From the NCBI RefSeq assembly GCF_000219915.2, contig NC_017964.1, positions 2,852,001 through 2,916,000 of the forward strand: DNA of 64,000 bases, written 5' to 3'. The notes below the pieces were generated by a model, which had not been told where the DNA came from, did not search any database, and saw only the letters and a list, made by a program, of their open reading frames with translations. The DNA comes from Advenella kashmirensis WT001 (GTDB taxonomy: Bacteria; Pseudomonadota; Gammaproteobacteria; Burkholderiales; Burkholderiaceae_B). Of the stretch, positions 1 to 64,000 are shown piece by piece (within the stretch, counting starts at the first letter, position 1; each line of letters starts with the position of its first letter). The position numbers were made by a program, and so were the translations under genes.

Positions 1-1427
1 CGACGGCGTATCCTGCTCGTTATGCCCCAGTTTACGGTAGCAGATGATATCCACGACCACGTCGTGGTTGAACTCCATGCGGTAGTCCAGCGCCAGGCGC
101 GTTGCGAACACCACGGCTTCAGGGTCATCGGCATTCACGTGAAAGACCGGTGCTTCGATCATTTTGACCACATCGGTACAGTAAAGCGTTGAACGTGAGT
201 CGCGCGGGTCAGATGTGGTAAAGCCGATCTGGTTATTGATCACGATATGCAGCGTACCGCCAGTGCCGTAACCACGTGTCTGCGCCATGTTAAGCGTTTC
301 CATGACCACGCCCTGGCCGGCAAAGGCCGCATCGCCGTGCACCAGCACGGGCAATACTTGCTGCCCCAAAGGATCGGCGCGGCGTTCCTGACGCCCGCAC
401 ACTGCCTTCCACAACCGGATTAACAATTTCCAGATGCGAGGGGTTAAATGCCAGGGAAAGGTGAACCGGACCACCGCGGGTGGACAGGTCACTGGAAAAA
501 CCGTTGTGATATTTCACATCGCCATCGGTCAGGCCTTCGGCATGCTTGCCTTCAAACTCGGCAAACAGGTCGCCGGGCATTTTGCCCATGATATTGACCA
601 GCATGTTCAGGCGGCCACGGTGAGCCATGCCCACGATAATTTCCTGAACGCCCAGATCACCGGCGTGATTGACAACCTCGTCCATCGCGGCGATAAAGCT
701 CTCGCCGCCCTCGAGTGAAAAGCGCTTCTGGCCTACATATTTGGTGTGCAGAAAACGCTCCAGCCCTTCGGCTTCGGTCAGTTGCTGCAGAATGCGTTTC
801 TTGGTATCGCCATCAAAAGAGCCGTTGGCATGGGTAGACTCCAGGCGTTCCTGGACCCAGCGCTTGGCCTTGGGATCGGACATGTGCATGAACTCGGCGC
901 CAACAGCACCGCAATAGGTATCACGCAGGGAATTGAGAATTTCACGCAGGGTCATGGTGCCCTGTTTGGTGAAATAGGTGTTAGTGGCAGAGTACACCTG
1001 ATCCAGATCGGCCTCGGTCAGACCGTAAAAGGCGGGATCGAGTTCCGGAATTTCAGGGCGTTCGCGGCGTTTCAACGGATCAAGCTCGGCCCAGCGCACC
1101 CCAAGGGTGCGATAGGCAGCGATTAATGACTGGACATGAAGCTGTTTGCTGGCCACCTCCAGGGTGGGCGCGCCTCCCCTGGCAGCTGGGCAAAGGCATT
1201 GGCCTTGGCGCGCTGGGCAAAGGAAGTAACAACAGAATAATGGCTCTGGTCCCGGGTACTTTGGGAGCAGTCTGTGGCAGGTGCGTGCTGAAGCTGATCG
1301 AAATAGTCACGCCAGTGGTCCCCCACGGCAGCCGGGTTGGCCAGGTACTCTTCGTACAGTTCTTCAACGTAGGGAGCATTACTCCCAAATAAATAAGAGG
1401 TAGATTTTTTTCAGTTTCCGTTGTCAT
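1..1427 (-). CDS. odhA: 2-oxoglutarate dehydrogenase E1 (N-terminal part, partial, 3 frame lesions)
   Basis: Thiamine-diphosphate-dependent E1 subunit of the 2-oxoglutarate dehydrogenase complex, which converts 2-oxoglutarate to succinyl-CoA in the cytoplasm. The 3' end lies outside the window. Read through three disruptions, the translation gives [77 protein letters not shown] and, at the left edge, [13 protein letters not shown], all typical of the family. Lesions: a run of seven T at 1405-1411 where eight restores the frame; GGG at 1166-1168 where four G are needed; and 391-396, where two bases (CG) are missing or one G is extra. ATG at 1427 is preferred over an in-frame GTG at 1439; neither has a strong ribosome binding site. 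gltA lies upstream on the same strand, but maeB-doxX is inserted between them. Identity is certain; whether the gene is really broken is doubtful. Confidence 0.93.
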
Positions 1428-1690
1428 AAATCGCTTCACCGTTGCGGGTGTTTCACCCTTTGAGATGCAGGTATACCTTCCGGGTTACGGCTAGACCGAG
1501 TTGCGGATAGCGGGCAGAAGGCACATAACATAGCCTTGATAGCCAATGCATTCAAGTATAACCATCGGGAGGGGTTAATCCAAGGAACTTTTTCGATTAT
1601 GAAAGAAATTACCGGTTTCAATCGATTGTGCTTGGTATATTTCGATAATTCGTTGCTAACGACCCACGCCACAAGACCCGCTGCATGAAT

Positions 1691-1786
1691 GCGGCCATCG
1701 GTTTGGCCGCAAGTGTTCGACAAAGCCCAAAGGCAAACCGACGGCTGACCGCTTTGGTTGAACAGGCTCGCCTGACCAAGGCGGTC
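1691..1786. other. Cluster of strong inverted repeats (possible structured RNA or repeat element)
   Basis: Two adjacent hairpins. The first has perfect 7-bp arms GCGGCCA (1691-1697) and TGGCCGC (1704-1710) with a 6-base loop. The second has 12-bp arms GACCGCTTTGGT (1747-1758) and ACCAAGGCGGTC (1775-1786), with one G-T type mismatch, enclosing an inner CAGGC/GCCTG stem. Neither is followed by a T tract, so they are not ordinary terminators. Function unknown. Confidence 0.5.
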
Positions 1787-2016
1787 AAAGCATCCCGGCC
1801 GCCGCAGCCTCGATTGATAATCGCCAGCGCCCTGCCGCTGACTGGCGGCTAACCATAAGCCGCGCCACTGCGCCGAGCACGCCAACAGAAACCGCCAATG
1901 CCCCACATGCAGATCGTAGCGGTCACGGCCTGCAGCCGCAGGGGCCAAGTTCCCGCCGCAACGCCGGCAACGGCGTTATCATATCGAAACTGCGATTCAA
2001 GCATAGCAATGAGCAT

Positions 2017-2028
2017 AACAATATTGTT
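2017..2028. promoter_or_regulatory. 12-bp palindrome upstream of maeB (possible operator)
   Basis: AACAATATTGTT is a perfect palindrome ending 20 bases before the maeB ATG and just upstream of its AAGGA ribosome binding site (2036-2040). Its position fits an operator in the 5' leader or at the transcription start. The cognate regulator is not known. Confidence 0.35.
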
Positions 2029-2048
2029 GAACCTTAAGGATAAAAACC

Positions 2049-4330
2049 ATGAGTCACGACCGTAACAAACTTGCCCTGGATTACCACGCCTATCCGACAC
2101 CGGGCAAAATTTCCGTTACTCCGACCAAACCGCTGGCCAACCAGGATGACCTGTCGCTGGCCTATTCGCCTGGCGTGGCCGCAGCCTGCATGGCCATTTT
2201 TGCCGAAGGCGATATAGCCGCTTCGAAATACACCTCGCGCGCCAATCTGGTCGGCGTCATCACCAACGGGACTGCGGTGCTGGGACTGGGCAATATCGGC
2301 CCGCTGGCCTCCAAGCCCGTCATGGAAGGCAAAGGATGCCTGTTCAAGAAATTTGCCGGCGTTGACGTGTTCGACATCGAACTGGCCGAAAACGACCCAG
2401 ACAAATTGGTGGACATTATCGCCGCGCTGGAACCCACATTGGGCGGCGTCAACCTGGAAGACATCAAGGCGCCGGAATGCTTCTATATTGAGAAAAAACT
2501 GCGTGAACGCATGAAAATTCCGGTTTTCCATGATGACCAGCACGGTACGGCCATTATTTCCTCGGCTGCCATTCTCAATGGCCTGAAAATCGTCGGCAAG
2601 GATATCGGCAAGATCAAATTGGTATGTTCGGGTGCCGGCGCCGCAGCGATTGCCTGCCTGGACTTGCTGGTCAACCTGGGCGTTGCACGCCAGAATATCT
2701 ATGTTGTGGACTCTCGCGGCGTGATCTGGGAAGGCCGCGACGAGAATATGGAACCGAACAAGGCGCGTTACGCACAGAAAACAGAGGATCGAACCCTGGC
2801 CGATGTGATGCGCGACACCGACGTCTTCCTGGGCTGCTCGGCCAAGGATGTACTGAAGCAGGACATGGTTGCCACGATGGCGCCTTCGCCCCTGATTCTG
2901 GCCCTGGCCAACCCCGACCCTGAAATTCGTCCGGAAGACGCCAAAGCGGTGCGCCCGGACTGCATTATCGCCACCGGCCGTTCCGACTACCCAAACCAGG
3001 TCAATAACGTTCTTTGCTTCCCCTTTATCTTCCGCGGCGCGCTCGACGTGGGCGCCACTCGCATTACCGAAGAAATGAAAATGGCCTGCGTGCAGGCCAT
3101 TGCCGATCTGGCGCAGGCCGAGCCTAGCGATGAAGTCGCCCTGGCCTACGAAGGGCAGGACCTGAGCTTTGGTCCCGAATATATTATTCCGAAGCCTTTT
3201 GACCCCAGGCTGATCGTCCAGATCGCCCCGGCCATTGCCAAGGCGGCCATGGAGTCGGGCGTCGCCACCCGTCCGATAGAAGACATGGATGCTTACCGCC
3301 AGCAACTGCTGGGCTTTGTCTACCGCTCAGGACCGTTGATGCGTCCGCTGTTCAAACAGGCACGCACCACGCCACCAAAACGCGTGGTCTATGCCGATGG
3401 GGAAGACGAACGTGTATTGCGCGCAGCGCAGACCGTGATCGACGAGCAACTGGCCTATCCGATTCTGATCGGACGCCTGCCGTGATTGAGATGCGCGTCA
3501 AGAAACTGGAGACTGCGCCTGCCGCCGGCACCAACATGGAAGTGGTCAACCCCGAAGACGACGAACGTTTCAACGAAACCTGGACGGCTTACTACAAGCT
3601 CAAGGGTCGCGATGGTGTCACGCCCAACGTAGCAAAAGCCATGGTGCGCAAGCACAACACCCTGATCGGTGTCTTGCTGATGGACCGCGGCGACGCCGAT
3701 GCCATGATCTGCGGCGTTGGCAGCCGCTTTGACAACCAGCTCAAATATGTGTCGGAAGTGATTGGCCTGAAGGAAGGCGTAACCACCTATGCGGCAATGA
3801 ACGTGCTGATCCTGCCTGACCAGACCCTGTTCATTTGCGATACGCATGTGAACGAAGATCCGACCGACGAGCAGGTTGCAGACATCACGATCCAGGCTGC
3901 CGATGAAATGATCCGCTTTGGCATTCAGCCCAAAATCGCCCTGTTGTCGCACTCCAATTTCGGCAGCCGTCCTTCGGATTCGTCACGCAAGATGGCTTCG
4001 GCCCGTCGCCTGATCGCACAGCGTCGGCCAGACCTGGAAGTGGATGGTGAAATGCATGCCGATGCCGCATTGTCCGAACGCATCCGCCTGGACGCCTATC
4101 CCGACTCCACCCTGGCCGGTCGCGCCAATCTGTTGATTATGCCAAATCTGGATACCGGCAATATCACCTACAATATGCTGAAAATGACCGGCAGCCACGG
4201 CATTGCCATGGGGCCGATTCTGCTGGGTGCTGCCAAGCCGGTCCACATTCTGACCACCAGTACAACCACAAGGCGCATTGTCAATATGACCGCGCTGGCC
4301 GTCGTTGACACGCTTGAGGAGCCTAAATAA
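2049..4330 (+). CDS. maeB: NADP-dependent malic enzyme with phosphotransacetylase-like domain (one frame lesion)
   Basis: Oxidative decarboxylation of malate to pyruvate with NADP, linking the TCA cycle to pyruvate and NADPH. The N-terminal two thirds is the malic enzyme part ([44 protein letters not shown]). The C-terminal third is a phosphotransacetylase-like domain typical of MaeB ([30 protein letters not shown]). The frame breaks at 3476-3477: CGCCTGCC ends the first part at TGA, and adding one C (CGCCCTGCC) joins it to VIEMRVKKL. The repaired length is 760 aa, normal for the family. Start ATG 2049 has AAGGA nine bases upstream. The stop TAA overlaps the doxX ATG (TAATG), so the two genes are probably translationally coupled. 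Confidence 0.93.
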
Positions 4331-4725
4331 TGCGTTCGGATGATCTGTCAAAACTGGTGCTGCGCCTGACGCTTGGCATTCTCCTGCTCATGCACGGCAT
4401 CTTCAAGGTGCAAAACGGCATTGGCGGCATTATGGGTATGGTCGCCTCTACCGGCCTGCCCGGATGGTTGGGGTATGCCGTGTACATTGGAGAGGTGATT
4501 GCGCCAATCCTGCTGATCGTGGGCCTATACTCGCGTATTGCCGCAGTGCTGATCGCAATCAACATGCTGGTTGCCATTGCGCTGGCCCATAGCGGCCAAC
4601 TGTTCATGGTCACGGGCAACGGCGCGCTCAGGCTGGAAACGCAATACTTCTTCCTGTTTACCGCTGTCGCTGTCTTTTTTTCCGGCGCGGGCCGTTTCAG
4701 CATGAATAGCCCGTACAACAACTAG
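4330..4725 (+). CDS. DoxX family membrane protein
   Basis: A 131-aa protein with four predicted membrane helices (roughly residues 7-28, 45-68, 70-90 and 103-122), typical in size and shape for the DoxX/SURF4 family. Its ATG overlaps the maeB stop codon, so it is the second gene of a maeB-doxX transcript that ends at the terminator at 4783-4812. DoxX proteins are associated with redox functions in some bacteria, but no specific reaction can be assigned here. Codon use matches the neighbours and the frame is intact. Confidence 0.85.
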   Translation: MRSDDLSKLVLRLTLGILLLMHGIFKVQNGIGGIMGMVASTGLPGWLGYAVYIGEVIAPILLIVGLYSRIAAVLIAINMLVAIALAHSGQLFMVTGNGALRLETQYFFLFTAVAVFFSGAGRFSMNSPYNN

Positions 4726-4782
4726 TCCGGTACGTAAAATCTGCTGCCTGCACAAGCTGCAGCAGCACAGTATCGCCAGCCC

Positions 4783-4812
4783 GCCGAATCACAACCGTGG
4801 TTCGGCTTTTTT
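4783..4812 (+). terminator. Rho-independent terminator after maeB-doxX
   Basis: Arms GCCGAA (4783-4788) and TTCGGC (4801-4806), an inner CAC/GTG pairing around a small loop, then a run of T (4807-4812). It lies 58 bases after the doxX stop. Confidence 0.85.
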
Positions 4813-4816
4813 ACGC

Positions 4817-4939
4817 TCCTACCTTTTACCTCCCTCCTACCTTTTTACTTCCCTCCTTTTTTCACCGTCCTCCTTTTCTTGTCCTCGCTCTCTTACACAC
4901 TTACTCTACCAGTCCGATTTTTTCATATCTTTTTTTCAC
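4817..4939 (+). repeat. Polypyrimidine tract with imperfect tandem repeats
   Basis: About 120 bases that are almost free of G on the plus strand. Units beginning TCCTACCTTTTACCTCCC (4817), TCCTACCTTTTTACTTCCC (4835) and TCCTTTTTTCACC (4854), with a weaker TCCTCC unit at about 4868, recur with a period of about 18-19. It sits between the convergent doxX and gltA transcripts, after one terminator and before another. No protein is supported here, and I see nothing more in 4940-5120. Confidence 0.6.
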
Positions 4940-5120
4940 CCAACGCTGTCAGGTGTCGCCCGTGTCATTAGCGGCCAGCCCATACGCTCATGGCAGGATC
5001 GTGCGCCCCAAGTCATCCCGGTCAGGAGCGACCGTTCACGGCGAGCGAGCTGCCGGCAAACCGCATAAGCGCAAAATGCAAAAGATGAGTACAGACGAAA
5101 CGAGTGTAAATTGTCAGACG

Positions 5121-5152
5121 AAAAAAAACCGCAGAGTAAGCTCTGCGGTTTT
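5121..5152 (-). terminator. Rho-independent terminator of gltA
   Basis: Arms CCGCAGAG (5129-5136) and CTCTGCGG (5141-5148) with a 4-base loop. On the minus strand the stem is followed by a run of eight T (complement of 5121-5128). A shorter T run on the plus side makes it potentially bidirectional. It is 22 bases past the gltA stop. Confidence 0.92.
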
Positions 5153-5173
5153 CCCGACAAGCAAGACGCGAGA

Positions 5174-6487
5174 TTATTTGCGGGTCTCGATATTGCCAAC
5201 ATCACGAGCCGAGTAGCCGGTATACAACTGGCGTGGACGGCCGATTTTGTAATCGGGATCAGACAGCATTTCGTTCCACTGCGCAATCCAGCCCACTGTA
5301 CGAGCCAGCGCAAAAATCGCGGTGAACAGTGATGTTGGGATGCCAATGGCGCGCTGCACGATACCTGAGTAGAAATCGACGTTCGGGTACAGCTTGCGCT
5401 CGACGAAGTAAGGATCTTCCAGAGCGATGCGTTCGACTTCCATCGCCAGCTTGAACAATGGATCGTCTTGCAGACCCAGCGATTCGAGCACTTCCTTGCA
5501 GGTTTCCTGCATCAGCTTGGCGCGCGGATCGTAGTTTTTGTAAACGCGATGGCCAAAACCCATCAGACGCACGCCTGAGTTCTTGTCCTTCACTTTTTCC
5601 ATGAACTCGCCAACTTTCTCGATACCGCCGTTGGCTTGCAAATCTTCCAGCATTTTCAGGCAGGCTTCGTTGGCGCCGCCATGAGCTGGGCCCCACAGGC
5701 AAGCCACGCCGGCAGCAATCGCCGCAAAAGGATCAGTACCCGAAGAACCGCAAAGCCGCACGGTCGACGTAGAAGCGTTCTGCTCATGGTCGGCATGCAG
5801 AATGAAAATGCGGTCAAGCGCACGCTCTACCACATCGTTGACTTTGTATTCTTCGCAAGGCGTAGCGAACATCATGCGCAGGAAGTTGCCTGTATAGGAC
5901 AGGTTGTTCTGCGGATAGATATAAGGCTGACCCAAAGAATACTTATATGCCATGGCCACCAGCGTTGGCATTTTCGCAATCAGTCGAATCGCTGAAATAT
6001 GACGGTGCTCGGGGTTGGTTATATCGGTAGAATCGTGGTAGAACGCGGAAAGCGCGCCAACCAGGCCAGTTAGCACAGCCATCGGGTGGGCGTCACGGCG
6101 AAAGCCGCGCAGGAAAAAATGCAGCTGCTCGTTGACCATTGTGTGGTGCGTTACTGTCTGGTCAAAGTCTTCTTTCTGCGCTGAATTGGGCAACTCTCCG
6201 TTCAGGATCAAGTAGCAGATATCCAGGAAACTGCAATTGACTGCCAATTGCTCTATAGGATATCCGCGGTACAGCAATTCGCCTTTCTCACCATCAATAT
6301 AGGTGATTGCTGATTCGCAGGCCGCTGTGGACATGAAGCCGGGATCATAGGTAAACATGTCGGTCTGGCTGTACAGCTTGCGGATGTCGATTACATCCGG
6401 TCCTACCGTGCCCTTGTAAATAGGCAGCTCAATCTTCGTAGAATCATCTGAAAAGCTCAGAATCGCTTTCTTGTCAGAGAGGTTCAT
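5174..6487 (-). CDS. gltA: Citrate synthase
   Basis: Condenses oxaloacetate and acetyl-CoA to citrate, the entry step of the TCA cycle. Length is 437 aa with an intact frame, typical of hexameric type II citrate synthases of Gram-negative bacteria. Visible landmarks: [14 protein letters not shown] near residue 70, [20 protein letters not shown] (active-site His region), [32 protein letters not shown] (catalytic His and binding Arg) and PNVDFYSGI with the catalytic Asp. The ATG at 6487 has AAGGA seven bases upstream. It follows sdhE on the same strand after a short gap with an attenuator-like hairpin, and ends at a strong terminator. Confidence 0.98.
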
Positions 6488-6500
6488 TTAACATCCTTAA

Positions 6501-6522
6501 GAAAAAACCAGACTTCGGTCTG
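6501..6522 (-). terminator. Weak terminator or attenuator between sdhE and gltA
   Basis: On the minus strand, arms CAGAC and GTCTG (positions 6522-6518 and 6513-6509) enclose a CGAA loop and are followed by GGTTTTTTC. The stem is only 5 bp, and it lies between the sdhE stop (6527) and the gltA start (6487). It could reduce read-through from sdh into gltA. Confidence 0.45.
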
Positions 6523-6526
6523 CCTG

Positions 6527-6786
6527 CTATCCCTGCCGCATCAAGTCGATAAGGCGTTGTATATTAGGCGTATCATAGATACCTTCCGGATTGGCACGGT
6601 CAAGAAGAATATCAAGCAGACTGTTGTCATCAAGTTCAAAAAGCTGGGTGAGCGACGAGACATCCTCGTCAGTCAACTCCTGTTCATAACGATCCAGAAA
6701 TTTGGTAATAATCAGATCGTTTTCAAGCAGTCCCCGGCGGCTCGCCAGCGAAGGCGTGCCCGTTCCAGTTCGTTTAGTGTGGTCAT
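6527..6786 (-). CDS. sdhE: Succinate dehydrogenase flavinylation factor SdhE (one frame lesion)
   Basis: Small assembly factor that promotes covalent attachment of FAD to SdhA. From ATG 6786 the product begins MTTLNELERARLRWRA. After restoring one G on the plus strand at 6739-6740 it continues RRGLLENDLIITKFLDRY with the family motif RRGLLE...D, then ANPEGIYDTPNIQRLIDLMR near the C-terminus. The repaired length is 86 aa, normal for SdhE. The start lies six bases after the sdhB stop, so it is the last gene of sdhCDAB-sdhE. Without the repair, the frame runs back into sdhB sequence and the true N-terminus is lost. Confidence 0.9.
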
Positions 6787-6792
6787 TTTTGA

Positions 6793-7509
6793 TCAGACCG
6801 CACGACGAACCATCAGTTCCTTGATCTTGCCAATTGCCTTGGTCGGATTCAGCCCTTTCGGACATACGTCGGCGCAATTCATAATGGTATGGCAACGGAA
6901 CAAACGGTATGGATCATTCAGATTGTCAAGACGGGCATTGGTGTCCTCGTCGCGACTGTCTGCAATAAACCGGTAAGCCTGAAGCAATCCGGCAGGGCCG
7001 ACAAATTTGTCAGGGTTCCACCAGAATGAAGGACAGGAAGTCGAGCAGCACGCGCACAGAATACATTCATACAGACCATCAAGTTCTTCGCGGGCTTCGG
7101 GCGATTGCAGGCGCTCTTTTTCCGGCGGCGGCGTCTCGTTGACCAGATACGGACGCACGGAATGGTACTGGTTAAAGAAGTGCGTCATATCCACGATCAG
7201 ATCGCGAATAACCGGCAGACCAGGCAGCGGGCGCAGAACAATCGGCTCTTTGAGCTCGTTCAGATTGGTCGTGCATGCCAGACCGTTGCGGCCATTGATG
7301 TTCATGGCATCGGAGCCACACACACCTTCACGGCAGGAACGACGGATGGCCAGGCTGTCATCAACGTCATTCTTGATACGGATAATGGCGTCCAGCAGCA
7401 TCTTGTCTGTCGGTTGCAGTTCCACTTCCAGTTTCTGCATGTAGGGACGCTCGTCCTTGTCAGGATCGTAACGGTAAATCTCGAATTTCATGATACGTTT
7501 TGTGCTCAT
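6793..7509 (-). CDS. sdhB: Succinate dehydrogenase iron-sulfur subunit
   Basis: Electron-transfer subunit of complex II, passing electrons from SdhA to ubiquinone at the membrane. All three cluster motifs are visible: [21 protein letters not shown] for [2Fe-2S] at about residues 59-79 (Cys spacing intact), [13 protein letters not shown] for [4Fe-4S], and [17 protein letters not shown] for the [3Fe-4S] and remaining ligands. Length 238 aa, intact. Start ATG 7509 is chosen over an internal Met at 7491, which has no ribosome binding site. Ten bases separate it from sdhA and six from sdhE, in one operon. Confidence 0.97.
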
Positions 7510-7519
7510 AATACTCTGC

Positions 7520-9298
7520 TTAGAATGTACGTGCTTTTGGAGGGAACGACTCGACGGTCAGCGGCTTCATATGCACTGGTTTGTACTCCAGGCGATTATC
7601 AGCAGAGTGCCATAACGTGTGCTTGAGCCAGTTCACATCATCACGTTCAGGATGATCATTCAGGGCATGCGCGCCGCGGCTTTCGGTACGGTTCGCTGCC
7701 GACTGGATCGTGGCGCGTGCCACTTCAGTCATATTGGCCAGTTCCAGGGCTTCGACACGTGCCGTGTTGAAGACTTTGGACTTATCATCAAACTTGACAT
7801 GCTTGGCCTGCTCGGCCAGCTCATCGATCTGACCGACGCCTTCCCTGAGCAGCTCTAGGGTACGGAACACACCGCAGTGACGCTGCATGGAAGCGCGAAT
7901 GCTGTTACCCACGTCCTGTACTTTTTCGCCTGTTGTACGCGACTCCAGTTCATTGACGCGTGACAGAGAGAAGTCCAGAGACTCTTTGGGCAGATCCTGA
8001 TGCGACATCTGGCGCTCCAGATGCGACTCCACAATACGGTTACCCGCTGCGCGACCAAAGACCACCAGGTCCAGCAGTGAGTTGGTACCCAGGCGGTTGG
8101 CGCCATGCACAGAGACGGCAGCACATTCGCCGATCGCATACAGGCCATTGACGATTTTTTCTTCGCCGTTTTCCCAGGTAACCACTTCGCCATGATAGTT
8201 GGCCGGAATACCGCCCATCTGGTAATGGATGGTAGGTACCACGGGAATCGGTTCCTTGATGGGGTCCACGTTACCGAACTTGATAGCGATCTCGCGAATG
8301 GACGGCAGGCGCTTGTTGATGACATCTGCACCCAGGTGATCCAGCTTGAGCACGACATAGCTGCCATCAGGACCGCAACCACGGCCTTCCTTGATTTCCT
8401 GGTCCATTGAACGCGATACAAAGTCGCGCGGCGCCAGGTCTTTGAGGGTTGGCGCATAGCGCTCCATGAACCGCTCGCCATCTTTGTTCAACAGGATACC
8501 GCCTTCGCCGCGCACCCCTTCGGTAATAAGCACGCCGGCACCGGCCACGCCGGTGGGGTGAAACTGCCAGAATTCCATGTCCTGCAGACAGATACCGGCA
8601 CGGGCAGCCATGCCCAGGCCGTCGCCTGTATTGATGAAAGCATTGGTGGAGGCCTGCCAGATACGGCCGGCACCACCGGTAGCCAGTACGACCGCCTTGG
8701 CTTCCAGGATATAGACCTCACCGGTTTCCATTTCGAGCGCGGTAACGCCCACGACATCGCCGGCGTCGTTGCGCAACAGATCCAGCGCCATCCATTCCAC
8801 GAAGAACTGGGTGCGCGCGGCAACGTTACGCTGATATAAGGTATGCAACAGCGCGTGTCCGGTACGGTCAGCCGCAGCACAGGCGCGCTGTACGGGTTTC
8901 TCGCCGAAGTTGGCGGTGTGACCGCCGAAAGGACGCTGATAAATCGTGCCATTGGCATTACGGTCAAACGGCATGCCGAAGTGTTCAAGTTCGTAAACCG
9001 CATGAGGCGCCTGACGGCACATGAACTCAATGGCGTCCTGGTCGCCCAGCCAGTCTGATCCCTTGACGGTATCGTACATATGCCAGTACCAGTTGTCTTC
9101 GCTCATATTGCCCAGCGAAGCACCGATACCGCCCTGTGCGGCGACCGTATGGGAACGGGTTGGAAAAACCTTGGAAAGGACGGCGACGGATAATCCGGCC
9201 TGAGCCAATTGAAGGGAGCAGCGCATGCCGGACCCGCCGGCACCTACAACCACTACATCAAACTGGCGGCGCGGTAATGATGAATTGATAGCGACCAC
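7520..9298 (-). CDS. sdhA: Succinate dehydrogenase flavoprotein subunit
   Basis: Catalytic subunit of complex II oxidising succinate to fumarate. FAD-binding [18 protein letters not shown] lies near residue 15, and the histidine that carries covalent FAD is in [13 protein letters not shown] near residue 48. Other family segments are [42 protein letters not shown] and [19 protein letters not shown]. Length 592 aa, intact. The start is GTG at 9298, four bases after the sdhD stop, with GGAG inside the sdhD end serving as ribosome binding site. Part of sdhC-sdhD-sdhA-sdhB-sdhE. Confidence 0.98.
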
Positions 9299-9301
9299 GG
9301 C

Positions 9302-9679
9302 TTATAAACTCCAGACAATTTTTGCGAAATACAGGATGGCGGCAATCAGCCACAGGATAGTGAGCACCTGCAACGTCAGTCGGACACCTACGGGCTTGAC
9401 GTAATCCATCCAGATATCGCGCACGCCGATCCACGCATGCCAGGCAAGCGAGAAAAACGCCAGCGTTGCGGCAATCTGCCCGACGGGCAGGCCCCAACAG
9501 GAGAACGTAAAGAAACCCTTCCAGGATTCGTAGTTAATGGGGGTGAACAGCGCAGCAATCAGGAAAATGACTGAATACACAGCCAGAATCACGGCTGTAA
9601 TACGCTGTACGATGAAATCCTTGATACCGTAGCCGGCACCCACAACCAGCCGCTTAGTACCTACCAGTTCCTTGGCCAT
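9302..9679 (-). CDS. sdhD: Succinate dehydrogenase membrane anchor subunit
   Basis: Second membrane anchor of complex II, contributing to the quinone site and haem b. 125 aa with three hydrophobic helices (about residues 28-48, 61-83 and 97-120). The segment SLAWHAWIGVRDIWMDYVKP near residue 75 carries the conserved His, Arg, Asp and Tyr of the haem and quinone region. Its ATG overlaps the sdhC stop by one base (TGATG), indicating coupled translation. Confidence 0.94.
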   Translation of the reverse strand: MAKELVGTKRLVVGAGYGIKDFIVQRITAVILAVYSVIFLIAALFTPINYESWKGFFTFSCWGLPVGQIAATLAFFSLAWHAWIGVRDIWMDYVKPVGVRLTLQVLTILWLIAAILYFAKIVWSL

Positions 9680-10092
9680 CAGATCGCTCCAAACATTTTA
9701 ACGGCGAACACCAGGGTCAGCGCCAGGCTGACTCCCATTACCACGGCAGCGCTTTTCTGTGCCGAGACCTTGTCGATTCCGATATGCAGGTCAAGAACCA
9801 GATAGCGGATGCCGGCGCACAGGTGATGCATGAAGCCCCAAAGCAAAACCAGCAAGATCAGCTTGAGAATGAGACCACCCGCCCCGCTGCCCAACGATGC
9901 AAAACTTTCCGGCGAAGCCACGCTGGCTGCAAAAAGTGGGATCAGGATGATGGGAAGACTGAGAAAAAGCAGAGCGCCACTGATTCGATGCAAAATAGAC
10001 ACTTTGCCGGCGGCCGGCAGGTGGTATTTTGTAATCTGGGCAATATCGATATTACGATATTGCGGGCGCTGTTTTGACGGGGTGTCTGACAT
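9679..10092 (-). CDS. sdhC: Succinate dehydrogenase cytochrome b556 subunit
   Basis: Membrane anchor and haem-binding subunit of complex II. 137 aa. The N-terminal RPQYRNIDIAQITKYHLPA and SILHRISGALLF (quinone-site Ser/Arg region) are typical, and the haem-ligand His lies in GFMHHLCAGIRYLVLDLH near residue 90. Three membrane helices. First gene of sdhCDAB-sdhE; ATG 10092 has AGAGG upstream. The 97-base gap to the gntR stop is AT-rich and could hold the operon promoter. I see no copy of the TCTTATATAAGA palindrome in it. Confidence 0.95.
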   Translation of the reverse strand: MSDTPSKQRPQYRNIDIAQITKYHLPAAGKVSILHRISGALLFLSLPIILIPLFAASVASPESFASLGSGAGGLILKLILLVLLWGFMHHLCAGIRYLVLDLHIGIDKVSAQKSAAVVMGVSLALTLVFAVKMFGAI

Positions 10093-10189
10093 AACGGCCT
10101 CTAGGAAACAAACTACAACAAATTAAAAATAAAAAACGCACGTGAAAAGGCGAAGAACCGCTGGCCGGTCCTCGCACATTCAGATCGAA

Positions 10190-10945
10190 TTAGTTTAAAC
10201 CATTTCGATAATGATAATGTTCTGTAACATATAAACCGCGGCGAATCTCCATGGGTCTGTCCCCATAGGTGTAGGACACGCGATTGACCTGCAGCAGCGG
10301 TGTACCTTGTCCGACTTTGAGCAGCCCGGCAGTTTCTTCATCACAGGCCACGGCCTTGAGCTTTTCATCGGCGCGAACCATGTTTACACCGAACTCCGTC
10401 TCGAAAAAACCGTATAGCGGACCGTTCATTGCCTGAAGCTTTTCAATACTCAAGCCCTTGAATGCATCTCCCGGAAGCCAGATCTCATCGAGCACCGTGG
10501 GAACCGCACCAAAGGACATGATTCGCCGGATATAGATCACAGAATCGCTGCCACGCAGCAAAAGCACACGGGCCACATCCTGCGTCGCACGCTGGCGAGT
10601 GCACTGTAGATAGACACTTTGGGCACGCGCCGCATTTTCTTCGCTATCGGATTTTAACCTTAAAAAACGATAACGAACCTGCGCCTCATGGTGCGTAGCA
10701 ACAAATGTTCCCTTGCCCTGGCGACGAATCAGCAGATTCTCGGCCGCCAGCTCGTCTATCGCCTTGCGCACGGTGCCCTGGCTGACCTGAAAGCGCGCTG
10801 CAAGTTCAAGTTCGCTGGGGATACTTTCACCCGGCTTCCATTCGCCTTCGTGCAGACTATGGACCAGCAGGTCTTTGATCTGTTTGTACAAAGGGCTGAA
10901 TGCCGCAGCAGACGATTTCAACGAAGGGGTTGGGATTTCAGACAT
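10190..10945 (-). CDS. GntR family regulator with UTRA domain (candidate TCA-cycle regulator)
   Basis: A 251-aa transcription factor of the HutC subgroup. The N-terminal winged helix-turn-helix (about residues 18-85: PLYKQIKDLLVHSL, IPSELELAARFQVSQGTVRK, LIRRQGKGTFVATH) is followed by a UTRA ligand-binding domain (about 95-245, including YIRRIMSFGAVPTVLDEIWL). It lies upstream of sdhCDAB on the same strand and is divergent from mdh. The shared intergenic region contains a palindrome repeated at acnB. This makes it a good candidate for a regulator of TCA genes that senses a small acid or related ligand. The ligand is unknown and the control role is inference. Confidence 0.85.
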   Translation of the reverse strand: MSEIPTPSLKSSAAAFSPLYKQIKDLLVHSLHEGEWKPGESIPSELELAARFQVSQGTVRKAIDELAAENLLIRRQGKGTFVATHHEAQVRYRFLRLKSDSEENAARAQSVYLQCTRQRATQDVARVLLLRGSDSVIYIRRIMSFGAVPTVLDEIWLPGDAFKGLSIEKLQAMNGPLYGFFETEFGVNMVRADEKLKAVACDEETAGLLKVGQGTPLLQVNRVSYTYGDRPMEIRRGLYVTEHYHYRNGLN

Positions 10946-11003
10946 GTTCTATGAACAAATTAAAACCTGCTTATTATCTCATATTGCAAGCAGAATTGTC
11001 TAT

Positions 11004-11030
11004 TCTTATATAAGATATAAGTTATAAGAC
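11004..11030. promoter_or_regulatory. Palindromic operator in the gntR-mdh intergenic region
   Basis: TCTTATATAAGA (11004-11015) is a perfect 12-bp palindrome, followed by a further half-like element GTTATAAGAC (11021-11030). Directly downstream, TTGACG (11034-11039) and TAAGCT (11057-11062), 17 bases apart, could form a weak mdh promoter. The same 12-bp core occurs upstream of acnB at 17683-17694. Binding by the adjacent GntR protein is inferred. Confidence 0.6.
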
Positions 11031-11122
11031 AATTTGACGATACCGCAGATTTCTACTAAGCTTTAGCGTTAAAATCACTTCAAATATATTCATTTTTTTC
11101 CCCTTATTTATTGGAGATCCCT

Positions 11123-12111
11123 ATGTCCAAACCCGCCGTACGTGTCGCCGTCACGGGCGCCGCCGGTCAGATCGGCTACGCTCTGCTTTTCCGCATTGCA
11201 TCAGGCGAAATGCTTGGTAAAGACCAGCCCGTTATTCTGCAACTGCTGGAAATTCCCGACGAAAAAGCGCAAAAGGCCCTCAAAGGGGTCATCATGGAAC
11301 TGGATGACTGCGCCTTCCCATTGCTGCAGGAAATTACTGCTCACAGCGACCCCAAGACCGCATTCAAAGATGCTGATATCGCTCTGCTGGTTGGCGCACG
11401 TCCGCGCGGCCCCGGCATGGAGCGCAAAGATCTGCTCAAGGTCAACGCACAAATTTTCACAGCCCAAGGCAAGGCCCTCAATGAAGTGGCCAGCCGTAAT
11501 GTGAAAGTGCTGGTTGTCGGCAACCTGCCAATACCAACGCCTATATTGCCATGAAATCTGCGCCGGATCTGCCTGCGAAGAACTTTACCGCAATGCTGCG
11601 CCTGGATCACAACCGTGCCCTTACCCAACTGGCGCAAAAATCCGGCAAGGCCGTCAAGGATATTGAAAAACTGGTGGTCTGGGGCAATCACTCTCCCACC
11701 ATGTACCCTGACATCCGCTTTGCCACCGTTGGTGGCGAAGGCCTGGAAAAACTCATCAACGACGATGCGTGGAACAAGGATACGTTCATCCCTACCGTGG
11801 GCAAACGCGGCGCCGCCATCATCGAAGCGCGCGGCCTGTCTTCTGCGGCATCGGCAGCCAATGCAGCCATTGACCACGTTCGTGACTGGGTCCTGGGCAG
11901 CAACGGCAAATGGGTCACCATGGGTGTTCCATCTGACGGCTCTTATGGCATTCCCGAAGGCATTATCTACGGCGTGCCGGTCATTACGGAAAACGGCGAG
12001 TACACGGTTGTCAAAGACCTGGAAATTAACGAATTTTCCCGTGAACGCATGGACTTTACCCTGAACGAGCTGCTCGAAGAACGCGACGGCGTAGCCGATC
12101 TGCTGGGCTGA
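11123..12111 (+). CDS. mdh: Malate dehydrogenase (one frame lesion)
   Basis: NAD-dependent interconversion of malate and oxaloacetate. The N-terminal Rossmann segment is [20 protein letters not shown] near residue 7; substrate-binding [14 protein letters not shown] and catalytic [13 protein letters not shown] are both present. The frame breaks at 11524-11525: GGCAACCTGCC should be GGCAACCCTGCC, giving [19 protein letters not shown]. The repaired length is 329 aa, as expected for this beta-proteobacterial type. Start ATG 11123 has GGAG at 11113-11116. It is transcribed away from gntR with a palindromic operator between them, and ends at a strong terminator. Confidence 0.95.
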
Positions 12112-12124
12112 TCCATTGATATAC

Positions 12125-12154
12125 AAATAGCCACGATGTCGTGGCTATTTTTTT
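12125..12154 (+). terminator. Rho-independent terminator of mdh
   Basis: Perfect 12-bp arms AAATAGCCACGA (12125-12136) and TCGTGGCTATTT (12139-12150) with a 2-base centre, continuing into a T run. Located 14 bases after the mdh stop. Confidence 0.93.
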
Positions 12155-12277
12155 AACTGTACTGCGACCCAAACACGACCACGTCCCGCAACCGGTGACC
12201 ATGATCTTCTGAAAGACAGTGTTCAATCGCACAGGCGCAGATTCTCTTTCTGCATAGCAAATGTATTCGAAGACTGT

Positions 12278-12574
12278 ATGTCGAGCATTGTGTCCGCAGG
12301 TGAGCGCTTTGGCCAGGCCCTCTCCAAAGAAACACTGCTGCAGATGATCGGCGTAGAAGAACCCGGCAGCGCCGGCGTGGGTATGGTACTGTATCCCCTG
12401 TCGGCTTTTCGTGCCATAAGCAGGGCAGCGCAGAACGCCTACACCACCGTCAGCCACGATGGCCATCAGAAAAGCCCTTTCGAGCAGACGCAGACACGCG
12501 ACGAGCTTCACGATCGCATCGGCCAGCACAATTCTGAACAGGAGCTTGACGCCCTGTTCGCCAGCAAAAGATAA
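12278..12574 (+). pseudogene. prpB: Truncated remnant of methylisocitrate lyase (prpB C-terminus)
   Basis: The last ~70 codons read AGVGMVLYPLSAFRAISRAA, NAYTTVSHDGHQKS, QTQTRDELHDRIGQHNSEQE and LDALFASKR. This is the C-terminus of 2-methylisocitrate lyase in its usual place directly before prpC. Upstream (12278-12365) only scattered resemblance remains (ERFGQALSKETLL...VEEP). The catalytic domain with the KRCGH motif and metal ligands is absent; less than a third of the ~295-aa protein is left. Only about 170 bases separate it from the mdh stop, so a large internal deletion fused the prpB end to the mdh downstream region. Unlike the single-base lesions elsewhere, this looks like true gene loss. 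A full prpB would have to lie elsewhere for the methylcitrate cycle to work. Confidence 0.75.
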
Positions 12575-12601
12575 TATTTCACAATAGTCAGGAGATTCAT
12601 C

Positions 12602-13828
12602 ATGTCTACAAAAGCGACCAAGCCAACAAAAGCCAGCAAAACCGCCAACGCGACAGCCTCTGCCGCAACCCCGGCTACCGGAGACAATCCTGCCGGTTTC
12701 AAGCCGAAAAAGTCTGTTGCCCTTTCCGGCGTGGTCGCCGGCAACACGGCCATCTGCACAGTGGGACGCAGCGGCAACGACCTGAATTACCGCGGCTATG
12801 ACATTCTTGACCTGGCAGACTCCAGCGAGTTTGAAGAGATCGCGCATCTGCTCATCCATGGCAAACTGCCCACGCAGGCTGAACTGACCGCCTACAAGCA
12901 GAAGCTCAAACGCTATCGTGGCCTGCCCGCCAACCTGCAAACCGTGCTTGAATCGCTGCCCGCCCATAGTCATCCGATGGATGTCATGCGCACCGCCGTT
13001 TCAGTCCTGGGCTGCACCCTGCCCGAAAAGGACGATCACAACATAGCCGACGCCCGCGACATCGCCGACAGGCTGATGGCCAGCCTGGGCTCTGCCCTGC
13101 TCTACTGGTATCACTTCAGCCATAACGGCCGCATCATTGATGTGCAAACGGACGACGACAGCATTGGCGGACATTTCCTGCACCTGCTGCATGGCGAGAA
13201 ACCATCAAAAGAATGGGTTCGCGCCATGCACACATCGCTCATTCTGTACGCTGAACATGAATTCAACGCCTCTACATTTACCGGTCGCGTTGTTGCCGGC
13301 ACGGGTTCGGATATGTTCTCGGCCATTACCGGCGCCATTGGCGCGCTGCGTGGACCAAAACACGGCGGCGCCAACGAAGTGGCGTTTGAAGTGCAGAAAC
13401 GCTATGACACGCCTGACGAGGCCGAAGCCGATATTCGCAAGCGTGTAGAAAACAAGGAAGTGATTATCGGATTCGGTCACCCGGTGTACACCATATCCGA
13501 CCCGCGCAATGTGGTGATCAAGCGGGTGGCAAAAAAACTCTCCCAGGATGCAGGCACCACCAAGATGTTCGACATTGCCGAAAGACTGGAAACAGTGATG
13601 ATGGACATCAAAAAGATGTTTCCGAACCTGGACTGGTTCTCTGCGGTGTCCTACCACATGATGGGCATTCCTACATCGATGTTTACCCCGCTGTTTGTCA
13701 TTGCGCGTACAGCAGGCTGGTCAGCTCACATTATTGAACAGCGCATCGACAACAAGATCATCCGGCCGACCGCCAATTACACCGGTCCGGACGATCGGAA
13801 GTTCGTACCGCTGTCCAAACGCAAATAA
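12602..13828 (+). CDS. prpC: 2-Methylcitrate synthase
   Basis: Condenses propionyl-CoA with oxaloacetate in the methylcitrate cycle. 408 aa, intact. Citrate-synthase fold landmarks: [85 protein letters not shown] and [20 protein letters not shown], which matches the methylcitrate group better than GltA. The first ~30 residues are an Ala/Lys/Thr-rich extension absent from most PrpC proteins; ATG 12602 with AGGAG at 12590-12594 still supports this start. It follows the prpB remnant by 27 bases and precedes prpD. Confidence 0.95.
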
Positions 13829-13867
13829 TCACGACCGTATTATTTATATTGTGTGACGGGGAACTAC

Positions 13868-15319
13868 ATGTCCAGTCCTATTTTGAATGTCCGTCCTGAA
13901 CCCGATCAGGTACTTGTCGATATTGTCGACTACGTGCTCAACTACAAGATTACCAGCGATGATGCGTATGAAACGGCGCGCAACTGCCTGATCGATACAT
14001 TGGGCTGCGGGCTGGAAGCGCTGGAATACCCGGCATGCCGCAAGCTGCTGGGTCCCATCGTGCCGGGCACTACGGTGCCCAATGGCGCCAAGGTGCCCGG
14101 CACCCAATTTGCGCTGGATCCGGTACAGGCGGCGTTCAATATCGGCGCCATGATTCGCTGGCTTGACTTTAATGACACCTGGCTTGCTGCAGAATGGGGC
14201 CATCCATCGGACAACCTGGGTGGCATTCTGGCCACGGCCGACTGGCTCTCGCGCAACGCAGTAGCCGCCGGCAAGGCGCCGCTGACCATGCGCGACGTGC
14301 TTACAGGCATGATCAAGGCGCATGAAATCCAGGGGTGCATAGCCCTTGAAAATTCGTTCAACAAAGTAGGCCTGGACCATGTCGTTCTGGTCAAAGTGGC
14401 CTCTACCGCGGTGGTCGCGCACATGCTCGGCCTGACGCGCGAGGAAATCATCAACGCCGTATCGCTGGCGTGGGTGGATGGTCAAAGCCTTCGCACCTAT
14501 CGTCACGCCCCCAATGCAGGCAGTCGTAAATCCTGGGCTGCCGGCGACGCTACCAGTCGCGCCGTGCGCCTGGCATTGATCGCCAAAACAGGCGAAATGG
14601 GTTACCCATCGGTCCTGACGGCCAAAACCTGGGGCTTTTATGATGTGCTGTTCAACGGGCAGCCGTTCAAGTTCCAGCGCCCCTATGGCAGCTACGTCAT
14701 GGAAAACGTGCTGTTCAAGATCTCGTTCCCGGCTGAGTTTCATGCGCAGACAGCAGTTGAATGCGCCATGCAGATTCATGATCAGCTCAAGACCGCCGGC
14801 AAGACTGCAGACGATATCAGGAAAATTACGATCCGCACCCACGAAGCGTGTATCCGCATCATCGACAAAAAAGGTCCGCTCAATAACCCGGCTGATCGCG
14901 ATCACTGCATTCAATACATGGTCGCCGTGCCCCTGCTGTTTGGCCGCCTCACTGCCGGAGACTACGAGGACGAAATCGCTGCTGACCCACGTATCGACGC
15001 ATTGCGCGAAAAAATCGAATGCGTCGAGGACCCTGCCTTCACGCGCGATTATCATGATCCCGAGCAGCGTTCCATCGCCAATGCCCTGACGGTTGAATTT
15101 ACCGATGGCAGCAAGCTGGATGAGGTCGTCTGCGAATACCCGATAGGTCACAAACGTCGCCGTAAAGAAGGCATCCCGCTGCTGGAGGCCAAATTCCGCA
15201 TCAACCTGGCACGGGCGTTTCCAGACAAGCAACAGGAGAACATCCTGGCGGCCTCGCTGGATCAGAAAACGCTTGAAGCCATGCCTGTCCACGAGTACGT
15301 GGACATGTATGTCATTTAA
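13868..15319 (+). CDS. prpD: 2-Methylcitrate dehydratase
   Basis: Dehydrates 2-methylcitrate to 2-methyl-cis-aconitate, the second step of propionate oxidation. 483 aa, the same length as enterobacterial PrpD, and intact. Family segments include [62 protein letters not shown]-free central [18 protein letters not shown] and [20 protein letters not shown] 13868 is preferred over an in-frame GTG at 13853 because GGGGA sits about seven bases upstream. It follows prpC by 39 bases, forming prpC-prpD. Confidence 0.95.
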
Positions 15320-15357
15320 ATGGGCTGACGCATCGGAGCATTGAACTGCGACACGGA

Positions 15358-15376
15358 GAGCGCCCATAAAGCGCTC
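15358..15376 (+). other. Hairpin in the ~300-base gap after prpD
   Basis: Arms GAGCGC (15358-15363) and GCGCTC (15371-15376) with a 7-base loop lie about 40 bases after the prpD stop, without a T tract. They could stabilise the 3' end or act in a factor-dependent terminator. The rest of 15320-15621 shows no gene I can support. Confidence 0.4.
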
Positions 15377-15621
15377 CCGGAGCTTGCCGACCCTGCGGCG
15401 CCCGACAAGCGCAGGGCTCGCTCATGGGTATTGTTCGACATGCCTCTTTTGCTGCTGTGGCTGTTACCCGGCACCATCCCCAGGCAACCCGCTGTCATTC
15501 GGCAAACGCGCTGCACCGGCGGGAAATATCACCACCGGGCCATCTCCCTACCCTCTTTACCAGAAAATTCGCTTACTATTAAAGGATTCGCCATTCACTT
15601 TTGCCATACCATTTGCCTGCC

Positions 15622-16019
15622 ATGTTTCATCCTTATATCGCGACGGCGCTGCCGTTTATCCTGAGACCTGCCTGGTCGCCTGTCTTGTTATTGCCGTTGC
15701 CTCCATTTTGTATCTGGCCTTTGTCTCGCTCAAGGAGACCAACGCCCTGCTTAAACACCCTTATCTGACACAGCAACCGTTTAACCGCTACCCACTGGGG
15801 ATCCGCGGGGCGATTTTGCTGGATTATTTTCTGCGTCTGTTTCTGCCCAACAGCACCGTGTGGCTCGCCGGCCATGCCAATATCCTGCTGGCGCATGTCA
15901 ACCCCAAAACGGTTCCGCTGCGCATTCGCTGGCCACTGCTTGGCCTGTGGGGCGCATGCCTGTTGGGTATTGTTCTGATGATTATCTTCTGGGGCCTGAT
16001 GCTGACGGCCAAACAATAA
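15622..16019 (+). CDS. Hypothetical membrane protein (probable frame lesion)
   Basis: Not recognised as a named family. From ATG 15622 the product starts MFHPYIATALPF. After restoring one T at 15655-15657 it continues YPETCLVACLVIAVASILYL, SLKETNALLKHPYLTQQP, then PLGIRGAILLDYFLRLFLPN and a final hydrophobic helix GACLLGIVLMIIFWGLML. The repaired length is about 132 aa with two clear membrane helices and a middle amphipathic part. Without the repair, the long frame extends upstream into sequence with no coding look. It lies between prpD and a small GNAT gene; function unknown. Confidence 0.6.
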
Positions 16020-16078
16020 TACCCGTTACTGCGGCGCAGCGCCCTGCGCTTGCGACCGCTCATAAAAAAGGATTGCCG

Positions 16079-16354
16079 ATGACCTTGCACATTACCCACA
16101 GGCCCGACGCGGGCCGCATCGAAACTACCGTTGAGAACAGCCTTTGCTACATTGACTATCGGCTGCAGGCGCCGGTCATGCATATATTGCACACCATTGT
16201 GCCCGATGCTGTCGGCGGGCGAGGCATTGCTGGCCAGCTGACCGAGTTCGCCCTGGATCTGGCGCGCGATAATGGCTGGAAAATCAATCCGGTCTGTAGC
16301 TACACGGCAGCCTATTTCCAACGCCATCCGGAACTGCAGCCGCTTCGCGCCTGA
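16079..16354 (+). CDS. Small GNAT-fold N-acetyltransferase (YjdJ type)
   Basis: A 91-aa protein of the short GCN5-related group. The segment YIDYRLQAPVMHILHTIVPD is followed by the acetyl-CoA loop VGGRGIAGQLTEFALDLARD and the terminal PVCSYTAAYFQRHPEL motif characteristic of YjdJ-like proteins. Substrate unknown. ATG 16079 has AAGGA about eight bases upstream and fits the family length; a longer upstream frame overlaps the preceding gene and is rejected. Confidence 0.85.
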   Translation: MTLHITHRPDAGRIETTVENSLCYIDYRLQAPVMHILHTIVPDAVGGRGIAGQLTEFALDLARDNGWKINPVCSYTAAYFQRHPELQPLRA

Positions 16355-16440
16355 AGCAACGTGCTGCAAATGGTCGCTGTAAATACCAATCCAGCCTCAT
16401 CGGCGCTGTAGCACAGTGCCGCTACGCAACATATACCAAA

Positions 16441-16524
16441 AAGGCCTTGTGCCATACGCAAAGCGTTCAAACACAAAGCCTTTGATCTTCTGCTTTCTCA
16501 CGACCGCAAATATAATTGCGGTCG
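16441..16524. terminator. Two hairpins between convergent GNAT and minus-strand hypothetical gene
   Basis: The first has arms AAGGCCTTGTG (16441-16451) and CACAAAGCCTT (16472-16482) with one mismatch. The second has perfect 9-bp arms CGACCGCAA (16501-16509) and TTGCGGTCG (16516-16524) with a 6-base loop, followed on the plus side by TTCTGTTTCTATTT. Probably transcript ends for the two convergent genes; T tracts are weak. Confidence 0.5.
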
Positions 16525-16566
16525 TTCTGTTTCTATTTAACGCCCAACCGTGGCCAGCCAGTTCGT

Positions 16567-17541
16567 TCAGTTGGTGACCTTCAGGTTCAGCTGCTGCACC
16601 GCCTTGATAATACCCTGCGGGTTGCCCATCTGCGTTTGCATGACAAATGTCATAAGCTGCAGGGGCGGATTGGGGCTGGCCTGCACATTCAGGCTCTTGG
16701 CCTCGTTCTTCATGAAACGGCTGACCGCAGTGCAAACACCTTCGGGATCTGCGATCCCCAGCGTCGGCGCTTGCTGACGGCAGTCGCTTTCTGATTTGGC
16801 CAGGCGGGCGTCAAACGCCTCTTTCTGTTGCGCTGTCGGTTTGCCGTCTACCGGCGCCACGCCCTGCTGCACCTTTACTACGCGCGGCATCAGGCCGGCG
16901 TCGTCAAACTTGATATTCAATTGCCGTATGGTGACGGGCGAGAGCGCACTGATCAGCAGCAGCGGATTGGATTTGAGCTCTTCTTCGCGGGTACGAACGG
17001 TATTGACCAGTTCGACGATTTTATCGGCTTTGAGCACCAGGTTGATATTGCCCACCTCTGGCTGATTCAGAGTGACATCGTAGTCGGATGTATCCTGTTT
17101 TTCGTTCAGCGTACCCTTGAGCCGTCCGTCCAGTAAGGGCAGGCTGTCATAGCCCAGTTGACCTGCCTTTTCCATCAACGCCGCGCGAAACGGACTATTG
17201 CCGGTCTCGTCAGCCAGCCCCGAAAAGGCGAAGTCCACTTTTTGGTTGTCGCTGCCGGTCTGCAGTTCATGCACCGTGACGTTTTTGATGGTAAAAAACT
17301 TTGCCGGGTCATCCTTGCGCACCACCTTGACGTCATGCAGGGAACCGTTACCCAGTATGGACGCGTCCAGCGAGCCCCAGGTCACGTTATTCTGGATGTC
17401 GTTTTCGACCAGATAGGCGTTGAGTTTTTTCTCAATCTGGGTTTTGGCGTAGTAATTGGCGCCGAACCAGGCGGCCGCAGCGGCTGCTGCGACCACCGCA
17501 ATAGTACCAACGGCAAGTGTGAACTTCTTTGTTGCGGCCAT
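16567..17541 (-). CDS. Hypothetical envelope protein with N-terminal membrane anchor
   Basis: A 324-aa protein. Residues about 7-28 (LAVGTIAVVAAAAAAAWFGA) form a signal anchor, and the rest is predicted soluble and periplasmic: beta-rich, with repeated segments of the type NVTWGSLDASILGNGSLHDV and FTIKNVTVHELQ. The general look recalls DUF945/YdgA-like or AsmA-like proteins, but I cannot assign it firmly. ATG 17541; the gene is divergent from acnB across a 230-base region with the acnB promoter and the palindrome. No enzymatic motif is visible. Confidence 0.7.
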   Translation of the reverse strand: MAATKKFTLAVGTIAVVAAAAAAAWFGANYYAKTQIEKKLNAYLVENDIQNNVTWGSLDASILGNGSLHDVKVVRKDDPAKFFTIKNVTVHELQTGSDNQKVDFAFSGLADETGNSPFRAALMEKAGQLGYDSLPLLDGRLKGTLNEKQDTSDYDVTLNQPEVGNINLVLKADKIVELVNTVRTREEELKSNPLLLISALSPVTIRQLNIKFDDAGLMPRVVKVQQGVAPVDGKPTAQQKEAFDARLAKSESDCRQQAPTLGIADPEGVCTAVSRFMKNEAKSLNVQASPNPPLQLMTFVMQTQMGNPQGIIKAVQQLNLKVTN

Positions 17542-17680
17542 TTTGTTTCCTTACGATTCGTTGAGCGGCGGCAAACCGCATCTGACTGCTGTCAGCCTGA
17601 CACAGAATTGAAAACCCGCTGTCGGCCGAAGGAGATTGTAACGGGTTTCGCCCTCTGCTGCAGTGTGGCTCTCAGTCTTA

Positions 17681-17696
17681 TGTCTTATATAAGACA
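17681..17696. promoter_or_regulatory. Perfect 16-bp palindromic operator upstream of acnB
   Basis: TGTCTTATATAAGACA is perfectly self-complementary. It ends one base before the -35 element of the acnB promoter. Its core, TCTTATATAAGA, also occurs in the gntR-mdh intergenic region, pointing to one regulator, most likely the GntR protein at 10190-10945. Confidence 0.7.
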
Positions 17697-17697
17697 T

Positions 17698-17726
17698 TTG
17701 CTAATATAGCGCTAAACCCTTATAAT
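17698..17726 (+). promoter_or_regulatory. Sigma-70 promoter of acnB
   Basis: TTGCTA (17698-17703), 17-base spacer, consensus TATAAT (17721-17726). Predicted transcription start near 17733, about 40 bases before the acnB ATG. Confidence 0.75.
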
Positions 17727-17772
17727 GATAGGCGAAAATCATTTCCCTCCTCCTCTATTTCAAGGGTCTTAT

Positions 17773-20356
17773 ATGTTGGAATCCTATCGTCAGCACGCCG
17801 CAGAACGCGATGCGCTGGGCATCCCTCCGCTACCTCTTTCGGCAAAGCAAACGGCAGAACTCATTGAACTGCTCAAGGCGCCGCCCGCCGGGCAAGAGGC
17901 TTTTCTGCTTGATCTGATTACCCACCGCGTACCGGCTGGTGTTGACGATGCCGCCAAAGTCAAGGCGTCTTACCTGGCTGCCGTGGCCTTTGGTACAGAA
18001 AAATGCACCCTTATTTCCGATGAAAAAGCCACTGAACTGCTCGGCACTATGCTGGGCGGCTACAACATCAGCCCCCTGGTTGACCTGCTGGACAACGCAA
18101 AACTGGGTACGCTGGCCGCCGAAGCATTGAAAAAAACCCTGCTGGTATTCGACGCATTTCATGATGTCCAGGAAAAAGCCGAAAAAGGCAACGCCAACGC
18201 CAAGGCCGTATTGCAAAGCTGGGCCGATGCCGAATGGTTCACCAGCCGCCCTGAGGTGCCGGAAAGCCTGACCATTACCGTTTTCAAAGTCACCGGCGAA
18301 ACCAATACCGATGACCTGTCTCCGGCGCCCGACGCCTGGAGCCGTCCGGATATCCCGCTGCACGCCCTGGCCATGCTGAAAAATCCGCGCGAAGGCATTG
18401 AGCCTCAGGAGCCGGGCAAAATCGGTCCTATCAGCCAATTGAACGAACTCAAGGCAAAAGGCAATTTGGTTGCTTACGTCGGAGACGTGGTCGGTACCGG
18501 TTCTTCACGTAAATCGGCCACCAACTCCGTGCTGTGGTTCACCGGCCAGGACATTCCTTTTGTGCCAAACAACGCTTTGGCGGCGTCTGTCTGGGCAGCA
18601 AGATCGCCCCCATTTTCTACAACACGATGGAAGATGCCGGCGCGCTGCCGATCGAACTGGACGTCTCCGACATGAACATGGGCGATGTTGTGGAACTGCG
18701 CCCCTACGAAGGCAAGGCCCTGAAAGACGGCAAGGTGATCGCCGAATTCAAGGTCAAGTCCGAAGTACTGTTTGACGAAGTGCGCGCCGGTGGCCGTATT
18801 CCCCTCATTATTGGTCGTGGCCTGACCGCCAAGGCCCGTGAAGCGCTGGGTCTGCCTGCATCTACCCTGTTTCGCCTGCCGGTTGACCCCGCAGATTCGG
18901 GCAAAGGCTACACTCTGGCCCAGAAAATGGTCGGCCGTGCTGTGGCCTTCCTGAAGGCACCGGTGTTCGCCCTGGCACATACTGTGAGCCGAAAATGACA
19001 TCAGTGGGCAGCCAGGACACGACCGGCCCCATGACCCGTGACGAGCTTAAGGATCTGGCCTGCCTGGGCTTTTCTGCAGATCTGGTCATGCAGTCTTTCT
19101 GCCATACCGCAGCCTATCCGAAACCCGTAGACGTCAAAACCCACCACGAGTTGCCTGACTTTATCAGTGATCGCGGTGGTATTGCGCTGCGTCCCGGCGA
19201 CGGTATCATCCACTCATGGCTCAATCGCATGCTGCTGCCCGATACAGTGGGTACTGGCGGTGATTCGCACACACGCTTCCCGATCGGCATCAGTTTCCCT
19301 GCCGGCTCCGGTCTGGTCGCCTTTGCCGCAGCCACCGGCGTCATGCCCCTGGATATGCCCGAATCAGTGCTGGTCCGATTCAAGGGCAAGATGCAACCCG
19401 GCGTCACCTTGCGTGACCTGGTCAATGCCATTCCCCTGTATGCCATCAAGAATGGCCTGCTAACCGTTGCCAAACAGGGTAAGAAAAACATTTTCTCCGG
19501 CCGCATTCTGGAAATCGAAGGTCTGCCCGATCTTAAAATCGAACAGGCATTCGAACTGTCGGATGCATCGGCAGAACGCTCTGCTGCCGGTTGTACCGTG
19601 CGTCTGAATAAAGAACCCATTATCGAATATCTGAACAGCAATATCACATTGCTCAAATGGATGATCGCCAATGGCTACGAAGACGAGCGCTCTCTGGGCC
19701 GTCGCATTAAAGCCATGGAAGCGTGGCTTGCCAATCCGCAATTGCTCGAACCTGATGCCAACGCCGAATATGCTGCGGTCATCGAGATCGACCTGGCCGA
19801 TGTGCACGAGCCTATTGTTGCCTGCCCGAACGACCCGGACGACGTCAAAACCCTGTCGGATGTGGCCGGTGCGAAAATTGACGAAGTGTTTATCGGCAGC
19901 TGCATGACCAACATCGGACACTTCCGCGCCGCTTCCAAGCTGCTTGAAGGCAAACGCGATATTCCGGTGAAACTGTGGGTTGCTCCACCGACCAAAATGG
20001 ACCAGAAGCAACTGACCGAAGAAGGCCACTATGGCGTACTTGGGGTCGCTGGCGCCCGCATGGAAATGCCGGGTTGCTCGCTGTGCATGGGTAACCAGGC
20101 ACAGGTGCGCGAAGGCGCAACCGTCATGTCTACCAGTACCCGTAACTTCCCTAACCGCCTGGGCAAGAACACTTTCGTGTACCTGGGTTCTGCCGAACTG
20201 GCCGCCATCTGCTCGCGTCTGGGCAAAATTCCGACGCGCGAAGAATACATGGCCGACATGGGCATTATCGACAAGAACAGCGAAAGCATTTACCGCTATA
20301 TGAACTTCGACCAAATCGAAGACTTCAAGGAAATTGCCGATTCTGTTGGCATCTGA
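17773..20356 (+). CDS. acnB: Aconitate hydratase B (two frame lesions)
   Basis: Bifunctional aconitase / 2-methylisocitrate dehydratase that isomerises citrate via cis-aconitate with a [4Fe-4S] cluster. N-terminal [20 protein letters not shown], then the swivel-like part with [20 protein letters not shown] and [20 protein letters not shown]. Cluster-binding segments lie late: [12 protein letters not shown] and [14 protein letters not shown]. Frame lesions: AACAACGC at 18571-18572 (one A missing, restoring [18 protein letters not shown]) and CGTGCTGTGG at 18940 (one C missing, restoring RACG...[12 protein letters not shown]). The repaired length is 861 aa, the normal size. ATG 17773 is 40-50 bases downstream of a strong promoter and palindromic operator. 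The TCTTATAT word recurs just before the start codon. Confidence 0.95.
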
Positions 20357-20421
20357 TCATTCGGTCATCGCTCTGCCTTCGGGGTTGAGCGGCATAAAGC
20401 CGGCACGCTTGCGTGTCAATC

Positions 20422-20449
20422 AACCCGGTACACAGTACCGGGTTTTTTT
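20422..20449 (+). terminator. Rho-independent terminator of acnB
   Basis: Arms AACCCGGTAC (20422-20431) and GTACCGGGTT (20435-20444) with an ACA loop, then a T run to 20449. Confidence 0.93.
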
Positions 20450-20600
20450 GTCTCATTTTTATGATGGTCTCTTGCCGCCGCTTCATCGACGGCACGCCAG
20501 TGCTGTACCATAGCCCTGTTGCGCCTGGCGCCGCTAAGGACCGCCTTTGGTTCATGCAGCGCGAATACCCGCTGACCGACCTTTTTTCGGATACGCTATC

Positions 20601-20972
20601 ATGCATCTTGATCACCCCATCCCCATTCTGCGCATTTTCTCCATCCCGCTTGCCCAGACGTTCTACCTGGATTTTCTGGGCTTTGAAAAGCGCTGGGAGC
20701 ATCGCTTTGCGCCTGACCTGCCGTTATACATGGAGATTGCCCGTGACAGCCTGGTGCTGCACTTGAGCGAACACTTTGGCGACGGCACGCCGGGTAGCGC
20801 CGTTTTCCTGCCCATGGAAGGGATCCACGCGCTGCAGCAAGAACTGATCAGCAAGAAAGCGTCATTTGCACGCCCGGGCGTAACCAAAGAATCATGGGGT
20901 TTCACCATGAATATTGCAGACCCTTTCGGCAACCACCTAAGGTTTTGCGAGCAGCACCATGAACACGGCTGA
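20601..20972 (+). CDS. Glyoxalase/bleomycin-resistance superfamily protein
   Basis: A 123-aa vicinal-oxygen-chelate fold protein. MHLDHPIPILRIFSIPLAQT, FYLDFLGFEKRWEHRF, LYMEIARDSLVLHLSEHFGD and the C-terminal MNIADPFGNHLRFCEQ follow the usual beta-alpha-beta-beta-beta layout. Possible metal ligands are the His in LVLHLSEH and the Glu in RFCEQ. The function could be antibiotic binding or an unassigned lyase or isomerase. ATG 20601 gives the family length; the ribosome binding site is weak. Confidence 0.8.
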   Translation: MHLDHPIPILRIFSIPLAQTFYLDFLGFEKRWEHRFAPDLPLYMEIARDSLVLHLSEHFGDGTPGSAVFLPMEGIHALQQELISKKASFARPGVTKESWGFTMNIADPFGNHLRFCEQHHEHG

Positions 20973-21247
20973 CGTGACAGATTTATACCCTTCGCAAAAA
21001 AAGCCTGCGAGCCGTATCAACCACCGGATGTGCATAGCTGCGCTGCCATCCTGACTGCGCGGCGAGCCTTTATTGGCGCTGTATTGGTGAGCTGGCCATA
21101 ACAGTTTTGCGGCAAAAACCACCTTTGGCTCACAAATTCGGCACTTTTGCATCAATCGCTTGAAAAGCCGCGCCGGTGGTGGTGTAATCAACAGCATACT
21201 TTACCAGATAGACGCTTTATACGAATTAACAAAATTTCTATAAACAT

Positions 21248-21263
21248 GTCTTTTACACAAGAC
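21248..21263. promoter_or_regulatory. Inverted repeat in the acnB-side intergenic region before the aminotransferase
   Basis: GTCTT (21248-21252) and AAGAC (21259-21263), separated by six bases, lie about 100 bases upstream of the aminotransferase. The arms match those of the acnB operator but the spacer is 6 rather than 4. I see no gene in the surrounding 20973-21363. Confidence 0.35.
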
Positions 21264-21363
21264 TTGCGGTTCTGTATGGGTTAAAGCCATTCCTGTGATG
21301 CCGGGCTGTGCCAGTGCGCAACCTGCGCCTCATCTATCAGTCCGAACAATTCCAACCGTCATT

Positions 21364-22553
21364 ATGAACCGAGTTCCTTTTCAATTTTCCCAACGTGCTA
21401 CGCAACTGACCAGCTCCGCGATCCGCGAGATCCTGAAAATTACCGAACGTCCTGACGTTACGTCGTTCGCGGGCGGCCTGCCCTCACATCTGGGTTTCCC
21501 CACCGAACAGATCCGCGCCGCATACGACAAGGTACTGTCTGAGTCCCCAAAGGTGGCTTTGCAATACGGACCGACCGAAGGCTACCGACCACTACGCGAG
21601 TGGGTCGTCAGCGACTTCCAGGCGCGCGGCACACAGATCGACGTTGACGAGGTGCTTATCGTTTCCGGTTCCCAGCAGGCGCTGGATCTGATCGGCAAAC
21701 TGCTGATTGATCCGGGCAGCAAAGTGCTGGTCGAATCTCCCAGCTATCTGGCGCGCTTCAGTCATTCTCACTGTTCGAACCCGTTTATGAGCCAGTGGCT
21801 ACCGATGATGGCGGCCTGATACCTGAAGACATCAGCGACGAGAAAGCCGACGGCGCCCGCTTTATCTACTGCCTGCCCAACTTTCAGAATCCGACCGGTC
21901 GCACCATGGATCTGGAACGCCGCCAGGCACTGGTCGAGCGCTGTGCCCGCCTGAACGTGCCCATTGTCGAAGACGACCCTTACGGCGAATTGCGCTACGT
22001 GGGCGAACCGTTGCCCGGGCTGCTGCATCTGGGGCGCCAGGCCGGCGCGACCGTCTTGCGCATGGGCTCTTTTTCCAAGGTGCTGGCCCCTGGTATGCGC
22101 CTGGGATACTTGGTAGCGCCACGCGAAATCATTGCCAAACTGGTGCAAATCAAACAGGCGACCGACCTGCACACCGCGACGGTGACCCAAATGGCCGTAT
22201 ACGAAACCATCAAGGATGGTTTCCTGAACACGCATCTGCCCAAGGTGCGCGAGCTGTATCGCAATCAGTGCCAGTACATGCTCGACGCCATGGACGAGCA
22301 CTTTCCCAAGTCGGCCAAATGGACCCGCCCCACCGGTGGCATGTTTATCTGGGTTAAAGTGGACGACAAATTCGACACGACCCAGGCGCTGGCCCAGGCC
22401 GTTGAACAGTACAAAGTGGCCTATGTGCCGGGGGAACCTTTCTACCCCAACGTCAATGCGCCAAAAAACACGCTGCGCTTAAGTTTCGTGACCGTAACCG
22501 AAGAAAAAATCCGGGCGGGTATTGCCGATCTGGGCAAACTCTTCACGGCATGA
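21364..22553 (+). CDS. PLP-dependent aminotransferase, class I/II (one frame lesion)
   Basis: Fold-type I aminotransferase resembling 2-aminoadipate or other LysN-like and MocR-catalytic-domain enzymes. N-terminal FQFSQRATQLTSSAIREILK and TSFAGGLPSHLGFP are typical. YCLPNFQNPTGRTM carries the cofactor-binding region and SFSKVLAPGMRLGYLVAP contains the Schiff-base Lys. The frame breaks at 21750-21751: CTGGCGCGC should be CTGGGCGCGC, giving SYLGALQSFSLFEPVYEP. The repaired length is 396 aa. ATG 21364 starts the conserved MNRVPFQF segment. It lies between acnB and acnA; the substrate is not determinable from sequence. Confidence 0.88.
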
Positions 22554-22588
22554 TGCGCCCGCTCATTTAAATTCAACTGTAATATTCG

Positions 22589-22626
22589 AAAAAGGCGGCT
22601 ATCCTGTGGGGTAGCCGCCTTTTTTG
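22589..22626 (+). terminator. Rho-independent terminator of the aminotransferase gene
   Basis: Arms AAGGCGGCTA (22592-22601) and TAGCCGCCTT (22612-22621), flanked by A and T runs, so it may work in both directions. Confidence 0.93.
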
Positions 22627-22704
22627 TTGCCGGTCGCACAGCTAAAAAGGAGTAAAATGATCTACACTTCATACTGTTTGTGCGGAACCGCCCCGGAGAT
22701 AAAA

Positions 22705-25392
22705 ATGTCGTTAACAAGCACCCTCAAAGAATTCAGTATCGGCAGCAACACTGCAAAATATTATTCCCTTCCCGAACTGGGCAGGCAGCTTGGCGTTGAC
22801 GTCCAGTCGCTGCCGGTTTCCATTCGAATTGTGCTTGAATCGGTATTGCGCAACTGCGATGGCAAGAAAATAACCGAAGAACATGTACGCCAGCTTGCCA
22901 ACTGGCAACCCGTAGCCAAGCGCGAAGACGAAATTCCTTTTGTGGTTGCCCGTGTCGTCCTGCAGGACTTTACCGGCGTGCCATTGCTGGCCGATCTTGC
23001 CGCCATGCGCGCGGTGGCCGATAAAATGGGCCGGGACCCAAAACGGATCGAACCACTGGTGCCGGTTGACCTGGTGGTGGATCACTCGGTCATGATCGAC
23101 TATTTCGGCACCAAAAAAGCGCTGGATCTGAACATGAAAGTAGAGTTTCGGCGTAACCAGGAACGCTATCAGTTCATGAAATGGGGCATGCAAGCCTTCG
23201 ATACCTTTGGCGTCGTGCCGCCGGGGTTTGGTATTGTTCACCAGGTCAACCTTGAATACCTGGCCCGCGGCGTCTACCAGAAAAACAATGTTTACTATCC
23301 TGATTCGCTGGTGGGTACCGACAGCCACACGACCATGATCAATGGCATTGGCGTGGTCGCCTGGGGCGTGGGCGGCATTGAGGCAGAAGCGGCCATGCTT
23401 GGCCAGCCGGTTTATTTCCTCACGCCCGATGTGATCGGGGTGGAGCTCACCGGCAAACTGCGTGGTGGTGTTACCGCGACCGATCTGGTGCTCACCCTGA
23501 CCGAAATGCTGCGCCGTGAGAAGGTTGTTGGAAAATTCGTGGAGTTCTGTGGCGAAGGCACGACCACGCTGTCGGTGACCAATCGCGCCACCATAGCCAA
23601 CATGGCGCCGGAATACGGCGCCACCATGGGCTTTTTCCCTGTCGACGATCACACCATTGACTACTTCAAGGGCACCGGCCGCACCGAGCAGGAAGTGATC
23701 GCGCTTGAAAATTATTTCAAGGCCCAGAACATGTACGGCATTCCCAAGGGCAAGGATATCCGCTATACCAAGCTGCTGCACCTTGACCTGTCCACCGTGG
23801 CCCCTTCCCTGGCCGGCCCCAAGCGTCCGCAAGACCGTATTGAAATCGGCAACGTCAAGGACACCTTTGCCGACCTGTTCATCAAACCGGCCATCGAAAA
23901 CGGCTTTAACCAGAGCCCTGAAAAATTCGAGCAGACTTTCGAGACCAGCGCAGGCACCAAGCTCAAAAATGGCGATATCCTGATTGCCGCCATCACCTCC
24001 TGCACTAATACGTCCAATCCAAGTGTGATGCTGGCTGCGGGGCTGCTGGCCAAAAAAGCGGTACAGGCCGGCATGAAAATCTCCAGCCATATCAAGACCT
24101 CGCTGGCGCCCGGCTCCCGAGTGGTCACCGAATACCTGACGGCAACCGGCCTGCTGCCCTACCTGGACAAGCTCGGGTTTGACGTCGCGGCCTACGGCTG
24201 CACCACCTGTATTGGCAATGCGGGCGACCTGTCGGCCGATATCAACCAGTCCATCACTGAAAATGATCTGGTCTGCGCAGCCGTGCTGTCCGGCAACCGC
24301 AACTTCGAAGCCCGAATCCACCCGAATATCAAGGCCAATTTCCTGGCCTCACCTCCACTGGTGGTCGCCTATGCCCTGGCTGGCACCATCAACAAGGACC
24401 TCATGACCGAGCCGGTTGGCAAAGGCAAAAACGGCGACGTCTGGCTTGGCGACATCTGGCCGAGCGAACAGGAAGTGCAGGAACTGCTGACGGCCGCCAT
24501 GCAGCCCGAAGTCTATCGACAGAATTACGCCCAGGTCAAAGCCAATCCAGGCAAGCTCTGGGAAAACATCAAGGGCGTGACCGGAGACGTCTACAATTGG
24601 CCTGAATCGACCTATATCGCCAAGCCGCCGTTCTTTGACGACTTTGAAATGACGCCGTCACCCATGCCGCCGGTCAAGAATGCCCGGGCACTGGGCATCT
24701 TTGGCGACTCGGTCACGACCGACCATATCTCGCCTGCCGGGTCCATCAAGGAAACCTCGCCTGCCGGTCGCTGGCTCAACGAGCACGGCATTATGAAAGC
24801 GGATTTCAACAGCTACGGATCACGCCGTGGCAATCACGAAATCATGATGCGCGGCACATTTGCCAACGTACGGATCAAAAATCTGATGATTCCGCCGTTG
24901 CCTACGGGTAGCCGTGTGGAAGGCGGCGAAACCCTGCACCAACCCAGTGGCGAGCAGATGTCCATTTACGATGCAGCCATGAAATACATTCAGGATGGCG
25001 TGTCCACCGTGGTGTTTGGCGGTGAAGAATACGGCACAGGTTCTTCGCGCGACTGGGCTGCCAAGGGGACTCAATTATTGGGCGTCAAGGCCGTGATTGC
25101 ACGCAGCTTTGAACGCATCCACCGCAGCAATCTGGTTGGCATGGGTGTGTTGCCGCTGCAGTTCAAGGACAACGACAGTGTCGATACACTGGGCATTACC
25201 GGCACCGAAACCTTCGATATCAGCGGCTTGGAAAACGGTATCAAGGCTCAGCAGGATGTGACGCTGACCATCCGTAGGGATGACGGCAGCTCACAGGATG
25301 TCATCGTTCTGCTGCGTATTGACACACCGATTGAAGTTGATTATTACCAGAACGGCGGTATTTTGCCGTTCGTACTGCGCCAGTTGCTTTAA
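22705..25392 (+). CDS. acnA: Aconitate hydratase A
   Basis: Monomeric IRP-type aconitase. 895 aa and intact. Substrate and cluster landmarks: [38 protein letters not shown], the first cluster Cys in [19 protein letters not shown], and the CxxC pair in [11 protein letters not shown]. The swivel domain starts at [20 protein letters not shown], with [16 protein letters not shown] near the C-terminus. ATG 22705 is chosen because CGGAG lies 7-11 bases upstream and [13 protein letters not shown] is the usual AcnA start; a longer frame from 22624 overlaps the preceding terminator. Genome copies of both acnA and acnB are common in this order. Confidence 0.97.
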
Positions 25393-25528
25393 TAGACGCC
25401 AGGGTCCGCACTGTGCTGGAAAAACCGGCTGAGTCTTCTGCCACATATCCCAGCACCGCCGACCCGGGCGAACAAATGGTGTTTTGCCCGATCAGCGCAG
25501 CGACGCGATCCTAACTTGCTGCCCGGCC

Positions 25529-25543
25529 TGTCTTTTAAAGACA
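25529..25543. promoter_or_regulatory. Inverted repeat TGTCTT-N3-AAGACA between acnA and DUF2863
   Basis: TGTCTT (25529-25534), TTA, AAGACA (25538-25543), extended outward by GCC/GGC and CGG/CCG pairs into a longer hairpin (25521-25552). The arms equal those of the acnB operator with a 3-base instead of 4-base spacer. It may be an operator for the next gene or simply the acnA transcript end (no T tract). Confidence 0.35.
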
Positions 25544-25568
25544 GACCGGCAGCGCAACTACAAGTGTA

Positions 25569-26768
25569 ATGAACCGGAAAAAACCAGCCAGCCTGCACGC
25601 CAGCGATCAACCGCTACTCGATTTATGCCTTGCCCTGAAACAATCAGGCTGCATTGTTGAAGATCGTTATTGGGAAAATCTGATTCAGACGTCTCTTCTG
25701 GATATTTTTAAGCAGAACCGCAAGAAAACGGTGGAAAGACTGCTGGATCATTTATCCGACAGCGACTCCGAAACCCATGACATTCTGCTGGAAAATGCAG
25801 AAACGCTATCGGAGTCCTGCGAATGGGTCCATGATGGCGTGACCTATGACTGCGTGTTCGTGGCCATCCCTGTGATTGCCTGGACCCGTTTCGAGATCCC
25901 CTTGCCCATCCTGGATGACACCGCACAGCACGCGCTCGGCACGTTGCTTGGGCAATATATTGCCGCCAGTGATGTGCGAATGGCAATCCATCCGCAAATT
26001 CTCAGCGTCGATCAGATGCCCCGCTCATTTACCGGCGTTTTCCAGTGGATGATGGCCATTACCGGCAAGGTTTTCGGCACGCATGTGCGTTCCGGAGTCC
26101 CGGTTGATGAGGTATCCGAAGACATGCAGTTGATGTCGGACAGCCGCTTCGTGCTGGCTGCCTTCTGCACCCCGAAAGGCCAGGCGGTTTTCCGCTGGCA
26201 GCAGGCCGAAGGGCCGTTCAGTGAACAACGCCAGGCCTGCCTTGACAACTGGCGTACCGCAGCGACGCCGCTGTTCCAGAAGCTGCTGCCGGCCTGCGGC
26301 ATAGAGCTCATGCTGCCAGACGCGTTTTATATTGCCAATCGCCAGGCTGACAAACGTATCCGTTTTGCAGCCATCACAGCAGCCACGCAATGGCTGCAAA
26401 CGGTCTTTGACACCACGCCCGATGCCTTTCGCGCCACCGTCGCCCTGTATCAGGACGACGCCCTGCGGGAGATCAGGATCGGCTTTACGCTGCTGCAATC
26501 GCATGAAGTGATTTACGGGTGCCTGTGGCCGGTCTTTCCGGACGAGACCGAAGATCAGCAGCTGGAGACCATCAACGACTTTGCCCAGCTCAATACCTTG
26601 CTGGAGCATCTGCAAAATAGCGGCATCCGCCATATCACTTGCCTCAAGGAAGTGCTCGATGGCAGCAGTGATGTGTCGGACGAACCGTTATTCCCCAATC
26701 CGGCCGGCGAGTTGATGCCCGTGATGATGCCTGACGTATCGGAGGATCCGATTGGACGCTTCCACTAA
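25569..26768 (+). CDS. DUF2863 family protein
   Basis: A 399-aa protein recognised as the DUF2863 family, found in Burkholderiales next to earP. No catalytic motif or membrane segment is evident. Segments such as HDGVTYDCVFVAIPVIAWTR and QTVFDTTPDAFRATVALYQD are the most distinctive. The frame is intact. Its last codons overlap the earP start by 17 bases, suggesting co-transcription with the EF-P modification genes. Any role in translation is inference from that context only. Confidence 0.8.
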   Translation: MNRKKPASLHASDQPLLDLCLALKQSGCIVEDRYWENLIQTSLLDIFKQNRKKTVERLLDHLSDSDSETHDILLENAETLSESCEWVHDGVTYDCVFVAIPVIAWTRFEIPLPILDDTAQHALGTLLGQYIAASDVRMAIHPQILSVDQMPRSFTGVFQWMMAITGKVFGTHVRSGVPVDEVSEDMQLMSDSRFVLAAFCTPKGQAVFRWQQAEGPFSEQRQACLDNWRTAATPLFQKLLPACGIELMLPDAFYIANRQADKRIRFAAITAATQWLQTVFDTTPDAFRATVALYQDDALREIRIGFTLLQSHEVIYGCLWPVFPDETEDQQLETINDFAQLNTLLEHLQNSGIRHITCLKEVLDGSSDVSDEPLFPNPAGELMPVMMPDVSEDPIGRFH

Positions 26769-28071
26769 ACCCCTGACACGCGGCAACGACCTCGATATTG
26801 ATATCTTCTGCCGGGTTGTCGACAATTTTGGTGATATCGGCGTGTGCTGGCGGCTTGCCCGCTCTCTGCAGCGCGAATGGCCGGCACAGGTCAGACTCTG
26901 GGTTGACGATCTGACCGTTTTTTCTCGCCTGGCCCCGGCGGTGCAGCCTGAACTGGATGAACAACTGGTCGAAGGCATCCGGATCATTCACTGGACCGAC
27001 AATCAGACCTCGCATACGCCGGCGCAACTGGTGATCGAGGCATTCGCCTGCGATCCCCCTGCCCGATACATTGATGCCATGCCCGGCCATACCAAGCTAT
27101 GGCTCAATCTTGAGTATCTGTCGGCCGAATCCTGGACGGCGGGCTTTCACGCCCAGCCTTCACCGCAACGCAACGGCATCACGAAGTATTTCTTCTTTCC
27201 CGGTTTTTCAGACCAGACCGGCGGGCTGATAGGCGAAGCCGGATTAAATGAACGTCGACGCAGCTGGATGCATTCTTCAGCAAAGAAAAAACAGTTTCTG
27301 CAGCGTCTTGGCCTGCCGCAGGTGCAGGCCTATCTGGACGATGACACGCTGTTTGTCAGTTTGTTCTGCTACGCGTCAGCGCCCTATCGCAGCCTGTTGC
27401 ATGCCCTGCGAAAATCACGCAGACCGGTCGTACTGCTGGTACCCCAGTCAGTCCTGCCGCACCTGGAACGCGATGCCATCACCCAATTGCATGGCGCCGT
27501 TTCAATACCTGATACTGGTATGAGCAACACCCCCGCGTCGTTGCCGGGTATGTCCAATGCCGCCTCCGGGGCAGCAGCCCCTCTGGGGACGGCGCAGGTC
27601 AAAGGCCCTGCCTTATTGAAGGACGACGCTGCGCAGGCGCCGCAGACCGCGTTGCCGGGCGTCACGCTTTTGCGCATCCCTTTTCTGCCCCAGGACGAAT
27701 ACGATCAATTGTTATGGCTGTGCGATCTGAACTTTGTACGCGGCGAAGATAGTTTTGTCCGGGCGATCTGGTCCCGCAAACCTTTTCTCTGGCAGATATA
27801 CGAACAAAGTGACGATATACACCTGAAAAAATTGCAGGCATGGCTGGCGCTTTTTCCCGGACACGAAGAGACCAAGGCCATGATGCGCAGCTGGAATTCA
27901 CCATCCAGGCATGCCTACTTCACCAACCAGCTGACAACCTTGCTCAATACACCCGGGCAATTGGATAGCTGGCGCAGAAGCTGTCGCACATTTGCTGAAA
28001 ATTTGTCTAAAAACAAGACATTATCGGAATCCATCCGGATTTTTTATGAAAAAGCCGCCAACTCAGGCTAA
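26752..28071 (+). CDS. earP: EF-P arginine rhamnosyltransferase EarP
   Basis: Transfers rhamnose from dTDP-rhamnose to Arg32 of elongation factor P. The N-terminal DIDIFCRVVDNFGDIGVCWR carries the conserved Asp used in catalysis; GHTKLWLNLEYLSAESWTAG and the C-terminal nucleotide-sugar site FVRGEDSFVRAIWSRKPFLW are present. TTG at 26752 is the start because GGAGG (26741-26745) sits at good spacing. The 439-aa length exceeds the usual ~380 because of a low-complexity insert (about residues 253-300, rich in Ala, Pro, Gly and Ser). It lies directly upstream of efp, whose repaired product has an Arg at position 32. Confidence 0.93.
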   Translation: MDASTKPLTRGNDLDIDIFCRVVDNFGDIGVCWRLARSLQREWPAQVRLWVDDLTVFSRLAPAVQPELDEQLVEGIRIIHWTDNQTSHTPAQLVIEAFACDPPARYIDAMPGHTKLWLNLEYLSAESWTAGFHAQPSPQRNGITKYFFFPGFSDQTGGLIGEAGLNERRRSWMHSSAKKKQFLQRLGLPQVQAYLDDDTLFVSLFCYASAPYRSLLHALRKSRRPVVLLVPQSVLPHLERDAITQLHGAVSIPDTGMSNTPASLPGMSNAASGAAAPLGTAQVKGPALLKDDAAQAPQTALPGVTLLRIPFLPQDEYDQLLWLCDLNFVRGEDSFVRAIWSRKPFLWQIYEQSDDIHLKKLQAWLALFPGHEETKAMMRSWNSPSRHAYFTNQLTTLLNTPGQLDSWRRSCRTFAENLSKNKTLSESIRIFYEKAANSG

Positions 28072-28167
28072 AATCATACTTTTTTCCGCCGGCGTCCGCG
28101 TTCAGGCACCACACCTGCCAGGTCTGCAGCGGAATCTGCCACATCCATTCCATCCGGAGCATATTTA

Positions 28168-28724
28168 ATGAAAACCGCACAAGAACTGCGCGTAGGTAAC
28201 GTCGTCATGGTGGGCACCGAACCCTGGTCGTGCAAAGAGCTGAATACAACAAATCCGGCCGTAACTCCGCTGTTGTCAAACTCAAATTCAAAAACCTGCT
28301 GACAGGCTCGGGCAGCGAACAGGTTTCCAAAGCTGATGAAAAATTCGAAGTCGTCATGCTGGAAAAGAAAGAGTGCACCTATTCGTATTTCGCAGATCCC
28401 ATGTACGTATTCATGGACGAAGAATACAACCAGTACGAAGTCGAAGCCGAGAGCATGGGCGACGCACTGAACTACCTGGAAGAAGGCATGACCGTTGAAG
28501 TCGTGTTCTACGAAGGCCGTGCCATCTCTGTAGAACTGCCTACGATTATTGTTCGTGAAATCACCTACACGGAACCTGCTGTCAAGGGCGATACCTCAGG
28601 CAAAGTGCTCAAGCCAGCCACCATCAGTACCGGTTACAATCTGGCCGTACCCCTGTTCTGCAATATCGGCGATAAAATCGAAATCGACACACGCACCAAC
28701 GAATACCGCAGCCGTGTCATGTAA
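28168..28724 (+). CDS. efp: Elongation factor P (one frame lesion)
   Basis: Relieves ribosome stalling at proline stretches. From ATG 28168 the product reads [19 protein letters not shown]. At 28222-28224 CCCTGG should be CCCCTGG, giving [20 protein letters not shown]. The repaired length is 185 aa with the usual three beta-barrel domains and the end segment [16 protein letters not shown]. In the repaired reading, residue 32 is Arg in the tip loop KSGRN, the target of rhamnosylation by EarP encoded directly upstream. An essential-like translation factor being broken argues for a sequence error. Confidence 0.95.
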
Positions 28725-28781
28725 TGATGCATAATCGGGCCGTCGCGTTTTCCGTGGAATGCGCAAGCCCGATTATGAGAG

Positions 28782-28829
28782 AGCCCGCCAGCCCGGCTGA
28801 TCATTCAGCGGGCCAGGCGGGCTTTTTTT
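28782..28829 (+). terminator. Rho-independent terminator of efp
   Basis: Long nested hairpin: outer arms AGCCCGCC (28782-28789) and GGCGGGCT with an inner GCCCG/CGGGC stem, followed by seven T to 28829. Confidence 0.9.
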
Positions 28830-28981
28830 ATGTTGTCATCAAATTTGCGGCAGCTTGTCGCAATACCAGATTGCGCTTATCAACATCGGTAGATCAGCCC
28901 GAATAGCCAATCAACAATATGGCGCTACTAATATCTCGCACTTTCTACGCATCTGCCTTAGTCCACGTCATTGTTAGTCTG

Positions 28982-29467
28982 TTAGTCCCGGAAATTGTTG
29001 AAGCTTAGCGGCGCATCGGCCACTTCCTTTTTCAGCAGGGCAATCACGTCCTGCAGCACATCGCGCTTGGCGCCGGTGACCCTGACGGTATCGCCCTGAA
29101 TGCTAGCCTGCACCTTCAGTTTGCTGTCCTTGATAATACGCACGATTTTCTTGGCCAGATCGCCGGTGACGCCTTTCTTGATGGTATTGAACTGCTTGAG
29201 TTTGTCACCTGAAATTTTTTCTTCCTTGCCTTTTTCCAAAAAGCGCAAGTCCACGTTGCGCTTGGCCAGCTTATTGAGCAGCACCTCGCGCACCTGCCCC
29301 ACCTTGAAATCATCGTCGGCATAAATCACCAATTCCAGATCTTTCTGCTCAATACGGGCGTCGGACCCTTTGAAATCGAAACGGGTGGAAACTTCTTTGT
29401 TGGCCTGGTCGACAGCGTTACGCACCTCTGTCATTTCGGCTTCACTGACCACGTCAAAACTTGGCAT
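28982..29467 (-). CDS. yajQ: YajQ family nucleotide-binding protein
   Basis: A 161-aa protein of the UPF0234/YajQ family; members bind nucleotides, and a Xanthomonas homologue binds cyclic di-GMP. Landmarks: [54 protein letters not shown] and the terminal [10 protein letters not shown]. Start ATG 29467 gives the family's standard MPSFD beginning; an upstream in-frame Met adds four residues without support. Single gene, convergent with efp. Confidence 0.95.
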
Positions 29468-29692
29468 TCCTCTCTCCATCTATTGAAATTAAAGGATATT
29501 CTACGCGTCCTGTCATGCCGTTTCAACGAAACAGCGACGCAATCGCGAACGTAAATATTTAAAAAACCGGCAAATACTGACTGCAATATGACACTCAAAC
29601 TTGGTAGACTTGGTCTGAGCATTGATAGATGTCGATTGATCTGACTCAGTTTGGCCGCTATCGGTCCCCACCATTGAATAAGGATACCCATC

Positions 29693-30390
29693 ATGAGTGC
29701 ACTTAATATACTTGAATCCCTGCTCAGCGCCGGCAAATCAGCAATGAACCAGGCTGGATCATCAGTAAAAAATGCCACCTCCGGCGACAAGTCACTGCTG
29801 TCCGACGGTGACAAAACAGCCTGAGTGCCGGTGTATTGGGCATGCTGGTGGGGCACAAAGCCAACAGCAATCTGGCAACCTACGGCGGATTGGCCGCGTT
29901 GGGTACAGTAGCATATCGTGCCTACCAGCGCTGGCAGGCAAACCAGTCCGACCGCCAGCCCGAAATGCAGGCATCTGCCCCTACCCCAGCAGCAGCCCAG
30001 CCACAGCCCCCGACGCCCATCAATCAATTGCCGGCAGCGCAGGCCGAAGAGCAAAGCAAGGCCATTCTGACAGCCATGATTGCCGCCGCCAAGGCCGATG
30101 GCCATATCGAAGAAAACGAACAGACCATCCTGGACCAGTATTTCAGCAAAATGAGCACGCCAGAAGAACAGGCATGGCTCAAGGCCGAACTGGCCAAACC
30201 GGTAGATCCGGTCGCCATCGCCAGTCTGGCCACAGACCCGCATCTGGCATCGCAAATGTATGCCATTAGCGTATCTATTATTGACAGTACGAACTTCATG
30301 GAAAAAGCGTATCTGGATGAACTGGCCAAGCAACTTGACCTGACGCCGGAACTCAAAGCAGAACTGGAAACACAGGTCGCCAAGGCTTAA
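29693..30390 (+). CDS. DUF533 family protein, TerB-like (one frame lesion)
   Basis: Inner-membrane-associated or cytosolic protein of the DUF533 family with a C-terminal tellurite-resistance TerB-like helical domain. The start MSALNILESLLSAGKSAMNQ is followed by a Ser/Gly/Lys-rich linker. At 29820-29821 GCCTGAG should be GCCCTGAG, giving LSAGVLGMLVGHKANSNLA and the Gly/Ala-rich helix ATYGGLAALGTVAYRAYQRW. A Pro/Ala/Gln linker precedes the TerB-like part (ILTAMIAAAKADGHIEENEQ). The repaired length is 232 aa. Ribosome binding site AAGGA lies upstream of ATG 29693. Function unknown in detail. Confidence 0.85.
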
Positions 30391-30533
30391 TACGTCTTTG
30401 GTCGGCAAACGCGGCAACTGGGCGGCGTCACGTAACTCCGGGCCAACTCAAATCCGGACCCCGGCCGCTTCGCCGGTCCGCCCCGGCAAGAGCGGCCCGC
30501 TTATTACCCTGGTGCGCTATGGCTGGCCAACAT

Positions 30534-30574
30534 CCCCAAAGTTGGGTATCACTCCCACCTTTGGGGTGTTTTTT
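30534..30574 (+). terminator. Rho-independent terminator after DUF533 gene
   Basis: Arms CCCCAAAG (30534-30541) and CTTTGGGG (30559-30566), an inner GGG/CCC pairing, then TGTTTTTT. It lies about 145 bases past the stop, just before the convergent FAD oxidoreductase end. Confidence 0.8.
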
Positions 30575-30617
30575 ATGGTGATTGCATAGCAGATTTCAAA
30601 CAAACCTTCATGCAAGC

Positions 30618-31764
30618 TCAGCCTGCACGCAATCGCAAGGGGCTCAACAGTCCGGGGTCTACGCCCTGGAGCAGCAAGTCGTCTGGCACGTCCTCGTTCA
30701 AGGCCAGCGCAACAGCCAGGCGGGAAACACCGTCAGACGATTGAATACCATAGCCGCCCTGGCCTGCCAGCCAGAAAAATCCGTCTGCTGCAGGATCCCA
30801 CCCAATAACAAGATTGCCGTCCGGCGCAAAACTGCGCAAGCCAGCCCAGACATGCGTGGGTCTGCGAATCTGCAAGGTCGTTGCCTGCTCAATGTAATAA
30901 ATGCCGGTTGCGATATCCAGCTCTTCGGCCACGACATCCTGCGGCTCCACATCATCCGCGTTGGCAGGCGAACCCAGCAACTGACCGGCATCTGGCTTGA
31001 AATAATAGGTCTCTTCAATATCGCAGACCATTGGCAGCGTTTCCAGGTTCAGCCTTCGGGCGCAGTGAAAGTAAATGCACTGCGTCGGCGTGGCTGGATA
31101 CCCACGGCCTGCACACCGCAAGCCTGCGCCACTACATCGGCCCAGGCGCCGGCGGCATTAACAACGTGACGTGCGCGAAATTGCCTGCCGTCGGCACTTT
31201 CCAGGGTCCAGACCCCGTCCTGCCGTCGTCCCTGGCGAATATCCACGGAGAAAATCAGCTCAGCGCCGTTGCGCTTCATTCCTTTCAGGTAGCCTGGTGC
31301 AAGGCATCAACATCGATATCCTCTGCATCTCGTTCGTAAATACCGCCGTACAAGTCATCCGGCTTCATACACGGCACGCGTTCCAGGACCTGCGCCGCGG
31401 TCAGCCATTCAACATTCGGGGCGCGGGCAAGCAGCTCACGATAGGTGCTGTCAAGAATTTCTTTTTGCGCATGGGTTGCCACATAGATGCAGCCCCTGGG
31501 ATGCAGCACCGGATGTTCGGAAAAGCCACTGGACTGGGCTTGCTCGAAAAATGGCCGACAGGCACGGGTCAGCGCCTGCAGTTGCGGCGGTCCGTAAGTT
31601 TCAATAAACATGGCGGCTGAGCGCCCGGTTGAATGGTATCCTGCATGCGCCTCGCGTTCCAGCACCAGAATCGTGCCCGGCCGCTGCGACAGCTGATATG
31701 CAAAAGAGGCGCCGGCAATCCCGGATCCGATAACAATATAGTCAAACACTGCTGTCTCGCTCAA
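30618..31764 (-). CDS. FAD-dependent oxidoreductase, DadA/glycine-oxidase type (two frame lesions)
   Basis: Flavin amine oxidoreductase of the DAO family. The N-terminal Rossmann motif YIVIGSGIAGASFAYQLS and the FAD segment GYHSTGRSAAMFIETYGP are clear; the middle has VVNAAGAWADVVAQACG and the C-terminal flavin region has GFFWLAGQGGYGIQSSDGVS. Lesions: a missing G (plus strand) at 31292, restoring QAYLKGMKRNG, and another at 31052, restoring PEGLNLETLPMV. The repaired length is about 382 aa. The start is TTG 31764 with GGAGG seven bases upstream. The substrate is probably a D-amino acid or secondary amine, but this is not resolvable here. Confidence 0.85.
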
Positions 31765-31924
31765 ATCTTCCTCCGCTTTGTTGGCCGATGGCTGCTGTTT
31801 TTGTCATCAGCGCATCGTTATGCGCGCCGTATCTGGCCGGGTAACGCCAGACCGGACACACCCTGAGATATTATGAATGAGATTGACCATAAAAGCACGC
31901 TCACCCCATGGATTACATGGGGAT

Positions 31925-33184
31925 TTACAACCAGCCGGTCTTGCGAAACTGACGAAATAACAGACCGCAAATCAGGAACATCAAGAACATGATCAACGGA
32001 TAGCCGTAGGTCCAGTTCAATTCCGGCATATTGGTAAAGTTCATGCCGTAGATCCCGGCGATGGCGGTGGGTACCGCCAGTATCGCAGCCCAGGAGGCCA
32101 GCTTTTTTGTAATGTCGGTCTGGTGCGCCTGTGCAATCATCTGGCTGGCTTCAAAGGCAAAGGCCAGCGATTCGCGCAAGGCGTTCATCTGGTCGTCAAT
32201 CCGCGCCACACGGTCAGCAACGATACGATAATAGCCCTGCGAGTCCTGTTCCACAAAAGCCAGATTGACCACCGACATGCGGGTGCAGATTTCAATGACA
32301 GGCGCGATGGACGTATGCACACGCAGTAAATCACGCCGCATCTTGTAGAGTTTGCGCACATCCGATTCACGAAAGCCATGCAGAATCATTTTCTGCTCCA
32401 GCTGTTCAACGTCAACTTCAAAGCTGCCGGCCAGCATTAGATAGCTGTCGGCCAGCCCATCCAGTATCTCGGCCACGACAAAGTCACTGCCCCGGGCAAT
32501 CAATTCCGGCGAGCCCTCCAGGCGCTTGCGCAAAGGCGTATTGGTCATGGCTTCACCGCGCCTGACGGTAAGAATAAAGCTCTGCCCGAAAATCATCTGC
32601 ATCTCGCCATAAACGATTTTCTTGTTTTCGCGCGAAATGGTAACGGCGACAATCAGAATATAGTCGCCATAGTCAATCACTTTCGGACGGTAATGCCGCT
32701 TGACGATCTCCTTGGTCGCCAGCTTGCTGAAAGACAGGTTCTTACAAGTCATGCGCAATTCTTCGTCAGACGGATCCTTCAGACCCGTCCACAGCAGGTG
32801 ATCTGCGTCGCGCTTGTAGCCGGAAATCTTTTCCGGGGCAATAACGGCGTGACGTTGACCGCGGACATACTCCACCGAAGCCACGACGCCCGAGGTGCTA
32901 TCGACGCCGGTGGTTTTGCTTGCCGCAGTGGTTGCTCCCGCCTTTTTTTGCGGGGCACCGGCGGTGGAGACATTGGCCGCGGCAACGTTATCGCCGGCAA
33001 CACTGCCGGCCTGCTCGCTCGCCTTGTTCTTCAGAGCGTCGGCTAGCTGAGCCCCCGCCTTGCTGTCGGCCTGGCCTGCAGCGGCGGTGGCACCGTCCTG
33101 ATCTTTCACATTTTCCCGGGGACCGGCAGGCCCCATGCTTTCATTGCTTTTTTCGCTGGCATCGGCTTTTTTGTCATCTTCCAT
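31925..33184 (-). CDS. CorA family divalent cation transporter with long N-terminal extension
   Basis: Pentameric Mg2+/Co2+ channel of the inner membrane. Two C-terminal helices frame the signature YGMNFTNMPEL (selectivity GMN), and the protein ends with the usual positively charged tail FRQFRKTGWL. The cytoplasmic funnel is present (VRRGEAMTNTPLRKRLEGSP, YLMLAGSFEVDVEQLEQKM). Residues 1-105 are a low-complexity Ala/Lys/Asp/Ser-rich extension absent from typical CorA. ATG 33184 with GGGAG upstream is preferred; a longer frame exists but lacks a site. Intact, 419 aa. Confidence 0.93.
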   Translation of the reverse strand: MEDDKKADASEKSNESMGPAGPRENVKDQDGATAAAGQADSKAGAQLADALKNKASEQAGSVAGDNVAAANVSTAGAPQKKAGATTAASKTTGVDSTSGVVASVEYVRGQRHAVIAPEKISGYKRDADHLLWTGLKDPSDEELRMTCKNLSFSKLATKEIVKRHYRPKVIDYGDYILIVAVTISRENKKIVYGEMQMIFGQSFILTVRRGEAMTNTPLRKRLEGSPELIARGSDFVVAEILDGLADSYLMLAGSFEVDVEQLEQKMILHGFRESDVRKLYKMRRDLLRVHTSIAPVIEICTRMSVVNLAFVEQDSQGYYRIVADRVARIDDQMNALRESLAFAFEASQMIAQAHQTDITKKLASWAAILAVPTAIAGIYGMNFTNMPELNWTYGYPLIMFLMFLICGLLFRQFRKTGWL

Positions 33185-33257
33185 AACGGGCTCCCTGCAG
33201 ATTGGCGATGATACCATTTTTACCTTACACCCGCGCCTGCCGCAAATGCAAGCGATC

Positions 33258-34423
33258 TCAGGGGCAAAACCCGTTATAGTCAACCAATCCGCGGGTGATG
33301 ATCATGCGCTGTACTTCGCTGGTTCCCTCATAAATCTGGGTAATGCGGGCGTCGCGGTAAAAGCGCTGCACCGGATAGTCTTCCAGATAGCCATAGCCGC
33401 CGTGAATCTGAATCGCCTGCGAGCAGACCTTCTCGGCCATCTCGGATGCAAACAGCTTGGCCTGGGACGCTTCGGACAAACAGGCAATACCCTTGTCCTT
33501 CAATGACGCCGCATGCAACACCATCAGCCGTGCAGCGTTGACCTGGGTATGCATGTCTGCCAGCATATTGGCGATACTCTGGTGTTTGATCAGGGCTCAT
33601 TGAACTGAATACGGTCTTTGGCGTAAGTAATCGCGGCCTCAAGCGCGGCGCGTGCAATACCCACCGCCTGCGCCCCGATACCGATACGCCCGTTTTCCAG
33701 ATTCGACAGTGCAATCGATAAGCCACGGCCACGTTCGCCCAGCAGATTTTCCTGGCCAATCGTGCAATTTTCAAGCGTAATGGCGCAGGTATCCGAACCC
33801 CGGATACCCAGTTTGCTTTCCACCCTGCTCACAATAAACCCCGGCGTGTCGGTCGGCACCAGAAACGCCGAAATACCACGTTTGCCCTGATCCGGATCGG
33901 TCACCGCAAACACAATGGCCAGCCTGGCGCGCTTGCCATTGGTCACGAACTGCTTGGCGCCGTTGAGCACCCACTTGCCATCCTGCAACTGGGCACGGGT
34001 TTTCAGATTGTGCGCCTCGGACCCGGCCTGCGGCTCAGTCAGACAAAAGCACGAGATGGCGCGACCGCTGGCCAGGTCGGGCAGCCACTGCTTTTTCTGG
34101 GCCTCATTGCCGCTGTTGAGCAACGTCCCACAACCGACAGAGCAGTGAACCGACACCAGCGTGCCGGTTGCCGCATCAGCAGCGGATATTTCTTCCAGCG
34201 CCAGTGCATACGACACGTAATCCGTTTTTGATCCGCCCCACTCCTCGGGCACAACCATGCCCAGCAGACCAAGGTCTCCCATGCGGCGCAGCACGTCATC
34301 ATCAATCCAGCCCGCAGCTTCCCAGGCGGCGGCGTGCGGCGCAATTTCCTGCTGGGAAAAGTCGCGCGCCATATCGCGGATCATGCGTTGTTCTTCGCTT
34401 AGCGCTGTGTCGAATGTACTCAT
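33258..34423 (-). CDS. Acyl-CoA dehydrogenase, probably isobutyryl/short-chain (one frame lesion)
   Basis: FAD enzyme introducing a 2,3 double bond in a short or branched acyl-CoA. N-terminal [20 protein letters not shown], substrate-loop [18 protein letters not shown], and the C-terminal [20 protein letters not shown] followed by [12 protein letters not shown], where the Glu is the catalytic base. At 33593-33595 (plus strand GGG; four needed) the frame is restored to [18 protein letters not shown]. The repaired length is 388 aa. It overlaps mmsB by four bases (ATGA), which points to valine degradation (isobutyryl-CoA to methacrylyl-CoA). Confidence 0.92.
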
Positions 34424-35313
34424 TTCTCAACCTTTCCCATGGACTGGATGATGGCGGAAAAATCCAGATGACCATTGCCCTGTGCGCTGAAAGTCTGATA
34501 TAGCTGCTGCGCAGTTGCACCCATGACTACCGGTACTTTGGCTGCGCGGGCCGCTTCGGTGGCCAGCCCCAGGTCCTTGAGCATGAGATCGGCCCCGAAA
34601 CCGCCGGCATAGCCTTTGGATGCCGGCGCCGTTTCAACCACGTCGGGCCAGGGATTATAGACTTCGGTGCTCCAGCAACGGCCGGATGAGGTATTGATAA
34701 TGCCGGCCAATACCTTGGGATCCATACCCAGCGACACGCCGAGGCTCATGGCTTCTGCCGCACCGATCATGGAAATGCCCAGCAGCATATTGTTGGCAAC
34801 CTTGGCAACCTGCCCGTTGCCGGCCCCGCCGCAATAGACGATATTCTTGCCCATGTGCTCCAGTATTGGCCGCGCCTTGTCGAAGGCAGCCTGTTCACCG
34901 CCAACCATAAACGTCAGCGTACCAGCCTTGGCGCCCACCGTGCCGCCGGAAACCGGCGCATCCACCATGGCATTGCCTTGCCGTTGCGCCGCCGCGGCAA
35001 CCTCGCGCGACGTTTGTGGATCAATGGTGGAAGAGTCTATCAACAGCACGCTTGGATCGACTGCGGCCAATACCCCATCTTCTGCCAGGTAGACCTTGCG
35101 GACATGCACCGAAGCAGGCAGCATGGTAATGAGCACCTCGGGACGGGCGGCTGCCACCTCCCGGGGTGAAGCAGCTGATGTCGCGCCTGCCTGGACCAGC
35201 TCGGCCACGGCAGAGTCCACCAGATCAAACACCTGCAGTTGATGGCCCGCCTTGAGCAGATTCAGCGCCATTGGTGCGCCCATATTACCCAGCCCGATAA
35301 AACCGATATTCAT
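34420..35313 (-). CDS. mmsB: 3-Hydroxyisobutyrate dehydrogenase
   Basis: NAD-dependent oxidation of 3-hydroxyisobutyrate to methylmalonate semialdehyde in valine catabolism. The N-terminal Rossmann motif is [40 protein letters not shown] is the substrate site, and the catalytic Lys lies in [18 protein letters not shown]. 297 aa, intact. ATG 35313 gives the standard start. It is followed by the acyl-CoA dehydrogenase with an ATGA overlap. Confidence 0.95.
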
Positions 35314-35497
35314 TGCTGTCTCCGTTATTTTTTTTCGTCCGGCACACAAAAGGACGACCGCCCCGCCTGTGACCCGGACAATGTTGCCTATAATTGGCCA
35401 CGTCCTGCACCCGCACTGTTTATAAGCATGCTGCGGCAGGCCGTGAACGCATTATACGAAAATGTCGATACCGCAAGATACTGCGAAATGGTCTTTC

Positions 35498-35521
35498 AGA
35501 ATGTCATTTATAAGACGTTCT
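35498..35521. promoter_or_regulatory. Imperfect inverted repeat upstream of mmsB
   Basis: AGAATGTC (35498-35505) and GACGTTCT (35514-35521) pair with one mismatch around an AT-rich 8-base centre, about 185 bases upstream of the mmsB start. Possible regulator site; weak evidence. Confidence 0.3.
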
Positions 35522-35553
35522 GCAGCCCTGTCAGCGCGCGGCGTCGCTCTTCC

Positions 35554-36497
35554 CTATACGACCCGCGATATTACCTGGCCCGTTTCAAAGAACCGGTCTA
35601 GGTTATCAATCACACGCTGGCTCATTTTCAATCGGGTTTCTACCGTCGCGCTGGCCGAGTGCGGCATGAGCGTCACACGCGCATGCTCGCGCAACGCCGG
35701 CGGCACATCCGGCTCATGCTCGAACACATCCAGCGCAGCAAAGCCCAGCTTGTCCTGCTGCAGTAACTCGATCATGGCCGTCTCGTCAATCACCGTACCC
35801 CGGGAAACATTGACGACCGTCCCCTTGCGTCCCAGGGCAAGCAACACTTCCCGACTGATCAGATGATGCGTGGAGGGTCCGCCCACGCATGTCAGCACAA
35901 GATAATCGGCCCACTCGGCAAGCGCCGTCAGCGAGGCTTCATAGCCATAGGAGACGTCATCGCGCGCCTTGCGATTATGGTAGTGGATCTGGCAATCAAA
36001 ACCGGCCAGGCGGCGCGCCACTTCAATGCCAATACCGCCTAGGCCCACAATCCCCACATTCTTGCCTGATACGCTCTGCGCCAGTGGGAACTGGCCCTCT
36101 ACCGGCCAGCGCCCTTCGCGCACATAACGATCACCCCAGACCAGTTGCCGGGCGCTGCCCAGCAGCAGACACACCGCCAGATCGGCCACACACGCATTAA
36201 GAACATCTGGCGTATTGCCCAGCTGTATGCCTCTTTTTTTCAGCTCACCGGCATCAATCGTATCGTAGCCGACCCCGAAGCTGCTGACCACGCCCAGGTC
36301 AGGCAGGCTGTCCAGCCACTCATTTTTCAGTCCATGTCCCGCAGTGGTGACCAGGCCACGTACACCCGTGCCATGTTCGGCCAGAAACGCCTGCGGATCT
36401 GCTTGCTCCCACAAGGCCAGCACCTCGTAGTTCTCCTGCAGATGACTATTGACCAGTGGCGTGCCGCTGCGACCTGGACGATTTTTGTTTTTGCCAT
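35554..36497 (-). CDS. D-2-hydroxyacid dehydrogenase, NAD(P)-binding (one frame lesion)
   Basis: Member of the D-isomer 2-hydroxyacid dehydrogenase family (glyoxylate/hydroxypyruvate reductase type). The N-terminus MAKTKIVQV continues as RSGTPLVNSHLQENYEVLAL after restoring one G (plus strand) at 36471. The NAD-binding motif is VGIVGLGGIGIEVARRLAG; VNVSRGTVIDETAMIELLQ and FEHEPDVPPAL carry the catalytic Arg/Glu region, and MPHSASATVETR the catalytic His. The repaired length is 314 aa. ATG 36497 has a GAGGAGG ribosome binding site. Monocistronic; substrate unassigned. Confidence 0.88.
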
Positions 36498-36766
36498 GAT
36501 ATCCTCCTCAAAAAACATTGTTTACGTTCACTGAAAAAGAGAATACCACGCCTGTGATCACATGACATGTCCGGGTCCGCACGCGAAGCGCATAACGAAC
36601 GCGGCTTACACGGTCGCAGCATTAACGCGATGGCCCCGCAGTACGCATCGCCAGGCGGTAACATGAAGCAATGCCCCGACAGGCGGGCTTTTTCCAGAAT
36701 AAATATTTGACTCGTTGTAGAATAATGGGTTACTCCCGATCTCGGGCAACTTTTATTGCAAATTCG

Positions 36767-38028
36767 ATGTCTCTCATAGTCCACAAATACGGCGGAACCT
36801 CCATGGGCTCCGTTGAACGAATCAAGAATGTTGCGAAACGCGTAGCCAAGTGGCACAACGCAGGCCATCAGGTCGTGGTTGTGCCCTCAGCCATGTCCGG
36901 TGAAACCAACCGCCTGCTGGGGCTGGCCAAGGACATTTCCGACTTGCCCGACGGTCGCGAACTGGACATGCTCGCCTCTACCGGCGAACAGGCCAGCAGC
37001 GCCCTGCTCGCCCTGGCCCTGCAGGCCGAAGGCATCAAGGCCCGCAGCTTTACCGGCTGGCAAGTGCCTGTGAAAACAGATTCGGCTTTTACCAAGGCGC
37101 GCATCAAGTCCATCGACGACAAACGCATCAAGGCAGAGCTGGACAGCGGCCGGGTCGTTATCGTCACCGGTTTCCAGGGCGTTGACCCAGAGGGCCACAT
37201 CACGACCCTGGGTCGCGGCGGCTCCGATACATCGGCCGTTGCCATTGCCGCAGCGATCGGCGCCGACGAGTGCCTGATCTATACAGATGTCGATGGCGTC
37301 TACACCACCGACCCGCGCGTAGTGCCAGAAGCCCGGCGCCTGTCTGTTATCTCGTTTGAAGAAATGCTGGAAATGGCATCGCTGGCTCCAAAGTCCTGCA
37401 GATCCGTTCCGTCGAATTTGCCGGCAAATACAAAGTGCCGCTGCGCGTCCTGTCATCGCTCACCGACCCTGCCATTGCCCTGCAGGAAGAGAAAAATTCA
37501 GGAACATTAATTACCTTTGAGGAAGATTCAAAAATGGAATCCGCTGTCATTTCCGGTATCGCGTTCAGCCGCGACGAAGCCAAACTGACGTTGCTGGGTG
37601 TACCTGACAAGCCCGGCGTGGCCTATGCCATTCTGGGCCCCGTTGCCAAAGCCAACATCGACGTCGACATGATCATCCAGAACCAGTCTGTAGATGGCAC
37701 CACCGACTTTTCCTTTACCGTGAACCGTAACGAATTCAAACGGGCGACGGAATTGTTGACTGACACCATCCTGCCTGCAGTCGGCGCTCGCGAAGTGCTG
37801 ACCGACGACAAAGTGTGCAAAGTGTCTATCGTGGGTATCGGCATGCGCTCGCACGCCGGTGTCGCCAGCCAGATGTTCAGCACGCTGGCCAAGGAAGGCG
37901 TCAACATCCAGATGATCAGCACCAGTGAAATCAAGACCTCGGTCCTGATTGAAGACAAATACATGGAACTGGCTGTTCGCGCCCTGCACAAAGCCTTCGG
38001 CCTGGACCAGGAAGCCGAACAGGCCTGA
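36767..38028 (+). CDS. lysC: Aspartate kinase (one frame lesion)
   Basis: First step of lysine, threonine, methionine and diaminopimelate synthesis. The N-terminal [20 protein letters not shown] is the ATP/aspartate site; [19 protein letters not shown] and [20 protein letters not shown] are conserved. Two C-terminal ACT domains give feedback control ([39 protein letters not shown]). At 37384-37385 CTGGCTCC should be CTGGGCTCC, restoring [20 protein letters not shown]. The repaired length is 420 aa. A small CCCGA/TCGGG hairpin lies in the leader (36735-36746). Monocistronic, upstream of tRNA-Ser. Confidence 0.95.
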
Positions 38029-38141
38029 TTGCGGCCTGACTGTAAGAGAAACAACAGGTTCGGGGCGGCAAGCATGCCAGGCAATGGCGCTGTCGCCACA
38101 CCCCGTTCAATTTTCCGCCTGTTGCTGGCATTTTGACTAAA

Positions 38142-38163
38142 TTTTGTGGCGGTGGCCACAAAA
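38142..38163. other. 9-bp inverted repeat between lysC and tRNA-Ser
   Basis: TTTTGTGGC (38142-38150) and GCCACAAAA (38155-38163) pair perfectly around four bases, about 25 bases before the tRNA. It could be the lysC transcript end (no T run on the plus strand) or a site controlling the tRNA. Confidence 0.4.
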
Positions 38164-38188
38164 ACCGTGTTAGAATCTCGGATTGTTC

Positions 38189-38281
38189 GGAGACGTGGCC
38201 GAGAGGCTGAAGGCACTTCCCTGCTAAGGAAGCATGTGGCTAAAACCTGCATCGAGGGTTCGAATCCCTCCGTCTCCGCCA
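38189..38281 (+). tRNA. tRNA-Ser (anticodon GCU)
   Basis: A 93-base gene with acceptor arms GGAGACG (38189-38195) and CGTCTCC (38271-38277), D-arm GCCGAGAGGC, anticodon GCT in a CTGCTAA loop, a long variable arm as expected for serine tRNA, and T-loop GGTTCGAATCC. CCA is encoded at 38279-38281. Confidence 0.97.
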
Positions 38282-38290
38282 AAAACACCT

Positions 38291-38320
38291 AAAAGCCCTT
38301 GAAATTCAAGGGCTTTTTTC
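38291..38320. terminator. Bidirectional terminator between tRNA-Ser and bioA
   Basis: AAAAGCCCTTGAA (38291-38303) and TTCAAGGGCTTTT (38305-38317) form perfect 13-bp arms around a single base, with T runs on both strands. It serves tRNA-Ser and, from the other side, the bio operon ending at 38352. Confidence 0.92.
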
Positions 38321-38351
38321 ATTTTGGCGTTCATTTGTACGGGCTTGACCC

Positions 38352-39661
38352 TTACCCCGACGCAAGCACCTGCCCCATCGTTTCATACGCTGCCCGCAAC
38401 TGCGCAGGACTGGTGACATAGGCGGCAACACATACACTGTCTGGCCAATGGGGCGAATCAACAGGCCCTTTTCCAGGAAACGCTGGTGCAACTGCCCGGC
38501 TGAATGCGGATACGACGGCGGCAGATCGAAGGCTGCAATGGTTCCCGTAACCCGCGGACGCAGTATCGCCGGCACGGCTTGTTGCAGCAGTTGCAATCCC
38601 TCATGATGACATTGCGGCAGCACCTGCAGCGCACGGGCAGTCTCATCGGTAACCAGCAAATCCATGGCCGCGACGGCTGCGGCACAGGCCAGCGGATTGG
38701 CCGTATAGGAATGCCCATGAGAAAATGCACGATCAGCCTGCTCGGACAAAAAAGCCTCGTAGATATGGTCACCCGTGATGGTCAGTGCCAACGGCAGAAA
38801 ACCACCCGTTATCCCCTTGGACACGCATAGGAAATCCGGCACCACGCCTGTCTGCTCGAACGCAAAGCGGGTACCGGTGCGACCAAAGCCGGTCATCACT
38901 TCGTCGAAAATCACCAACGTGTCGTGTGCACGAGCCAGCGCACATGCCTTGGCCACAAATTGCGGCCGGCACATACGCATGCCCGCTGCACCCTGCACCA
39001 GCGGCTCCATGATCATGGCAGCGACCTGGCCGGCATGCCGTATCAAAGCAGCTTCCAATGCCGCAAGCGCTGCCTGCTCGCTGGCCTGCACCTCCTGGTC
39101 GTTCCACCAAGTCTGCGGAAAAGGGATCGCTACGGATTCGAAAAACAAGGAACGAAATTGATCGTGATAGCCGCAATGCGCGCCAACGGACATGGCGCCA
39201 AAGGTGTCACCATGGTAGCCGCCTTCAAAGCCGATAAACAGCTTGCGCTCCTGCCCATGCGCATTCTTCCAGTACTGGTGCGCCATTTTCAGCGCCACTT
39301 CAACAGCCGTAGAACCATTATCGGAAAAGAAGAACTTGCCCAGTTGCGCGGGCAGCATGGCATTGAGCGACTCACACAGTTGCACGGCAGGCTCATGGGT
39401 GCAACCGGCAAACAGCACATGCTCCAGTTTGTTTGCCTGCGCGGCAATACTTTGCGCGATGTGCGGGCAGCCATGCCCGAACAGGTTCACCCACCAGCTT
39501 GATACCAGATCTAGATAGGCACGATTGTCCGTATCGTAAAGCCAAGGGCCGCGCCCATGCGAGACCGGCAGGCGTGGCGCGGCAGTTTGCTCCTGCGTAA
39601 ACGGATGCCACACCAGCGCCTTATCCCGTTGCGCCAACGTGCAATCCATTCTCCGATTCAT
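38352..39661 (-). CDS. bioA: Adenosylmethionine-8-amino-7-oxononanoate aminotransferase (one frame lesion)
   Basis: PLP enzyme converting KAPA to DAPA with S-adenosylmethionine as amino donor, the third-last step to biotin. Landmarks: KALVWHPFTQEQTAAPRLPV, LDLVSSWWVNLFGHGCPHI, FFSDNGSTAVEVALKMAHQY, VIFDEVMTGFGRTGTRFAFE, and SKGITGGFLPLALTI with the Schiff-base Lys. Near the end, at 38421-38422 (plus strand GG; GGG needed), repair changes the tail to VYVLPPYVTSPAQLRAAYET and places the stop at 38352; the unrepaired frame runs past into the terminator. The repaired length is 436 aa. Start ATG 39661 has GGGAG eight bases upstream. Last gene of bioF-bioD-bioA. Confidence 0.93.
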
Positions 39662-39684
39662 TTTTACACTCCCTTTGTCCATGT

Positions 39685-40304
39685 TCATTCTTGCATTCCC
39701 AAAGCACGTTTAAGTGCGGCAGTCGGCGCAATTTGCATCAAGGCAGAGGCACTTACACCATCCGGTAGCGGTGGAATTTGCTGCAGCACGGGTACACGAC
39801 CATAGTCTGCAATGGTGCGGGCCGTCATGTCGCAAAGCGGCCCGTTGAGTATGACGCCCAGCACAGCAATACCGCGCAAGCGCAGGGCCTGCAAGGTAAG
39901 CAGCGTGTGGTTAAGCGTTCCCAGCCTGGTTAAGGCCACCACCAGCACCGGAAGACCCAGCCTGGCGATCAGATCAATCATCAGGCATTCGGTACCCAGC
40001 GGGACCATGACGCCGCCGGCGCCCTCCACCACCAGCCGTGGCGCGACAGGCAGGTGTATGTCGTCCAGCGCGAGCCGCCTGCCTCCAGCCGGGCGGCATG
40101 ATGAGGTGATGCCGGCTCCCGCAGCCGGTATGTTTCCGGGTAAGTATGACAACCGGCATGGATCTTCACCCACTCGCTATCGGTCATCGGTTGCAGGCCC
40201 GCCTGCACCGGCTTGAAATAATCCAGCCCAAAATGCCGACAAAGCCAGGCCGACACTAGCGTTTTACCGACATCGGTATCGGTTCCTGTGACAAAAATAC
40301 GCAT
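39685..40304 (-). CDS. bioD: Dethiobiotin synthetase (one frame lesion)
   Basis: ATP-dependent carboxylation and ring closure of DAPA to dethiobiotin. The N-terminus is RIFVTGTDTDVGKTLVSAWL (P-loop), then DYFKPVQAGLQPMTDSEW. After restoring one C (plus strand) at 40078-40079 it continues RLALDDIHLPVAPRLVVEGA and GGVMVPLGTECLMIDLIARL. The repaired length is 206 aa. ATG 40304 lies just after the bioF stop (40307-40309), so the two genes are tightly coupled; a GTG nine bases upstream is possible. bioA follows 23 bases downstream. Confidence 0.92.
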
Positions 40305-40306
40305 CC

Positions 40307-41498
40307 TCAACACCCTGTCGCTGGACGAGACACGTGCCGCACAATGGCCTGGGCCAGTTGGTGCACGCTATCGCTGTCATGAAGCGCATTAATGGCAATA
40401 CGCAATCGCGACGTACCTGTCGGGACCGTGGGCGGTCGGATCGCCGATACCATCATCCCCTCATCAAGCAATGCCTGCTTCAATGCCAGCGTGCCCGATT
40501 CATCTCCCAGACATACCGGCACGATATTGGTGCCATCACCCATGACGGTTATACCGCGTGCACGCAGCAGCTGGCGCAGCAAATCGGCCATGGCAAATAC
40601 CTGCCGGCGTTGTACAGCAAGCGTCGGAACCATACGCCATGCCTGGGCGGCGGCCGCCACGCTCATGGGCGATGGCGCCGTTGAATAAATGAAGCCGGTC
40701 GTTCTGTTCAGAATGAATTGCTGCATGATCGCATTGCAGGCAATATAGGCGCCTGCCCACCGATAGCCTTGCTGAAGGTTCCCATCACCATATGCGGCAC
40801 CGGCGATAGATCAACGGTCGTGGACAGGCCATAGCCTTGCGGACCATACAAACCGGTGGCATGCGCTTCGTCCAGATACAGAAAACAGTTGTAGCTGGCG
40901 GCAATTTCCAGCAAATCCGCGATGGGCAACACATCCGCTTCCATCCCGTGAACCGTTTCAGTCACGATAAACGCGGGCCGGGAGGCCACATAATACTGTT
41001 GCAACTGACGGCGCAGGTCGGCCATGTCGTTGCGCTCGAATAGCACATATTCGGCCCCCGATAAAAACATCGCGTTATAGAGACTGGAGTGATTGAGCCT
41101 GTCAAAAAAACAATGGGTGGCGCCGGCAGGACTCGCTGGCTCAGTAAACTGGCCAGTACGGTCATATTGGCCTGATACCCAGAACTGAATATGACGGCGG
41201 CTTCGGTCTGTTTGTCCAGGGCGATCTGCCGCTCAAAAGACTCTATCAGACGGTAGTTGCCGGACAGCAGTCGGGAACCGGTTGAGCCGGCACCACATTG
41301 TCTGGCGGCTTCTATAGCGGCATTCACGACATCCGGGTGCGTGGCCAGACCAAGATAGTCATTACTGGAAAAATCGAACGACACCGGGAGATCTACCGGC
41401 GGCAATGCGCGCAGTCGACTTTTGGCGGCCTGTTCAACACAATATTGATCGTAAAAATGATACATATGGGGCAACACCTGACTCTTTGTCGCAAACAT
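40307..41498 (-). CDS. bioF: 8-Amino-7-oxononanoate synthase (two frame lesions)
   Basis: PLP enzyme joining pimeloyl thioester and alanine to form KAPA. Landmarks: PVSFDFSSNDYLGLATHPD, GAGSTGSRLLSGNYRLIESF, LYLDEAHATGLYGPQGYGLS, and MGTFSKAIGGQG with the catalytic Lys. Lesions: a run of seven A on the plus strand (41104-41110; eight needed), restoring IVFFDRLNHSSLYNAMF, and CC at 40752-40753 (CCC needed), restoring GGQGAYIACNAIMQQFI. The repaired length is 397 aa, somewhat long at both ends. ATG 41498 has GGGAG upstream; a second Met at MYHFYDQ lacks a site. First gene of the bio operon. Confidence 0.92.
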
Positions 41499-41838
41499 GA
41501 GACTCCCGGCATCAACCGGGCATATGCGACGTTCAGCCCCTATTCTAGAAAGAAGGCATCGCAAATGAAATTTTAATTATTTGAAAAATAGACGCAAGAT
41601 AGAAGACGAACGACGATGTTACCTGAACATAAATACCATCCAGTCCCCTGCCCTCCCTATCAACAAAGATCAAGCAAGCATAAGCGGGGTACCTGCCGCC
41701 TGGCAAAACCAGGCCAACCCATTTTTATATCTGGTACGTGCGTCTGGGCATCTTGCCTGTGCATCGCACTTCGTATACTGTACATAGGACTACAGCGTGC
41801 AACCCGCTGACCGGCATCCCACTTTGAATCAGACTGTC
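41499..41838. other. Intergenic region between divergent bioF and paiB-like gene
   Basis: About 340 bases that hold the divergent promoters. I looked for a BioR-like or BirA-like operator near bioF and saw none. Open frames in it resemble nothing known. Confidence 0.5.
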
Positions 41839-42480
41839 ATGTACAACCCCTCCCACTTTCGCGTTGCCGACACCCAGGCAATTGCAAATTTGATACGCCA
41901 GCATCCCTTGGGTTTGCTGATTTCGCAGAGCCCGGACGGCGTGCAGGCCAGCCCAATACCATTTCTGTATTTTCCCGAAGAGGGCGAACAGGGCGTATTG
42001 CGGGCACATATGGCGAGGGCCAACCCGCATTGGAAATTATTGGCGGCAGATCCTGCCTGTCTGGTGGTATTCCAGGGTGAACAAGGCTACATTTCGCCAT
42101 CCTGGTATGCAAGCAAGGCCACAACCCATCAGGTGGTCCCTACCTGGAATTATGTCATGGCGCAGATGCGAGGCACCCTGGCCGCCACAGATGATGCCGA
42201 CTGGCTGCAAAGCCAGATCAGCGCATTAACCCGCCTGCAGGAAACCGGCAGACCTGATCCGTGGCACGTCACAGATGCGCCAGCCGATTTTATCGACCGG
42301 CAAAAACGCGCCATCGTCGGGCTGGAGATCACCGTTACCAGCATCGAAGGGAAATGGAAGTTGAGCCAAAATCGCAGCCCGGCAGATCAGGCCGGCGTTA
42401 TTGAAAACCTGCGCAATGGCGATGGCTTATCTGGCGAGCGCGCGCTGGCGCAGGCGATGGAGTCTTCAGGCAAAACCTGA
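41839..42480 (+). CDS. FMN-binding protein of the PaiB/transcriptional regulator family
   Basis: A 213-aa split-barrel flavin-binding protein. MYNPSHFRVADTQAIANLIR, HPLGLLISQSPDGVQASPIP and the signature FQGEQGYISPSWYASK followed by VPTWNYVMAQMRG match the PaiB family, members of which are described as negative regulators or flavin reductase-like proteins. The C-terminal KWKLSQNRSPADQAGVIENL is also conserved. ATG 41839 gives the family start; an in-frame GTG at 41797 adds an unsupported extension. Convergent with a GNAT gene. Confidence 0.88.
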   Translation: MYNPSHFRVADTQAIANLIRQHPLGLLISQSPDGVQASPIPFLYFPEEGEQGVLRAHMARANPHWKLLAADPACLVVFQGEQGYISPSWYASKATTHQVVPTWNYVMAQMRGTLAATDDADWLQSQISALTRLQETGRPDPWHVTDAPADFIDRQKRAIVGLEITVTSIEGKWKLSQNRSPADQAGVIENLRNGDGLSGERALAQAMESSGKT

Positions 42481-42602
42481 CGGCCCCAGCTGTACGCAGC
42501 AACAGCAACGGCGGATGACCTCACGGCTTAACAATGGACGACGATAAAATGTGCACGCGATGTTCCGTCAAAGCATAGACACGCCGATGTGATGGGGATG
42601 TG

Positions 42603-42627
42603 TTCGTTGAGCCTGACACTCAACGAA
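42603..42627. terminator. Hairpin between convergent paiB-like and GNAT genes
   Basis: Perfect 9-bp arms TTCGTTGAG (42603-42611) and CTCAACGAA (42619-42627) with a 7-base loop, seven bases past the GNAT stop on the minus strand. No T tract follows, so its strength as a terminator is uncertain. Confidence 0.5.
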
Positions 42628-42633
42628 TCAGGT

Positions 42634-43083
42634 TCAATCTATGGAAATACGATACTGTACAAAGTCTGTTCGGCTGGCGATCTGGTCGTAAAGCATTCTT
42701 GCGGTAGCGTTACCTTCACGAGTGGTCCAGTACAACCAATCATAATCGTTGCGGGCCGCAAAATCCCGGGCGTGCTCAAGCAGTTGCCGGGCGACACCGT
42801 TCTGCCTGTGAGCCTGTGCAACGAACAAGTCATTCAGGTACAAACGGTCTTTTTGCGACCAGGTAGAACGATGCCCAATGAGATGCGCAAACCCGACAAC
42901 CTGGCCGCCCCGGACAGCCACAAGCGCATGCATGGGCTCTTGTCCGTCTATCAAACGCTGCCAGGTTATCTGGCTGGTCTGCGCGTCTTCCGGCTCGCCA
43001 TAAAACGCCAGGTAGCCGCGCCATAGCACGCTCCACTGGTCAAAATCTTCAACCTGCGCACGTCTTATATCCATATCCTGCAT
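42634..43083 (-). CDS. GNAT family N-acetyltransferase
   Basis: A 149-aa acetyltransferase. The N-terminal IRRAQVEDFDQWSVLWRGYL, VVGFAHLIGHRSTWSQKDRL, and the acetyl-CoA loop FVAQAHRQNGVARQLLEHAR followed by YDWLYWTTREGNATARMLYD are diagnostic of the fold. ATG 43083 (MQDMDIRR) has CAGGA eight bases upstream and is preferred over a more upstream Met. It faces the PaiB-like gene; Bacillus PaiA/PaiB is also an acetyltransferase and flavin-protein pair, but here they are convergent, so a shared role is only a thought. Confidence 0.85.
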   Translation of the reverse strand: MQDMDIRRAQVEDFDQWSVLWRGYLAFYGEPEDAQTSQITWQRLIDGQEPMHALVAVRGGQVVGFAHLIGHRSTWSQKDRLYLNDLFVAQAHRQNGVARQLLEHARDFAARNDYDWLYWTTREGNATARMLYDQIASRTDFVQYRISID

Positions 43084-43313
43084 ATGTTTTTCCTGTCGTT
43101 GAAGCGATTGCGAATCAGCCACGATAGCATTGCAGCGATAACGCCACGAGCGTTGGCATATGATCGCTGCCTATTGCGTCAGTCATTTTTTCGCCTTGTC
43201 TATTGATGTTATTATTTGAACATAGATCTATGGCTAGCTGGCATTCATTCTATCTGACACTATTCTGAATCCGATATTCCTTATTAAATATTTATTTAAA
43301 GACAGGAGTTATT

Positions 43314-43886
43314 ATGAAAGAGAAGAGCAAGACAAGCATGAAAAAAAATACCGCCAATCGCCTGCAACTGGACGAGGCGGCCATTGAAAGAGCAAAGCAA
43401 AGCCTGGATGATGGCGCTGTTATAGCGCAAGACAATCCCTGGCGTGAAGACATTGTGCGCCTGCTGAACGATGCGCTTGCCACAGAGATTGTCTGTACTT
43501 TGCGCTACAAGCGCCACCACTTTACCGCGACGGGACTGGAGTCCCCTGCCATTGCCGACGAATTTCTGGTTCATGCCAATGAAGAATCAGCCCATGCCGA
43601 TGCCATTGCCAAACGTATCGTACAACTGGGCGGCGAGCCGGATTTCGCACCAGACACGCTATTGGTCCGCAGCCATGCTGATTACAACGACGACGCAGAC
43701 TTGCACGAGATGATCAAATCGAATCTGATTGCCGAGCGGGTCGCGATCGAGTCCTACACGCAAATGATCGAGCTGATCGGCGACAAGGACCCGACAACAC
43801 GCCGGCTCCTGGAAAACATCCTTAATGACGAAGAGGAGCATGCCGACGAGCTGAGCGACTGGATGCGATCGGTGGCAACCAAATGA
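43314..43886 (+). CDS. Ferritin-like (bacterioferritin-type) di-iron protein
   Basis: A 190-aa four-helix-bundle protein. LLNDALATEIVCTLRYKRHH, HANEESAHADAIAKRIVQLG, LIAERVAIESYTQMIELIGD and ILNDEEEHADELSDWMRSV supply the Glu and EXXH ligands of a ferroxidase centre. Probable iron storage or oxidative-stress protection. The first ~30 residues are charged and variable. ATG 43314 has AGGAG upstream. The upstream 43090-43310 stretch is AT-rich, unlike the surroundings. Confidence 0.88.
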   Translation: MKEKSKTSMKKNTANRLQLDEAAIERAKQSLDDGAVIAQDNPWREDIVRLLNDALATEIVCTLRYKRHHFTATGLESPAIADEFLVHANEESAHADAIAKRIVQLGGEPDFAPDTLLVRSHADYNDDADLHEMIKSNLIAERVAIESYTQMIELIGDKDPTTRRLLENILNDEEEHADELSDWMRSVATK

Positions 43887-43941
43887 GTAGTCAGCTGAAA
43901 TAACATTCCCTGAAAAAATTTCCCCCAACGACAATCGGACG

Positions 43942-43970
43942 TTGACAGTTTATTCGGAATCGCGGATTAT
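43942..43970 (+). promoter_or_regulatory. Promoter of the entericidin-like gene
   Basis: Consensus TTGACA (43942-43947), 17-base spacer, GATTAT (43965-43970). It is placed about 40 bases upstream of the start codon at 44013. Confidence 0.65.
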
Positions 43971-44012
43971 CACGGTTGTATTTGTAATTAGACCGACATA
44001 GGAGAATAAATC

Positions 44013-44147
44013 ATGAAAAAATTGGGACTTGTTGCTGTACTGGTATCTCTGCTCGGCCTGGCTGCATGCAATACCATTTCCGGCGCCGGACAAGATCTGG
44101 AACGCGGTGGTGCTGCGATATCAGGCGCTGCTGAACGCCATAAATAA
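44013..44147 (+). CDS. Entericidin A/B family lipoprotein
   Basis: A 44-aa lipoprotein: MKKLGLVAVLVSLLGLAAC is a signal peptide with lipobox LAAC and lipidated Cys 19, followed by a short mature part, NTISGAGQDLERGGAAISGA and ERHK, typical of the entericidin family. GGAG lies 10 bases upstream of ATG 44013. Entericidin A is a small antidote and B a toxin-like lipoprotein in E. coli; only one copy is seen here, so toxin-antidote function cannot be claimed. It has its own promoter and terminator. Confidence 0.9.
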   Translation: MKKLGLVAVLVSLLGLAACNTISGAGQDLERGGAAISGAAERHK

Positions 44148-44214
44148 ATTTCAGGCGTCAGCATCCTGGTAATGCTCCCTGTCTAACAACAGACGGCAAG
44201 ATCGGTGATCGACC

Positions 44215-44268
44215 AAAAGCTGCCTTGTGTATGCCCTTATGCATGCATGACACAGGCAGCTTTTTTTA
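44215..44268 (+). terminator. Rho-independent terminator of the entericidin-like gene
   Basis: Stem AAAGCTGCC...GTGT with ACAC...GGCAGCTTT, then a run of T ending at 44268. Confidence 0.88.
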
Positions 44269-44329
44269 TTCTGTCGCCGCTCCCGGATTCGCCGCGCCGG
44301 TGTCGTAAAACGCACCGGTCGCCAGGTTT

Positions 44330-44782
44330 CTAGGCGAGCACCTTCTTCATCCGCTCGAAATCACGACGATACTGCTTTGCCAGTTTTGTTTTTTGCGCAT
44401 CCGTCAGAATTTTTCCAGATGCCTGAAAGAATTTTTTCTCTTCTTCACGCAAATGGTGATGCACCTTTTTTGACAACGCCTTGGCCTGCGCCAGCCACCC
44501 TGGTGAGTTGGACGGCTCAGACTGCAAATCCTCCAGCATTTCCTCAATTTCGTGGTGTTCGGCCAGCGCATGTCGCGAAGGCGACAAGCCGTTGTCATCC
44601 ATCAGGATGGGCGCATATAAAAACCGTTCTTCTGCCGCCGCGTGCGCTTCGAGTTCAACATACAACGCCTTGAAAATATCGTCCCTGCTGCCCGTACCTG
44701 GTTTGGTACGAAGCAGCCGCTTACAGAGACTGCGTTGGGTTTCATGGCTCTCGCGCAGTGCATCATAAATTGTTTCCATCAT
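44330..44782 (-). CDS. Hemerythrin HHE domain protein
   Basis: A 150-aa helical protein with two HHE-type metal-binding repeats: YDALRESHETQRSLCKRLLR, ELEAHAAAEERFLYAPIL, ALAEHHEIEEMLEDLQ and KVHHHLREEEKKFFQA. His and Glu spacing fits a non-haem di-iron site for O2, NO or iron handling. ATG 44782 (MMETIYD) has AAGGGA upstream. Monocistronic, convergent with the entericidin-like gene. Confidence 0.9.
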   Translation of the reverse strand: MMETIYDALRESHETQRSLCKRLLRTKPGTGSRDDIFKALYVELEAHAAAEERFLYAPILMDDNGLSPSRHALAEHHEIEEMLEDLQSEPSNSPGWLAQAKALSKKVHHHLREEEKKFFQASGKILTDAQKTKLAKQYRRDFERMKKVLA

Positions 44783-45025
44783 AGGTCCCTTTCGTGTTTT
44801 CCGTTATTCGGGGCTTTTGCGCCATACGCGATGGCCGTCGTAAAGCCATAAGCAAATGGCAACAAAATTCACCTGCAGCCAATCGCCTCCCACATCTAGC
44901 CTCAACCTGGATGAATATGCAACAATTGACGTTGTACTCGAGCAACAAAATCAAAGCAAAAAAAGCTGAAATGACAGGCATGTCGCGCGTTATCAACATT
45001 TTTTAAGATTCAACATGAAAAGAAC

Positions 45026-45054
45026 TTGCAATCCGATGCTCTTTAGCGCATAAT
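45026..45054 (+). promoter_or_regulatory. Promoter of tRNA-Arg
   Basis: TTGCAA (45026-45031), 17-base spacer, CATAAT (45049-45054); predicted start near 45061, 14 bases before the mature tRNA. Confidence 0.7.
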
Positions 45055-45074
45055 TCTTTTCTTGCAGTTACAGC

Positions 45075-45152
45075 GCGCCCGTAGCTCAGTTGGATTAGAG
45101 TACTTGGCTACGAACCAAGGGGTCGTGGGTTCAAATCCTGCCGGGCGCGCCA
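45075..45152 (+). tRNA. tRNA-Arg (anticodon ACG)
   Basis: Acceptor arms GCGCCCG (45075-45081) and CGGGCGC (45142-45148), D-loop AGCTCAGTTGGATTAGAGT, anticodon ACG in the GGCTACGAACC context, T-loop GGTTCAAATCC. CCA is encoded at 45150-45152. 78 bases. Confidence 0.97.
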
Positions 45153-45162
45153 CATTACTTAG

Positions 45163-45190
45163 GGCCTCCATATGGAGGCCTTTTGTTTTT
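45163..45190 (+). terminator. Terminator after tRNA-Arg
   Basis: GGCCTCCATATGGAGGCC (45163-45180) is a perfect 18-bp palindrome followed by TTTTGTTTTT. Confidence 0.9.
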
Positions 45191-45486
45191 TGTGCTGTTG
45201 AAACATACATAATTGACCTGTTGAATCGCAAAAACACTCGATTCAGAATGGCTGGCGATACCGTAAGCAGGAACAGGCGTTCAACCAGGATTGATCGGCG
45301 CGCGCGCCCCACTACCCCATACATGGGGGGAGCGTGTCACGCGCCCGCCCCCCGGTCTTATTGCTTTTAACCGCTTTTCGTCTCACAACCCGCACAGCGC
45401 CGTTTTCCCGTTTAACCCGACCATTCTCATGACGTCTGGCAGACATGCTATAAAATGGCCGCTACACCTCTTTGGGAGAAGGAAAC
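45191..45486. other. Intergenic region after tRNA-Arg
   Basis: About 300 bases without a supported gene. It contains TGAATCG (45222-45228) / CGATTCA (45239-45245) arms and a stretch very rich in G+C (45297-45355). No integrase, direct repeat of the tRNA 3' end or other mobile-element sign is visible. Confidence 0.5.
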
Positions 45487-45731
45487 ATGTCCGTTCAAAC
45501 ATTTGGCCGATGTGCCGTTGTCTTGTCTCTCGCCGTCTTTGTCGCCGGCTGCGGTGGAGGCGCCAATAAAAAGCCGGTCGCTGCCAATCTCGGCAACGAG
45601 TGCAAATGGCACCGCAGCAGTTGCCTGTATGAAGCTCATACGAGCCGGGAGAGCGGGACTACGCAGAACAGGAAGCCAAACGCCTGAACGAGGCCCAGTC
45701 GATCAGGCTGGTTCACAGCTCCTGGCGATAA
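45487..45731 (+). CDS. Hypothetical lipoprotein (one frame lesion)
   Basis: From ATG 45487 a signal peptide SLAVFVAGC ends in a lipobox with Cys 22, followed by Gly- and Lys-rich and then KWHRSSCLYEG. At 45634 GAAGCTC should be GAAGGCTC, restoring SYEPGERDYAEQEAKRLNEA and a C-terminal SIRLVHSSWR. The repaired length is 81 aa. No family is recognised. GAAGGA lies upstream of the start. Two mature Cys residues (in NECKWHR and SSCLY) might form a disulfide. Confidence 0.7.
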
Positions 45732-45881
45732 CACCCTGTTTTTGCGCCTCACATAGCCAGGCCTGCACGTCAAGCCGTTACACGGCTTAGATCACGTCGC
45801 GCCAGTATCGGCGTCCCGCAAGGCCCCTAGCTGAAATAGACCAGACTGAACAGGGGCATGCACGATATGCCCGAAAGCCTA

Positions 45882-48800
45882 TCAACTTGCCTTGTCGGGC
45901 TTGATTCTGAACCAGATGGAATACATCGCGGGTAAAAAAACCAGCGTCAGAATGGTCCCTGCAAAGGTGCCTCCTATCAGCGTGTATGCAAGCGTTCCCC
46001 AGAACACCGAGTGGGTCAATGGAATAAACGCCAGGATAGCCGCCAGGGCAGTTAAAATCACCGGTCGTGCACGCTGGACGGTCGCCTCCACCACGGCATC
46101 AAATGGACTGAGTCCTGCCTGTTCGTTATGATGAATCTGCCCGATCAGGATCAGCGTATTGCGCATTAAAATTCCGGACAGCGCAATCAGGCCGACCAGT
46201 GCGTTGATGCCAAATGGTTGCTGGAACAGCAGCAAAATCGGCACCACACCAATCAGCCCCAAGGGGCTGGTCAGGAAAACCATGACCATGGCCGAGATTG
46301 ACCGGACCTGAAGAATAATGATAAGCAGCGTAATGGCCAGCATGATGGGAAACAAAGGCAACATCGCCGCCGTTGCCTTGCCGGACTCCTCGATGGCGCC
46401 AGCCTGTTCAATGCGATAGCCACCCGGAAGCTTGTTCATGATTGGCTCAAGCTGCCGGGTAATGGCCGCCGACACGTCTGGTGGCTGCAGATCTTCCGCA
46501 ATGTCGCCCCGGACAGTAATCGCGGGCATGCGATCACGTCGACGCAAGAGCGGCTCCTCCATGCGCACATCAACGCTGCCTATTTGCGAAAGCGGAATCC
46601 GCTGGCCATCGGCAGCCGTCAAGGTAAAGTCACCTATTCTTGCAGGATCAAGCCGGACCTGGCCGGCCGAGCGCCCAACAACCTGCACCGTACGAATGTC
46701 CTCACGCACCGCAGTGATCGGAATGCCGCTAAACAAGAACTGCAATTGCTGCGCGACCAAGCTGGAAGTAAGCCCCAGCGCCTGCAACCGATCCTGCTGC
46801 AGGGCCAGGTGTAGCGTCGGCACCCGCATTCCCCAGTCATTATTGACCGTACGCATCATCGGACTGGCATTCATCACTTGCTGCACCTGGCTTGCGACCT
46901 GACGCAGCTTGTCGGGATCGGGACCGCTAATACGGTAAGCAACAGGAAAAGGCGAATAAGGACCAAAGACCAGTTGGGTAACGCGAACCTGCGCCTGGGG
47001 AGCCAGACCATCGGCGATCGCTTGACGCAATCTGAATTTCAACGCCTCGCGCTCGTCCGGGTTATCGGTGCGGACCACGATTTTGGCAAAAGACGGGTCG
47101 GGCAATTCCGGCCCCATTGCCAGATAAAAGCGGGGCGCACCTTGTCCGACATAAGCGGTGACAATTGTGGACTCGGGCTGTTGAGCCAACCAGGCTTCCA
47201 CCTTGGCTGCGGTGTCACTGGTCTGCTCAATCGAAGTGCCATAAGGCATCTGCACCTCAACCAGCACTTCAGGACGATCAGATACCGGAAAAAACTGTTT
47301 CTTGACCACTGCCATGCCCAGCACAGCAACAACAAAAAGACCAATAACCGTAGCAGCAACCAGCCACTTGCCTTTGATCACCTGAGCAAGCAGTTGTCGA
47401 AAGCGGTGATAGTGCGGCGTGTCGTAGAGAGCACCGTGGCCGCCCTCTACTTTTTTCAGTTCAGGCAAAAGCTTCACACCAAGGTAAGGCGTAAAAACCA
47501 CCGCTACCACCCAGGAAGCGATAAGGGCAATGCCAACAATCCAAAACATATTGCTGGTGTATTCCCCCGCGGTAGAACGTGCAAAACCGTTGGGCATGAA
47601 GCCAACTGCGGTAACCAGCGTACCGGCCAGCATGGGCGCCGCCGTATGGCTCCAGGCATAAGCTGAGGCGGTGATGCGACTATAGCCCTCTTCCATTTTC
47701 ACCACCATCATTTCGATGGCGATAATGGCGTCGTCCACCAGCAGGCCCAGCCCCAGGATAAGAGAGCCCAGGGTGATGCGGTCAAAGTTCTTGCCGGTTG
47801 CAGCCATAATCACGAACACGATCGCCAGCGTGAGCGGCACAGCAGCAGCGACCACGATCCCCACACGCCAGCCCATGCTTACGAAACACACCAACATCAC
47901 CACCAGCAAGGCAACGAAAAACTTGACCATGAATTCATCGACCGCTGAACTGATGTTAACGGCTTGATCGGTGACCTTGCTCAGACTCATCCCTACCGGC
48001 ATATCGGTATTGATGGCTGCCACTTCCTTATCTATTGCCTTGCCCAGATCAAGCCCGTTCCAGCCGTCGCGCATCACGATACCCAGTAGCAGAGCGGGCT
48101 CGCCACCATTGCGGATCATGAACGTGGCCGGATCTTCATAGCCGCGTGTCACCGTCGCTATGTCCGATAGTTTCAAGGTACGGCCCTGTGCCAGGACAGG
48201 CGTATCGCGGATTTTCTGCAATTCATCAAAAGCCCCATCCAGGCGGATAAATACCTGGGGGCCCTTGGTTTGCACCGAACCGGCCGGCGTCAGTTCATTC
48301 TGGCTGTTGAGCGCGGCAAACACGGCCTGGGGGCTTACCCCCAGCGTGGCCAGGCGTTCGTGCGAGAAAGCCACATAAATTCGTTCAGATTGCTCGCCAA
48401 CGATATTGACCTTCTTTACACCAGGCACATGCAACAGACGCTGCCGCAACTTCTCCGCATCACGCACGAGCAGGCGTTGCGGCTCTCCCCTGGCCTTAAG
48501 GGCAAACAGGGCAAAGGTGACATCTGCGTACTCGTCATTGACCATTGGGCCGATCACGCCGGACGGAAGATTGCCCGCCTCATCGCTGATTTTCTTGCGA
48601 GCCTGATAGAACGCCTCGCTCACCTCCGATGGTGGCGTGCTGTCAAGCAGGGTCACGGTAGTAAAAGCCAGACCGGGCCGTGTATACGTTTCACTGCGTT
48701 CATACCAGCGCAGCTCCTGCATGCGCTTTTCAATCTTCTCGGCAACCTGGTCCTGCATTTCCTGCGCGGTCGCGCCCGGCCACGCAGTAATAACGGTCAT

Positions 48801-48947
48801 CACTTTGACTGTGAATGCCGGATCTTCCGCACGACCCAGCTGGAAAAAGGCGATGAGGCCGGCCACCGAAATCATGCAAATTAAAAACAAAGTTACCGAG
48901 TGCTCGCGTACGGCCAGCGCTGACAGGTTGAAACCGCGCTTGCTCAC
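45882..48947 (-). CDS. RND efflux pump inner-membrane subunit
   Basis: A 1021-aa intact proton-driven transporter of the AcrB/MexF superfamily, closer to the group with short N-terminal lead and LGRAEDPAFTVKVM near residue 38. Twelve helices in two halves, each with a large periplasmic domain. The TM4 segment GLGLLVDDAIIAIEMMVVKM carries the paired Asp of the proton relay, and GINALVGLIALSGILMRNTL is the matching late segment. Substrates are unknown. The start overlaps the end of the adaptor gene by four bases (ATGA), so they are translationally coupled. Outer-membrane partner not in the window. Confidence 0.95.
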   Translation of the reverse strand: MSKRGFNLSALAVREHSVTLFLICMISVAGLIAFFQLGRAEDPAFTVKVMTVITAWPGATAQEMQDQVAEKIEKRMQELRWYERSETYTRPGLAFTTVTLLDSTPPSEVSEAFYQARKKISDEAGNLPSGVIGPMVNDEYADVTFALFALKARGEPQRLLVRDAEKLRQRLLHVPGVKKVNIVGEQSERIYVAFSHERLATLGVSPQAVFAALNSQNELTPAGSVQTKGPQVFIRLDGAFDELQKIRDTPVLAQGRTLKLSDIATVTRGYEDPATFMIRNGGEPALLLGIVMRDGWNGLDLGKAIDKEVAAINTDMPVGMSLSKVTDQAVNISSAVDEFMVKFFVALLVVMLVCFVSMGWRVGIVVAAAVPLTLAIVFVIMAATGKNFDRITLGSLILGLGLLVDDAIIAIEMMVVKMEEGYSRITASAYAWSHTAAPMLAGTLVTAVGFMPNGFARSTAGEYTSNMFWIVGIALIASWVVAVVFTPYLGVKLLPELKKVEGGHGALYDTPHYHRFRQLLAQVIKGKWLVAATVIGLFVVAVLGMAVVKKQFFPVSDRPEVLVEVQMPYGTSIEQTSDTAAKVEAWLAQQPESTIVTAYVGQGAPRFYLAMGPELPDPSFAKIVVRTDNPDEREALKFRLRQAIADGLAPQAQVRVTQLVFGPYSPFPVAYRISGPDPDKLRQVASQVQQVMNASPMMRTVNNDWGMRVPTLHLALQQDRLQALGLTSSLVAQQLQFLFSGIPITAVREDIRTVQVVGRSAGQVRLDPARIGDFTLTAADGQRIPLSQIGSVDVRMEEPLLRRRDRMPAITVRGDIAEDLQPPDVSAAITRQLEPIMNKLPGGYRIEQAGAIEESGKATAAMLPLFPIMLAITLLIIILQVRSISAMVMVFLTSPLGLIGVVPILLLFQQPFGINALVGLIALSGILMRNTLILIGQIHHNEQAGLSPFDAVVEATVQRARPVILTALAAILAFIPLTHSVFWGTLAYTLIGGTFAGTILTLVFLPAMYSIWFRIKPDKAS

Positions 48948-50056
48948 GGCTGACTCCCGTGCCCCAGGCTAACGCGCTGGTCGGCCACCCTGACCTTCTG
49001 GCCTTCATGGAGCAAATGGGCACCCAGCGCAACCACCCGATCGCCTTGCCTGAATGGACCGGCGATAAAAGCGCTATCGACATCCAGACGCACGAGCGTG
49101 ACTTGACGCCAGTCTATGGTCGAAGACTCGCCGTTAACAACCCACACGCCCGGCCCTTTGCCCGAGTCAGATAGTGCACCTATCGGCACCAGCCAATCAC
49201 TTGCAGCAGATCCTGGCTCGTCCGGGATCCTGACCGTGACCGTGGTGCCCAACGGCGCATCGGCGAATGCGCCCTGTAGTACATATCGCGCTTCGAACGT
49301 ACGGGTCAGTCGGTCGGCAACATCCGATAGCTGCCGCAGTGTGGCCGGAATAACGACGTCCGGTTTGCTGAACAGGCTGGCCTGGGCGATAGCACCCACG
49401 TTCGGGCGCAGCGTTTCCGGCAACTGGATAACAGCCTCACGCTGCCCGGCGTGGGCAATGCGCACCACAACCTGCCCTGTGGCCACAACCTGCCCGGGTT
49501 CGGCCAGGGTTTCCATGACCACGCCATCGGCATCTGCCAGCAGCTGCGCATATTGATTCGCATTGCGGGCCACTTCTGCCTGGGCTTGCTCCGCATTCAG
49601 CTGAGCCTTGGCGGCATCGGCCGCCGCTTTGACCTGATCATACTCCGATGCCGATATGGCCCCGGTTCCCCGCAGGCGACGGTAGCGGGTTTCGTCTTCT
49701 GCCGTCTGCTTCGCACGTGCACCAGCGGCAGCGACAGCGGCCTGCTGCGCCCGGGCAGCCAGCTTCAGATCGACTGCATCAATACGCATCAGCACTTGGC
49801 CACGCCTGACGGTTTGTCCGGTATCCACCAGCCGCTCCAGTACCTTGCCGGACACCCGAAAGCCCAGATCGCTTTGCACCCGTGCAGCCACGGTGCCGGT
49901 AAAAGCGCGTGCAGCAGGCGTGGCGCGCTGCACCGCAGCCACACGGACCAACGGGATATCGGCACGCGGGTCAGCGCGCGTATTTTCGCTGCAAGCGGTG
50001 AGCAACAGCGAGAGCGCGCCAATAGCGGTATAGGTGGCGAGGCGGTACAGGCACAT
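48944..50056 (-). CDS. RND periplasmic adaptor (membrane fusion) lipoprotein
   Basis: A 370-aa HlyD-type adaptor. Signal peptide with lipobox LLTAC (Cys 22); the lipoyl halves are VSGKVLERLVDTGQTVRRGQ and ADGVVMETLAEPGQVVATGQ, flanking an alpha-hairpin rich in Ala, Gln and Arg (residues about 105-165). Beta-barrel and proximal domains follow (ETLRPNVGAIAQASLFSKPD; GVWVVNGESSTIDWRQVTL). ATG 50056 is supported by the lipoprotein signal, although the ribosome binding site is weak and the start lies in an inverted repeat. First gene of the pump operon. Confidence 0.93.
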   Translation of the reverse strand: MCLYRLATYTAIGALSLLLTACSENTRADPRADIPLVRVAAVQRATPAARAFTGTVAARVQSDLGFRVSGKVLERLVDTGQTVRRGQVLMRIDAVDLKLAARAQQAAVAAAGARAKQTAEDETRYRRLRGTGAISASEYDQVKAAADAAKAQLNAEQAQAEVARNANQYAQLLADADGVVMETLAEPGQVVATGQVVVRIAHAGQREAVIQLPETLRPNVGAIAQASLFSKPDVVIPATLRQLSDVADRLTRTFEARYVLQGAFADAPLGTTVTVRIPDEPGSAASDWLVPIGALSDSGKGPGVWVVNGESSTIDWRQVTLVRLDVDSAFIAGPFRQGDRVVALGAHLLHEGQKVRVADQRVSLGHGSQP

Positions 50057-50090
50057 GAAAGTCCATCGGCAATTTGATGAGGACTTTCAT
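50055..50090 (-). promoter_or_regulatory. Inverted repeat covering the adaptor start codon
   Basis: ATGAAAGTCC (50055-50064) and GGACTTTCAT (50081-50090) are perfect 10-bp arms with a 16-base loop. In the mRNA the second arm includes the adaptor ATG region, so a hairpin could mask the start; on DNA it could be an operator. Confidence 0.5.
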
Positions 50091-50099
50091 TTTGCATTA

Positions 50100-50125
50100 A
50101 GTGACCATTTTAGTCAATAGTCACT
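50100..50125. promoter_or_regulatory. Probable TetR operator between adaptor and tetR genes
   Basis: AGTGAC (50100-50105) and GTCACT (50120-50125) are inverted. AATAGTCACT (50116-50125) recurs as its complement AGTGACTATT at 50802-50811, upstream of tetR. Repeated copies on both sides of tetR suggest autoregulation and control of the pump. Confidence 0.5.
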
Positions 50126-50145
50126 ATTCTACAAATTTGAGCAGA

Positions 50146-50763
50146 TTACGGTGACAGACTGCGCAGTACCAGACTGGACAGCTGGGCTGGCGCTGCATCG
50201 GCATAATCGAAGTTGTGTTGCAACAACAGCGGATCCAAATACGGGCGCATAACCAGATAGATTGCCATGGTCGCTTCATCTACCGGCGTCTTGCGTTCAA
50301 AATCTCCGGTCCTGCGCCCTTCTTGCAAAATATCCGTAATCATGCCCTGGATGCGTTCCTCATAAACAAGCACCGCGTGCCAGCGCCCACCGGCGGCCGA
50401 GGACGCGATCTCATATAGTTTGCGGTCGCGGAAAAACAGCCGCAGACTGGCTTGAACACCCACGCTGAACATCCGGCGAAGTTTTTCGGGTGCACGCTCG
50501 GCATCCTCAACCGCCGTCCTGATCTCAGTTTCGATCTGGTTCAGGCAATGGGCACAAATGACTTCGCCAATGGCTTGCTTGGACTGGAAAAACTTATAGA
50601 TATAAGCCTTGGAAAAGCCAATAGCCTTGGCAAGGTCAGAAACAGTGGTTTTCTCGTAGCCATAGTGGCTGAAATGCTCAGTGGCGGCGGCAACGATCTG
50701 ATCTCTCACATCGTGATCAGCCGGGCCACGCACCGAGACGGGGGAAGTAATGGATTTGGTCAT
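50146..50763 (-). CDS. TetR family regulator of the adjacent RND pump
   Basis: A 205-aa repressor: N-terminal helix-turn-helix about residues 20-65 (VRDQIVAAATEHFSHYGYEK, TTVSDLAKAIGFSKAYIYKF, FQSKQAIGEVI), and a C-terminal ligand domain containing SSAAGGRWHAVLVYEER. It is upstream of the adaptor gene on the same strand, with repeated AGTGACTATT words on both sides, fitting ligand-responsive control of the pump. Intact. Ligand unknown. Confidence 0.9.
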   Translation of the reverse strand: MTKSITSPVSVRGPADHDVRDQIVAAATEHFSHYGYEKTTVSDLAKAIGFSKAYIYKFFQSKQAIGEVICAHCLNQIETEIRTAVEDAERAPEKLRRMFSVGVQASLRLFFRDRKLYEIASSAAGGRWHAVLVYEERIQGMITDILQEGRRTGDFERKTPVDEATMAIYLVMRPYLDPLLLQHNFDYADAAPAQLSSLVLRSLSP

Positions 50764-50994
50764 GAACGCAAGGTTACCTCATGCCGGATCATTCGACAAC
50801 AAGTGACTATTTCGTATTTTAGACACTATTCATAACGAAATCCTCTTATTCACTCAATACGAAAGACCTGGTAGGTGCAGGTTGAGACCACGGCATCCCC
50901 CGGATCATCGGGCATGAGCATGAGTCATTGGCAATAGTGAACAATAGTTGCGGGCCAACTTGATACTCATCAAATATCAAATAATCTATTTTTA

Positions 50995-51009
50995 ATATTG
51001 GACCAATAT
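50995..51009. promoter_or_regulatory. 15-bp palindrome upstream of the CoA-transferase operon
   Basis: ATATTGGACCAATAT has 7-bp perfect arms around one base and ends 41 bases before the ATG of the CaiB-like gene. A second inverted repeat, TTGATA (50960-50965) / TATCAA (50975-50980), lies just upstream. Together they are likely operator and promoter elements of the 51-57 kb operon. The rest of 50764-51050 shows no gene. Confidence 0.5.
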
Positions 51010-51050
51010 CGTATTTGTGATTATGCTTTTCCTATTCGGAAAATCATAAT

Positions 51051-52274
51051 ATGAACGACACCACTTCTTCCCCCAGTGCATTGGCCGGCATTACCATAGT
51101 TGACCTGACCTCCGTGGTCTTTGGCCCGTACGCCTCTCTGATCCTGGCCGACTACGGCGCGACAGTCATCAAAGTTGAACCACTACAGGGCGACTCCACA
51201 CGCTATACGGGCCCAGCCTACCAGGAAGGCTTATCTGCCGTATTTCTGGGTTCCAACAGAAACAAAAAAAGTATTGCAATCGATATAAAAACTCCGGAAG
51301 GCCTTGAAGTGCTCAAGCGCTTGCTACAAGAAGCTGATGTCTTCATGCACAGTATCCGTCCGCAGAAACTGACCAAACTGGGACTGGACCCGGCCACGCT
51401 TACCCGACACAATCCGAAATTGATCTACGCGGCGCTGCTGGGTTACGGATCGAATGGCGCCTATAGCGGCATGCCCGCATATGACGATATTATTCAGGGC
51501 CTGTCCGGCATACCGGATCTGATCAGGCAACAGACCGGCGCCGTCCGTTATATGCCGATCATTGCCGCCGATAAAACCTGCGGCCTGATGGCTGCGCACG
51601 CGATTCTGGCCGCCCTCTTTCAGCGCGAGCGTGATGGTCGCGGACAACTGATCGAAATCCCGATGTTCGAGTCCATGGTCTCGTATGTGCTGGTTGAACA
51701 TTTTTACGGACGTCATCTGGCCGACAAGGATCTGGACGCCGGCTATGTCCGGGTACTGTCCGAGTGGCGCCGACCTTACCAGACAACCGACGGCCATATT
51801 TGCATGATGCCCTATACCGATGAGCACTGGAAGCGGTTCTTTACTGAATCGGGGCATGACAAACTGGCGCAGGACGGCCGCTTTCATAGTATCAGCGCGC
51901 GCACGCAAAATATCAATCAGCTGTACGAGCTGACCGGCAGCATCGTTAAACGTCATTCCACCGCCCATTGGTTACAGTTTTGCCATGAGCAGGAAATTCC
52001 TGCGGCACGTGTCAATACGCTCAATGAGCTGGAACAGGATCCGCATTTGCAGTCTGCCGGTTTTTTCTCAGAGCTGACCGACCAGGGTCACCGTTACCGC
52101 TACACCAACAATCCGATCCACCTGTCCAATTCACAGGTGCCATTAAAAATGCCGCCACGGCTTGGCGAACACACTCGGGAAATTCTGGACCGGCTGGGCT
52201 ATGGCCCGGAACAAATCGACCATTTATGCGAGCAGCATATTGTAGGCAGTGATCGGCCGGACCAAACCACTTAA
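51051..52274 (+). CDS. CaiB/BaiF family (class III) CoA transferase
   Basis: Transfers CoA between carboxylic acids by a mixed-anhydride mechanism. 407 aa, intact. LAGITIVDLTSVVFGPYASL, ILADYGATVIKVEPLQGDST, GSNRNKKSIAIDIKTPEGLE and AAHAILAALFQRERDGRGQL are typical, and the catalytic Asp is the one in IIAADKTCG near residue 175. It opens a cluster with a MaoC hydratase, two acyl-CoA dehydrogenases and Bug receptors, so it probably activates the acid taken up. The actual substrate is unknown. A clear ribosome binding site is lacking. Confidence 0.92.
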   Translation: MNDTTSSPSALAGITIVDLTSVVFGPYASLILADYGATVIKVEPLQGDSTRYTGPAYQEGLSAVFLGSNRNKKSIAIDIKTPEGLEVLKRLLQEADVFMHSIRPQKLTKLGLDPATLTRHNPKLIYAALLGYGSNGAYSGMPAYDDIIQGLSGIPDLIRQQTGAVRYMPIIAADKTCGLMAAHAILAALFQRERDGRGQLIEIPMFESMVSYVLVEHFYGRHLADKDLDAGYVRVLSEWRRPYQTTDGHICMMPYTDEHWKRFFTESGHDKLAQDGRFHSISARTQNINQLYELTGSIVKRHSTAHWLQFCHEQEIPAARVNTLNELEQDPHLQSAGFFSELTDQGHRYRYTNNPIHLSNSQVPLKMPPRLGEHTREILDRLGYGPEQIDHLCEQHIVGSDRPDQTT

Positions 52275-52288
52275 CAGGAGTATAAAAA

Positions 52289-52753
52289 ATGCAAAACGAC
52301 CCGAAAGTACTGGGCATGGGGTTTTACTGGCAGGATCTGCAAGTGGGCCAGAAGTTTGTTACCTTCAAGCGAACCATTACTGAAACCGATATCATCAATT
52401 TCATCAGTTGCACCGGCATGCTCGAAACCATATTCATTGACAAGACGTTCGATGCCGGTGCCATATCGGGCAGGCCTGTACCCGGTGCGCTCACCTACGG
52501 CATTATCGAAGGCATTCTCATGCAATCGATGGTTCAGGGCACCGGCCTTGCCCTGCTCGAGGTGCATAAAAAGATGCTGGCGCCGGTTATCGCGGGCGAC
52601 ACCGTGCATGCCGATGTCCTGGTCACGGGCATCAAACCGACCAGCAAGCAAAATCGCGCCGTCGTCGATACCCATATAGACATCAAAAATCAAAATGATG
52701 TGGTTGTGATCAGTTATGACGTCAAACGCATGCTGGCTGGCCGCCCGCAATAA
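52289..52753 (+). CDS. MaoC-like hotdog dehydratase/hydratase
   Basis: A 154-aa single-hotdog protein. GFYWQDLQVGQKFVTFKRTI, TETDIINFISCTGMLETIFI, GRPVPGALTYGIIEGILMQS and APVIAGDTVHADVLVTGIKP match MaoC (R-specific enoyl-CoA hydratase or mesaconyl-CoA hydratase-like). The Asp/His catalytic pair of the R-hydratase type is not obvious: TDIINFISCTG has no His. It starts 15 bases after the CoA transferase with AGGAG, so it is in the same operon. Confidence 0.85.
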   Translation: MQNDPKVLGMGFYWQDLQVGQKFVTFKRTITETDIINFISCTGMLETIFIDKTFDAGAISGRPVPGALTYGIIEGILMQSMVQGTGLALLEVHKKMLAPVIAGDTVHADVLVTGIKPTSKQNRAVVDTHIDIKNQNDVVVISYDVKRMLAGRPQ

Positions 52754-52789
52754 TTCAGACGTGATTTCTGCACAACAAAGCGAGCAACC

Positions 52790-53941
52790 ATGCTGACCAA
52801 TCTTGAACTTGCCCGGCTGCCCGACCAGGACGAAAACCTGCGACAACCGATACGCGCCTTCATCCAGGAAAATACGCAGCATATGACTGCGTTTGAACGC
52901 GCCCGATCCTGGATGGGGTTCGATGCGGATTTCAGCAAAAAACTTGCGCAGCGAGGCTGGCTGGGCCTTACCCTGCCGCAGCAATATGGCGGCGCCGACA
53001 AGGGCTATTTCACCCGTTTCGTGGTATCAGAAGAGTTGCTCGGCGCCGGTGCGCCCGTATCGGCACACTGGATTGCCGACAGGCAGAGCGGCCCGCTGAT
53101 TCTGCGTTATGGCAGCCAGACACAACGCGACTTCTATCTGCCCAAAATCTGCCAGGCCGAAGCCTTCTTTTGTATTGGCATGAGCGAACCCGACTCGGGA
53201 TCCGATCTGGCCAGCATCCGCACCCGGGCAATAAAAAATGATGATGGCTGGATGCTCAATGGCAGCAAAATCTGGACCACCAATGCGCAACGCTCGCACT
53301 ACATGATCGCATTGGTGCGCAGCAGCGGTACCGCCCAGGACAAGCACAAAGGCCTATCGCAATTTATTATCGACCTGAGCTTGCCTGGCATCACCATCCG
53401 GCCCATTCATGATCTGGCCGGTGATGCGCATTTTTCGGAAGTGTTTTTTACAGACGTCCAACTGGCGCCAGATGCCCTGATCGGCCAGGAAGGCGCGGGC
53501 TGGGAGCAGGTCAACGCAGAGCTGGCTTTCGAGCGCAGCGGCCCGGAACGCCTGTACTCCAGCATGGCGTTGGTCGAATGCTTTATCCGCGAATGTCGAC
53601 AACAGGGTTGGGACAGTCCGGTTATTCAAAGCACGGTGGGTGAAATCACAGCGCGACTGGCGGTGTTGCGCGCCATGTCGCTTGCTGTAACGGCAAAACT
53701 GGCCAAGGGACAAAACCCGGCACTTGAAGCCACACTCGTCAAGGACTACGGCACGTCGCTGGAACAGGATATTCCCAAACTGATTGACCGGTGCCTTGGC
53801 CTGTATCCCGCTCACATGCCGTCTACAGAGCTGATCAACACACTGTCATTCGTCAGCCAGATTTGCCCCAGCTACTCGCTGCGCGGCGGTACGCGCGAAA
53901 TACTGCGCGGCATTATTGCACGCGGCCTGGGCTTGCGCTAA
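52790..53941 (+). CDS. Acyl-CoA dehydrogenase (large-type partner)
   Basis: A 383-aa flavoprotein. FDADFSKKLAQRGWLGLTLP, YGGADKGYFTRFVVSEELLG, FCIGMSEPDSGSDLASIRTR and LNGSKIWTTNAQRSHYMIAL are family landmarks. The end reads SYSLRGGTREILRGIIARGL, with Gly rather than Glu at the usual catalytic position (YEGTSE), as in the FadE/steroid-type dehydrogenases. The second dehydrogenase starts nine bases downstream, and the pair probably forms a heteromeric enzyme. Length and frame normal. Confidence 0.9.
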   Translation: MLTNLELARLPDQDENLRQPIRAFIQENTQHMTAFERARSWMGFDADFSKKLAQRGWLGLTLPQQYGGADKGYFTRFVVSEELLGAGAPVSAHWIADRQSGPLILRYGSQTQRDFYLPKICQAEAFFCIGMSEPDSGSDLASIRTRAIKNDDGWMLNGSKIWTTNAQRSHYMIALVRSSGTAQDKHKGLSQFIIDLSLPGITIRPIHDLAGDAHFSEVFFTDVQLAPDALIGQEGAGWEQVNAELAFERSGPERLYSSMALVECFIRECRQQGWDSPVIQSTVGEITARLAVLRAMSLAVTAKLAKGQNPALEATLVKDYGTSLEQDIPKLIDRCLGLYPAHMPSTELINTLSFVSQICPSYSLRGGTREILRGIIARGLGLR

Positions 53942-53950
53942 GGAAACAAC

Positions 53951-54973
53951 ATGGACACATTACTCGAAGATGCCCTTGGCGAACTGTTCGGTCACCTCAC
54001 ATCAGGCGCATCGCCTGGCCGGCAAATCACGGCCGAACAGCGCAGAGAAATATCAAATGAAATTGACGCCAGTGGCTTTGCCGACCTGCTGCTGCCGCAA
54101 GCGGCCGGCGGTAGCGGCATCAGCCTGTATGAAGCGGTTGCATTACTGAAGATGGAAGGCTACCACAATGTGCCCATACCGTTTGCCCAGACCGTGGTCA
54201 TACGTGCCTGGGCACATGCGCACAGTGTGGACCTGCCCGACGGCATGTTCAGCTATGCCAGTGCGGCGCTACAAGTTGATGCGCAGGCCCGTTCGGCCAC
54301 ACTGCACAAAGCCTGGCATGGCCATTCGGTTGACCATATGTTGATCGCCACTGATCAGCAATGCTTCCTGGCGCACAGTCAAGATCGCCGGATTTTGCAG
54401 GCCTATCATGGCGGTCTGTTTGCAGCCGTGGCCTGGCCGGCGCAGAGCCTGACCAGGCTTGATCTGCACGAGCAAGCAGCACAAGATCTATTTAATTTGA
54501 GTGTATTTGCCATGCTGGCAGTAACGGTGGGCGCCATGGAAAAAGCCTTCGAACTCACGCTGGACTATGCTGCTCAACGCCAGCAATTTGGCCGGCCGGT
54601 AAGCAAATTTCAGGCCGTGCAGCATCAGATCAGCGAAGTGGCCGAACACGTGTGCGCTGCCGATATGGCATTGCAGATGGCCGCCACCAACAACGACAAT
54701 GCTGTGACGGCACCGAATTCCCAACAACTTGCCATTGCGCAATTTCAAATCGCACATATTGCAGACAGAATTGCCGATATCGCACATGCCATACACGGAG
54801 CGATTGGCATCAGCCAGGAATACCCCTTGCATCAGTACACCCGCAGAATCCGGGAGTGCAAGTCCTGCTTCGGCTCCGCCCAGTACTGGGCGGCTGAAAT
54901 CGGACAGCACATCCTGAACAAAAACAATGACACGCTTTTTGCAGTCCTGACTTCAGCCCTGGATGAACAATAA
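53951..54973 (+). CDS. Acyl-CoA dehydrogenase (small-type partner)
   Basis: A 340-aa protein, shorter and more divergent than the preceding dehydrogenase. DASGFADLLLPQAAGGSGIS and SLYEAVALLKMEGYHNVPIP correspond to the N-terminal fold, and VTVGAMEKAFELTLDYAAQR plus QFGRPVSKFQAVQHQISEVA to the C-terminal bundle. IHGAIGISQEYPLHQYTRRI lacks the usual substrate-loop and FAD-site motifs. AAGGA lies upstream of ATG 53951, and nine bases separate it from the first dehydrogenase. This arrangement of full and degenerate dehydrogenase halves is seen in alpha2beta2 acyl-CoA dehydrogenases of steroid-type pathways. Confidence 0.85.
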   Translation: MDTLLEDALGELFGHLTSGASPGRQITAEQRREISNEIDASGFADLLLPQAAGGSGISLYEAVALLKMEGYHNVPIPFAQTVVIRAWAHAHSVDLPDGMFSYASAALQVDAQARSATLHKAWHGHSVDHMLIATDQQCFLAHSQDRRILQAYHGGLFAAVAWPAQSLTRLDLHEQAAQDLFNLSVFAMLAVTVGAMEKAFELTLDYAAQRQQFGRPVSKFQAVQHQISEVAEHVCAADMALQMAATNNDNAVTAPNSQQLAIAQFQIAHIADRIADIAHAIHGAIGISQEYPLHQYTRRIRECKSCFGSAQYWAAEIGQHILNKNNDTLFAVLTSALDEQ

Positions 54974-55073
54974 ACAGGCTAGATGCCGGTTCCAGCGAGC
55001 CGGCCCGTTAAATACAGTCTGGCCATAAGCACGCTCACGCAGGTGCAGTCCACAATCACATGAGGAGACGATC

Positions 55074-56060
55074 ATGTATTTCTGCAACACCCGCAAATCT
55101 GCCGCAGCAGCACTTCTTGGCTGTGCTCTGACCAGCTTTTGCAGCGCAGCCGCTGCCGTCAATATCACATGGCCACAACAGCCGGTAACCATGGTGGTGC
55201 CGTTTCCACCAGGTGGTCCGACCGACATCGTTGCAAGACAACTGGCGAAACAATTGGCGCAACGTCTTGGGCAACCGTTCGTAGTGGAAAACCGCGGTGG
55301 CGCCAATGCGACCATCGGCATGCAACATGTGGCCACCGCCAAGCCCGATGGCTACACCATCCTGTACAACACATCATCCATTGCATTGAGCCTGGCCCTG
55401 TACCCGGACTTGTCCTATGACCCCACGACAGCGTTCGATGCCGTATCGACAACGGCCAACGTGCCGCTGGTCGTACTGGTCAATCCAAAGATACCGGTAG
55501 ACAATCTGCAGCAGCTCAAGGTACATGTCGCTGCACACAAGACGAGCTATGCCTCCAGCGGAATGGGCAACATCACCCATCTGGGTGGGTTTTTGCTCAA
55601 CAAAGGACTGGATATTAAGGCATTGCATGTGCCATACAAGGGCAGCGCCCCCGCGATGGTCGATTTGATGGGCGGTCAGGTTGATTACATGGTCAACACA
55701 CTAAATGATTCCCTGTCGGCCATTCGCGGAAAAAAAGTGAAGATCCTGGCGCTGGCAAGCTTGCAGCGTAACGAGCAAGTGTTGCCCGGCGTGCCGACTG
55801 TCGACGAAGCCGGCGTGAAAGGCTTTGAGATCGGCGCCTGGCAAGGCGTCGTGGTGCCACGCGGCACGCCACAGCCGATTATCGACAAACTGAACAAAAC
55901 CATCCGGGATACGCTGGATTCTCCCGACTTCAGGGCAAACCTGCAAAAACAGGGAACAGAGACGCTTGGTTCAACACCTGAGGCTTACCGCCAATTTATC
56001 CTGCAGGAAACCAAACGCTGGAAACAGGTGGTGCAGGAAGCCGGCGTCAAATCCAATTGA
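55074..56060 (+). CDS. Bug family periplasmic solute-binding protein (tripartite tricarboxylate type)
   Basis: A 328-aa periplasmic receptor with signal peptide (cleavage near residue 30, after SFCSAAAAV). ITWPQQPVTMVVPFPPGGPT, DIVARQLAKQLAQRLGQPFV, VENRGGANATIGMQHVATAK and DGYTILYNTSSIALSLALYP are classic Bug segments, followed by HVPYKGSAPAMVDLMGGQVD. No TctA/TctB membrane genes are adjacent, as is common for orphan Bug genes in Alcaligenaceae. Carboxylate ligand unknown. GAGG ribosome binding site upstream. Confidence 0.93.
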   Translation: MYFCNTRKSAAAALLGCALTSFCSAAAAVNITWPQQPVTMVVPFPPGGPTDIVARQLAKQLAQRLGQPFVVENRGGANATIGMQHVATAKPDGYTILYNTSSIALSLALYPDLSYDPTTAFDAVSTTANVPLVVLVNPKIPVDNLQQLKVHVAAHKTSYASSGMGNITHLGGFLLNKGLDIKALHVPYKGSAPAMVDLMGGQVDYMVNTLNDSLSAIRGKKVKILALASLQRNEQVLPGVPTVDEAGVKGFEIGAWQGVVVPRGTPQPIIDKLNKTIRDTLDSPDFRANLQKQGTETLGSTPEAYRQFILQETKRWKQVVQEAGVKSN

Positions 56061-56135
56061 AGCGAATGCATGTTGCAGCAGGCTCGCCAGCCAGCATACG
56101 CGTCATGACATTCAACATAGAACGATGGAGACAAC

Positions 56136-57107
56136 ATGAAAACATTCCCCTTAGCAGCGCTTTGGGTCACAGCCGTACTTGGCGCGTCGATTGTCCCGGC
56201 GGCCGGATGGGCTGCGTATCCGGAAAAACCCATCAAAATGATCGTCTCGTTTCCGCCCGGCAGCGGGACCGATACCAATGCCCGTTATGCGGCCAAAAAC
56301 ATGTCCGACAAACTCGGGGTTCCTGTCCTGGTGGAAAACAAACCCGGCGGCAACAGTTTCATCGCCGCCGAAGCCGTAGCCAATGCCAAGCCTGATGGCT
56401 ACACCCTGTTGTTTGCCAGCAATTCGCCCGTCGCCACCAATGTAGCGATGTTCAAGTCCCTGCCCTACGACCCGGTCAAGGGTCTGACGCCACTGGCCAA
56501 ACTCAGCTTTGGCGCAATGGGCGTTGCCGTCAATGCATCTGCACCTTATTCGTCCATTCCCCAGTTGCTCGAGTATGCAAGAAAACATCCCGGGAAAATG
56601 AACTACGGTAGCGGAAGTGCTTCCTATCGGATTGCAACCGAATTATTTCTGTCCATGGCACAGATTAGCGCCAGACAAATTCCTTACAAGGGGGCAGCAC
56701 CAGCACTCACCGACCTGGCTTCAGGCCAGGTGGATTTTGTATTTGCCGACTATGGCGCCATACTGCCGCTGGCCAATGCAGGGAAAGTCAAAATCATTGC
56801 CGTCACCGGCACTGATAGACTGGCCAGCGCCCCGTCCATTCCCACTTTGAAGGAACTGGGCTATCCTGACTATTACATGGTCAACTGGACAGCAGCGTTC
56901 GGCCCTGCCGGTCTGCCCGATAACTTGCGCGATCTGCTAAGCAAAACCCTGGAGGACATTTATCAAACGGACGATGCCAAAGCCTTTCTGGCAAAAATCA
57001 ACTGGGAAGCATTCCCTGGCGACGCAGACGATTTGGCCCGCTTTCAACGGACCGAAATTGAACGCTGGTCGCAGGCGGCGGCGCGCGCAGGTATTGCCAA
57101 ACAGTAA
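56136..57107 (+). CDS. Bug family periplasmic solute-binding protein
   Basis: A 323-aa paralogue of the preceding gene with signal peptide (residues 1-26, ending PAAGWAA). YPEKPIKMIVSFPPGSGTDT, VLVENKPGGNSFIAAEAVAN, YTLLFASNSPVATNVAMFKS and IPYKGAAPALTDLASGQVDF are characteristic. GGAG lies upstream of ATG 56136, and 75 bases follow the first receptor. The two receptors may differ in ligand and both likely feed the upstream CoA-activation pathway. Confidence 0.92.
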   Translation: MKTFPLAALWVTAVLGASIVPAAGWAAYPEKPIKMIVSFPPGSGTDTNARYAAKNMSDKLGVPVLVENKPGGNSFIAAEAVANAKPDGYTLLFASNSPVATNVAMFKSLPYDPVKGLTPLAKLSFGAMGVAVNASAPYSSIPQLLEYARKHPGKMNYGSGSASYRIATELFLSMAQISARQIPYKGAAPALTDLASGQVDFVFADYGAILPLANAGKVKIIAVTGTDRLASAPSIPTLKELGYPDYYMVNWTAAFGPAGLPDNLRDLLSKTLEDIYQTDDAKAFLAKINWEAFPGDADDLARFQRTEIERWSQAAARAGIAKQ

Positions 57108-57220
57108 GCTTGCCGGCGCAACATCAGCCACAGTTCTGCCAGGCTTGATAAAATCGCTCATACTGTTGCCGTAATGCCTACCGGCAACGCCCCAGGTATG
57201 CGATTATCAGGATATTCAAA

Positions 57221-58114
57221 TTGGAACTGCGCCGTATCAGACATTTTGTCGTGCTCGCCGAAACGCTGAACTTTCACAAGGCAGCCGAAAAACTGCATAT
57301 TGCCCAGCCCCCGCTTTCGGTCTCGATCCAGAAACTCGAAGCCGAACTGGGGCTTGCGCTGTTTCTTCGCAATCCCAAAGGCGTGTCGCTCACAGAGGAA
57401 GGCGCGCATATTCTGCCACTCTCAATTCGCCTTTTGCAGGCTGCCGAGCAGGTGGAACAAACGGCGCTTGAAATCCGCGAAGGCACCAATGGCTCGTTGC
57501 GTATCGGCATTGTCGGCTCAACCACACAACAGCTGTTCCAGAAGCTGGTATCGGCATTTCGTACGTCATATCCAAAAATTTCGCTCTCGTTCAGTGAGGC
57601 CACCTCGACACAAATCGTGCAGGCAGTCAGTTCGGGTAAGCTCGATATCGGACTGATCAGAACGCCGATATTGGCCAGCGCCGATGTCAATATGCAAATT
57701 CTGGAGAACGATCATTTCATTCTGGCGCTGCCCGAGGGGCACCCGTTGGCCACCCAGACGGTACGCCTGAGCGATCTGGCCGACATCCCATTCATCGTCT
57801 ATTCGTCCGAGCATGCCCGCGGTCTGCACTACGCGATGATGGCTGCATGCCAGTCTGCCGGCTTCTCGCCAAAGGTATCCCAGGTGGCCGTGCAGGTGCA
57901 GACGGTACTATCACTGGTCGAAAGCAATTTTGGGCTGGCCCTGGTGCCGTCGGTGATGGAAAACATCAACCGCTATCGCATCATCTACAAACGGCTTGAA
58001 GACGAATCGACTATCAAGCGTATCGGCTATGGATTGGTATACAGGCAGGAAACCGAATCCATGGCTACCTCCAGATTTAGGGCGCTGGCTTCGGATATGT
58101 CGGTTCGCACATGA
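57221..58114 (+). CDS. LysR family regulator
   Basis: A 297-aa LysR regulator: N-terminal helix-turn-helix MELRRIRHFVVLAETLNFHK, AAEKLHIAQPPLSVSIQKLE, AELGLALFLRNPKGVSLTEE, then a two-lobe effector domain (LRIGIVGSTTQQLFQKLVSA). The start is TTG 57221 with CAGGA upstream. It is the last gene in the 51-58 kb block, convergent with the amidohydrolase 29 bases away, and is the natural candidate regulator of the block. Confidence 0.92.
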   Translation: MELRRIRHFVVLAETLNFHKAAEKLHIAQPPLSVSIQKLEAELGLALFLRNPKGVSLTEEGAHILPLSIRLLQAAEQVEQTALEIREGTNGSLRIGIVGSTTQQLFQKLVSAFRTSYPKISLSFSEATSTQIVQAVSSGKLDIGLIRTPILASADVNMQILENDHFILALPEGHPLATQTVRLSDLADIPFIVYSSEHARGLHYAMMAACQSAGFSPKVSQVAVQVQTVLSLVESNFGLALVPSVMENINRYRIIYKRLEDESTIKRIGYGLVYRQETESMATSRFRALASDMSVRT

Positions 58115-58143
58115 TAGCCGAATACTGAAGCTCATTAGAGCTA

Positions 58144-59175
58144 TCACGAACTGCGCTGCTGGAACTCCAGCTGCTTGCGTAACCGGCCGAACACTCGCAA
58201 GGCATTGCCGCCCATGATCAGTTCACGCTCATCAGGCGTAAGCCAATCAATGGCATCGATATATCGTTTCGTGTCATCATAATTAAAACCGGTTTGCGGA
58301 TCCAAGCCTTTGACTGCACCAATAATTTCCGAGGCGAACAAGACATTCTCGTGAGGTATGACGTTCAACAGCAACTCAATGCCAGGCTGATGGTAAACGC
58401 ATGTATCAAAGAACACGTTTTCAAGCAATGTACTCAATGGCGGCCGGCCCATGTTCTGGGCAAGACCGCGATAACGCCCCCAGTGATATGGCACGGCCCC
58501 ACCCCCATGCGGGATAATCAATTTGAGTGTAGGAAAATCGCGAAACAGATCTGATTGGACAAACTGCATGAAAGCAGTTGTATCTCCATTTAGATAATGT
58601 GCACCGGTGAAATGAAAATTGGGGTTGCATGAGCAACTGGTATGAATCATTCCGGGAACGTCCAGTTCAACCATTTTTTCAAAAAGCGGGTACCAATGAT
58701 GAGCGCTCAGAGGCGGATCTGTCCAATAACCATCAGTAGGATCTGGATTAATATTGCAGCCTACAAATCCAAGTTCCTGCACACACCGTACAAGTTCAGA
58801 TACGCAATTGGCAGTGCTTACGCCTGGTGATTGCGGCAGTTGACAAACACCGGCCAGCTTGGTCGGGAACAGGCATACTGCGCGATGAATCAAATCGTTG
58901 CAATGCCGTGTCCAAAGCTCACTAGTGCGTGTATCACCTATATGGTGGGCCATACCACCAGCACGAGGAGAAAATAAGGTCAGATCGACCCCACGTTCCT
59001 GTTGAATACGCAATTGGTTTGTCTCCAGGGATTCGCGAATCTGCTCATCGGTAATATGGCGCATTCGCTCACACTCGCCACCCGGATCTTCGGCCAGCAT
59101 GGCAATCTGGCGCTTTCTGAAATCTTCAAGCGCTTTGGGCGCCGTCGTATAGTGTCCGTGGCAATCAATAATCAT
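58144..59175 (-). CDS. Amidohydrolase family protein, 4-oxalomesaconate hydratase (LigJ/PmdE)-like
   Basis: A 343-aa metal-dependent amidohydrolase. MIIDCHGHYTTAPKAL at the start carries the HxH metal site (CHGHY); CNPNFHFTGAHYLNGDTTAF, LKLIIPHGGGAVPYHWGRYR and FFDTCVYHQPGIELLLNVIP are conserved, and NVLFASEIIGAVKGLDPQTG follows. The match in length and N-terminus to LigJ (hydration of 4-oxalomesaconate in protocatechuate 4,5-cleavage) is strong from recall, but no other genes of that pathway lie here, so the substrate may differ. ATG 59175 with AGGATGGGGA upstream is preferred. Sequence is visibly AT-richer than the neighbours. Confidence 0.8.
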   Translation of the reverse strand: MIIDCHGHYTTAPKALEDFRKRQIAMLAEDPGGECERMRHITDEQIRESLETNQLRIQQERGVDLTLFSPRAGGMAHHIGDTRTSELWTRHCNDLIHRAVCLFPTKLAGVCQLPQSPGVSTANCVSELVRCVQELGFVGCNINPDPTDGYWTDPPLSAHHWYPLFEKMVELDVPGMIHTSCSCNPNFHFTGAHYLNGDTTAFMQFVQSDLFRDFPTLKLIIPHGGGAVPYHWGRYRGLAQNMGRPPLSTLLENVFFDTCVYHQPGIELLLNVIPHENVLFASEIIGAVKGLDPQTGFNYDDTKRYIDAIDWLTPDERELIMGGNALRVFGRLRKQLEFQQRSS

Positions 59176-59245
59176 TCCCCATCCTATTAATTCATGCAAT
59201 GCCAGGCAAGTCTACTTGTTTACAGGCAGTTGATTGGATTCAGTA

Positions 59246-60229
59246 TCAGTTGGCGCGAAGGTTGGCCTTTTCTACTACCTTCTCCCATTTGTCGACCTGA
59301 TCAAGATAAAACGTACTGAATTGTTCGACCGTTCCGCCACCAATTTCAATCGCCATTTTCTCCAGCTTACTTTGGACTGTGGGGTCTTTCAAGGCATTGT
59401 TGATGTATGCATTAAGCGTCTGGACGATTTCAGGTGCAGTCGCTTTTGGCACCGCAAATCCCCACCAGACTTTTGCCTCTAGATCGGGATAACCGAGCTC
59501 TTTGGCGGTAGGAACCTCAGGCATTTGCGCAATGCGCTTATCATTGTCAACCATCAAAGCGCGCAACTTTTTACTTTCCACCTGGGGTACGGCCTCCAGA
59601 GGATTGAGAAACATAAAAGAAACCCGACCCGAAACCAGATCAAGTTTGGCTGGTGCGCCTCCCTTGTAGGGAACGTGCAGCATGTCGGTACCGGTCGTTA
59701 TTTTTAGCAGCTCTGAGGCCAGGTGGGGCGCGCTTCCACTACCAGACGTGGCAAAAGAAATGGCACCCGGCTTAGCCTTGGCCTCACTCAACATTTCAGA
59801 AAATGTCTTGTACGGAGAATTCCGAGTAACGACAAGGATTAACGGTGCATAACCTACGTAAGCGACCGGAGCAAGATCTCTGACCTCATTAAACCCCCGC
59901 TTGGGATACACCGCCGGGTTGGTAGCCAGGCCGTTTGCCCCAATCAATACCGTATAACCGTCAGCCGCAGCCCTTACCACTGCCTCGGTGCCAATATTGC
60001 CATTGGCTCCAGCCCGATTTTCCACGATCACCGGTTTACCGGTTTGGGCATTAATACTGTCCGCAAAAATTCGGCCTAATGTATCAACGGCCCCCCCTGG
60101 CGGAAAGGGAACGACCAATGTAATCGGTTTTTCTGGATACGCCGCGTTGGCCGGCACGCCAATGACACTAAAAGCCGCAATGACGCATATGAGAAATTTC
60201 CTGACTAGCTGTTCGGTGATATGTTTCAT
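59246..60229 (-). CDS. Bug family periplasmic solute-binding protein
   Basis: A 327-aa receptor with signal peptide (residues about 10-30, FLICVIAAFSVIGVPANA). YPEKPITLVVPFPPGGAVDT, VIVENRAGANGNIGTEAVVR and DGYTVLIGANGLATNPAVYP are typical, then HVPYKGGAPAKLDLVSGRVS. ATG 60229 has AGGAG upstream; a longer frame exists without support. It lies 70 bases upstream of the amidohydrolase, suggesting that it imports that enzyme's substrate or precursor. Confidence 0.93.
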   Translation of the reverse strand: MKHITEQLVRKFLICVIAAFSVIGVPANAAYPEKPITLVVPFPPGGAVDTLGRIFADSINAQTGKPVIVENRAGANGNIGTEAVVRAAADGYTVLIGANGLATNPAVYPKRGFNEVRDLAPVAYVGYAPLILVVTRNSPYKTFSEMLSEAKAKPGAISFATSGSGSAPHLASELLKITTGTDMLHVPYKGGAPAKLDLVSGRVSFMFLNPLEAVPQVESKKLRALMVDNDKRIAQMPEVPTAKELGYPDLEAKVWWGFAVPKATAPEIVQTLNAYINNALKDPTVQSKLEKMAIEIGGGTVEQFSTFYLDQVDKWEKVVEKANLRAN

Positions 60230-60441
60230 GAGCTTGTCTCCTGCTGTTTTTATGGTAACTGGCGGTATCACTGCCCTCAAATCTGTAGCGAAACAATTGT
60301 TTTTTCACCACCGGGCCATGCTAATAGTTCTTCGTTTCAAATAAAAGAAGCATTTCAGACTAGCTAATATTCCTAAAATACATATCTGAACTAGGTATTG
60401 AGCGCCGTATTTGACCGGAACAACAAGACATCGCCGGCACC

Positions 60442-61350
60442 CTAGCCAGTACCTCGAGAATGGTTGCCCACAATTTTTTGCAACAGTTCGCAGGTGCGAA
60501 CGACCAGTGTTGTGCGAGGTCGGTCCGCTGAAGTAGCCATAACCAGTGTACTGATCATGCGCGGAGCGGCAATACGACGCATATGCAGATGTTCCTTTGC
60601 GTCGCTGATCGCCACGGCGTGATCCGTCGCTATGGCAAACCCCTCATTTTGCGAGACAATTTTAACGATCGTTGCTACCGCGTCAATTTCAAGCGCAATG
60701 TTGGGCTTCAACTGCATGTTGGCCAGCCGGGTCTCAACCATCATGCGCAACGGATGTGGTCGACAAGGGATGATGAGCGGCAAGCTTGCCACTTTGCGCA
60801 AGGGTATCGATGGACCAATGGCCGACGCTTCCCTCTCCTTGTACGCAAGCAATAGAAGGTTATCCTTGCGAACCGGATATAAATCGAGGCCAGGAGACGG
60901 TAACGGGTCGTGCAACAAGGCAATATCGATCCGCCCCGCCTGTAGCCATTCGTACAGATGGATAGTCAGACCTTCGGTGATACATAGGCTAGCTTTCGGA
61001 TATTGCTCTCTGAATGCTCTTATAAAAGGAATGCTTAGCGCCCGAGCTGCGGCGTAAGGAAGGCCAATAGTCACACGTCCAAGCGCGCAGCCTCTGGCAT
61101 CGTCTACATCATGACGGGCATGCTCAAATTGCGTCTGGATTATCCGTCCGTGTGCCAGCAACCGTTTACCTGGTTCGGTGAGAGACACACCGCGTCCATT
61201 GCGGTAGAACAAAGTCTGCCTGAGTTCTACCTCCAGGCCTCTGACTTGCCGGCTAAGCGCGGGCTGCCCTACGCCAAGCACCATCGCTGCTTGCGTAAAA
61301 CTGCCTAATTCGGCTACACAAATAAAGCACTCAAGCTGCCGCAAATCCAT
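60442..61350 (-). CDS. LysR family regulator
   Basis: A 302-aa LysR protein: MDLRQLECFICVAELGSFTQ, AAMVLGVGQPALSRQVRGLE and VELRQTLFYRNGRGVSLTEP form the winged helix-turn-helix, then an effector domain (GRVTIGLPYAAARALSIPFI). AAGGAG precedes ATG 61350; an upstream Met adds 20 residues without support. It is on the same strand as the Bug receptor and amidohydrolase, 212 bases upstream, and probably controls them. Confidence 0.92.
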   Translation of the reverse strand: MDLRQLECFICVAELGSFTQAAMVLGVGQPALSRQVRGLEVELRQTLFYRNGRGVSLTEPGKRLLAHGRIIQTQFEHARHDVDDARGCALGRVTIGLPYAAARALSIPFIRAFREQYPKASLCITEGLTIHLYEWLQAGRIDIALLHDPLPSPGLDLYPVRKDNLLLLAYKEREASAIGPSIPLRKVASLPLIIPCRPHPLRMMVETRLANMQLKPNIALEIDAVATIVKIVSQNEGFAIATDHAVAISDAKEHLHMRRIAAPRMISTLVMATSADRPRTTLVVRTCELLQKIVGNHSRGTG

Positions 61351-61445
61351 CGCCCACTCCTTTAAGAATAAACCGGCGTCAGAAATGGTTATACCATTAT
61401 GCTTGAGCACATGTCGTACAGATATTATGCGGCCATCACGTCAAT

Positions 61446-61581
61446 AGCGCTGCCAAGATAAAATTAACAACGTCGGGGCAGCGCTTATGATGGCGGCATC
61501 ACACAGTTGCTTGTGGCAACTATCAATATTGCCAACAAAAAAGCGCTGAAATACCAACTATCACAGTTGGCATTCAACGCT
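61446..61581. other. Structured intergenic region with three inverted repeats
   Basis: AGCGCTGCC (61446-61454) / GGCAGCGCT (61477-61485), AGTTGC (61505-61510) / GCAACT (61516-61521), and a long nested hairpin 61542-61581 with inner arms CCAACT / AGTTGG. CAACTATCA occurs twice (61517 and about 61555). It lies in the 400-base gap (61351-61752) between katA and lysR, both on the minus strand. It may form the 3' end of the katA transcript, a small RNA or the lysR leader. The rest of the gap shows no gene. Confidence 0.5.
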
Positions 61582-61752
61582 CCGGAAGGCTGTTTTGAAC
61601 CGCCCTCACCCGCTTACACGCCTTGTCTAATCACATCGCTTAAACACATCAACTAAGCTCATCGCGTAAATCTTTGCCTAGGCCATTGATCTACGCCAGT
61701 CACTTGAGCCAGACGCATGTGCACGCTCGCGGGCGATCTGCCGGATTCAGGG

Positions 61753-63251
61753 TCAGGCTTCGCCTTCGCCGGCTGCCGGCTCGGGTGCATTGCCTGCACG
61801 CACTTTTTCTTCAATACGACGCCCGACGTCTGCATCAACGCGCTTCCAGTAATCGAAAGCGCGCTCCAGAACCGGACTGCGCACGCCTCCCAGCAAACTG
61901 CCGGCCACCTGCTCTACCAGCTTGCTGCGCTGATCATCATTGAAGACCTCGCGAACAAGCGTGCCGGGCTGGCCGAAATCATCATCTTCTGCATGAAGCG
62001 TATAAGCTTGACGAACCATATCGCCATCCGTTTCCCAGCCGTCGTCCATTTTCCCGGTGGCGTCTGCCCAGTCACGTCCCGCACTGTTAGGCGCGTAAAC
62101 AGGTGCATTACCGCTATGCTCATAAGCCATCTGACCATCGAACATATAAGTATTGACGGGAACTTTAGGGCGGTTCACCGGCAATTGATGAAAATTGGTA
62201 CCGATCCGATTACGCTGCGCATCGTTGTATGCAAAGGCGCGTCCGAGCAACATTTTGTCCGGAGACAGACCGATACCTGGAACCACATTACCGGGCGAAA
62301 ATGCAGCCTGTTCGATCTGCGCAAAAAAGTTCTCGGGATTGCGATTCAGTGTCATCGTGCCGACCTTGATCAGCGGATAATCCTTATGCGACCAGGTTTT
62401 AGTCAGATCAAAGGGGTTGAAACGATACTTGGCCGCATCGGCATAGGGCATGATCTGCACCGACATCACCCAGCTCGGATGCTCGCCGCGAGCAATGGCA
62501 TCAAACAGATCACGCCTGTGAAAGTCGGCGTCCTTACCCGCCATGTCAGAAGCTTCGGCGTTACTGAAAAATGCCATTCCCTGGTTCGTATGGAAATGAT
62601 ATTTAACCCAGAATTTTTCACCGGCGGCATTGACCCACATATAGGTATGTGAACCGTAACCGTTCATATGCCGCCATGTGCGTGGCAGCCCACGCTCACC
62701 CATCAGATAGGTAACCTGGTGCGCTGTTTCAGGATTGCTGGTCCAGAAGTCCCACTGCATATGATTGTCGCGCAAGCCGGAATCAGGCAGCCGTTTCTGA
62801 CTGCGAATAAAGTGCGGAAATTTCATCGGATCGCGCACAAAAAATACCGGTGTGTTGTTACCCACCAGATCGTAGTTGCCCTCGTCTGTATAGAATTTCA
62901 GAGAGAAGCCACGCACGTCGCGCCAGGTATCAGGCTGCCCGCCTCGCCTGCTACGGTAGAGAACCGTGCCAGCATCTCGGTCTTACAGCCTTTTTGAAAG
63001 ACTGCAGCTTTCGTGTATGCAGAGACGTCTTCCGTCGTTTCGAACTCGCCAAATGCGCCGGCACCCTTTGCATGTGGCTGACGCTCCGGCACTTTTTCAC
63101 GGTTAAAGTGCGCCATTTGCTCAAGAAAATGAACATCGTGAAGCAAAATGGGCCCGTTTGGTCCGACAGTAAGCGAGTTGCGATCACTTTGCGCAGGTGC
63201 ACCTGCGCCTGTGGTAGAGCCAGTAGCGTTTTTTTTGCTGGATTCATTCAT
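61753..63251 (-). CDS. katA: Catalase, haem monofunctional (one frame lesion)
   Basis: Dismutates hydrogen peroxide. [20 protein letters not shown] and [20 protein letters not shown] carry the distal His, [20 protein letters not shown] the distal Asn, and [20 protein letters not shown] the proximal haem-ligand Tyr. At 62933-62934 (plus strand GG; GGG needed) repair restores [20 protein letters not shown]. The repaired length is 499 aa, a typical small-subunit catalase. Start ATG 63251 has AGGAG at nine-base spacing; the Met at 63260 would be too close. It is divergent from the next gene, with a 350-base control region between them. Confidence 0.95.
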
Positions 63252-63601
63252 GGAAAACATCTCCTGTTGCACAAAAATAAGCAAAGCCATCTCTGTAATG
63301 ATCGGCTTCACACCGTTAATATAAGCCATTTCCGGCGGCAATTGGGAAAGTCTATCCTACTCATGTTCCATCTAATCGAATAGCGGCTGGCCGCGGTCTT
63401 TTCTCCTGAAACACAGTGGCCTTCTTTGCAATTTCATGGCGGCAGGGGCTATCATAGGCCGTAAAGAGTCATTCAATGCTCTGGAGCCGGCACATCTCTG
63501 CGACCGCGGCGCGTTGCTATACGCACCCCGCGCCTGGCTACCGGCTGGAGCCGCCCAAGCAAGAATGAATCCGATCCGACAGCGCAATAGCAAGGAATAC
63601 A

Positions 63602-64000
63602 ATGGGACTATTAATCGATGGAAAATGGCAGGATCAATGGTACGACACAGCCGGTAGCGGGGGACGCTTTGTCCGCAGCGATGCGCAGTTTCGTCACTGG
63701 GTCACCGCTGACGGCAGCCCCGGGCCGAGCGGCGATGGCGGGTTTCAGGCCGAAGCCGGACGCTACCATCTATATGTATCGCTGGCCTGCCCATGGGCAA
63801 ATCGCACTCTGATCCTGCGCGCACTCAAAGGTCTGGAAGACAAGATCAGCGTGTCTGTTGTCAACCCATACATGGGGGCCAAGGGCTGGACGTTTGAACC
63901 GGGCGCGGCGTCGTGGGCGATCCGGTTGGCAACGCCCGCTATCTTTATGAAGTCTACCTGAAAGCACAGCCCGACTATAGTGGTCGCGTCACGGTGCCGG
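63602..64000 (+). CDS. Glutathionyl-hydroquinone reductase (partial, one frame lesion)
   Basis: Xi-class glutathione transferase that reduces glutathionyl-hydroquinones (YqjG/PcpF/ECM4 type). MGLLIDGKWQDQWYDTAGSG and RFVRSDAQFRHWVTADGSPG are followed by the active-site motif YVSLACPWANRTLILRALKG with the catalytic Cys in CPWA. Near 63901-63903, GGG should be GGGG, restoring EPGRGVVGDPVGNARYLYEV and YLKAQPDYSGRVTVP up to the window edge, where the gene continues. AAGGA lies before ATG 63602. Confidence 0.9.

Follow-up and report, generated by a model that had tools for sequence, protein, structure and literature searches.

Can nineteen genes of a free-living bacterium, many of them in indispensable metabolism, all be broken by single-base frame lesions? 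The question is raised by a window of 64,000 nucleotides, the whole stretch analysed here, from Advenella (Tetrathiobacter) kashmirensis WT001, a soil bacterium whose sequences are CP003555 (4,365,995 bp) and CP003556 (57,884 bp). The type strain is the source of this record. The original prediction placed 24 such lesions in the window and read them as undercalled homopolymers. Ghosh (2013) counts 578 pseudogenes among 4,452 CDSs and takes the frameshifted genes as 'genome implosion' (PMC3669393). Its authors hold sequencing error to be 'very unlikely' and report that each inactivating position was checked again in the read alignments, which counts against an error reading.

How was this genome obtained? 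Its published methods describe Ion Torrent PGM sequencing (316 chip, 37x) and assembly of these reads with MIRA (PMC3669393). SOLiD reads of WT001 are described for scaffolding; the stated method therefore includes no correction of the lesion sites.

Frame breaks in the 64-kb window

Are the breaks private to WT001? We aligned the window DNA to five relatives of the same genus (G001, G006, G009, G007 and G003) and took the net length difference at each site. At 20 of the 24 sites WT001 is off-frame by agreement of all aligned relatives, five at each site except bioA, where four aligned. Three of the remaining sites (odhA linker, katA, YqjG-like) are supported by protein frames and the fourth (lipoprotein) by the DNA of one relative. 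In the protein comparison the relatives' proteins run on past the breaks in another frame.

Most breaks are a net loss of one base. One in odhA is net −2, for which the prediction had allowed, and that in the membrane protein gene, put at 15655, is a true frame break but with extra bases (net +2) rather than a missing one. A second odhA lesion, placed at 1166-1168, is real, but its position is about 1186-1189, some 20 bases off, where the gene has a variable linker.

The individual sites follow, with the strand in brackets where one is assigned. The odhA gene (−) is broken at 393..398 (net −2, 5/5 relatives, protein frames too), at 1186..1189 (proteins of four relatives and DNA) and at its 5' end in a long T run, 1404..1411 (net −1, 5/5). 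The putative membrane protein gene is broken at 15666..15672 (+) by DNA (5/5) and protein frames. Net −1 differences from all five relatives, seen also in protein frames, lie in maeB at 3475 (+), in acnB at 18572 and 18940 (+), in the aminotransferase gene at 21751..21752 (+), twice in one putative FAD oxidoreductase gene at 31051..31054 and 31291..31294 (−), in a putative acyl-CoA dehydrogenase gene at 33593..33597 (−), in putative bioD at 40075..40084 (−) and in bioF at 40755..40756 and 41103 (−). The DNA of all five relatives likewise gives net −1 in putative sdhE at 6739..6740 (−, a strand taken from the prediction or inferred), mdh at 11523 (+), efp at 28221..28224 (+), a putative DUF533 gene at 29817..29821, a putative hydroxyacid dehydrogenase gene at 36468..36469 and lysC at 37383..37387 (+). 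The break in mdh shows in protein frames too, and both of its pieces are 100% residue-identical to G001. Near its 3' end, bioA is net −1 at 38420..38422 (−; 4/4 aligned). Frame switches against the proteins of three and two relatives, respectively, mark the catalase gene katA at 62932..62937 (−) and a putative YqjG-like gene, which extends beyond the window end, at 63883..63907 (+). The break in the putative lipoprotein gene lies at 45625..45645.

Family searches back the names of nine lesioned pieces: malic enzyme (maeB), malate dehydrogenase (mdh), AcnB (second break), PLP aminotransferase-type, EF-P, aspartate kinase (lysC), BioA, BioF (first break) and catalase. All other names (sdhE, DUF533, bioD and so on) are those of the prediction and are putative.

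Further events had escaped listing. The tRNA-Ser(GCU) gene (38189-38281, +) has lost one base in its variable arm, at 38235..38237, and is 93 nt long as against 94 in the four relatives scanned. A one-base loss at 17772 (5/5 relatives) apparently lies directly 5' of the acnB start codon, and four probably intergenic length differences lie at 12246, 43167, 44306 and 44815. We set aside a frame switch that bioF shows at its start, near 41465; it looks like divergence of the start region rather than a lesion.

How does this load compare with that of the relatives? Private to WT001 in the window are 22 net −1 events and two net +1 events. Over 42-46 kb each and treated in the same way, G001, G006, G009, G007 and G003 have 1, 0, 3, 3 and 5 net −1 events and 1, 0, 2, 5 and 5 net +1 events. 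The lesion load of the window is well above the relatives' level.

Excess and spectrum of one-base events

Does the excess extend beyond the window? In 324.5 kb of WT001 aligned to both relatives used at this scale, with G001 as the sister, there are 180 private one-base deletions in WT001 and 15 in the sister, and 21 private one-base insertions as against 14. The excess is 172 events, or about 1 per 1.9 kb, within the 1 per 1-2 kb of PGM error. Interior frame-changing indels number 145 in WT001 and seven in the sister; in-frame indels number 14 and 11.

Where do the deletions fall? We counted 192 of them in the sister's coordinates. C/G runs of 2-5 bases hold 119 (over 37,374 runs) and A/T runs of the same length 13 (over 26,336 runs; Fisher p 2e-15). 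Single-base C/G deletions in short runs are thus over-represented, as in PGM error. The bases flanking a C/G run matter strongly. With both flanks of the favoured G-C(n)-T context 50 of 4,409 runs are hit, with one 61 of 19,005 and with neither 8 of 13,960 (both versus neither: odds ratio 20, p 2e-23). As controls we took the private deletions of G001 and G009, of which 4 of 24 and 19 of 106, respectively, fall in C/G runs of 2-5. A/T runs of 4-5 contain two of the 192. Single bases outside runs account for 53, which counts against the error reading; part of these may be ordinary divergence.

Selection and indispensable genes

If the lesions were mutations, would selection have noticed them? 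A lesion is present in 114 of the 289 testable genes (39%), where 116.1 are expected by length. The dN/dS ratio is 0.053 in lesioned and 0.052 in unlesioned genes (difference: bootstrap interval −0.008 to 0.010), a test blind to very recent loss of function; relaxed selection is not seen in lesioned genes. Deletions in C/G runs of two or more occur at 3.06 per 1,000 runs in coding DNA (106/34,688) and at 4.80 in noncoding DNA (13/2,710). The sister's private one-base indels number 11 in 295 kb of coding and 24 in 30 kb of noncoding DNA. The most conserved quartile of genes has 45 deletions as against 35.8 modelled, and there is no dependence on dN. No selection against the WT001 lesions is visible.

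Nor are indispensable genes avoided, but the ribosomal genes of the S10 operon (0 of 9 lesioned, 1.7 events expected) count against the error reading. In WT001 rpoB, gyrB and dnaG are each present only as adjacent fragments, those of gyrB adjoining an intact paralogue whose score does not reach the gyrB cut-off. The tilS and lpxH genes are also lesioned. That a cultured autotroph should live with all five of these genes dead is scarcely credible. Further lesions lie in rplA, purA, hisZ and parA/parB-like genes (the last named also by eye), and mutS is in three pieces.

Nonsense codons do not accompany the frameshifts in proportion. The matched count of interior nonsense codons is 12 in WT001 and five in the sister, beside 145 and seven for frameshifts. 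In the frames of G001 nonsense codons number 32 of 123,258, a figure with many near gene ends and no matched control, and the matched count is used instead. The WT001 branch carries 733 nonsynonymous and 8,009 synonymous changes, the sister's 552 and 7,304. Over all substitutions WT001 has about 19% more (12,650 versus 10,663). This somewhat larger amount of change on the WT001 branch, nonsense codons included, counts against the error reading. Ts/Tv is 2.36 and 2.49, respectively.

Intact alleles and the plasmid

Do intact alleles exist elsewhere? An intact BioF of 397 residues, P0008, is encoded on another contig and is identical to the window bioF at 395 of them, which speaks for the error reading. 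It differs at two residues and so probably comes from another strain rather than from WT001 itself, a point that counts against that reading. For TilS the closest of 12 proteins reached 90.8% and for LpxH the closer of two 90.4%, and neither search gave a same-species intact allele, though clustering at 90% may hide one. One success in three same-species searches counts against the error reading.

Table 1 of PMC3669393 gives the plasmid pWTk445 no pseudogenes. For its first 6 kb the plasmid collection gave no close match, and for another 8 kb only distant ones. When it was queried with 15 proteins of a distant plasmid 12 matched, one of them (VirB4) split over two frames. From the run model one would expect about 26 deletions in the plasmid. 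To judge by VirB4, pWTk445 is not lesion-free.

Mutation or base-calling error?

We conclude, with a probability of about 97%, that base-calling errors in the WT001 record, and not mutations, gave rise to the lesions; the cause at the level of the raw reads we infer. The reasons are the excess over the relatives, the C/G-run and flank spectrum, the lack of visible selection, and the lesions in indispensable genes and a tRNA. During flow sequencing, some short C/G runs, chiefly G-C(n)-T or its reverse complement, would be called one base short, often enough among the reads for the base to vanish from the consensus. By extrapolation the chromosome may contain about 2,300 errors. The lesions are no biological feature. 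Comparison with relatives' assemblies, a check that had been proposed, came out as foreseen, and undercalling is now the best-supported reading, with positive evidence behind it. It acts, however, mostly on C/G runs of 2-5 bases, where G-C(n)-T flanks matter strongly, and not on long homopolymers; nor is it the sole type of lesion, a minority being insertions or losses of single bases outside runs.

Could the genes be truly dead? In the 'genome implosion' of Ghosh (2013) repair genes were lost first, frameshifts spread and WT001 is heading towards host confinement. The published count and the authors' dismissal of error speak for this (PMC3669393), as does the broken mutS. Against it stand the essential genes that would be dead, the equal dN/dS, a rise in nonsense codons that is small beside that in frameshifts, in-frame indels at the sister's level and the failure of lesions to avoid conserved genes. 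Our results already speak against mass pseudogenisation as the account of most lesions, and we consider it very improbable. A slightly smaller chance still attaches to a real hypermutator, through loss of mismatch repair or a DinB-like polymerase, with a burst of −1 slippage too recent for selection to be visible. Deletions of one base in G/C runs are typical of DinB, a young burst would likewise leave dN/dS unchanged, and the surplus of substitutions on the WT001 branch fits. Ts/Tv and synonymous change, however, are near the sister's, indispensable genes are hit, and a flank effect so strong at runs of 2-3 bases is unexpected from simple slippage; a raised rate or shifted spectrum, with slippage growing with run length, is not what we find.

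Might the deletions be real and translation compensate for them? Frameshifting, programmed or general, would explain how a cell can live with essential genes that look dead. Programmed sites would be expected in translated genes only, and in relatives as well. Here a tRNA and noncoding C/G runs, where translation is irrelevant, are lesioned too, the noncoding rate is no lower, and the sites are private to WT001, the scored window sites being absent from the aligned relatives by construction. Of all the readings this seems to us the least credible. About as improbable as the hypermutator is a chromosome that truly bears some 2,000 −1 deletions, made at G-C(n)-T hot spots by a context-specific mutator and survived through general frameshift rescue or in a mixture of cells with few lesions each.

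Relation to known cases

What follows from base-calling error? The published 'genome implosion' and 'pathogen in the making' story rests on breaks of this kind (PMC3669393), and the title of that paper recurs in at least two others. With 39% of testable genes affected, the errors may outnumber the published 578. The reductive decay described in PMC3669393 shares with the present case both the record and the kind of break; it differs in proposing a biological cause, for which we find no support. Among the matches listed, only PMC6403173 flags the record in earlier print. It gives 196 frameshifts for Vibrio cholerae LMA3984-4 and 925 for WT001, and names WT001 beside a case that it ties to error-prone sequencing. 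Unlike the present work, its passages on the subject claim no knowledge of whether such frameshifts are real and offer no test of spectrum, selection or context. PMC8042751 makes no mention of WT001, and the passages of PMC4028982 and PMC5632650 that mention the species do so without its pseudogenes. The G-C(n)-T signature of short runs may be general; if so, it would be an inexpensive check to run before pseudogenes in other PGM-only genomes are trusted.

The closest known system is the PGM itself. Bragg (2013) reports high-frequency indels at about 1 per 1,000-2,000 bp, with the strand-asymmetric ones mainly C and G deletions, 82% of them in runs of 2-3 (PMC3623719). Homopolymers hold just 29% of all its high-frequency indels, which counts against the error reading, and many are A/T insertions; WT001, by contrast, has mostly C/G deletions. 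The G-C(n)-T flank effect of WT001 is not described in the passages of PMC3623719 on these indels, which make one mention of a possible motif. The single-base indels at about 1 per 1-2 kb and the C/G deletions in runs of 2-3 are common to both, and frame-shifts in the assembly, the stated consequence of such errors, match what is seen in WT001.

Frame lesions in the window

How do the 24 single-base frame lesions, in 19 genes, of the original prediction look beside related genomes? The window was aligned to five genomes of the same genus, at 82–91% identity over 40–56 kb each. At 20 of the 24 sites the relatives agreed unanimously on the lesion (19 with five relatives, bioA with four), and the other four are backed either by the DNA of one relative or by a change of frame relative to the proteins of related genomes. 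Some details require amendment. The odhA lesion placed at 1166–1168 is present but lies near 1186; the membrane protein gene at 15655 does have a broken frame, but the change is net +2; and the frame break at 391 in odhA, thought to involve one base or perhaps two, is net −2.

We counted private events, that is, indels seen in one genome against its relatives, over the 43,404 of 64,000 bases covered by at least three relatives. The window contains 22 that are net −1 and 2 that are net +1. Under equal treatment the relatives gave 1, 0, 3, 3 and 5 net −1 events, and 1, 0, 2, 5 and 5 net +1 events. The tRNA-Ser(GCU) gene (38189–38281) is one base shorter, inside the variable arm, than in the four relatives scanned; this lesion lies outside any reading frame. 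Additional window-specific net −1 differences were noted at 44306–44330 and 44815–44821, in DNA that is probably intergenic. The Rfam sucA RNA motif RF01070 (1432–1513; 41.1 bits, cut-off 40) adjoins the 5′ end of odhA. One relative, G003, taken to be ‘A. kashmirensis’ W13003, shares just 82% identity with WT001 across the part of the window to which it aligns; on this sequence comparison it is probably another species.

Of 10 genomes from the genus, six have an undivided bioF and three yield no match; in WT001 the gene is broken into three pieces. The full-length BioF P0008 (397 aa, on a 40,396-bp contig) is identical to that of WT001 at 395 of 397 residues, each residue being scored in the better frame, while the other 14 proteins scored likewise reach at most 92.7%. 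Therefore an intact, nearly identical copy of bioF exists, its source probably being another strain.

Excess of one-base deletions in a larger sample

We extended the comparison to 464 kb of WT001 (the window and its surroundings) and 480 kb each of its sister, G001, and the more distant G009. In the 324.5 kb aligned to both relatives, the private events of WT001 number 180 for −1 and 21 for +1; counted in the same way, the sister has 15 and 14, and G009 has 74 and 61. Placed on the sister's coordinates, the private deletions of WT001 come to 192, 151 of them in coding sequence, and its private insertions to 30. Measured against the genes of G009, interior frame-changing indels number 145 in WT001 versus 7 in the sister, and in-frame indels 14 versus 11. 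In-frame indels are thus at a similar level in both lineages, and it is the frame-breaking class that is inflated in WT001. At a load of about 0.53 per kb, extrapolation to the whole chromosome would give some 2,300 errors.

Lesions in indispensable genes

The sections of PMC3669393 that describe a ‘genome implosion’ in WT001 include gyrB and the RNA polymerase beta and primase genes among those pseudogenized. We picked rpoB, gyrB and dnaG on the strength of their mention in that paper, a criterion that played no part for the genes next to them. Family searches (10 genomes per gene) found each of the three split into two neighbouring fragments in WT001, and undivided at full length in all six other genomes of the genus that were searched. 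In the other families, split matches were seen for rpoB (at contig ends) and gyrB of G014 and for dnaG of G015. The rpoB lesion is an insertion, and rpsC is intact. In regions of up to 20 kb at rpoB, rpsC, gyrB and dnaG, 9 of 42 well-aligned genes carry lesions, among them rplA, purA, hisZ and parA/parB-like genes (the latter named partly by eye). In nine S10-operon ribosomal genes no lesions were found, against 1.7 expected. The mutS gene is in three pieces, and tilS and lpxH, named by search matches, are each spread over three frames. At lpxH (1789–2670 of the WT001 piece L170) we noted five private one-base indels in 293 codons, the maximum among 289 testable genes. The conjugation gene virB4 of plasmid pWTk445 (6918–9298 of piece L139) is split over two frames; PMC3669393 lists 0 plasmid pseudogenes.

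Is selection visible?

Per base, the sister's private one-base indels are some 22-fold less frequent in coding (11 in 295 kb) than in noncoding sequence (24 in 30 kb). WT001 deletions in C/G runs of at least 2 fell in 106 of 34,688 coding and 13 of 2,710 noncoding runs. Gene calling on the sister gave 385 genes, and for 289 of them more than 80% of the length aligned to both other genomes. Lesions affect 114 of these, with 116.1 expected if gene length alone decided. Hit and unhit genes have dN/dS values of 0.053 and 0.052, respectively. We found no correlation of dN with observed-minus-modelled deletions (Spearman 0.007, p 0.90), nor any departure of within-gene positions from uniform (KS p 0.16). 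Interior nonsense codons number 12 in WT001 and 5 in the sister, in about 78,400 codons each. Selection on the WT001 deletions is not visible.

Two observations speak against sequencing error. Substitutions on the WT001 branch exceed those on the sister's by about 19% (12,650 versus 10,663), and the nonsynonymous share on the WT001 branch is somewhat higher (nonsynonymous:synonymous 733:8009 versus 552:7304).

Deletion spectrum and sequencing platform

Which bases are lost? Per 1,000 runs, WT001 deletions amount to 8.9 in CCC and 10.6 in GGG, 0 in AAA and 0.4 in TTT. With strands folded, a base is missing from 24 of 664 coding C3 runs that have G before and T after them, and from 3 of 2,062 that have neither of these favoured flanks. 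Over C/G runs of 2–5 the corresponding figures are 50/4,409 with both flanks, 61/19,005 with one and 8/13,960 with neither. Losses are shared almost equally between C and G in runs of length 3 (30 and 29), less evenly at length 2 (15 and 30). The other 73 of the 192 deletions comprise 53 single bases, 13 in A/T runs of 2–5 and 7 in longer A/T runs. As controls, the deletions private to the sister lie in C/G runs of 2–5 in only 4 of 24 cases, and those private to G009 in 19 of 106.

According to the methods in PMC3669393, MIRA was used to assemble Ion Torrent PGM data (37×, from a 316 chip, with a mean read length of 231 nt); SOLiD mate pairs served for scaffolding, and gaps were treated with capillary reads. 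Elsewhere that paper counts 578 frameshifted genes, states that positions were re-examined and judges sequencing error ‘very unlikely’. A later tally for this record, in PMC6403173, is 925 frameshifts; there many such frameshifts are suspected as errors, the question being left undecided. Decay, a mutator or recoding do not fit the lesions well. The original prediction read the window lesions as homopolymer undercalling, and with this their pattern agrees; at the level of reads the cause would be PGM miscalling. For the PGM platform, Bragg et al. (PMC3623719) report high-frequency indels once per 1–2 kb. Just 29% of all of these lie within homopolymers. A strand-asymmetric subset consists mostly of C and G deletions, and 82% of this subset falls in runs two or three bases long. 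The WT001 pattern fits PGM consensus error in its rate, in the bases and run lengths affected, and in its indifference to function.
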